34,358 nt of DNA from NCBI GenBank assembly GCA_030019415.1, contig JASEEX010000021.1, forward strand, positions 1-34,358. The letters are read 5' to 3'. This document shows, one piece after another, positions 1 through 34,358 of the stretch. Each line of letters begins with the position of its first letter. The stretch's first letter is position 1. A model generated the notes under the pieces. The model did no database searches. It had not been told where the DNA came from and worked only from the letters and a program-made list of their open reading frames with translations. The translations under genes were made by a program, and so were the position numbers. Source of the stretch: Thermodesulfovibrionales bacterium (GTDB lineage: Bacteria > Nitrospirota > Thermodesulfovibrionia > Thermodesulfovibrionales > SM23-35).

Positions 1-726
1 GAGGGTTCCTGTTGGTGCTATCGTTGTGACTGTTGCATTCCTTACTCGTGGCATGGTGATGAGGTCATAGGTACATTATTGCTGAATATAGCAAAGGCAG
101 ATCGCGCCTTTACAGAAAAGGAGGTAAGGCTCTGTACTGCTGTTGCCACTGCATCTGCAAATGCCCTTTATAATGCCTTCATGTATGATAAAGTTGAGAG
201 GGAAAAGAAATGGTTCGAGAGGCTTGCTGTAACTGATTACCTCACAGGGATCTATAATGTCAGGTATTTTTACAACAGACTTGAGGAGGAATTCAGCAGG
301 GCAGTAAGATACAATATCCCGTTGAGTTGCATGATATTCGACGTAGACCACTTCAAAAATATAAATGATACCTATGGTCACAGGATTGGTGATATTGTCC
401 TTAGAGAATTTGCACAACTCGTAAGAGGCCATACCAGAAAGTCAGATATCTTTGCCAGATATGGGGGTGAAGAGTTCATAATGCTCCTGCCCCAGACAAC
501 CCTAACAGGTGCCATAACCGAGGGAGAGCGACTCAGGAAGGTGGTAAAGGAATATCAGTTTATGGGCCTCGGGGGAAAAGGTGAGATTACTGTTAGTGTA
601 GGTATAGCCTGCATTCCTGAGGAAAGGATAAAGACCTACGATGACCTTATCGCCTTTGCTGATAATGCCCTGTTTACAGCAAAGAATAAAGGGCGTGATC
701 AGATTGTTGTATATCCTTCCTCATAA
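1..726 (+). CDS. GGDEF-domain diguanylate cyclase, 5'-truncated by window edge, probably preceded by a GAF-like domain
   Basis: ARYGGEEFIMLLPQTTL is a GG(D/E)EF active site; DVDHFKNINDTYGHRIGD is typical of the family. Frame 1 is open from base 1; the ORF track starts at 79. Confidence 0.9.
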   Translation, partial: EGSCWCYRCDCCIPYSWHGDEVIGTLLLNIAKADRAFTEKEVRLCTAVATASANALYNAFMYDKVEREKKWFERLAVTDYLTGIYNVRYFYNRLEEEFSRAVRYNIPLSCMIFDVDHFKNINDTYGHRIGDIVLREFAQLVRGHTRKSDIFARYGGEEFIMLLPQTTLTGAITEGERLRKVVKEYQFMGLGGKGEITVSVGIACIPEERIKTYDDLIAFADNALFTAKNKGRDQIVVYPSS

Positions 727-783
727 TTAGTAATACCTCTCACATTATCTGTTACTAAGGAGATCATAAGTAAGGTCACTCGT

Positions 784-875
784 CTGTCATTCCCGCTTGC
801 CCGTTAGAAAGCTTATTTCTAACGGGCAAGCGGGAATCTTTTTTAAGAAGGATTCTGGACAAGCCAGAATGACAG
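784..875. repeat. Composite inverted-repeat (REP/MITE-like) element; its large hairpin plus T-tract probably also acts as terminator for the upstream gene
   Basis: Outer IR CTGTCATTC (784-792)/GAATGACAG (867-875). Perfect 22-bp arms ATTCCCGCTTGCCCGTTAGAAA (789-810)/TTTCTAACGGGCAAGCGGGAAT (816-837), then CTTTTTT. Second hairpin ATTCTGG-ACAAG-CCAGAAT (852-870). Confidence 0.85.
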
Positions 876-927
876 AAATTTACCCAGGCATGTGGTTTTA
901 CTTATGAACTTCTTAGTAAAATAAATC

Positions 928-3564
928 ATGGATATAATAACCTCCCACATAAATGCTGACTTTGATTCTCTTGCCTCGATGGTTGCTGCTGAGAAGCTGT
1001 ATCCCGGGGCAAAGATTGTCTTTCCCGGCTCTCAGGAGAAGAAGCTGAGAGATTTCATAGAGGCATTCCAACCAGTAGAGATAAAGCGGATAAAGGACAT
1101 CGACCTTTCTAAGGTTACAAGGCTGATCATAGTTGACACAAAGATACCTGGTAGGATTGGCCCTTTTACAGAACTACTTTCTCAGAAGGGTATAAAGATA
1201 CACATCTATGACCACCATCCATTCAATGAAGGCGATATAAGGGGAGAGGTCGAGAAGATTGAAAATGTAGGGGCTACGGCAACCATCTTTACAGAGATAT
1301 TGAAAAACAGAAAAATACATCTGACACCAATGGAGGCTACAGTACTTGCCCTGGGCATATATGAAGAGACAGGGTCTCTACTTTTCCCTTCAACGACAGA
1401 GAGGGACTTACTTGCTGTTTCGTATCTTCTGAGAAGGGGTGCAAACCTTAATATTGTCTCGAGCTTCTTAAAAATGGAATTGAGCATGGAAGAGCTCGAC
1501 CTCCTGAATGAGCTTGTTCAGTCATCAGAAGAGATGGTTATAGGAGGGATAAGGATAAAAGTGGCAAAGGCATCCCGTGAGGGCTACCTTGGAGACGCAG
1601 CTTACCTCGCCCACAGGATGATGGATATGGAAGACATTGATGCTGTGGTTGTCCTGCTCAGCATGGAGGGAAAGATATTGATGGTCGCAAGAAGCAGGGT
1701 TCCGGAGCTCGATGTATCAAAGGTGATGAGGGAATTCGGAGGAGGGGGACATCCGACAGCAGCCTCGGCCACAATAAAAGAGGCATCCCTCGGAGTCCTT
1801 GAGGATAGATTGATAGAACTACTCCGAGATAGCGTAAAACCCGTTAAGGTTGCATCTCATGTAATGACGGCCCCCGTTATCAGTATCCATTGGGACGCCT
1901 CTATCGAAGACGCAGAGGGTATAATGACCCGGTATGGGGTCAATGTCCTACCGGTCTTAAAAGAGGAAAAGTATGCTGGCCTTATATCGCGCGAGATCGT
2001 GGAGAAGGCCCTCTTCCATGGTTTTGGAAAAAGCAGGTCAATAGATTTCTCCACAACAGATGCAATAACTGTAGGCCCGCATACCTCGATCAGGGAAATA
2101 GAGACATTAATGATCGAGCGGAACCAGAGGTTTATGCCTGTTGTAGAAAATGGCAAGATTGTTGGCGCAATAACAAGGACAGACCTGCTGAGGACCCTTT
2201 ATGAGGAGTTTCTCAGGCGAAGGAAGATAGAGAAAACAGTTATGAGGGAAAAACTATCTACGGAAAGGAAACTGTCTTCCTGGCTAAAGGAGAGGTTTCC
2301 CTCGGAGATTTATAACCTTCTGAAACTTTCTGGAGAGGTAGCAGAGGAATCAGGTTTTAATGCCTATCTCGTTGGAGGGTCGGTGAGGGATCTCTTGAGG
2401 GGTGAGGAAAATCTTGACATTGATATTGTCATAGAGGGGGATGGAATTTCCTTTTCGAAGGTATTAGGTGAAAGGCTTAATGCAAGGGTGAGAACACATC
2501 AGAGATTTGGTACTGCCCAGGTAATTACTGATAAGTTAAAGCTTGATGTGGCAACAGCCAGGACTGAATATTATGAGTCACCTGCAGCCCTTCCAAAGGT
2601 CGAGATATCTTCAATCAAGAAAGACCTTTACAGGAGAGACTTTACAATTAACACCCTTGCCATAAAATTAAATCCAAAGGACTTCGGGCTCCTTATAGAT
2701 TTCTTCGGTGGTCAGCGCGATTTACGAGAAAAGACGATCAGGGTCCTCCATAACCTTAGTTTTATAGAAGATCCGACGAGGGCGTTCAGGGCAATCAGGT
2801 TTTCTGAGAGGTTTGGATTTAAAATCAGTAAACATACAGAAAACCTGATAAAGTCAGCAATAAAGATGAACCTCTTTGAAAGGCTTTCAGGACCCAGGCT
2901 TTATGAAGAATTATTGCTATTGTTTAATGAGACCGAACCTATCGGAACACTGAAGAGACTGTCAGATCTCGGCCTCTTAAAGGTTATATACCCGAACCTG
3001 ATATTCAATGAAGGGCTTGAGGCAACACTGAAATCAATGCACGAGACCCTCTCATGGTTTAATCTACTCTTTCTCGAAGAAAGGACCGACAGAGGGATTC
3101 TGTATCTCATGGCCTTGCTTTCAGGATTGAAGGATGAAGAGGTAAAGGCCGCCATAGAAAGGTTATCACCACCACCGAAGGTGAGAGATATTATTATCAG
3201 GGGGATATCTTATGCGAGGGAAGTTCTGAAAAGACTTCCTCTTGATGACCCTGTAGAGATATATGACCCCCTAAACAAACTCAAACTCGAAACGATTTTA
3301 TTCTTAATGGCAATAAGCAAGGACAGGCAGAAACAGAAGGCGATATCCCGGTATCTGACGGAGTTAAGGAAGGTAAAGACAATTCTGAAGGGAGATGATC
3401 TGAAGGAGATGGGTATTCAGCCAGGACCTGTTTATTCAAAAATTCTCAAGGAGCTCCTCGAGGAAAGATTGAGAGGTCATCTGAAGTCACGGGAAGATGA
3501 GGAGAGGTTTGTCAGGGCAAAATTTACCCCCTTAGAAAAAAGGCCTGCCCTTAGATCGGGATAA
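928..3564 (+). CDS. DHH/DHHA1 phosphoesterase - tandem CBS - tRNA nucleotidyltransferase (A-adding / poly(A) polymerase family) fusion
   Basis: N-term SHINADFDSLASMVAA and YDHHPF (DHH); GGGGHPTAASA (DHHA1); two CBS-like repeats; VGGSVRDLLRGEENLDIDIVIEGDG and RRDFTINTLA (class II NTase head). Confidence 0.9.
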   Translation: MDIITSHINADFDSLASMVAAEKLYPGAKIVFPGSQEKKLRDFIEAFQPVEIKRIKDIDLSKVTRLIIVDTKIPGRIGPFTELLSQKGIKIHIYDHHPFNEGDIRGEVEKIENVGATATIFTEILKNRKIHLTPMEATVLALGIYEETGSLLFPSTTERDLLAVSYLLRRGANLNIVSSFLKMELSMEELDLLNELVQSSEEMVIGGIRIKVAKASREGYLGDAAYLAHRMMDMEDIDAVVVLLSMEGKILMVARSRVPELDVSKVMREFGGGGHPTAASATIKEASLGVLEDRLIELLRDSVKPVKVASHVMTAPVISIHWDASIEDAEGIMTRYGVNVLPVLKEEKYAGLISREIVEKALFHGFGKSRSIDFSTTDAITVGPHTSIREIETLMIERNQRFMPVVENGKIVGAITRTDLLRTLYEEFLRRRKIEKTVMREKLSTERKLSSWLKERFPSEIYNLLKLSGEVAEESGFNAYLVGGSVRDLLRGEENLDIDIVIEGDGISFSKVLGERLNARVRTHQRFGTAQVITDKLKLDVATARTEYYESPAALPKVEISSIKKDLYRRDFTINTLAIKLNPKDFGLLIDFFGGQRDLREKTIRVLHNLSFIEDPTRAFRAIRFSERFGFKISKHTENLIKSAIKMNLFERLSGPRLYEELLLLFNETEPIGTLKRLSDLGLLKVIYPNLIFNEGLEATLKSMHETLSWFNLLFLEERTDRGILYLMALLSGLKDEEVKAAIERLSPPPKVRDIIIRGISYAREVLKRLPLDDPVEIYDPLNKLKLETILFLMAISKDRQKQKAISRYLTELRKVKTILKGDDLKEMGIQPGPVYSKILKELLEERLRGHLKSREDEERFVRAKFTPLEKRPALRSG

Positions 3565-3591
3565 AAAGCATAGCGAGCTTTCTAACGGGGT

Positions 3592-4689
3592 TTACTCTGG
3601 TTTAAACCTGCTTTCAAGTTTTTTCATAAGTTCTGGCATAGTTGTATATTCAAGATCTTCAAGTCCAAGCCTATGGGGCTCAAAAGGTCCATGGTATCTT
3701 AGATAATTTGCTATCTCATTCGTCTTCCTTCTTGCCTCATCAAAGGCAGGGTCATCGAATAAATCCCTTGGCCCTACAAGTTTTCCATTACAAAGCTGGA
3801 AGCCTGCAGCAATAACCCTCGGAGGGCCATCAAACCTTGATGGATTTGCTTCATAGAATGCAACAGGCATAAGTGGCCCATGATGTGAGCCGCGCATCCA
3901 TCCCTCGACTATATGGGGAAAGGCGAAGGGTTCGAGCACCTCTCCAACTGCGGGCATCCCGGCCTGACATCTGACAATCAGAACAGGGTCATCCTTTCCA
4001 ACATATTTTCCTGCGATAAGGCTGAGTTTCTGTGTTGATGCCACAGCAGCAATCATTCCATCTTTCCTGTAAATTGCCTTTATCATGTACCTCCTCATAG
4101 CACCTATAAACATCAGAAGGTCATATATCTCTTCAGGAGTTGAGAGGGTAATCTTCTTATGTTCATACACATCTACAACCTCGAATACAAAACCATCATG
4201 CATCGTGGGGTCTATGACAAGGCCAGCTGTATTAAAGGGGTCGGCAAAGATTTTAAATAAAGGCAGATTCCATGCACCTGGAGATGTTTTATCAGCCATA
4301 AAGATAATTACAGGCTCACTCTTCCTTTCCTCAAATTCCATCTCTGCAACACCCGGCCCCATACCCTTAACGTTTCCGCTAAAGGCATCTGCTAAGAGAT
4401 CCTGACCTGCACCATAAAGTTTGAGTTCCTTTGCGACCTCAGTACATGCGACAAAGGTATTCCAGGCAAGTCTGTGTATGTCTTCGGCATCTGTGCCGTG
4501 CTTATGGGTCATAATTAATTCAAGGTCATCACCGCACCTCGTCACATGAAAGTCAATGAGTATTCCCTTCTCTGCGGCATTGGATAATCTCTCCTTTGCT
4601 GTCTCGAGCAGGTCGCTGTGAATGCTCGAATGTCCAACATAACCCCCGACATCTGCCTTTATAACACTTAATGTTATCCTATCGGCCAT
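3592..4689 (-). CDS. Fructose-1,6-bisphosphate aldolase/phosphatase (archaeal-type bifunctional FBPA/ase)
   Basis: 365 aa; MADRITLSVIKADVGGYVGHSSIHSDLL and FADPFNTAGLVIDPTMHDGF are characteristic of the family. Confidence 0.9.
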   Translation of the reverse strand: MADRITLSVIKADVGGYVGHSSIHSDLLETAKERLSNAAEKGILIDFHVTRCGDDLELIMTHKHGTDAEDIHRLAWNTFVACTEVAKELKLYGAGQDLLADAFSGNVKGMGPGVAEMEFEERKSEPVIIFMADKTSPGAWNLPLFKIFADPFNTAGLVIDPTMHDGFVFEVVDVYEHKKITLSTPEEIYDLLMFIGAMRRYMIKAIYRKDGMIAAVASTQKLSLIAGKYVGKDDPVLIVRCQAGMPAVGEVLEPFAFPHIVEGWMRGSHHGPLMPVAFYEANPSRFDGPPRVIAAGFQLCNGKLVGPRDLFDDPAFDEARRKTNEIANYLRYHGPFEPHRLGLEDLEYTTMPELMKKLESRFKPE

Positions 4690-4735
4690 CTCTCTCCTCC
4701 CTTTACCCCGTAGGAATGCCTCTTTCCAACAGGGT

Positions 4736-5041
4736 TTATTTTTTCAGAGTCTTACCAAGCCTTCTTTCTATCGACTTTACCTTCTCCTCTATCCTGTTTG
4801 GTTTCCCCTTTCTGTCATCTATAGTAATAATCGTGAGGGCCCTTTCGCCTGTTTTCATTACAGCCCTGTGGCATTTCTTTATAAGCTTCATTACTTCATC
4901 CCATTCACCTTCGATAACTGTGCCCATGGGATTAACCTTATAGGGAAGCCCGCTTGCATCAATTATCTTTAATACTTCAGCAAGCTGGTCACCAATGCTG
5001 CTGCCAACACCTATCGGAATGATACTGAGTTCAACGAGCAT
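4736..5041 (-). CDS. MTH1187/UPF0045 family thiamine-binding protein
   Basis: MLVELSIIPIGVGSSIGDQLAEVLKIIDASGLPYKVNPMGTVIEGEWDEVM matches the small DUF77 family pattern. Confidence 0.85.
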   Translation of the reverse strand: MLVELSIIPIGVGSSIGDQLAEVLKIIDASGLPYKVNPMGTVIEGEWDEVMKLIKKCHRAVMKTGERALTIITIDDRKGKPNRIEEKVKSIERRLGKTLKK

Positions 5042-5090
5042 AACTTCTCCTTTCTCTGTTTTCCAATGTGATCTTATAGGCTAAGAATAG

Positions 5091-5137
5091 CAAAAAAATA
5101 TTCAAAAGAAGAGGGGCAATGGCCTGCCCCTCTTCTT
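5091..5137 (-). terminator. Intrinsic terminator downstream of HU gene
   Basis: Perfect 13-bp stem AAGAAGAGGGGCA/TGCCCCTCTTCTT (5106-5118/5125-5137); on the minus strand it is followed by TTTTGAATATTTTTTT. Confidence 0.8.
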
Positions 5138-5163
5138 GTTCTCAAGATAAAATTATATACAGT

Positions 5164-5460
5164 TCATCTTACTGCGTCTTTAAGTGCCTTGCCAGCTGTA
5201 AACTTCGGTATTTTCGCAGCAGGGATTGTGATAACATCGCCTGTCCTAGGATTACGGCCTTTCCTGGATTTCCTTTTAGCAACTGAAAAAGTCCCGAATC
5301 CAACGAGGGTAACCTTTTGCCCTTTCTTTAAGGCTGCCTTGATGGAGTTTAGTGTTGAGTCCAGCGACTTTGAGGCATCTACCTTACTTAATCCCGCGCC
5401 TGAGGAAATCTTGTCAATGAGCTCTGCCTTTGTCATTTCTATCCCCCTTTTCTTATACAA
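5164..5460 (-). CDS. HU family DNA-binding protein
   Basis: MTKAELIDKISSGAGLSKVDASKSLDSTLNSI...KVTLVGFGTFSVAKRKSRKGRNPRTGDVITIPAAKIPKFTAGKALKDAV. Confidence 0.95.
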   Translation of the reverse strand: MYKKRGIEMTKAELIDKISSGAGLSKVDASKSLDSTLNSIKAALKKGQKVTLVGFGTFSVAKRKSRKGRNPRTGDVITIPAAKIPKFTAGKALKDAVR

Positions 5461-5483
5461 AGTTTTTTAAGAAGCTGAATTAA

Positions 5484-5511
5484 CAGTATCAAGAAGAAAT
5501 CCTTTTGTCAA
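5484..5511 (-). promoter_or_regulatory. Possible sigma70 promoter for HU gene
   Basis: Minus strand TTGACA (5506-5511), 16 nt, TACTGT (5484-5489). Confidence 0.45.
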
Positions 5512-5783
5512 GCCAAAAATTTAATCTCCTCAATAGAAAAGTTTATGCCAGTCCATGTTTCACCTTGTGTCAGATCCAAAAATTGATGATGATGATAGTG
5601 AATTTTTTATTTCTTAAAAGTAGGTGTCAGGCATTTATGTTTCTGTTCTATGCTAATGAATAACCCTGCGGCAAGACCACAGGGAATAACGAGTTCACTT
5701 CGAGGTTGAGGTTCAGAAGGGTTTTCAATATATAGTGATCCTTCTATATCTAATATACAGGATATAGGTATTGTTATTTTTTC

Positions 5784-5812
5784 TTGACATTAGTTTTCTT
5801 CTGCACTATATT
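5784..5812 (+). promoter_or_regulatory. sigma70 promoter of the dcw cluster
   Basis: TTGACA (5784-5789) - 17 bp - TATATT (5807-5812). Confidence 0.8.
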
Positions 5813-5837
5813 GTGGTAAAAAGTGGTAGAAAGTGGA
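5813..5837 (+). promoter_or_regulatory. Three phased GTGG[T/A] boxes, putative MraZ operator
   Basis: GTGGT 5813-5817, GTGGT 5823-5827, GTGGA 5833-5837, exactly 10 bp apart, between the -10 element and the mraZ start. Confidence 0.75.
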
Positions 5838-5845
5838 GGGAAGAA

Positions 5846-6298
5846 ATGCTATCTTTCTCCGGGAAATACTACTACACTGTTGACCCAAAAGGCAGAATCA
5901 TTGTTCCTGCTCCTTTTAGAGAGATTATTTCGACTAATTACAGCCCAAAACTCTATATTACTAACGCTCCATTTGACCGCTGCCTATATATATATCCACT
6001 GGAGGAATGGAATAAGCTTCAGGAGCAGGTCCGCACAAAGCCAAAATCTGATAAAGCTATAAAGTACTTTAGGAGAAGGGTTATTGCCTCTGCTATTGAA
6101 GTAGAGATAGATAAGCAGGGTAGGATCCTGATACCAGCAGCTCTTAGGCAAGATGCAAATATAAATACAAATGTTGTTATAGTCGGTCAGATAGAGAGCC
6201 TTGAACTCTGGGACAGGGATGAGTGGGATAACCTATCTGACCCTTCAAAGGTAGATAAGGAATCTATCGAAACAGGACTCATGGCTCATGGTCTTTAG
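5846..6298 (+). CDS. mraZ: Transcriptional regulator MraZ
   Basis: MLSFSGKYYYTVDPKGRIIVPAPFREII and the second repeat EVEIDKQGRILIPAALRQDANI. ATG at 5846 preceded by GGAGGG; the ORF track extends to 5771. Confidence 0.95.
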   Translation: MLSFSGKYYYTVDPKGRIIVPAPFREIISTNYSPKLYITNAPFDRCLYIYPLEEWNKLQEQVRTKPKSDKAIKYFRRRVIASAIEVEIDKQGRILIPAALRQDANINTNVVIVGQIESLELWDRDEWDNLSDPSKVDKESIETGLMAHGL

Positions 6299-6313
6299 AG
6301 GCAATAGCGGAGA

Positions 6314-7195
6314 TTGATTGTAGAGATCGTTCATCTCCCGGTTATGGTGAGAGAGGCAATGAAGGTTCTTAACCCAAGGCCGGGTGGAATATATGTCGAT
6401 GCAACAATCGGCCCAGGAGGGCACTCAGAAGAAATATTAAAGTTGATCGGCTCAGGGGGAAGGCTCATAGGCATTGATAGGGATGATGAGGCCTTGAGAT
6501 TGGCCCAAAAAAGGCTGTCAAACAGAAGGGTAGTCCTGAAGAGGGGAAATTTTTCGGATATGGAAAACCTGCTCTATACAGAAGGAATCTCTGAGGTTGA
6601 TGGCGCCCTCTTCGACCTCGGTGTCTCCATGTTACAACTTAAGGATCCCGAGAGGGGATTTAGTTTTACCTCTGATAAACGTCTGGATATGAGGATGGAT
6701 AGGAGACAAAAGTTGTCTGCATGGGATGTTGTGAACAGATACCCTGAGAAGGAACTCGAGAGAATACTTCGAGAATTCGGCGAAGAGCGTCTATCAAGAA
6801 AGATATCAGAGGCAATAGTCAGAAAGAAAAGTAAAAAAACAATTGATACCTGTTCCGAACTATCAGGGATTGTGGAAAGAGTATACGGTAGAAGGGGAAG
6901 AGCTCACCCCGCAACTAAGACATTCCAGGCATTAAGGATAGAGGTAAATAAGGAGCTTGACGAACTCAGGGCAGGGCTCGATTCTTCTTTAAGGCTTCTC
7001 AAAAAAGGTGGAAGGTTGTGCGTTATCTCCTACCATTCACTCGAAGACAGGATAGTTAAAAATTTTGTTGCCCATTGTTCAAAAAAGGGATTGCTCAGGG
7101 TGATTACAAAAAAACCCTTAACCCCAGGTCCTGAAGAACTCAGATCAAACCCTTCTTCAAGGAGTGCGAAACTCAGAGTGGCGGAGAGGATATGA
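6314..7195 (+). CDS. rsmH: 16S rRNA (cytosine(1402)-N(4))-methyltransferase
   Basis: HLPVMVREAMKVLNPRPGGIYVDATIGPGGHSEEIL; FDLGVSMLQL; ISYHSLEDRIVK. Confidence 0.95.
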   Translation: MIVEIVHLPVMVREAMKVLNPRPGGIYVDATIGPGGHSEEILKLIGSGGRLIGIDRDDEALRLAQKRLSNRRVVLKRGNFSDMENLLYTEGISEVDGALFDLGVSMLQLKDPERGFSFTSDKRLDMRMDRRQKLSAWDVVNRYPEKELERILREFGEERLSRKISEAIVRKKSKKTIDTCSELSGIVERVYGRRGRAHPATKTFQALRIEVNKELDELRAGLDSSLRLLKKGGRLCVISYHSLEDRIVKNFVAHCSKKGLLRVITKKPLTPGPEELRSNPSSRSAKLRVAERI

Positions 7196-7593
7196 TACGC
7201 ACAGGCAGGAGGAGAAATATGATGTCCTTTATTTTCAAGCCCTTATGTATTGCCCTTTTGCTTTCTGGTCTGTTCAGTCTTGTATGGCTCAAGTCCAATG
7301 TTGTTACATTAGAATACAAACTCAGCGCCCTTGAAAAGAAGAAAGCAGAGTATCTTAAAGAGAGAAGGATACTGCTTGCTGAAAAGGCAAGTCTTCAATC
7401 TTATGAAAGTGTGGAGGCATCTCTAAGGGGAGACCATGACTTTGTCTTTCCTGATAGGGTCAAGGTTGTCCATGTAACCCCCGTTAGAAATAAGTATAGG
7501 GAAGGGGTTGGGCTTTCTAACGGGGTAAAGAGACAGAAGGGGTCTCTAACCAAAAAGGCCTCGCTGGAGAAGAGACAATCGGCTGGACCCTGA
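7192..7593 (+). CDS. ftsL: FtsL-like cell division protein
   Basis: Small single-TM protein with coiled coil (KLSALEKKKAEYLKERRILLAEKASL) between rsmH and ftsI; ATGA overlap with rsmH. Confidence 0.75.
   Translation: MIRTGRRRNMMSFIFKPLCIALLLSGLFSLVWLKSNVVTLEYKLSALEKKKAEYLKERRILLAEKASLQSYESVEASLRGDHDFVFPDRVKVVHVTPVRNKYREGVGLSNGVKRQKGSLTKKASLEKRQSAGP
7478..7525. repeat. CCCCGTTAGAAA inverted-repeat element inside ftsL
   Basis: CCCCGTTAGAAA (7479-7490) ... TTTCTAACGGGG (7514-7525); translated as PVRNKYREGVGLSNGV. Confidence 0.85.
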
Positions 7594-7611
7594 TTGCAGA
7601 GGTGAGAGGCT

Positions 7612-9312
7612 TTGAATAAAAAGAGGTGGATTATCTTGAATACGATAATTATTTTTAGTTTTTTTGCGGTATTTTTCCGTCTAACAGATTTGATGATCCT
7701 CAGCCATAAGCGGCTTTCGGAGAAGGCTAAACAGCAGCATATAAAGGTTGAAGACATCCAGATAAGGAGGGGAATAATATTTGATAGACAGGGAAGGGAG
7801 CTTGCATTGAACCTCGAACTGGAATCTCTCTATTGTGAACCCGATAGCCTTAATCTCGATAATGAGAGCGTAAGGAAACTCGCCTCTACCATTGCAAAGG
7901 AACCGGAGGTTATTCTTACAAAAATACCATCAGAGGGGAAATTCGCGTGGATTGAAAGGAAGCTTGAGCCTGATATTGCAGAGAGGGTAAAGGGTCTTAA
8001 CATTAAGGGTCTGGGTTTTATGAATGAGGCAAAAAGGGTTTACCCAAAAGGAAAACTTGCCTCACACGTACTCGGCTTTGTTGGAGTTGACAACCAGGCA
8101 CTTGAAGGGATCGAACTCCAGTATGACAGATATCTGAAGACAAGGGGTGGAAAGGTATTCTTTGGAAGAGATGCAAGCGGAAGGACACTCTCATCAGGAG
8201 TGGATAAAGAGGCAAAAGGCAATAATATTGTGCTCACCATAGATGAGGGACTCCAGGGGATTGTCGAAAAGGAGATTGAGAAGGCAATGTTGCAGTGGGG
8301 GGCTGCTGCAGCATCAGCCATTATGATGGATCCTTTTACTGGTGAGATACTCGCTCTCGCTAACAGACCTTCTTATGACCCTAACAACCCGGGGAAGGTC
8401 AATGATTTTGAGAAGAGAAACAGGGCTATAACTGACTGCTATGAACCGGGCTCTACTTTCAAAACCGTTGTTGGTATTGCAGCACTTGAAGAAAATATAG
8501 CAAGACCTGATATGCTATTTGATGTTGGTAAAGGAGGCATTGAGGTTGGAGGTAAGATTATTCGTGATGTCCACAGACATGGGATTCTGACATTCAATGA
8601 GGTTATACAGAAATCTTCAAATGTAGGTTCTGTTATGATTGGCATGAGACTCGGAAAGGAGAGGGTCTATAAATACGCAAAACTTTTAGGGTTTGGTGAA
8701 AAGACAGGGATAGACTTACCAGGTGAAGTCTCAGGGTGGATACGACCGCCTGAAAGATGGTCAGGCACATCCATTGGTGCAATACCAATTGGTCAAGAGG
8801 TCGCTGTAACACCACTTCAGGTACTCAGGGCTTATTCTGCAATTGCAAATGGAGGATCCCTCGTAAGGCCACATGTTGTATCTGAGATAATCTCTCCAGA
8901 AGGCAAGCTGCTTGTTTCACTCAGAGATATGGAGATGAATCGCATAATTTCTAAAAAGACTGCAGAGACGTTTAAAGATATATTAAAGGGCGTCGTAGAA
9001 GAAGGAGGAACTGGCAAGAGCGCATCTATTGAGGGAAATGAGGTTGCAGGCAAGACAGGGACAGCACAGATTATAAACCCGAAAACAAAGAGGTACTCGA
9101 AGGAAAAATTTGTTAGTTCTTTTGTAGGGTTTGTACCTGCTGACAACCCGAGGCTTGCACTCATTGTTGTTATCTATGAACCTAAAGGCCAGATTTATGG
9201 AGGAGTGGTGGCTGCACCCGTTTTCAGGGGTATTACTAACCAGGCACTATCATATCTCGATATACCGATGGAAGATAACCCTCACAAAAACCCCTTACTG
9301 GTATCGAGATGA
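7612..9312 (+). CDS. ftsI: Division-specific class B penicillin-binding protein (PBP3/FtsI)
   Basis: RRGIIFDRQGRELA; YEPGSTFKTVVG (SxxK); KSSN (SxN); AGKTGTAQI (KTG); N-terminal TM. Confidence 0.93.
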   Translation: MNKKRWIILNTIIIFSFFAVFFRLTDLMILSHKRLSEKAKQQHIKVEDIQIRRGIIFDRQGRELALNLELESLYCEPDSLNLDNESVRKLASTIAKEPEVILTKIPSEGKFAWIERKLEPDIAERVKGLNIKGLGFMNEAKRVYPKGKLASHVLGFVGVDNQALEGIELQYDRYLKTRGGKVFFGRDASGRTLSSGVDKEAKGNNIVLTIDEGLQGIVEKEIEKAMLQWGAAAASAIMMDPFTGEILALANRPSYDPNNPGKVNDFEKRNRAITDCYEPGSTFKTVVGIAALEENIARPDMLFDVGKGGIEVGGKIIRDVHRHGILTFNEVIQKSSNVGSVMIGMRLGKERVYKYAKLLGFGEKTGIDLPGEVSGWIRPPERWSGTSIGAIPIGQEVAVTPLQVLRAYSAIANGGSLVRPHVVSEIISPEGKLLVSLRDMEMNRIISKKTAETFKDILKGVVEEGGTGKSASIEGNEVAGKTGTAQIINPKTKRYSKEKFVSSFVGFVPADNPRLALIVVIYEPKGQIYGGVVAAPVFRGITNQALSYLDIPMEDNPHKNPLLVSR

Positions 9313-10952
9313 AACTGAGGGAACTTCTTCAGAACGTAGATATTATCAACGTTCTTCAAGGTTGCGATTACACCCCATCCCTATCCGCCTCAGGCGGACT
9401 CCCCCTTGAAGGGGGAGGGCAGGGGTGGGGGGATATAGACGTCTCAGGTGTGGCTTATGATTCACGGGAGGCGAAAGAGGGTTACCTGTTTGTAGCTATA
9501 GAGGGTGAAAGGTACGATGGACATGATTTTATCAAAGATGCAGTTAAAAAAGGTGCAGTTGCAATAGTGCATGAAAAAGAAATTAGTCCTCGGTCATTAG
9601 TCAACAGTCAGGAGTCGGGGGTCAAGAGACAAGAGACAAGGGGTACAAATCAAGAGACTCACGACTTATCATTTATTGAGGTCAGAGACAGCAGAAAGGC
9701 ACTTGCCTGTATCGCTCATAATTTCTACGGGATGCCATCGGAGGGTCTTATACTGATTGGTATAACCGGTACAAACGGAAAGACGACTGCAGCGTATATA
9801 CTCAAGTCTATACTTGAGTCATGGGGAAAGGAAATTGGCCTGATCGGCACAATACAATACATGATAAAGGACAGGGCCTACCCTGCACCTTATACAACGC
9901 CCGAATCCTTAGAATTCCATGGTCTGTTAAAAGATATGCTCTCCTCAGGTTGCACCCATGTTATCTCAGAGGTCTCTTCCCATGCCCTTGCACAGCACAG
10001 GGTCGATAGGGCCGTTTTTAAGGCTGCAGTTTTTACGAATCTCACAAGAGACCATCTGGATTTTCATAAAACTATGGAGGATTATTTCAGGGCAAAGGAG
10101 AGATTATTTAGGGAGCTTCTTGATGAGGATGGAACCTGTGTGATAAATCTGGATGATCCCTATGGGAAGAGGCTTATCTCATCACTTACCACCGGAGTCC
10201 CCAAAAAGTCGCAAGACCTTTTGACGTACGGGTTTGAGGCTGGGGCAGATGTTGTTGCGAGTGATATTGATAGTTCATTCGGTGGATTGAGGTTCAAGAT
10301 CTTGTTCCGCGGCAGGAGTTATGATGTCTCATCTCTCCTGGTGGGTCTGCCCAATGTATATAACATCATGTCCGCAGCCGGCGTATCAATCTCCCTAGGA
10401 GTCCCGTGGCAGATAATTCTTGAAGGCATAGAAAAGACGTGTGGTGTTACGGGAAGGTTCGAGAAGGTTGACCTCGGTCAGAATTTCCTCTGCATTATTG
10501 ATTATGCCCATACAGAGAACGCCCTCGAAAGGCTGATATACACAGCAAGAGAGCTTAAAATTCGAAATTCGAAATTCGAAATTCGAAATTCGAAATCTCG
10601 AATTATCACTGTCTTTGGATGCGGGGGAGACAGAGACCGTGGTAAGAGACCCAGGATGGGCGCAGTAGCAACAAGGCTCAGTGACTTTGTTATTATAACT
10701 TCTGATAATCCGAGGTCTGAAGAACCATCCGAGATCATTAGGGAGATAGAAAGTGGGGCAGTAAAGAGAAACTATCTTATAGAACCTGATAGAAGAGAGG
10801 CGATTAGAAAGGCAGTAGATATAGCAGGCGGTAGTGATATCATCCTTATTGCAGGCAAGGGACATGAGGATTATCAAGAGATTAAAGGTGTAAGGAATAG
10901 ATTTAATGACAGGGATATTTTTGAAGAGGCGATCAGAGACCGGATTGAGTAA
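9309..10952 (+). CDS. murE: UDP-MurNAc-L-Ala-D-Glu:meso-DAP ligase, with three repeat-derived insertions
   Basis: DVSGVAYDSREAKEGYLFVAIEG; GITGTNGKTTAAY; ISEVSSHALAQHRV; TSDNPRSEEP (DNPR motif, meso-DAP type). Confidence 0.95.
   Translation: MKLRELLQNVDIINVLQGCDYTPSLSASGGLPLEGGGQGWGDIDVSGVAYDSREAKEGYLFVAIEGERYDGHDFIKDAVKKGAVAIVHEKEISPRSLVNSQESGVKRQETRGTNQETHDLSFIEVRDSRKALACIAHNFYGMPSEGLILIGITGTNGKTTAAYILKSILESWGKEIGLIGTIQYMIKDRAYPAPYTTPESLEFHGLLKDMLSSGCTHVISEVSSHALAQHRVDRAVFKAAVFTNLTRDHLDFHKTMEDYFRAKERLFRELLDEDGTCVINLDDPYGKRLISSLTTGVPKKSQDLLTYGFEAGADVVASDIDSSFGGLRFKILFRGRSYDVSSLLVGLPNVYNIMSAAGVSISLGVPWQIILEGIEKTCGVTGRFEKVDLGQNFLCIIDYAHTENALERLIYTARELKIRNSKFEIRNSKSRIITVFGCGGDRDRGKRPRMGAVATRLSDFVIITSDNPRSEEPSEIIREIESGAVKRNYLIEPDRREAIRKAVDIAGGSDIILIAGKGHEDYQEIKGVRNRFNDRDIFEEAIRDRIE
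9371..9427. repeat. GC-rich nested inverted repeat inserted in the murE N-terminus
   Basis: Outer CACCCCATCCCT/AGGGCAGGGGTG (10/12 match); inner palindrome TCCGCCTCAGGCGGA (9384-9398) and CTCCCCCTT-G-AAGGGGGAG (9399-9417). Confidence 0.8.
9584..9667. repeat. Degenerate heptamer array, ~12 units (NAGTCNN-like), within murE
   Basis: TAGTCCT CGGTCAT TAGTCAA CAGTCAG GAGTCGG GGGTCAA GAGACAA GAGACAA GGGGTAC AAATCAA GAGACTC ACGACTT. Confidence 0.75.
10561..10595. repeat. Heptamer array (TTCGAAA)x5 within murE
   Basis: Five perfect tandem units; encodes the IRNSKFE cycle. Confidence 0.95.
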
Positions 10953-11755
10953 TGTTTATCGAATTACAAGGGCTAAAGATATTTTATGAGTTTGCGGGTG
11001 AAGGGGATACCGTTGTCTTGATGCATGGGTGGGGAGGCCAGGTGGCAAGCTTAAAGCCAGTCTTTGATTATCTGTCAAAAGGCTATAAGGTATACGCTTT
11101 TGATTTTCCAGGATTTGGCAGGAGTGACCTTCCTCCGAAAACATGGGGGACAGAAGACTATGGAAAATTTGCTATGAAGTTTTTAAAGGCAGTAAACATC
11201 GAGAAGGCAAATATCGTTGCGCACTCCTTTGGAGGAAGGGTTGCTATATGGCTGGCTGCAAATTTTCCAGAAATGGTGGATAAACTGGTACTTGTTGACA
11301 GTGCTGGTATTAAGCCCAGAAGGGCATTAAAGTACTACGTCAACATAGCCATCGCAAAGGCTTGCAAGAGAATCTTATTACTTCCTATTTTTGGCAGATA
11401 TGGTCAATCTCTGCTTAATAACTTATACAGACTAGTTGGTTCTAAGGATTATCAACAACAAACCGGTATCATGAGGGCTACTCTCGTTAAGGTTGTCAAT
11501 GAAGATCTAAGATGGCTCTTGCCAAAGATTATGGCCCCGGCACTACTTATATGGGGAGAGGATGATAAGGATGTTCCCTTATATTATGCAAAGATAATGG
11601 AAAAAGAAATAAAGGACGCCGGTTTAGTTGTTCTCAAAGGTGCAGGCCATTTCTCATACCTGGACAGGTTTTCAGATTTCTGTTTAATTGTGTCAAAATT
11701 TTTTGGGAACATATTTTTGGGGGTTTTAAAGGGGCGAAGCCCCAAAGTTTTATAA
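10952..11755 (+). CDS. Alpha/beta hydrolase
   Basis: VVLMHGWGGQ; nucleophile elbow AHSFGG; LLIWGEDDKDVP; GAGHFSY. Confidence 0.88.
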   Translation: MFIELQGLKIFYEFAGEGDTVVLMHGWGGQVASLKPVFDYLSKGYKVYAFDFPGFGRSDLPPKTWGTEDYGKFAMKFLKAVNIEKANIVAHSFGGRVAIWLAANFPEMVDKLVLVDSAGIKPRRALKYYVNIAIAKACKRILLLPIFGRYGQSLLNNLYRLVGSKDYQQQTGIMRATLVKVVNEDLRWLLPKIMAPALLIWGEDDKDVPLYYAKIMEKEIKDAGLVVLKGAGHFSYLDRFSDFCLIVSKFFGNIFLGVLKGRSPKVL

Positions 11756-11784
11756 CATGTGCTTGGGTAATTCTGTTTAAAAAT

Positions 11785-13272
11785 ATGGCTAATATTCTAC
11801 TACTCATAATTGGTGTTGCTACAATTGGAACACTGCTGTTAATTACTATTTTAAGGCTTATTATGTTTCTTCACATGCTCCAACTTGAAGGGTACAGAAG
11901 TGAAAGATTTATAAAGTGGCTTACCAGGAATCCTGATAAGATATTGACAGTTACTACCATTAAAGACCCCAAGAAGAAATTAGTTTTCACTGCAAGGGCT
12001 ACAAGGCTTTTCATCTTGACACTAATGCTGTTAACCTTAGTGATATATAATCTTTCAGAGCTTTCTCTAATTATTTTTATGCTGGGGGTGTTCTTAGTCG
12101 GTTTGTTTGTTCCGTTTTTAGTTCTATTGTCCAGCATCCTGATTTATCCTTTGGAGACGGTTATCAATAATCTATATCTTAGATCAGCAAAGAAAAAGAT
12201 TAAAAAGCTGAAACCCAAGGTAATTGCTATTACTGGCAGTTATGGAAAAACAAGCACAAAGGACTTTCTGGCCTCTATTCTCTCTACTCAATATAGGGTA
12301 CTGAAAACCCCTGGGAGTTTTAATACCCCGATGGGTATTTGCAAAATAATAAGGGGTGATTTAAGACCAGATCACGAGATATTCATCGTTGAAATGGGAG
12401 CAAGGCAGAAGGGCGATATAAAAGAGCTATGCGAACTTGTGGAACCTGAGATGGGTATAATTACGGCTATAGGTCTGCAGCATCTCGAAATGTTTAAAAC
12501 AATTGAGAACATAATAAATACGAAATATGAACTGGTTGAATCATTGCCTGCTAACGGTATAGCTATATTTAATAATGACGATGAAAATTGCAGGCAACTT
12601 GCTGATAGGACACATGATAAAGAGGTTCTGCGTTATGGGATTAATGAGAACGAGGATAAACTGCATCTTATGGCAAGGGACATTTCTACGAGTAGTCAAG
12701 GAATTTATTTCATGGCACAAAATAGTAAGGGAGATGCTGTGCCTTTTCATTGCAAACTTCTGAGTAAGCATAACGTCTATAACATATTGGCAGCAGCTAC
12801 GGTTGCTTTAGAATGTAGGATGTCCCTCAATGAGATCGCAGAAGCTATACAGATGTTAGAGCCCTCACCTCACAGATTACAGTTGATTCGGGGAGCGGGA
12901 GGGGTAATTGTAATAGATGATGCCTTTAATGCAAATCCTGTGGGAGCAAAGATGGCATTGGAAGTGCTAAGTGAGTTTAAAGGTGGGAGAAAGGTTTTAG
13001 TGACACCTGGACTTGTAGAGCTTGGTGAAAGGGAATATGAGGAGAATAAACAGATAGGAATTGCAGCAGCTAAGGTATGTGATTTTGTATTTTTGATTGG
13101 CACTAAGAAGACAAGACCTATTTTTGAAGGCTTAAAAGAAGCTGGGTTCCCTGAGACAAATATATTTGTCGAAAAAAATCTGAATGGTGCAACAAAAAAA
13201 ATTAAGGATATTTTAAAGGTGGGGGACGTCGTCTTGTTTGAGAACGACTTACCGGACACGTACAATGAGTAA
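11785..13272 (+). CDS. Membrane-anchored MurF-like Mur ligase (N-terminal TM segments instead of a normal MurF N-domain)
   Basis: ~120-aa hydrophobic multi-TM N-terminus, then VIAITGSYGKTSTKDFL (P-loop), IVEMGARQKGDI, SKHNVYNILAAATVAL, VIDDAFNANPVG; ends GDVVLFENDLPDTYNE. Confidence 0.85.
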   Translation: MANILLLIIGVATIGTLLLITILRLIMFLHMLQLEGYRSERFIKWLTRNPDKILTVTTIKDPKKKLVFTARATRLFILTLMLLTLVIYNLSELSLIIFMLGVFLVGLFVPFLVLLSSILIYPLETVINNLYLRSAKKKIKKLKPKVIAITGSYGKTSTKDFLASILSTQYRVLKTPGSFNTPMGICKIIRGDLRPDHEIFIVEMGARQKGDIKELCELVEPEMGIITAIGLQHLEMFKTIENIINTKYELVESLPANGIAIFNNDDENCRQLADRTHDKEVLRYGINENEDKLHLMARDISTSSQGIYFMAQNSKGDAVPFHCKLLSKHNVYNILAAATVALECRMSLNEIAEAIQMLEPSPHRLQLIRGAGGVIVIDDAFNANPVGAKMALEVLSEFKGGRKVLVTPGLVELGEREYEENKQIGIAAAKVCDFVFLIGTKKTRPIFEGLKEAGFPETNIFVEKNLNGATKKIKDILKVGDVVLFENDLPDTYNE

Positions 13273-13312
13273 TTCTAAGCTGATGTATAAATTTAAAAGA
13301 GAAAGTTAAAAA

Positions 13313-14479
13313 GTGAAAAGATTAAGAATAGGTGTGATATTTGGTTCCCGTTCTGTTGAACATGAGGTTTCGATAGTTACTGCTCATCAGGTTATGCAGG
13401 CCATTGATAAGTATAAGTATGAAGTTGTGCCGATTTACATCACAAAAGAAGGACATTGGTTTACCGGCGAAAAGTTACTCATGCTTGAAAGCTTTAAAGA
13501 TTTATCGTCGTTAGTTTTCAGTTTGGAGAAAGCTTATATTGCCCCTGACCTTTCTGTTGGGTCATTAGTCGGAGTCTCTCAGAAATGGTTTAGAAAAAAA
13601 TTGGCCAAGAAGATAGATGTGGCATTTCCTCTAGTTCATGGGACGTATGGCGAGGATGGCACATTACAAGGACTTTTGGAATTAGCCAACATACCTTATG
13701 TTGGTGCAGGTGTCCTTGGCTCTGCACTTGGAATGGATAAGATAGCTATGAAGGCAGTTTTTAAAGAGAATCATTTGCCTGCGGTGAACTATGTCTGGTT
13801 TTTAAGGAATGAATGGCAGACTAAGCAAGAAGAAATGATTGCCAGAATAGAAGCACATCTCAAATATCCCCTTTTTGTAAAACCTGCAAATTTAGGTTCA
13901 AGCATAGGTATTTCAAAAGCAAAAAGCAGAGAAGATTTAATATACGCAGTAGAAGTTGCCAGTCACTATGATAGACGTTTGATAGTGGAAGAGTCAGTAG
14001 AGAATGGTATAGAAATAAATTGTTCTGTACTTGGCAATGAAGAACCAATTCCATCAGTGTGTGAACAACCTGTTTCATGGGAAGAATTCTTAAATTATGA
14101 TGAAAAATATTTGAGAGGAGGCAAGATATCAGGCTTGAAAGGTGCGGAACGCCGAATACCTGCTCCAATTACACCAAAGCTTACGGAAAAGATTCAAGGA
14201 TTAGCTGTTAAGGCATTCAAGGTTGTTGATTGTCGCGGTATTGCCAGAGTCGATTTTCTTGTTAATACAGAGAAGGACGAGATATTTATAAATGAAATAA
14301 ACACCATACCCGGCTCTATTTCTTTTTATTTATGGGAGGCTACTGGCATCAGATTCTCAGAACTGGTTGAAAGACTTATTGGTTTGGCTATCGATGCCTA
14401 TAAGGAGAAAAGCAAGATAACTTATTCTTATGACTCAAAGTTAATAACACGCTTAAGTAACTCTTTATTAAAAAAATAA
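13313..14479 (+). CDS. D-alanine--D-alanine ligase family protein (ATP-grasp)
   Basis: GSRSVEHEVSIVTA; PLVHGTYGEDGTLQGLLELANIPYVG; VKPANLGSSIGISKA; FINEINTIPGSISFYLWE. GTG start. Confidence 0.92.
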   Translation: MKRLRIGVIFGSRSVEHEVSIVTAHQVMQAIDKYKYEVVPIYITKEGHWFTGEKLLMLESFKDLSSLVFSLEKAYIAPDLSVGSLVGVSQKWFRKKLAKKIDVAFPLVHGTYGEDGTLQGLLELANIPYVGAGVLGSALGMDKIAMKAVFKENHLPAVNYVWFLRNEWQTKQEEMIARIEAHLKYPLFVKPANLGSSIGISKAKSREDLIYAVEVASHYDRRLIVEESVENGIEINCSVLGNEEPIPSVCEQPVSWEEFLNYDEKYLRGGKISGLKGAERRIPAPITPKLTEKIQGLAVKAFKVVDCRGIARVDFLVNTEKDEIFINEINTIPGSISFYLWEATGIRFSELVERLIGLAIDAYKEKSKITYSYDSKLITRLSNSLLKK

Positions 14480-14523
14480 GGAAATGAACGATCCCGAGAT
14501 TTTGAGAGGGAGCATGGTTAGAG

Positions 14524-15606
14524 ATGTTATATAGCCTTTTATACGATTTACATGACTGGTTCTCGCCCCTGAATGTCTTCAGGTATATCACATTCAGGAC
14601 TTCCCTCGCCGTGCTTTCGGCAATATTTTTTTCTCTTGTATTAGGCCCTTGGATTATAGGGAGACTGAAGAAATTAAGTATGACCCAGCAGATAAGGGAT
14701 GATGGTCCAAAGACACATATAAACAAGGCAGGCACTCCTACAATGGGCGGGGTTCTCATTATTCTCTGTATACTCCTTTCGGTTTTTATGTGGGGAGACC
14801 TTAAAAATATGTATGTCTGGACCATGATTGTTTCACTCATGGGTTTTGGAGGTGTCGGCCTTGTTGATGATTATTTGAAGATCGTAAAGAAGAATCATAA
14901 AGGCCTCAGGGCATACCAAAAATTCGGGAGTCAGATATTCCTTGCGCTTCTAATCAGTATCTTCCTCTACATGAACCCGAAGGACCCGTATGCAGATGTT
15001 TTATGTGTCCCCTTTTTTAAGAAATGGCTCTTTGACCTCGGCTGGTTCTACATACCATTCTCAATAATTGTAATCGTAGGCTCATCGAATGCGGTCAACC
15101 TTACAGATGGTATAGATGGGCTTGCAACAGGGCTTGTTGCTGCAGCAGTCCTGGCCTGTGGCGTACTTGTTTATATCTCAGGACATAAGGGATTGGCCCA
15201 GTACCTTCATGTCCTTTACCTGCCTGGCACCGGAGAGTTGACTGTTTTTTGTGGTGCAATGTTTGGTGCCTCCCTCGGCTTCCTTTGGTATAACTCTTAT
15301 CCAGCAGATGTTTTTATGGGCGATGTGGGTTCCCTCGGACTCGGGGGTTCCCTCGGTACCCTTGCCGTAATAACAAAGCATGAGATAGTCCTTGCGGTAG
15401 TAGGTGGAATCTTTGTTATAGAGACAATCTCTGTCATGCTGCAGGTGGCATCCTTCAGACTTACTGGTAAAAAGGTGTTTAAGATGGCGCCTATCCATCA
15501 TCACTTTGAATTAAAAGGGTGGCCTGAACCAAAGGTGATTGTGAGATTCTGGATAGTCGGAATAATGTTGGCTTTATTAAGCCTTGCAACTTTGAAGGTG
15601 AGATGA
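14524..15606 (+). CDS. mraY: Phospho-N-acetylmuramoyl-pentapeptide-transferase
   Basis: GTPTMGGVLII; NLTDGIDGLATG; FMGDVGSLGLGG; MAPIHHHFELKGWPE. Confidence 0.97.
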   Translation: MLYSLLYDLHDWFSPLNVFRYITFRTSLAVLSAIFFSLVLGPWIIGRLKKLSMTQQIRDDGPKTHINKAGTPTMGGVLIILCILLSVFMWGDLKNMYVWTMIVSLMGFGGVGLVDDYLKIVKKNHKGLRAYQKFGSQIFLALLISIFLYMNPKDPYADVLCVPFFKKWLFDLGWFYIPFSIIVIVGSSNAVNLTDGIDGLATGLVAAAVLACGVLVYISGHKGLAQYLHVLYLPGTGELTVFCGAMFGASLGFLWYNSYPADVFMGDVGSLGLGGSLGTLAVITKHEIVLAVVGGIFVIETISVMLQVASFRLTGKKVFKMAPIHHHFELKGWPEPKVIVRFWIVGIMLALLSLATLKVR

Positions 15607-16679
15607 AAAACAGTAGTCAGAATACAGTAGTCAGTAGTCAGGAAAGGCATAAAGGATATCTATTTATTCTTCTACTGTTTACTGTTTACTGTTTACTGTT
15701 TACTGTCGCTTATGCTGATGAGATTCATCCCCGGGCCGCAGTCGTGATGGATGCATCAACGGGGAGGATCCTGTATGCGAAAAATCCGAATCTCAGGCTT
15801 CCTCCAGCAAGTACAACAAAGCTGATGGCAGCAATAGTAGCCATAGAGAAGGCAGACCTTTCGGATGTTATAAGGGTAAGCAAAAATGCCTCTCGTGCCT
15901 CTCCTTTAAAGGCTGGCTTCGAAGAAGGGGATGAGGTAACGGTTGAGACACTTCTTTATGCTGCACTACTGGAGTCTGCAAATGATGCTGCTGTTGCCTT
16001 AGCAGAAGCGGTGGCTGGTTCTGAGAAAAGGTTTGTCCATCTCATGAATAGAAAGGCGATTGCTATTGGGTTAAAGGATACTAAGTTCATAAACTCCAGT
16101 GGGCTTCCTGGCCCTGGCCAGTATATCACTGCATTTGATTTGTCAAAGATAATGAGGTATGCCCTTAGATATCCCAAACTGAAAGAGATAATTGGAACCC
16201 GTGTGGCAGGGGTCTCGACAGAAAAGGGAAATGACTTGTTTCTAAAAAACACAAACAGGCTTTTATGGTCTGATGAAGACCTTATAGGAGGAAAGACGGG
16301 ATATACACGTAGGGCAAGGCATTGTTTTGTATGTGCTGCTGAACGAGAGAAGGAGATAGCTATCGTTGCCCTCCTCGGGAGCCCAAGTAGAGAGGATCTC
16401 TGGAAAGAAACGGAGGAATTAATTGGCAAGGGATTCCAGATAATGGCGAATAAAGAAGAGCCTGTCATCTATTTTACAAAGTCAGATTATGACTCCTTTA
16501 ATCTGAAAAGGGCATCCTATAAAAAAAGTTTAAAGTTTAAAGTTAAAAGTTCAAAGTTAAAGGAAAAGACAAAATTTGCAAAGAAAAAGGGTAAGGTGAA
16601 GACAGTTGCAAAGATTAAAAACAAGAAAGGGAAGAATTACAGGGTTGTAAAGAAAGGTGGGGATGGAAATAAGGGATAA
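15603..16679 (+). CDS. D-alanyl-D-alanine carboxypeptidase (PBP5/DacA family), repeat-encoded signal peptide and Lys-rich tail
   Basis: PASTTKLMAA (SxxK), SANDA (SxN), GGKTGYT (KTG); ATGA overlap with mraY. Confidence 0.9.
   Translation: MKNSSQNTVVSSQERHKGYLFILLLFTVYCLLFTVAYADEIHPRAAVVMDASTGRILYAKNPNLRLPPASTTKLMAAIVAIEKADLSDVIRVSKNASRASPLKAGFEEGDEVTVETLLYAALLESANDAAVALAEAVAGSEKRFVHLMNRKAIAIGLKDTKFINSSGLPGPGQYITAFDLSKIMRYALRYPKLKEIIGTRVAGVSTEKGNDLFLKNTNRLLWSDEDLIGGKTGYTRRARHCFVCAAEREKEIAIVALLGSPSREDLWKETEELIGKGFQIMANKEEPVIYFTKSDYDSFNLKRASYKKSLKFKVKSSKLKEKTKFAKKKGKVKTVAKIKNKKGKNYRVVKKGGDGNKG
15611..15638. repeat. Heptamer array CAGTAGT-like x4
   Basis: CAGTAGT CAGAATA CAGTAGT CAGTAGT. Confidence 0.8.
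15673..15706. repeat. Heptamer array (TACTGTT)x4.9 encoding the DacA signal-peptide core
   Basis: TACTGTT TACTGTT TACTGTT TACTGTT TACTGT. Confidence 0.95.
16527..16561. repeat. Heptamer array AGTTTAA-like x5 in the dacA 3' region
   Basis: AGTTTAA AGTTTAA AGTTAAA AGTTCAA AGTTAAA. Confidence 0.85.
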
Positions 16680-18153
16680 AAAAGTGACGGTTGTGGGCCT
16701 CGGCAGGAGCGGTATAGGAGCAGCAAATCTACTCTCTGAAATCGGGTCAGAAGTGACAGTAACAGACAGCAAAACAGAAGACGGGCTTAAGGATTTTATA
16801 GCGAGGCTTAACCCTTCAGTTAGGCTTGCTCTGGAAGGACACCCCGAGGACTTATTCGTATCAACTGATATGTTAGTCGTAAGCCCGGGGGTCCCTCTCG
16901 ACATTTTACCTATATCAAAAGCAAAGGAAAAAAGGATCCCCATAATTGGGGAGCTCGAGCTGGCATACCAGATAATTCGAAATTCGAAATTCGAAATTCG
17001 AAACTCGAAACTCCTTGCTGTCACAGGGACAAATGGAAAATCAACAACAACGACCCTCCTTAACTTAATTCTCAGAAAGGGTGGTTTCAGAACAATCATC
17101 GGAGGGAATATAGGGAGTGCACTGACTGAGGAGATACTAAAATTAGTCAAGAGTCAGGAGTCATCCGCCTCAGGCGGAGTCAGTAGTCAAAAGACTCTCG
17201 ACTATATTGTTGCTGAGGTGTCGAGCTTTCAGCTCGAGTCGATAAAGGATTTTAGGCCAAAAGTAGCTGCGATACTCAATATTACACCTGACCACCTTGA
17301 CAGATACCATTCACTCGAAGAGTACATGGATGCAAAGGCAAGGATATTTGAAAACCAGAGGGAAGATGATTTCCTGGTGCTTAATGCGGATGATCCGGTA
17401 ATAATGAAAGTTAAAAGTGAGAAGTTGAAAGTTAAAAGTGAAAGGCCAAGAGTTCTTTACTTCAGTCGGAAACAAGAGGTTAATGGTGTTTATTTCAAAG
17501 ATGGAGGAATCTGTTGCAATTTGCCCCCAATGACGGGGATAGTCCCGATTCTACCGCCTTTGGCCGGTAAATCTGGGACAGTCCCCTCTGCCCCTTTGCC
17601 CCTGATAAGGGCTGATGAGATAAAGATAAAGGGAGTCCATAACCTGGAGAATGCCATGGCCGCTTCAGCTATGGCTCTCCTTGCAGACTGCCCCTTGGAT
17701 GCAGTGATAGATTCATTGAGGGAATTTCATGGGCTTGAGCACAGGCTTGAATTTGTCAGAGAGATAAACGGTGTCAGGTATTTTAATGATTCAAAGGGAA
17801 CGAATGTCGGTGCGGTAACCAAGTCACTTGGAAGCTTTACGGAGCCGATTATCCTGATTGCAGGGGGCAGGGATAAGTCAGGAGATTTCTCGCCCTTGAG
17901 GGATTTAGTAAAAGAAAAGGTGAAGGCCCTTGTACTTATTGGTGAGGCTGGTGAAAAGATAAAGAGGTCACTCGGAGACCTTACAGAGACAGTCATGGCT
18001 AAGGACTTAAAAGAGTCTGTAAATATATCACGCAATATGGCAGTAAAAGGTAATGTTATCCTCCTTTCTCCTGCATGTGCCAGTTTTGATATGTTCTTGG
18101 ATTTTGAGGACAGGGGAAAGCAGTTTAAGAAGATAGTAATGGAGATGACGTGA
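16657..18153 (+). CDS. murD: UDP-N-acetylmuramoylalanine--D-glutamate ligase, with several repeat-derived insertions
   Basis: KVTVVGLGRSGIGAA; LLAVTGTNGKSTTTTLLN; AEVSSFQLESI; NDSKGTNVGAVTKSL; LSPACASFDMFLDFEDRGKQF. Confidence 0.95.
   Translation: MGMEIRDKKVTVVGLGRSGIGAANLLSEIGSEVTVTDSKTEDGLKDFIARLNPSVRLALEGHPEDLFVSTDMLVVSPGVPLDILPISKAKEKRIPIIGELELAYQIIRNSKFEIRNSKLLAVTGTNGKSTTTTLLNLILRKGGFRTIIGGNIGSALTEEILKLVKSQESSASGGVSSQKTLDYIVAEVSSFQLESIKDFRPKVAAILNITPDHLDRYHSLEEYMDAKARIFENQREDDFLVLNADDPVIMKVKSEKLKVKSERPRVLYFSRKQEVNGVYFKDGGICCNLPPMTGIVPILPPLAGKSGTVPSAPLPLIRADEIKIKGVHNLENAMAASAMALLADCPLDAVIDSLREFHGLEHRLEFVREINGVRYFNDSKGTNVGAVTKSLGSFTEPIILIAGGRDKSGDFSPLRDLVKEKVKALVLIGEAGEKIKRSLGDLTETVMAKDLKESVNISRNMAVKGNVILLSPACASFDMFLDFEDRGKQFKKIVMEMT
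16976..17010. repeat. Heptamer array TTCGAAA x4 + CTCGAAA in murD
   Basis: Same heptamer and same unit count as in murE (10561-10595). Confidence 0.95.
17145..17191. repeat. AGTCNNN heptamers interrupted by palindrome TCCGCCTCAGGCGGA (17164-17178) in murD
   Basis: AGTCAAG AGTCAGG AGTCATC CGCCTCAGGCGG AGTCAGT AGTCAAA. Confidence 0.85.
17407..17441. repeat. Heptamer array AAAGT(T/G)A-like x5 in murD
   Basis: AAAGTTA AAAGTGA GAAGTTG AAAGTTA AAAGTGA. Confidence 0.85.
17535..17586. repeat. Inverted-repeat insertion in murD
   Basis: GGGGATAGTCCC (17535-17546) / GGGACAGTCCCC (17575-17586), 10/12 complementary; translated as part of PPMTGIVPILPPLAGKSGTVPSAPLPL. Confidence 0.65.
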
Positions 18154-19346
18154 TGGATAAATATGACAAATGGCTTCTATTCATCACTCTTGTTCTTATA
18201 GTCTTTGGCGCCCTCATGATATACAGCTCAACCTCTGTTATCACACCTGCCCTTGCAAAGAAAGGAATTACTGAATTTTATTACTTCAAGAGGCATATAT
18301 TTACAATCCTTATAGGATTCGGCTTTATGTTTCTTGCCTATAGGATGAGTCTCTCTTATCTCAAGAAGATGGCTATCCCCCTTCTGATTTTTTCTTTTGT
18401 GCTATTATTACTTGTTTTCCTACCCGGTATTGGTGTTACTGCTGGGGGTGCAGAGAGATGGATAAAACTCTGGCCTTCGACCTTCCAACCGTCAGAGCTT
18501 GTAAAGCTCTCCATGGTCATATTCCTCGCAGGGTACTTGTCAGCACTTGGCTATAGGGCAGATAGTTTCGCATCTTTTATAAAACCCATTTTTATCATGA
18601 TAATATTCCAGGCAGTTATTCTCAAGCAGCCAGACTTCGGGGCTGTTATGAGCCTTACATTTCTCACATTCGCAATGCTCTTTCTTTCAGGAACGAGGCT
18701 CAGATATCTCTTTTTCCTTTCTGCGCCTGCCCTCCTGATACTGTACAAACTCATTATGGAACCTTACCGCCTCAGAAGGGTGATGTCCTTTCTTGACCCG
18801 TGGAAGGATCCCCAGGGCAGTGGTTTCCAGCTTGTGCAGTCCTTTATTGCCTTCGGCAGCGGAGGCCTGACAGGTGTTGGTCTCGGCGGTTCCAAACAGA
18901 AATTATCTTACCTACCTGAGTCACACACAGATTTTATCTTTTCTATTATCGGGGAAGAGTTCGGTTTTATAGGCGTCTTAATTGTTATGGCCCTTTTTCT
19001 GCTCTTATTCATCAGGGGTATATCTATTGCAAATAAGACAAAGGACGGGTTTGCCTATCACTTAGCGGTAGGACTTTCACTGATGATCTCCATACAGGCC
19101 CTCATCAACTTCGCTGTTGCCGCAGGCATGGTGCCTACAAAGGGGTTACCACTACCATTTATCAGTTATGGCGGGTCATCTCTCCTTGTGAATATGGCTG
19201 CTATCGGAATACTCCTTAATATATCAAGGGGAAATGATAATGGAGATATGGAGGGCTTAAACAAAAAGACGTTTGCGCGGAGGAAGGCAAAAAAGGGTAT
19301 TTATAACGATTCACGATTCACGATTCACGGTTTACGGACGATATGA
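18150..19346 (+). CDS. ftsW: Lipid II polymerase / SEDS family FtsW
   Basis: Multi-TM; GAERWIKLWPSTFQPSELVKLSMVIFLAGYL; DFIFSIIGEEFGFIG; PLPFISYGGSSLLVNM. Confidence 0.96.
   Translation: MMDKYDKWLLFITLVLIVFGALMIYSSTSVITPALAKKGITEFYYFKRHIFTILIGFGFMFLAYRMSLSYLKKMAIPLLIFSFVLLLLVFLPGIGVTAGGAERWIKLWPSTFQPSELVKLSMVIFLAGYLSALGYRADSFASFIKPIFIMIIFQAVILKQPDFGAVMSLTFLTFAMLFLSGTRLRYLFFLSAPALLILYKLIMEPYRLRRVMSFLDPWKDPQGSGFQLVQSFIAFGSGGLTGVGLGGSKQKLSYLPESHTDFIFSIIGEEFGFIGVLIVMALFLLLFIRGISIANKTKDGFAYHLAVGLSLMISIQALINFAVAAGMVPTKGLPLPFISYGGSSLLVNMAAIGILLNISRGNDNGDMEGLNKKTFARRKAKKGIYNDSRFTIHGLRTI
19307..19334. repeat. Heptamer array CGATTCA x3 + CGGTTTA at the ftsW 3' end
   Basis: CGATTCA CGATTCA CGATTCA CGGTTTA, encoding part of SRFTIHGLRT. 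Confidence 0.88.
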
Positions 19347-20449
19347 GGGTGATAATAGCAGGGGGAGGGACAGGAGGACATCTTTTCCCGGGACTGGCGA
19401 TAGCTGAAGAGTTCAAAAATAGAGATGGCGGGACAGAGATAATATTTGTTGGAACAGAGTGTGGTATAGAGGCAAGGATGGTACCGAGGGAGGGATATAC
19501 AATAAAGTTTTTGAGGGCAGAAGGTGTGGTGGGTGTATCAGCTCTCAAGAAGATAAAGGCAATAATGAAGACGTTTCTTTCCATCATAGATTCTTACAAG
19601 ATCATCAAGATGGTGAAGCCTGCTATAGTGATAGGTGTTGGTGGATACGCATCAGGGGTGATTATGCTTATATCATCTCTAATGTCAATACCAACTATGA
19701 TACTCGAACAGAATTGCATACCAGGACTTACGAATAGAGTCCTCGGGAGATTCGTAAGGGCCATTTGCATAACTTATCAAGAGAGTATCCCTTTCTTTCC
19801 AAAGGCAAAGACCTTCCTTACAGGTAACCCTGTCAGGAGGCATATACTCAAGGGTAGCAGTGAGTCTGGATATAGGCTTTTTTTCCTCGAAAGGGGTTTA
19901 TTTACTGTCTTTGTCTTTGGAGGTAGTTTGGGAGCAAGGAGTATTAACATGGCGGTTGTAGATTCCCTTAGCTATATGCATAACTTGAGAGATAAGATTC
20001 AGTTCCTTCATCAGACAGGTATGAGAGACTATGAAAATGTCAGGGATGCCTACAGGAGGCTTGGGTTCAAAGGGACGGTCACACCTTTTATATATCAAAT
20101 GAGTGAGGCTTATGCTGTCGCTGATATAGTAATCTCAAGGGCTGGGGCAACAACTCTTGCAGAACTGACCGCTCTCGGAAAGCCGGCCATTTTAATCCCT
20201 TATCCCTATGCAGCCGGACACCATCAAGAATTGAATGCGAGGAAACTCCTCGAGATGGGTGCAGCGAGGATGGTACCTGACAGTGAACTTAGCGGTGAAT
20301 CCCTTGCCCATAGCATAGGGGAGCTTTATGAGAATGAGACGATCAGGGCAGAGATGCGAAAGAATAGCAGGGCCCTCGGAAGACCTGAGGCATGTGCTAA
20401 GGTAGTCGATATAGCAATGAGCCTCCTTAAAAATAGTTATAAGTTATAA
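19343..20449 (+). CDS. murG: UDP-GlcNAc--lipid I N-acetylglucosaminyltransferase
   Basis: VIIAGGGTGGHLFPGLAIAEE; GGYASGVIMLISSL; FGGSLGARSIN; ISRAGATTLAELTALGKPAILIPYPYAAGHHQELNA. Confidence 0.97.
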   Translation: MRVIIAGGGTGGHLFPGLAIAEEFKNRDGGTEIIFVGTECGIEARMVPREGYTIKFLRAEGVVGVSALKKIKAIMKTFLSIIDSYKIIKMVKPAIVIGVGGYASGVIMLISSLMSIPTMILEQNCIPGLTNRVLGRFVRAICITYQESIPFFPKAKTFLTGNPVRRHILKGSSESGYRLFFLERGLFTVFVFGGSLGARSINMAVVDSLSYMHNLRDKIQFLHQTGMRDYENVRDAYRRLGFKGTVTPFIYQMSEAYAVADIVISRAGATTLAELTALGKPAILIPYPYAAGHHQELNARKLLEMGAARMVPDSELSGESLAHSIGELYENETIRAEMRKNSRALGRPEACAKVVDIAMSLLKNSYKL

Positions 20450-20476
20450 GTTATAAGTGATGAGTGGAAAGTGAGA
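20435..20476. repeat. Heptamer array AGTTATA x3 grading into AGTGNNN, spanning the murG stop
   Basis: AGTTATA AGTTATA AGTTATA AGTGATG AGTGGAA AGTGAGA. Confidence 0.85.
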
Positions 20477-20503
20477 ATACAGAAGACAGGCAATAAACCC
20501 GTT

Positions 20504-20526
20504 ACGCATTACGCATTACGCGTTAC
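20504..20526. repeat. Heptamer array ACGCATT x2 + ACGCGTT, murG-murC intergenic
   Basis: ACGCATT ACGCATT ACGCGTT AC. Confidence 0.85.
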
Positions 20527-20534
20527 TTTTTTAG

Positions 20535-21965
20535 GTGAGCATCGTGTTTGAGAGATACAGGGTAATACATTTTGTCGGGATAGGCGGCATAGGAATGTCA
20601 GGTATTGCGGAGGTGCTTCATAACCTCGGCTATGAGGTTACGGGGTCCGATCTAAAGGATTCAGAGACGACAAGAAGATTGAGGGGTTTAGGTATAAAGG
20701 TCTATATTGGACATGTAGCAGAAAATATAGATGATGCCCATGTAGTTGTCGTCTCCTCAGCTGTTTCGGGCCATAATCCTGAAGTCGTTGAGGCAAAGAG
20801 AAGGTCTATCCCTGTAATACCTCGTGCAGAGATGCTTGCAGAGCTGGCAAGGCTTAAATACGGGATACTCGTTGCTGGGGCCCATGGAAAGACGACAACA
20901 ACATCCTTAATATCTACGATCCTTGCCTATGCTGGTTTCGACCCTACGGTTATTATAGGAGGAAGACTAAAGGCAACAGCCAGCAATGCAAGATTAGGTC
21001 AGGGAGAATTCCTTGTTGCGGAGGCTGATGAAAGCGATGGTTCATTTCTGAAACTTTCTCCAACGATAGCAATTGCAACAAGCATAGACAGGGAACACAT
21101 AGATTTCTTCAAGACAATGGATTCTTTGAAAGAGGCCTTCCTCTCTTTCTTGAATAAGATTCCCTTTTATGGTGTATCAATAGTCTGTATTGAGAACGAG
21201 CATTTGCGCGCACTTCTATCATCCCTCCACAGAAGGTACATCACCTATGGATTTGGCAGTGGAGCAGAAATTTATGCGAAAAATATCAGAAAAGGTTTTA
21301 TGTCAGTTAGCTTTGAAGCAATCTATAAAGGCATGGACATAGGCAATTTCGAGCTTCCCCTGTCAGGAGAGCATAATGTCCTTAATAGCCTGGCTGCTAT
21401 AGGAGTGGCTTTAGAACTACAGATAGATATACCAACAATAAGGGAGGCCCTGAGGAGATTTGGAGGTATACAGAGGAGATTCGAATTTAAGGGCGAGGTA
21501 AAGGGAATAAAGGTATTTGATGACTATGGTCACCACCCCACAGAGATAAAGGCAACCCTGAAGGCTGCCAAGGAAGGACTCCTTCTTAAAACTCAAAACT
21601 CAAAACTCAAAACTCAAAAGTGTGGAAGACTATTTGTCATATTCCAACCTCATAGGTATACGAGGACAAGAGACCTGATGGATGAGTTTTCTACTTCTTT
21701 CAATGATGCAGATTCTCTCATCCTTCTGGATATTTATCCTGCAGGGGAGAGACCTATAGATGGCGTTAGTTCATCAACCTTATTTGAGGGGATTAAAAAA
21801 GCAGGTCATAACAGTGTTGTGTACATAGAAGATGGGAAAGATGCAATAAAACATATTACATCAATTATGAGGAGAGGTGATATTCTTCTTACCCTCGGAG
21901 CGGGTGATGTATGGAAGATAGGCGATGAAATACTTAATAAGTTAAAAGTGAAAAGTGAAGAGTGA
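20535..21965 (+). CDS. murC: UDP-N-acetylmuramate--L-alanine ligase
   Basis: IHFVGIGGIGMSGIAEVLHNLGYEVTGSD; VAGAHGKTTTTSLIS; EADESDGSFLKLSP; DDYGHHPTEIKATL; FQPHRYTRTRDL. Confidence 0.97.
   Translation: MSIVFERYRVIHFVGIGGIGMSGIAEVLHNLGYEVTGSDLKDSETTRRLRGLGIKVYIGHVAENIDDAHVVVVSSAVSGHNPEVVEAKRRSIPVIPRAEMLAELARLKYGILVAGAHGKTTTTSLISTILAYAGFDPTVIIGGRLKATASNARLGQGEFLVAEADESDGSFLKLSPTIAIATSIDREHIDFFKTMDSLKEAFLSFLNKIPFYGVSIVCIENEHLRALLSSLHRRYITYGFGSGAEIYAKNIRKGFMSVSFEAIYKGMDIGNFELPLSGEHNVLNSLAAIGVALELQIDIPTIREALRRFGGIQRRFEFKGEVKGIKVFDDYGHHPTEIKATLKAAKEGLLLKTQNSKLKTQKCGRLFVIFQPHRYTRTRDLMDEFSTSFNDADSLILLDIYPAGERPIDGVSSSTLFEGIKKAGHNSVVYIEDGKDAIKHITSIMRRGDILLTLGAGDVWKIGDEILNKLKVKSEE
21591..21618. repeat. 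Heptamer array (ACTCAAA)x4 in murC, preceded by degenerate TCTTAAA
   Basis: Four perfect units; encodes KTQNSKLKTQ. Confidence 0.93.
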
Positions 21966-21973
21966 AAAGTTAA
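21939..21973. repeat. Heptamer array AAGT(T/G)AA x5 over the murC stop and murB start
   Basis: AAGTTAA AAGTGAA AAGTGAA GAGTGAA AAGTTAA. Confidence 0.9.
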
Positions 21974-22884
21974 AAGATATATTTTCTGGAGACCTCTTTA
22001 AAGGTGAAACGAGATTTATGGAGCCCATGATGAACCATACATCGCTAAGGATAGGAGGGCCTGCGGATGTCTTTGTCATACCTCGAGATTTCCCCTCCCT
22101 AAAAAATATTTTGGTTATCTTGAAAAAAAGGGGGATACCCTTTTTGCCTCTGGGTGGTGGAACAAATGTCTTAGTGAGAGATGGAGGCATAGAGGGGGTT
22201 GTTATATCCCTCAAGTCTTTCAGAAAGATCGAAATCTTGAGTGAGGATAAGGTGAATGTAAAAGTATATGTTGAGGCAGGGACACCCGTTCAGAGGCTTG
22301 TGAACTTCTCGAGGGAGAAGGGTTATTCAGGTATAGAGGGCCTTGCAGGTATACCAGGCTTTGTCGGTGGAGCAATCTGTGGAAATGCAGGGGCCTTTGG
22401 CTATGAGATGAAAGATGTGCTTATCTCAGTTTCGATAATGGATGCCGAGGGTAGGGTCGAGAGGTTAAGGGAGAAGGATATTGACTTTGGATACAGAAAG
22501 TCAAGTATTTCCTCAACTGAACTGCTTCTCAGTGCAGAGATAATACTCGAGAAGGATAAAGAGGAATACGTTTCTGCGAGGATAGAGGATTTCTTAAAGA
22601 GGAAATGGGAGAGCCAGCCTATCTCGGAATCATCTGCCGGCTGTGTATTTAAAAACCCTCACGGATTATCTGCAGGGATGTTGATAGATGAGGCAGGATG
22701 CAAGGGTATGAGAATCGGTGATGTTGAGGTAAGCAGCATCCATGCGAGTTTCTTTATAAATAAGGGTAGGGCGAGGGCCTCTGATTTTATCAGACTCATG
22801 GAGGAGGTTACTCAAAGGGTTAAGAAGAGATTCGGCATCCTGCTCGAACCGGAGATAAGGATAGTAGGGAGAAATGAAGTTTAA
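21955..22884 (+). CDS. murB: UDP-N-acetylenolpyruvoylglucosamine reductase
   Basis: NHTSLRIGGPADVFVIPRD; LPLGGGTNVLVRDGGIEGVVI; GLAGIPGFVGGAICGNAGAFG; SSAGCVFKNPHG; GTG start. Confidence 0.96.
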   Translation: MKSEKLKDIFSGDLFKGETRFMEPMMNHTSLRIGGPADVFVIPRDFPSLKNILVILKKRGIPFLPLGGGTNVLVRDGGIEGVVISLKSFRKIEILSEDKVNVKVYVEAGTPVQRLVNFSREKGYSGIEGLAGIPGFVGGAICGNAGAFGYEMKDVLISVSIMDAEGRVERLREKDIDFGYRKSSISSTELLLSAEIILEKDKEEYVSARIEDFLKRKWESQPISESSAGCVFKNPHGLSAGMLIDEAGCKGMRIGDVEVSSIHASFFINKGRARASDFIRLMEEVTQRVKKRFGILLEPEIRIVGRNEV

Positions 22885-23635
22885 AGCTAAAAGTTTAAAA
22901 TTAAAAGTTATCGCTGTTTTCATGTTCATCTTTACAATCGTAATATTTGTATATATTTGCCCCGTTAGAAAAAATATTTCTAACGGGGTTTGCTCACGTC
23001 CAATAAGATCAGTATTACCTATTAAACATGTTGTGTTTATCGGGAATAGACATCTAACAGACGATGAACTCAGGGTACTCGCGGGGATTCATATGAATGA
23101 AAGTCTGGTTACTATTTCAGGCAAAAGGGTGAGTCAGAGGTTGCTCAAATCTCCATGGATCAGGTCCGTAAGTGTGAGGAAAGAATTCCCCGGGACCTTA
23201 TCAGTGTTGATAGGTGAAGCGACACCCTTTGCACTTCTTGATATGAATGGCCATCTTTTTCTCATAGATGAGAAGGGTAAACTCTTAGAAGAGCTTAAAG
23301 ATGATCCGATCCCTTTCCTTCCTATAATCACAGGTGATCCATTTAAAGAAGGCGAGGGTTTTTCAGAGGCCCTTAACCTTGCGAGGTCAATGAATGACAT
23401 GGGGTTTTTTTCAGAAAGGGACCACATTGAGATAGTTGTATCTAAGCCTCAGGAACTTACCGTAATAATCGATGGAACTGTTGTTAAGGTAGGGTCAGGA
23501 GAGTATGGAGAAAAACTCGAAAGACTGATTGAATTGGAGGAAGAGATAAAGAGGAGGAAGATGCCCGTTGATTACGTAGATTTACGATTTGCGAATAGAG
23601 TGGTTGTGAAACCTATAAAAGAGGTGATTAAGTGA
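22874..23635 (+). CDS. ftsQ: Cell division protein FtsQ (POTRA)
   Basis: N-terminal TM, KHVVFIGNRHLTDDELRVLAGI POTRA start, position between murB and ftsA. Confidence 0.88.
   Translation: MKFKAKSLKLKVIAVFMFIFTIVIFVYICPVRKNISNGVCSRPIRSVLPIKHVVFIGNRHLTDDELRVLAGIHMNESLVTISGKRVSQRLLKSPWIRSVSVRKEFPGTLSVLIGEATPFALLDMNGHLFLIDEKGKLLEELKDDPIPFLPIITGDPFKEGEGFSEALNLARSMNDMGFFSERDHIEIVVSKPQELTVIIDGTVVKVGSGEYGEKLERLIELEEEIKRRKMPVDYVDLRFANRVVVKPIKEVIK
22877..22911. repeat. Degenerate heptamer array x5 over the murB stop / ftsQ start
   Basis: AAGTTTA AAGCTAA AAGTTTA AAATTAA AAGTTAT. Confidence 0.8.
22960..22988. repeat. Minimal CCCCGTTAGAAA element inside ftsQ
   Basis: CCCCGTTAGAAA-AAATA-TTTCTAACGGGG, perfect 12-bp arms with 5-bp loop; translated CPVRKNISNGV. 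Confidence 0.95.
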
Positions 23636-24843
23636 GGAGAGGAGGTATTATCGTTGGGCTTGATGTCGGGACCACAAAGATCTGTGTTGTTGTTGGAGAA
23701 GAGGTGGAGAGTGAGCTGGAAATACGTGGAGTCGGTACATCTGGATCAACGGGGCTCAGAAAGGGTGTAGTCGTAAATATAGAGTCTACAGTGGAATCAG
23801 TAAAGAAAGCTGTAAAGGCAGCAGAATCTTTCACGGGAGTACAGATAAGTGCGGTATACGTTGGGGTTACGGGTGGTCATATCAAGGGTCTTAATAGTTA
23901 TGGTGCTGTTGGTATTAGAGGCAGGGAGGTAACTCCTCTGGATGTGGAGCGCGTAATAGAGTCTGCCAGGGCTGTCTATGTACCTCTTGACAGGGAGGTG
24001 CTCCATGTTATTCCAACAGGTTATATTCTCGACGGGCAGAATGGTGTCAGGGATCCTGTCGGTATGGCTGGTGTCAGGCTGGAGGTAAAGGTCCATATTA
24101 TCACAGGTGCTGTTTCTTCAATACAGAACCTTCTTAAATGCTGTGAGAGGGCTGGTCTTGAAGTTATTGAGATAGTTTTTGAACCCCTCGCATCAGCAGC
24201 CGCAATACTCACAGATGATGAGAAAGAACTCGGTGTTGCTATCATAGACATTGGTGGTGGTACAACGGATATCGTCCTTTATAAGGATAGCTGGCTACAA
24301 CATTTGTCAGTCCTTGCCATTGGAGGAAACCATTTCACAAATGATATTGCTATTGGTCTGAGGGTTTCTGTGTCAGAGGCTGAAAGGCTTAAAAAGAGTT
24401 TTAGCTGTGCTGCGGCGAGCATGGTAAGAGAGGATGATGTGATAGATATCATTCAAGCAGGACAGGAAAGGAAGATACTACGCAGATACTTATCAGAGAT
24501 TATACAGCCGAGGGCCGAGGAGCTACTAAATTTAATAAAAGGTGAACTTTTGTCCTGCTCTGGATACGATATTGTATCATCAGGTGTTGTCCTTACAGGA
24601 GGTGGTTCTCTCCTTGATGGCCTCGACAGGATGGCAGAGGTAGTATTAGGTCTTCCAGTAAGGATAGGGTTTCCGGAAGGCATAAAAGGATGTAGAGGAA
24701 TTATGAATAATCCAATGTATGCAGCAGGTGCAGGCCTCGTACTATATGGTTTGGATAAAGAGTCAAAGGGGGCTTTTTACCAGGATACTCTTACAGGGAT
24801 GTTTGGAAAGATGAAGAACTGGGTTGCAGGGATGTTTAGATAA
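23632..24843 (+). CDS. ftsA: Cell division protein FtsA
   Basis: IVGLDVGTTKICVVVGE; LGVAIIDIGGGTTDIVLY; VLTGGGSLLDGL. Confidence 0.96.
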   Translation: MRRGGIIVGLDVGTTKICVVVGEEVESELEIRGVGTSGSTGLRKGVVVNIESTVESVKKAVKAAESFTGVQISAVYVGVTGGHIKGLNSYGAVGIRGREVTPLDVERVIESARAVYVPLDREVLHVIPTGYILDGQNGVRDPVGMAGVRLEVKVHIITGAVSSIQNLLKCCERAGLEVIEIVFEPLASAAAILTDDEKELGVAIIDIGGGTTDIVLYKDSWLQHLSVLAIGGNHFTNDIAIGLRVSVSEAERLKKSFSCAAASMVREDDVIDIIQAGQERKILRRYLSEIIQPRAEELLNLIKGELLSCSGYDIVSSGVVLTGGGSLLDGLDRMAEVVLGLPVRIGFPEGIKGCRGIMNNPMYAAGAGLVLYGLDKESKGAFYQDTLTGMFGKMKNWVAGMFR

Positions 24844-24868
24844 AATTTGGATAAAAGAGGAGGTGTGT

Positions 24869-26026
24869 ATGTTTGAAATTGAAGAAGTAAGGGGACAGAA
24901 GGCAAAGATAAGAGTTGTTGGTGTTGGAGGGGCTGGAGGTAATGCAATCAATAACATGATTGCCTCGAACCTTCAAGGAGTTGAATTCATTGCCATTAAC
25001 ACAGATTTGCAGGTCCTCGAGACCTCTCTTGCGCCTGTTAAGGTGCAGATAGGCGCTAATCTTACAAGAGGGCTCGGAACAGGTTCAAACCCTGAGGTCG
25101 GCAAAGGGGCAGCCCTCGAGGACAGAGCTGCAATAGTTGAACCGCTCGAAGGCTCTGATATGGTCTTTATAACAGCTGGTATGGGTGGAGGCACCGGAAC
25201 AGGTGCAGGGCCTGTAATCGCCGGTATCGCAAAAGAACTCGGTGCCCTTACAGTTGCTGTTATTACCAAACCATTTTTTTATGAGGGCAGGAAAAGGTGG
25301 ATGAATGCAGAAGAAGGGATAAGGGAAATAAAAAAATATGTAGATACCTTTATTATTATACCAAATGATAGAATTGGCCTTGTTGTTGAAAAAGGGACAC
25401 CTCTGCTTAAGTCCTTTGCCTTAGCCAATGATGTCCTGAAACTGGCAGTACAGGGCATCTCTGACATCATATTGATTCCTGGTCTGATCAATGTTGACTT
25501 TGCTGATGTCAGGACAATTATAGAGGATAAAGGTCGTGGAATTATGGGCTCTGGAGCGGGAAAGGGAGAAGGTGGGGCCCTCGAGGCAGCTAAAAAGGCT
25601 GTGTCAAACCCCTTGCTCGAGGAATCCTCGATTGAAGGCGCAAAAGGGATTCTCGTCAATATAACTGGTGGCCTTCAATTCTCCTTAGACGATGTTCAGG
25701 AGGCAGCCTCTTTTATCTACGACTCAGCCCACGAGGAGGTAAACTTTATATTAGGTGCGGTTATAGACCCAGACATGGATGATGAGGTGGAGGTCACCGT
25801 AATCGCAACCGGCTTTATTGAAGAGAAGGAGAAGGTGGAGCTGCCACAGATAAAAAAGTGGACCCCTGTTAAGGAGTCTGTGAGTTTTAGAGGTTCTAAC
25901 AGGGTTCTGGCAAAGAGTCTTGGACCAAAATATGCTCCAGATATAGTGGTAACAGATCTTATCTCATATGAGGACCCCATTGATGTGCCTGCATTTTTAA
26001 GAAAGACACCCCAAAAAGAGATTTGA
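24869..26026 (+). CDS. ftsZ: Cell division protein FtsZ
   Basis: RVVGVGGAGGNAINNMI; FITAGMGGGTGTGAGPVIAGIAKE; C-terminal DVPAFLRK. ATG at 24869 with AGGAGG upstream preferred over the track start 24824. Confidence 0.97.
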   Translation: MFEIEEVRGQKAKIRVVGVGGAGGNAINNMIASNLQGVEFIAINTDLQVLETSLAPVKVQIGANLTRGLGTGSNPEVGKGAALEDRAAIVEPLEGSDMVFITAGMGGGTGTGAGPVIAGIAKELGALTVAVITKPFFYEGRKRWMNAEEGIREIKKYVDTFIIIPNDRIGLVVEKGTPLLKSFALANDVLKLAVQGISDIILIPGLINVDFADVRTIIEDKGRGIMGSGAGKGEGGALEAAKKAVSNPLLEESSIEGAKGILVNITGGLQFSLDDVQEAASFIYDSAHEEVNFILGAVIDPDMDDEVEVTVIATGFIEEKEKVELPQIKKWTPVKESVSFRGSNRVLAKSLGPKYAPDIVVTDLISYEDPIDVPAFLRKTPQKEI

Positions 26027-26095
26027 GTTCCCTCCACCCCGAGGAGCTCCCATCCCCGGGGGCTTCTCCCCTCCTTTACATTTCACACCTCTCAC

Positions 26096-26140
26096 ACCTC
26101 CCCAAACCCCTCCTTGCCAAGGAGGGGATAAAGGGGAGGT
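26096..26140. repeat. Nested GC-rich inverted repeat downstream of ftsZ
   Basis: Outer ACCTCCCC (26096-26103)/GGGGAGGT (26133-26140), inner CCCCTCCTTG-C-CAAGGAGGGG (26107-26127). Confidence 0.85.
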
Positions 26141-26225
26141 TATGTGAGTTTTTGTTACTTACATCAAAGAATTGTTCATTTCAGGTATCATATTTGGAAA
26201 TTCAAACAGGGAGTAATCGCTTAAA

Positions 26226-27338
26226 ATGACGAAGACGGCTTTTATATACACCGATGAGTTTTTGAAATTCGATTATGGCCCGACCCATCCCTTTAAGATA
26301 TTCAGACTGAAACTCACATACGAGCTCATTAAGGCATATGGACTCCTATCCCTTCCTGACACTCAATACATTGAGGCAAGAATGACAGAGGGTGAAGAGT
26401 TACTGCTGTTTCATGATAGAGAATACATCGAGGTCCTGAAGGCTGCAAATGTTGGAATAGAAGTCCCCAGTGCCTATTATTATGGCCTCGGACCCGGTGA
26501 CAATCCCATCTTTAAGGGTCTTTTTGACTGGTCTAAGCTTGTAACAGGGGCTTCTTTACAGGCAGCCTCTATGGTTGAGGATGGTGAGGTTGATATTGCC
26601 TTCAATATATCAGGAGGACTTCACCATGCTATGGCCTCAAGGGCCTCGGGGTTTTGTTATATCAATGATATAGTTATTGCGATAATTTCACTTTTAAAGA
26701 GAGGCAGAAGAGTGGCTTATATCGATATTGATGCCCACCATGGTGACGGAGTTCAAGAAGCTTTCTACGATACGGATAAGGTATTAACCATATCTATACA
26801 TGAGACGGGAAGGATGCTTTTCCCTGGCACAGGCTTTGAGAATGAGGTAGGTAAGGGCGAAGGTGAAGGATATTCTGTAAATATCCCGATGCCTCCATTT
26901 TCTGATGATGAACTCTTCCTCTATGCCTTCCATGAAGTTGTTCCTCCTCTCATAAAGAAATTCAATCCTGATATCGTTTTTACCCAGCTCGGCGTTGATT
27001 CTTTTCATTCTGACCCTCTCACTCACTTAAATTACACAAATAATGGTTTTTGCGAGGCTGTAAAGAAGATAAAGGAGATATCTCCGAGGTTGGTGGCCTT
27101 AGGTGGCGGAGGATATGATATTGCCAATGTTGCAAAGGCATGGACACTCGCCTGGGCAATTATGAATGATGTGGAGATCCCTGATGAGATACCGTCAGAT
27201 TTCCTCAAAGCGTATTTCCGTGAGGGATTCTTCAGCGGGAAGATGAGAGACGAGATTTACACGGAAAAGGGCATTAGAAAAGAACAGATGAGAGAAGAGG
27301 TAAAAAGGGTGGTGGGGCTTATTAAGGAGAAGGTGTGA
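26226..27338 (+). CDS. Histone deacetylase / acetoin utilization (AcuC)-like deacetylase
   Basis: ISGGLHHAMASRASGFCYINDIVIAI; YIDIDAHHGDGVQEAFYDTDKVLTISIHE; LGVDSFHSDPLTHL. Confidence 0.93.
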   Translation: MTKTAFIYTDEFLKFDYGPTHPFKIFRLKLTYELIKAYGLLSLPDTQYIEARMTEGEELLLFHDREYIEVLKAANVGIEVPSAYYYGLGPGDNPIFKGLFDWSKLVTGASLQAASMVEDGEVDIAFNISGGLHHAMASRASGFCYINDIVIAIISLLKRGRRVAYIDIDAHHGDGVQEAFYDTDKVLTISIHETGRMLFPGTGFENEVGKGEGEGYSVNIPMPPFSDDELFLYAFHEVVPPLIKKFNPDIVFTQLGVDSFHSDPLTHLNYTNNGFCEAVKKIKEISPRLVALGGGGYDIANVAKAWTLAWAIMNDVEIPDEIPSDFLKAYFREGFFSGKMRDEIYTEKGIRKEQMREEVKRVVGLIKEKV

Positions 27339-27411
27339 CAATCTGTGCCGTCAGGTCTGACCTGACAGAAAATCTTGTATCATTATGTAGGTTAAGAATT
27401 TGCCGTGATAA

Positions 27412-28425
27412 TCATTGGAGACGCTGCATTTTTATTTCATAGCACTGATGTGCTAATTCTATAAGCTCATTGAATCCCCATGTCCCCCGGTCAGTCAGAC
27501 AATGTGATAGGTGTGATGGGATTGCATCGAGTCCGAGGTAGGCGCCGCTGATTGCCCCTGCCATTGCTGCTGTTGTGTCTACATCCCCACCTACTGCAAT
27601 AGCTGTACAGATGGTTTCCCAGTAGTCTTCGGGTGTCCTGAGGAAAGAATAGAGACTCCACAGTACACTGCTAACAACGAATGGTGATATACCCTGCCAT
27701 TCCTCTTCATAAAGGTAATTAGCATCAATGCCAGCCTTAGAGATAAAAGTCACAGCACTTTCAGGTGGCATAGAAACCCACTCAATAAGTTTTTTAAGTT
27801 CAGAGGCAAAAGCAGGTTCACTTTTACCTGACAAGTCCGCAAGAGAGGACAGAAAGGATTCAGGATTTGTTGGTTTGCCTTGAAGCACCAAGGCTACGGC
27901 GCCACTAATAGCGACTGCACCTGCTGAACACCTTGGATCCTTATGGGTGATACGGCCTTGATCATAAGCTGCCTGGATAAGAAGATGTGTATTGTCAAAA
28001 AAGATCAGACCTATAGGAGCGGCCCGCATAGCGCTGCTATTACTAGCAGAAGGAGCTGGTGTGCCAGCTTCTTCCCATGGTACTCCCCGGATGAGTCTTA
28101 ATGCTGCTTCTCTGGTTGACTGACCCCACCCTACAATTCTCCTCTCGGCAAAGATAGCCTTAATCCGCTCTGCATAGTCACGGGGATCAAATTTTTTGCA
28201 GGCGATATAGCTTTGAAGAAGCTCACGGGCAAGTTGAGAATCATCTGAATATTGTCCAAAAGGAAAGGGCCAATGGCCAAACTCTCCTGCCCTCCCTGTT
28301 TTTAATACATCTTCGACATACCTTTTGCAGGCCTCAGGTGAAAAACCTTCAACGGCAAAACCGAGGGCATCCCCCATGCACTGACCAATCAGACAACCAC
28401 TGAACTGTTCTCTATGGGGCAGCAT
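27412..28425 (-). CDS. ADP-ribosylglycohydrolase family protein
   Basis: GQCMGDALGFAVEG; YSDDSQLARELLQSY; AVGGDVDTTAAMAGAISGAYLGLDAIP. Confidence 0.9.
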   Translation of the reverse strand: MLPHREQFSGCLIGQCMGDALGFAVEGFSPEACKRYVEDVLKTGRAGEFGHWPFPFGQYSDDSQLARELLQSYIACKKFDPRDYAERIKAIFAERRIVGWGQSTREAALRLIRGVPWEEAGTPAPSASNSSAMRAAPIGLIFFDNTHLLIQAAYDQGRITHKDPRCSAGAVAISGAVALVLQGKPTNPESFLSSLADLSGKSEPAFASELKKLIEWVSMPPESAVTFISKAGIDANYLYEEEWQGISPFVVSSVLWSLYSFLRTPEDYWETICTAIAVGGDVDTTAAMAGAISGAYLGLDAIPSHLSHCLTDRGTWGFNELIELAHQCYEIKMQRLQ

Positions 28426-28557
28426 AATCTTGATTTTTAATATTTCACGGAATTAAATAATAAAAATTTATATCCCTTCAAACCTATTTTATCAATAGCA
28501 AAGAATTGGAACATTTATCATAATTATTTTATCTATCCCTTATAATAAATCAACCGA

Positions 28558-30207
28558 ATGAGCCGAAAACTAAAAGAAAAAATAGACTATCTGCTATCCA
28601 GAGAAAAAGGGACTGTTTATAAAGACCCTGGGGGCAGGATTAGTATTGCTCTCGTTTATCCGAATACATACCATGTCGGGATGTCAAACCTCGGTTTTCA
28701 GGGAATTTATGGTCTTCTGAACAAGATGTATGATGTTGTATGCGAAAGGGTTTTCCTTCCCGAGGATGAGGATATGGAGGAATACATCAGGACAGATACA
28801 GAACTTTTCTCTATGGAATCAAAGAGACCCCTTAGTCATTTCGATATCGTTGCATTCTCCGTCTCTTTTGAAAATGATTATCCAAACATCTTAAAGATAT
28901 TAAAGTTATCCAAGCTTCCCCTCAGAAGTTCAGAGAGGAATCCCCATCATCCCTTAATCATTATGGGTGGCGTCTGTGCCTTTTTCAACCCTGAACCAGT
29001 TGCAGATTTTTTTGATGTCTGTTTCATAGGAGAGGCAGAGGAGATGCTGCCTGAATTCCTTGGTGTTTATAAGTCCTCCGTAGACAGGTCCGAGGTCTTA
29101 AAAAAGTCTATAACTGTGGAAGGTCTCTATGTCCCTGAATTCTACAGCATATCTTACGATAAGAAAGGGAAGATATCAGGAAGGTGTGAGTCTGAAAATG
29201 CCCCTGAAATAATAAAAAGGCGTTACCTAAAAGATGTAACGATGTCAGACATCAAGACATCGGTTGTTACGCCTGAGACAGAATTCTCTGGTATGTGTCT
29301 GATAGAGGCAATGAGGGGATGTCCCTGGTCATGCAGATTCTGTGCGGCAGGCCACATATATAATCCGTTTCGGAAGAAAGCACTACAGGCACTGGAGGAT
29401 GAGATTAGATTCGCCCTCACAAAAACGAAGAGGATAGGCCTTATAGGTCCTTCCCTTTCGGATTATCCTGATATAAAAGAGGTTCTTAAAATCCCGGGAG
29501 TCGATTTCTCGATTACGTCTCTCAGGGCAAGTGCAAAGAGTGCTGAACTGGTGAGTTTACTGAAGGGCCATAAGAGTGTCTCAATTGCGCCTGAAGCAGG
29601 GACTGAACGAATAAGAAGGGTTATCAATAAAAGGATTACAGAAGAGGATATCCTTCAGACATCAGAGCTCATCTTTTCTGAGGGTATCTATACCCTCAGG
29701 CTTTATTTTATGGTTGGCCTACCAACGGAAACGAGGGGAGATATTGCAGGAATAATCAATCTTGTCAGAAAGATAAGAGATGTATCACCTAAAGGGAACA
29801 TTGCTTTGAGCATCAGTACCTTTGTTCCGAAACCCTTCACGCCTTTTCAGTGGCATCCGATGGAGAACCCTTCAGAGGTAAAGGAGAGATTGAAGATGAT
29901 TAAAAAGGGCCTGCTTCCAACAGAAGGTATTAAGGTGTTCCACGATGTTCCAAAGTATGCATATATGCAGGGATTATTTTCCCAGGGAGACAGAAAGGTA
30001 TCAAAAGCAGTTGAAGAGATGTTGGGGATTCATGACTGGAGAAAAGCAGCAGAGGCAGCAGGGATCAAAGAGGACTTTTATATCTTCAGGAAAAAAGAAT
30101 TTAACGAAATCCTTCCTTGGGATTTTATTGATATCGGGATAAGTAAAGAAAAACTCTGGGCTGAGTACCAGGAGGCCCTTTTTTATTCTGAAGATTCTCC
30201 TTCTTGA
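28558..30207 (+). CDS. Radical SAM protein (B12-binding-type, TIGR03960-like)
   Basis: MRGCPWSCRFCAAGHIYNPFRKK (CxxxCxxC); VYPNTYHVGMSNLGFQGIYGLLN N-terminus; SIAPEAGTERIRRVINK. Confidence 0.88.
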   Translation: MSRKLKEKIDYLLSREKGTVYKDPGGRISIALVYPNTYHVGMSNLGFQGIYGLLNKMYDVVCERVFLPEDEDMEEYIRTDTELFSMESKRPLSHFDIVAFSVSFENDYPNILKILKLSKLPLRSSERNPHHPLIIMGGVCAFFNPEPVADFFDVCFIGEAEEMLPEFLGVYKSSVDRSEVLKKSITVEGLYVPEFYSISYDKKGKISGRCESENAPEIIKRRYLKDVTMSDIKTSVVTPETEFSGMCLIEAMRGCPWSCRFCAAGHIYNPFRKKALQALEDEIRFALTKTKRIGLIGPSLSDYPDIKEVLKIPGVDFSITSLRASAKSAELVSLLKGHKSVSIAPEAGTERIRRVINKRITEEDILQTSELIFSEGIYTLRLYFMVGLPTETRGDIAGIINLVRKIRDVSPKGNIALSISTFVPKPFTPFQWHPMENPSEVKERLKMIKKGLLPTEGIKVFHDVPKYAYMQGLFSQGDRKVSKAVEEMLGIHDWRKAAEAAGIKEDFYIFRKKEFNEILPWDFIDIGISKEKLWAEYQEALFYSEDSPS

Positions 30208-30261
30208 TGAGATGGATAAGACCTGATACTATATTACTGCTTTGCCCATACCAAGTATTTG

Positions 30262-30365
30262 CCCCGTTAGAAAGCCCCGCCTTGAAAGGCGGGGATGTGT
30301 TGTATATGAAAAAATTTGATACCTTTTAGAAAGGATGGGGTATAGCCCCATCCTTTCTAACGGGG
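30262..30365. repeat. Composite CCCCGTTAGAAA element with two nested hairpins upstream of yggS
   Basis: Outer CCCCGTTAGAAA (30262-30273)/TTTCTAACGGGG (30354-30365); inner CCCCGCCTT-GA-AAGGCGGGG (30275-30294) and TTAGAAAGGATGGGG/CCCCATCCTTTCTAA (30326-30340/30346-30360). Confidence 0.9.
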
Positions 30366-30371
30366 GTTACT

Positions 30372-31109
30372 ATGAAAAGCGACATGAAGAGCAAAATGAC
30401 GGATTCGGCACTTTTCGAAAATATAAAAACTATATACAGGCAGATTTCCCATGCTGCAATGGGAGCGGGGAGAGAACCCGGGGATGTAAAGCTCATTGCT
30501 ATCACGAAGACTGTAGATGCAAGGAGGATAAAAGAGGCGATAGATTGGGGGCTTAGGATATTTGGAGAGAGCAGGGTTCAGGAAGCAAAGGTTAAGATTG
30601 AAGAGTTTTCAAGACTATCGACTATCGACTACCGACTACCGACTATTTCGTGGCATCTCGTAGGACATCTCCAGAAGAACAAAGCAAAAACAGCAGTGCA
30701 GCTTTTTGACCTTATCCATTCCCTCGACTCCATAGAACTTGCAGAGGAGTTAGACAAACATGCCGAAAGGGCTGGAAAGTTCCAGAGGGTCTTGATACAG
30801 GTGAAACTCTCAGAAGAAGAGACAAAGCATGGTGTTCCGAAAGAAGGCCTTGCGGATTTAATTGAGGTTGTGGCAGAAATGAAAAATCTGAAGATCGAGG
30901 GACTAATGACTATACCCCCTTTTTTTGATGACCCTGAGATGGCAAAACCTTATTTTAGAGAGTTAAGGGAATTGAGGGATAATGCTGTGAAGTCAGGATA
31001 CGAGCTACCAGAACTTTCTATGGGAATGACTCATGATTTTGAGATAGCCATAGAAGAGGGTGCGACAATGGTAAGGATAGGGACGGCAATATTCGGAGAA
31101 AGGAAGTAA
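30372..31109 (+). CDS. YggS family pyridoxal phosphate-dependent / PLP homeostasis protein
   Basis: VKLIAITKTVDARRIKEAIDWGLRIFGESRVQEA; WHLVGHLQKNKAK; HSLDSIELAEEL; LSMGMTHDFEIAIEEGATMVRIGTAIFG. Confidence 0.93.
   Translation: MKSDMKSKMTDSALFENIKTIYRQISHAAMGAGREPGDVKLIAITKTVDARRIKEAIDWGLRIFGESRVQEAKVKIEEFSRLSTIDYRLPTISWHLVGHLQKNKAKTAVQLFDLIHSLDSIELAEELDKHAERAGKFQRVLIQVKLSEEETKHGVPKEGLADLIEVVAEMKNLKIEGLMTIPPFFDDPEMAKPYFRELRELRDNAVKSGYELPELSMGMTHDFEIAIEEGATMVRIGTAIFGERK
30613..30647. repeat. Heptamer array GACTA(T/C)C x5 within yggS-like gene
   Basis: GACTATC GACTATC GACTACC GACTACC GACTATT. Confidence 0.92.
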
Positions 31110-31125
31110 AAATATTGACCCCACT

Positions 31126-31176
31126 TTGACAGTCTTTTATAAATGATATAGTATATATACGAAATATACAGTATAT
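31126..31176 (+). promoter_or_regulatory. Putative promoter/operator of the RHH-PIN toxin-antitoxin operon
   Basis: TTGACA (31126-31131) followed by the palindrome-rich tract GATATAGTATATATACGAAATATACAGTATATC before the ATG at 31190. Confidence 0.5.
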
Positions 31177-31189
31177 CGGGGGTAAAGAA

Positions 31190-31438
31190 ATGGCAACTCA
31201 GATGATTATAAGGATAGACCCCAAGGTTAAGGACAGACTTAATAAACTTGCCAGAATAGAAGGTAAGACCACAAGCGAGATGATAAGAGAACTTATTGAA
31301 GACTATATAAAAGAGCGGGACATCAGTGTCTATATTGGCGATCTATGGAATAGAATCGGAGGGAAATTAAGAGCCAAGGGAATAAAGCCCAAGGATATAG
31401 ATAGGGCAATTAAGGCGGCAAGGAAAAAACAAGGATGA
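31190..31438 (+). CDS. Ribbon-helix-helix (CopG-type) antitoxin
   Basis: MATQMIIRIDPKVKDRLNKLARIEGKTTSEMIRELIEDYIKE; 82 aa, overlaps the PIN gene by ATGA. Confidence 0.85.
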   Translation: MATQMIIRIDPKVKDRLNKLARIEGKTTSEMIRELIEDYIKERDISVYIGDLWNRIGGKLRAKGIKPKDIDRAIKAARKKQG

Positions 31439-31860
31439 GGGTTGTAGTTGACACAAATATCTTTGTGTCATCCTTTTTTGGTGGAAACCCTCGAAAAATC
31501 ATAGACCTTTGGAAAGACGGGAGAATGAGCCTTTGCCTGTCTAAAGATGTACTTGATGAATATATCGAGGTTTTACAGAAGATTGGCCTGCGCGATGAAG
31601 ACGAGCTTGAAGAACTTCTCTCTCTTTTTGCCAGAGGGTTTAACATACTTTTTACCTCAAAGACACTAAACTTAAGGGTAGTTAAAGATGACCCTGATGA
31701 TGACAAATTCATAGAATGTGCAGTGGCATTAAAAGCACAAGTTATTATAACGGGAGATAGGGCAATAGAAGATATAGGGGAGTATATGGGGATTAAGATA
31801 TTAACACCCCAACAGTTTTTGAAAACCTATAAGTTCTCTGAAGCAAATGAACAACAATGA
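31435..31860 (+). CDS. PIN-domain toxin (COG1569-like)
   Basis: MRVVVDTNIFVSSFFGGNPRKII...VKDDPDDDKFIECAVALKAQVIITGDRAIEDI: PIN acidic residues. Confidence 0.9.
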   Translation: MRVVVDTNIFVSSFFGGNPRKIIDLWKDGRMSLCLSKDVLDEYIEVLQKIGLRDEDELEELLSLFARGFNILFTSKTLNLRVVKDDPDDDKFIECAVALKAQVIITGDRAIEDIGEYMGIKILTPQQFLKTYKFSEANEQQ

Positions 31861-32014
31861 GGGCGAGGGCATGGCTGAATATAGATTGATGATTCCAGAT
31901 TGGTCGGAGGAATAAAAATCAGGAGAGAGGGTTTTATAAAAAATAATGGAAACATTGGGGACAATAAAACTGCTACGACCATAGTAAAATAAGAGCAATT
32001 ATAGGAGAATAAAA

Positions 32015-33613
32015 ATGAAAACCACATTTGTCAACAAAACCACTGAATGTCCAATCTGTAAAGAAAATGTCCATGCCATACGTGAACACTTAAACCTTTC
32101 TCATACACAAAGAGATATAGAATCAGCAATTATATCTGACAAGAAAAAAGGTCTTTCAGATGTTGAAATAGGTGGAAAATACGGTATCACCTATCGCCAA
32201 TTAGAAAAAATAATCAGGAAGGCTACAGGAGTGAGTGTAAGTTTTATCAGACCAAAAAAGAAAATCAAGAATTTATTCCCAAAGGATTTTAAAGAGGAAA
32301 CCACTACTGTGTGGAGCTTTAAACAAAGAGGAAATTGGGCTACACATAGTGGAGAGTATAGAGGAAACTGGTCACCATATATCCCCAGAAATGTAATTTT
32401 AAAATATTCAAAACCTGGCGAACTTGTTTTGGATTATTTCTGCGGCGCAGGGACAACCGCTGTTGAGGCGAAGCTCTTGTGCAGAAGATGTATAGCTTTT
32501 GATATAAATGATAAGGCTATAGAATTGGCTAAAAAGAATGTTGATTTTGAAGTTCCAACTAAGGAACTATTACTCCAAAAAATATATGAACCCGAATTGT
32601 TTGTTAAGGATGCAAGAGATTTGTCTTTTTTGAGAAGTGATTCTATTGACCTTATTTGTGCCCATCCGCCTTATGCCAATATTATTCACTACACAGAACA
32701 TAACGAGGGAGATTTATCCTATCTTGATACTGAGCATTTCCTAAAAGAAATGAAGAAGGTTGCTAAGGAAAGTTATAGAGTTTTAAAACCAGGGAGGCAA
32801 TGTGCAATTCTTATTGGTGATATGAGAAGACACAGGCACGTAATACCGTTAGGTTTTGAATTAATAAATGTTTATCTAAATGCTGGTTTTAAGCTAAAAG
32901 AACTTGTTATCAAACGACAGCATAATTGCAAAACTACAGGTTTCTGGTATGCAAACAGCATCAAATTTAATTTCCTCTTATTGGCTCATGAATATCTGCC
33001 AATTTTTGAGAAGCCTAAACCACATGCTCTTTTAACTATAGGAGAGGAAATGTTGGATTATGGCGTGGTTGTGCCTACTTTAGAAAAACCATCAATAAGA
33101 AAGAGGATAGATGAACTTGAGACTACTACAGTATGGATATTGCCTGAGAAAGATTTTGAGAAACATTTAAATAAGAATGTAATTGAGAGATATTCAAAAG
33201 ATGGTTATTCAACTATAACTTTTTCCTTATCTTTTGAAAATAAAAAACACTCTTTAGAACATAAAGAAAAAAAGAAACAAGGATTGCTTTTTATAAAATC
33301 TCCATTTTTGGTTAATAATATTTCCCCTTCAAATATCGAGTTTTATCTAAAAGAAATAATAGATATTGTGGAGCGTAATTCTTTTTCAATATTTAAAGGT
33401 GGATTTATTGTAATTCAGACGAAAGATGTGAGAATAGGCAGGTATATAGAACCTCTTGCTAAAAGAATAGTAGATATGTTGACACTTGATAATTTATGGC
33501 TTAAGGAAATTGTTGTTGTTACTCAAGAAAAACAAAATTCTCGGGTTCAAAGTGTTGACGAACATTTGAATATAACCCATCAATATTTGCTTGTCTATGA
33601 GGTAAATAAATGA
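32015..33613 (+). CDS. DNA methyltransferase with N-terminal C2H2-like/HTH region and degenerate C-terminal methyltransferase-like repeat
   Basis: CPICKENVHAIREHLNLSH; GLSDVEIGGKYGITYRQLEKII; motif I VLDYFCGAGTTAVEA; motif IV AHPPYANII. Confidence 0.8.
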   Translation: MKTTFVNKTTECPICKENVHAIREHLNLSHTQRDIESAIISDKKKGLSDVEIGGKYGITYRQLEKIIRKATGVSVSFIRPKKKIKNLFPKDFKEETTTVWSFKQRGNWATHSGEYRGNWSPYIPRNVILKYSKPGELVLDYFCGAGTTAVEAKLLCRRCIAFDINDKAIELAKKNVDFEVPTKELLLQKIYEPELFVKDARDLSFLRSDSIDLICAHPPYANIIHYTEHNEGDLSYLDTEHFLKEMKKVAKESYRVLKPGRQCAILIGDMRRHRHVIPLGFELINVYLNAGFKLKELVIKRQHNCKTTGFWYANSIKFNFLLLAHEYLPIFEKPKPHALLTIGEEMLDYGVVVPTLEKPSIRKRIDELETTTVWILPEKDFEKHLNKNVIERYSKDGYSTITFSLSFENKKHSLEHKEKKKQGLLFIKSPFLVNNISPSNIEFYLKEIIDIVERNSFSIFKGGFIVIQTKDVRIGRYIEPLAKRIVDMLTLDNLWLKEIVVVTQEKQNSRVQSVDEHLNITHQYLLVYEVNK

Positions 33614-34179
33614 TCAGAATTGGAGATAAGTGGAGAGGGAAAATAATCCGAGAGGTTATAAACTTGTCAAATGGATGGATTGTTATTAAAACGGATAATA
33701 AAAAATCTACAAGAGATTTTAAAGTTAAAACAATAACCTCATTTAAACCCAGGCGCTCATTTACTCCAAAACATGCTCACTTCGCTATTGATTTTTACGG
33801 TAAGTTATGTGCAGATATATGGAAAACATTAAACTTGCTTAAGGCAATTGTTGAAGTCTGGTATGAAAAACCTATAGAGCGAGTGATAAAAAGATATAAA
33901 AATAAAACCACAGGCCTACCCGGTTATAACCTAGAATATATTCTATATGCGCTGAAATGGATTTTAGAGCAAGAGGATATTAATTTTAAGGGGCGCCCTG
34001 ATGAAAAACAAAAGGAATTGGACGATATTTGTAAAAAACAAAAAGTTAGACCTGTACCAGAAAGAAAGGGAAGTCAATTAGCAATTTCACTCTTGTGCGA
34101 CATATCAAATAGTACACATCCTGTAGATGCTCTTTTGAAGGCAAATTTAGATGTTAAACCACTGTTCCGTCTGAGATAA
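33610..34179 (+). CDS. Hypothetical protein translationally coupled to the methyltransferase; candidate partner (possibly nuclease)
   Basis: 189 aa, start overlaps the upstream stop (ATGA); no confidently recognised domain. Confidence 0.6.
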   Translation: MIRIGDKWRGKIIREVINLSNGWIVIKTDNKKSTRDFKVKTITSFKPRRSFTPKHAHFAIDFYGKLCADIWKTLNLLKAIVEVWYEKPIERVIKRYKNKTTGLPGYNLEYILYALKWILEQEDINFKGRPDEKQKELDDICKKQKVRPVPERKGSQLAISLLCDISNSTHPVDALLKANLDVKPLFRLR

Positions 34180-34206
34180 ATTATTAGGACAGGGGCAGGA
34201 TATAAA

Positions 34207-34320
34207 ATGGATAAATTGGCATTAATGAAGAAACGATGGGAAAAAGCAAAATTGCCAGTTGTATTTTACCATACGACCTTTTTAGATATAATGGACCCAG
34301 AAAATCGGACAGCATGTTAA
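34207..34320 (+). CDS. Short hypothetical ORF (37 aa), possibly a truncated gene
   Basis: MDKLALMKKRWEKAKLPVVFYHTTFLDIMDPENRTAC*; follows the 33610 ORF. A further ATG at 34352 preceded by AGGAGG runs off the window. Confidence 0.35.
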   Translation: MDKLALMKKRWEKAKLPVVFYHTTFLDIMDPENRTAC

Positions 34321-34358
34321 GTTACAGTTGAGGTCAAAAAAGAGGAGGTCCATGAAGA

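Follow-up and report, generated by a model that had tools for sequence, protein, structure and literature searches.

Dispersed five-unit heptad arrays with a recurrent core and facing arms in a Nitrospirota genome

Heptad arrays of the window

The window analyzed here is a stretch of 34,358 nucleotides from a Thermodesulfovibrionales bacterium of the phylum Nitrospirota. Short arrays of 7-bp units lie in or beside its genes murE, dacA, murD, ftsW, murG, murC, murB, ftsQ, and yggS (Table 1). The first-pass annotation of this DNA had reported dispersed period-7 arrays, and Tandem Repeats Finder found them again as period-7 arrays at the same places. The annotation had also listed seven arrays of 35 bp. 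Their length of about five units was upheld; the arrays at 16527, 17407, 21939, and 22877 are imperfect. Perfect tandem repetition is common among the single arrays, and some resemble ordinary slippage of neighboring sequence.

Table 1. Heptad arrays of the window, with repeat units and encoded peptides
Location	Positions	Strand	Repeat	Peptide
murE	9584..9640	+	degenerate AGTC-core run: AGTCAAC AGTCAGG AGTCGGG GGTCAAG AGACAAG AGACAAG	SLVNSQESGVKRQETRGTNQET
murE loop	10558..10596 (39 bp)	.	TTCGAAA x5.6	KIRNSKFEIRNSK
dacA signal peptide	15612..15704	+	two-arm element: left arm CAGTAGT/AGTAGTC (AGT on + strand), spacer, right arm TACTGTT x5 (ACT on + strand)	
dacA 3'-end	16525..16558	+	AAAGTTT-type, 5 AGT units	KSLKFKVKSSKLK
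murD loop	16974..17013 (40 bp)	.	TTCGAAA x5.7	IIRNSKFEIRNSK
murD	17145..17163	+	short AGTCAAG array, 2.7 units	
murD	17407..17443	+	imperfect AAGTTAA/AAGTGAA	KVKSEKLKVKSE
ftsW 3'-end, upstream of murG start	19306..19337	-	ACGATTC x4.6	
murG-murC gap (filled)	20435..20526	.	two-arm element: AGTTATA x3 + AGTGATG AGTGGAA AGTGAGA, spacer, TTACGCA x3.6 (CGT core on - strand)	
murC loop	21588..21619	-	AAAACTC x4.6 (other strand AGTTTTG)	LKTQNSKLKTQ
murC end/murB start	21939..21976	+	AAGTGAA x5.4, imperfect	
ftsQ start	22877..22909	+	imperfect AGTTTAA run, 5 units	
yggS	30613..30646	-	GACTATC x4.9 (other strand AGTCGAT)	STIDYRLPTI

The scored scan of the window gave 12 period-7 arrays, whereas every other period between 4 and 12 gave 0–1; in 100 dinucleotide-preserving shuffles, the mean was 0.09 and the maximum 1. 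Sampling 750 kb of the same metagenome-assembled genome showed period 7 to be the only strongly enriched tandem period. The number of exact arrays with at least nine matched positions was 100 for period 7, 3–13 for periods 4, 5, 6, 8–11, and 13, 24 for period 12, and 56 for period 14, the last partly made of two-heptad units. The array length in this sample peaked at 32–34 bp, approximately five units; among 120 scored arrays, 16 were 32 bp, 17 were 34 bp, and only five exceeded 41 bp. Runs with the AGT core had exactly five units in 45 of 75 cases in this genome, 37 of 60 in the relative G032, and 34 of 50 in other relatives. Period 7 and a copy number of about five, for which the first-pass annotation had proposed a genome-wide check, were strongly enriched across the genome, with period 7 far above other periods. 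Hundreds of short arrays of about five heptads were also present in many relatives, patchily across the phylum.

Single arms were mostly located within genes, in permissive protein loops, and many arrays lay in cell-wall and division genes in either orientation. The loop of the degenerate murE run had long inserts in only three of 16 aligned relatives (G001, G004, and G014). The second murE loop contained different repeats or ordinary sequence in other genera, and arrays similar to its TTCGAAA array were found at five further places in the genome. The dacA two-arm element has a predicted RNA fold of -25.2 kcal/mol, and the 3'-end array of dacA has a near-identical counterpart at the same place in G004, a member of another genus (L057 9357-9388). 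The first murD loop is 12–14 aa long in many relatives, with the array present or absent, and the relatives' peptides come from AATTCAA (G004, G032), AGTCAGG-like (G029), and AATTCAG (G009) units. The loop of the short murD array holds two-arm elements in G001 (L058 10751-10831) and G151, and AGT/ACT arms in G032. At the ftsW-murG junction, G032 carries an element of the AGT type and G151 one of the GAT type, and most relatives lack the repeat of the murC loop. That the arrays might be conserved protein sequence in all orthologues, a possibility raised earlier, did not hold overall. The exception was the MurD peptide of the array at 17407, which is conserved across most of the family, with a GATTCAA array in G032; the array at 17407 is taken to be an old one.

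Phase-variable simple sequence repeats would switch a gene through a change in unit number. The genes murE, murD, and murC are essential in other bacteria. A single 7-bp unit would shift their frames, and the frames were open across the compared relatives. Insertion of extra DNA was rejected as a rule, since the MurE and MurD loops were no longer with an array than in array-less relatives.

Repeat core and two-arm anatomy

The first-pass annotation had described arrays without a shared sequence, which was contradicted by the unit counts. Of 120 array units, 73 contained AGT/ACT, where 18% would be expected (binomial p = 6e-26), and letter-shuffled units gave a mean of 34 and a maximum of 52; the other 47 lacked the AGT core. 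Mismatches in AGT arrays were 1–5% at the AGT positions and 4–13% at the other four, making AGT the most conserved portion of the unit. Another species, G151, has a different core, GATNCAN, often in elements of exactly 69 bp. Exact GATx5 and AGTx5 counts were 124 and 24 in G151 and 10 and 140 in G032. In the GAT elements of G151, GAT and CA are fixed and variation occurs at N4 and N7.

In many cases, an array forms one arm of an element with two, built as (AGTNNNN)5, a short spacer, and (NNNNACT)5. This inverted pairing had been overlooked. Adjacent AGT runs formed 34 '+-' pairs, three '-+' pairs, and two same-strand pairs, and the '-+' intervals were tRNA genes. A test made without the core also found neighboring arrays inverted, in 10 of 10 cases in this genome, 9 of 11 in G032, and 13 of 14 in G151. 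G151 had 21 '+-' GAT pairs, nine of them exactly 69 bp. Within the sampled part, about 20% of the G151 genome, these nine had a mean pairwise identity of 0.84 and a maximum of 0.93, with no near-identical pair of the kind that defines REPIN/MITE copies, and they differed chiefly at N4/N7. Several G151 elements lie directly upstream of start codons. The spacer comparison revealed no spacer common to the AGT-family elements.

Several functional readings of the elements were rejected. An RNA hairpin under selection gained no covariation support, because the mirrored N positions matched barely above re-dealt arms (0.47 versus 0.42) and base pairing of N4/N7 in G151 was near or below shuffled. Orientation to the coding strand was strongly biased in genus g28 (19:1 in G151, 11:0 in G032), whereas it was 3:2 in this genome and 1:3 in other genera; a fixed orientation is therefore not general. 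Promoter or terminator function was discarded: paired elements lay nearly all between co-directional genes or in ORFs and scarcely ever at divergent or convergent junctions. No known Rfam RNA family matched in the window.

Sister species and the origin of the arrays

G032 and G151 belong to the same genus (g28), and their aligned DNA is approximately 91–94% identical. Ten of 74 gene junctions were occupied in both (Fisher p = 6e-7; p = 1e-5 with gaps over 20 bp), representing 10 of the 12 occupied G151 junctions. At seven of these ten, the repeat types differed and the flanks were intact, with flanks at swapped sites 90–97% identical. None of the 12–13 GAT elements placed in the comparison was shared. 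This site sharing could partly reflect a few permissive gaps hit repeatedly. Elsewhere, elements were present or absent (51227; G032 5679), conserved (G032 10500 in G151), or different by whole units (G179 versus G196, 29 versus 15 bp). The birth of an array was seen in G140 compared with G100, G030, and G122, where the local seed AAATCCTCAATTGA precedes an AAATCYC array in G140. The earlier view that no single transposing element gave rise to the arrays was supported, and the elements do not represent copies of one another.

Ordinary polymerase slippage would turn local sequence into heptamer microsatellites; 7 nt would suit the polymerase contact (a 2007 proposal, cited in PMC4692102), instability would cap the length, and the AGT core would be a side effect of composition. 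Heptamers are over-represented in many bacteria (PMC4692102), and the G140 seed, the two-unit difference between G179 and G196, and the perfect repeats in many single arrays agree with slippage. At least one birth (G140 versus G100) can be put down to slippage from a nearby near-heptamer seed, but the shared core, the inverted pairing, and the fixed five units cannot. The core exceeds composition, as the shuffled units showed, 34 of 39 neighboring AGT-run pairs are convergent, and the lengths peak at five units with no decay. Homogenizing slippage would not yield the variable N4/N7 beside fixed GAT and CA in G151. We consider slippage an unlikely explanation of the arrays.

Non-autonomous mobile elements of the REPIN/MITE type, with repeat-built arms and a putative transposase, would produce apparent swaps by family turnover at permissive sites. 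The convergent palindromic architecture, the approximately 100 or more copies per genome, the patchy distribution with lineage-specific families, and the sites with or without an element speak for this origin. However, the copies are unlike outside the core, the AGT-family spacers are not in common, inspection of the listed flanks by eye showed no target-site duplication, and Y1_Tnp (RAYT/IS200) is absent from the array-rich G151 and G064; such an origin appears quite improbable. By analogy with the omega (ParB) heptads of pSM19035, the arms might instead offer 7-bp sites in unbroken series to a putative multimeric protein that binds DNA or RNA and recognizes the core, with selection keeping five per arm. 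The fixed core, the free other positions, and the roughly five contiguous units suit this proposal; the ParB(pSM) system requires at least four contiguous 7-bp repeats (PMC9499535), and G151 elements just upstream of start codons recall the TAACTGA repeats of Beggiatoaceae (PMC4679880). Against it, if specificity changed gradually, hundreds of sites would have to be converted while the flanks stayed 90–97% identical, and the arrays often lie within cell-wall or division genes in either orientation. We give protein-binding heptads a low probability.

Other candidates were tried and rejected. G-quadruplex heptads would need G tracts of three or more per unit, which AGTTNAN, GATNCAN, and TTCGAAA lack. 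RVT_1 was absent from this genome, G032, and G151, which removes a reverse-transcriptase template or telomerase-like arrays. RAYT/IS200 was set aside, Y1_Tnp being missing from G151 and G064; it is present in this genome and also in array-poor ones. SbcCD hairpin cleavage was dismissed as a required step: 15 of 16 array-rich genomes and most array-poor ones yielded no SbcD over the cut-off, and therefore SbcD neither drives nor separates them.

We propose, at roughly an even chance, that the arrays form a genome-wide class of small dispersed heptad-array elements whose arms are written de novo and which replace older elements. One arm comprises about five 7-bp units with a 3- to 5-base core (AGT here, GATNCA in G151), and many elements are two arms facing across a short spacer, foldable into an imperfect hairpin. 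New arms may be produced by slippage-like or templated synthesis that extends over some five heptads, the preferred core probably differing between species, and they would replace older elements at permissive or hairpin-prone sites rather than spread as exact copies. We infer de novo writing from the pattern, since the search yielded neither enzyme nor template. A more doubtful proposal is an active system that writes five-heptad arms de novo at numerous sites of the chromosome. The species-specific core would be set in trans, existing elements would be rewritten where they stand, and neither a reverse transcriptase nor a Y1 transposase would take part. The mechanism generating or templating heptamers that the first-pass annotation had suggested is made more likely by the sister-species data, and its interpretation was partly supported overall. 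The sister-species swaps point to a process that keeps writing and rewriting arrays. With the cores differing between sister species at equivalent places, the questions of which agent writes the arms and which sets the core become testable. Annotators should note that peptides such as IRNSKFEIRNSK, LKTQNSKLKTQ, and STIDYRLPTI are filler that ordinary enzymes owe to the repeats.

Comparison with known heptad repeats

An excess of heptamer repeats in bacteria has been on record since 2007 or earlier, and to our knowledge no cause has been accepted. STRR sequences are dispersed heptamer repeats of heterocystous cyanobacteria. In 250 kb of Trichormus variabilis plasmid A, the top period was 7, with units AGTCAGG, AGTTAAC, and AGTCATT; only one inverted pair was seen there, and the phylum and flanking genes differ from those here. 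The first-pass annotation knew of no description for this kind of genome. Among the papers searched, none gave one for Nitrospirota, but comparable heptads have been described in Xanthomonas, Nostoc, Beggiatoaceae, and Bacteroidetes (PMC4692102, PMC4679880). The present arrays share the features of heptameric dispersed repeats, namely period-7 enrichment with dispersal, a conserved core with variable positions, and convergent inverted pairs.

Xanthomonas genomes contain similarly dispersed GGGAATC/GGGANTN arrays, approximately 185 each, with positions 1–4 and 6 conserved and the rest variable, and 70–75 convergent inverted pairs; the long repeats are not at the same genes in two Xanthomonas species (PMC4692102). 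Their commonest length is four units, whereas an arm here has five. The repeats were read as G-quadruplex formers (PMC4692102), while the AGT and GAT cores have no G tracts. The present genomes differ further in their many intragenic arrays, species-specific core, and different elements at the same sites. The TAACTGA repeats of marine Beggiatoaceae, Cyanobacteria, and Bacteroidetes are patchy, dispersed heptad direct repeats with 2–6 copies per set, often just upstream of start codons (PMC4679880). TAACTGA reads AGTTATC on the other strand and thus carries the AGT core. It is one fixed unit, in Beggiatoaceae mostly intergenic and mostly in one orientation (PMC4679880), whereas many units with a common core are paired convergently here.

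REPINs/BIMEs with RAYT (Y1_Tnp) are likewise inverted short-repeat pairs with approximately 100 or more copies and lineage-specific families (PMC3116915), but they are not built of heptads, and the elements here are not near-identical copies. The parS heptads of pSM19035, bound by omega/ParB, are contiguous 7-bp units of which four or more are needed (PMC9499535), and WATCACW, WGTGATW on the other strand, is close to the AGTGATG unit here. That plasmid has six sites of 7–10 units; the sites here are chromosomal, number in the hundreds, and have five units and a core that changes. The heptad repeats described here follow a rule that sets the unit number at about five, gives the units a core, and places two arms face to face. 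This five-unit two-arm anatomy with species-specific cores, together with swapping in place, is new relative to these systems.

Heptad arrays in the window and the genome

Contig C80 of a 1.94-Mb MAG in 166 contigs makes up the window. Clustered on it are division and cell-wall genes (ftsI, murE, murF-like, ddl, mraY, dacA-like, murD, ftsW, murG, murC, murB, ftsQ, ftsA, ftsZ), with yggS farther along. Its closest named relatives in collections are Nitrospirota, namely 'Nitrospirae bacterium CG02_land_8_20_14_3_00_41_53' and 'Nitrospira sp. K_DeepCast_250m_m1_045'. All Nitrospirota comparisons used MAGs, partly masked stretches and ORF-based gene calls. The sample of the window's genome (G000) leaves out contigs that read as N runs, many shorter than ~1 kb (e.g., C1, C5, C10) and a few of 2–3 kb (C135, C140).

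The first-pass annotation had described dispersed 7-bp arrays, often of five units, and both TRF and a scored scan recovered period-7 arrays at its positions. The scored scan found 12 in the window, compared with 0.09 per dinucleotide shuffle. Counted over a 750-kb part of the genome, exact arrays (9 or more matched positions) numbered 100 at period 7, 24 at period 12 and 3–13 at periods 4–6, 8–11 and 13, and array length had its maximum at 32–34 bp. The claimed period and length are therefore real and genome-wide. Period 8 formed a second, weaker excess.

The unit contained AGT or ACT in 73/120 arrays (p = 6e-26; 17.6% expected among random 7-mers); letter-shuffled units averaged 34/120. Mismatch rates inside AGT arrays were 1–5% at the A, G and T positions and 4–13% at the remaining four. 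Of 75 AGT runs at 7-bp steps in this genome, 45 comprised exactly five units and 7 at least six. Among 198 Nitrospirota genomes sampled, 82 had the exact AGTx5 pattern (five AGT cores at 7-bp steps), with very uneven counts inside genera (e.g., 37 in G203 and 0 in G137). The 6-Mb Nitrospirota genome G175 has long GATTGAC and GATTGAT arrays of at least 10 units, in contrast to the five-unit rule elsewhere.

Facing arms and their placement

Adjacent AGT runs separated by <150 bp were ordered AGT-then-ACT in 34 cases, the opposite in 3 and same-strand in 2; the chance expectation for such pairs was ~1.3–1.8 per data set. A core-free test showed that adjacent arrays were approximate reverse complements in 10/10, 9/11 and 13/14 cases in three genomes. 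Paired elements were sited in ORFs or between co-directional genes, and single arms were mainly intragenic in either orientation. Orientation was strongly biased with respect to the coding strand in genus g28 (19:1 in G151 and 11:0 in its sister species G032), and the window's genome showed no such bias.

All three reverse-order pairs flank a tRNA gene. tRNA genes bracketed by heptad arms, with the ACT side before and the AGT side after, lie in loci L118 (8089–8303, 9485–9653) and L143 (11784–12014), where two-arm elements adjoin them.

Two-arm elements in the window
Feature	Position	Location
Two-arm element	15612–15704	dacA signal peptide
Two-arm element	20435–20526	murG-murC gap

Different elements at the same sites

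Array positions in protein alignments correspond to loops differing among genera. The MurD loop at 16974 is built from TTCGAAA in the window, AATTCAA in relatives G004 and G032, an AGTCAGG-like unit in G029 and AATTCAG in G009; G008 and G017, both without arrays in the cluster, have ordinary sequence of similar length. Another MurD loop contains a heptamer pair in G001 and an octamer-built stretch in G019, both 98 bp. The MurD 17407 peptide departs from this pattern, being kept in most family members, and G004 has a near-identical array at the 3' end of dacA. Repeat-derived peptides, e.g., TPSLTLPPRGGGQGWGG and PHPPLTKGG, fill the same enzyme loops in relatives (murE/murD alignments; L058 10074, 10528 and other dcw loci).

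G032 and G151 share an alignment identity of ~91–94%. G032 has 140 exact AGTx5 and 10 exact GATx5 patterns, whereas G151 has 24 and 124. In the G151 element, (GATNCAN)4-GAT and its mirror arm are separated by a loop, often 7 nt long, and 9 of 21 GAT elements are exactly 69 bp long. They vary mostly at N4 and N7. In a sample covering ~20% of the genome, their mean pairwise identity was 0.84 and the maximum 0.93, so recent copying from a master is not apparent.

At 74 gene junctions across ~120 kb of common gene order, elements were present in both species at 10, in G032 alone at 6, in G151 alone at 2 and in neither at 56 (Fisher p = 6e-7, or 1e-5 where both gaps exceeded 20 bp). Repeat types differed in 7/10 co-occupied junctions (including AGT versus GAT in four and octamer-unit elements in two) and matched in 3/10. 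None of the 12–13 GAT elements placed was common to both, and the flanks were intact on either side. The ftsW-murG junction measures 71 bp in each species, with 94/97% flanks and differing elements; a second such junction has 96/96% flanks. One clean case of array birth was seen in G140, where an AAATCYC array occupies a site of ordinary sequence in G100, G030 and G122; the G100 counterpart contains the near-seed AAATCCTCAATTGA.

Small hairpin repeats, e.g., AAACCCCGTTAGAGATGTATCTCTAAACGGGGT and the GTCATTGCGAG...CTCGCAATGACA element, are present or absent between the dcw clusters of G032 (L068) and G151 (L167), some inserted into coding loops or into the heptad arrays themselves. Arrays built of octamer units (GGTGAATC, AGAGCAGA), with heptad-like facing arms, occur in L059 (orthologous to L058 10740–10838) and in G032 opposite G151 90943–91015.

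Origin of the arms and known systems

The arrays follow a rule of period, five units, core and facing arms. The core is species-specific, and common sites hold differing elements. Single arrays could plausibly come from slippage, which leaves the core, pairing and length unexplained. The arms may be written anew, not copied, because genomes as similar as G032 and G151 are unlikely to have built up the N4/N7 diversity, or switched their cores, through point mutation. Among machinery candidates, no reverse transcriptase (RVT_1) was found in the window's genome, G032 or G151, and no RAYT/IS200 transposase (Y1_Tnp) in G151 or G064; the hairpin nuclease subunit SbcD is missing from most array-rich and most array-poor genomes. 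Pairing tests gave no support for selection of the hairpin as RNA.

Period 7 is also the commonest over 250 kb sampled from a Trichormus variabilis plasmid; this stretch has 9 arrays, several with AGT units, and its sole adjacent array pair is inverted. The anatomy of the Xanthomonas GGGANTN repeats (PMC4692102) closely matches that of the Nitrospirota heptad arrays.
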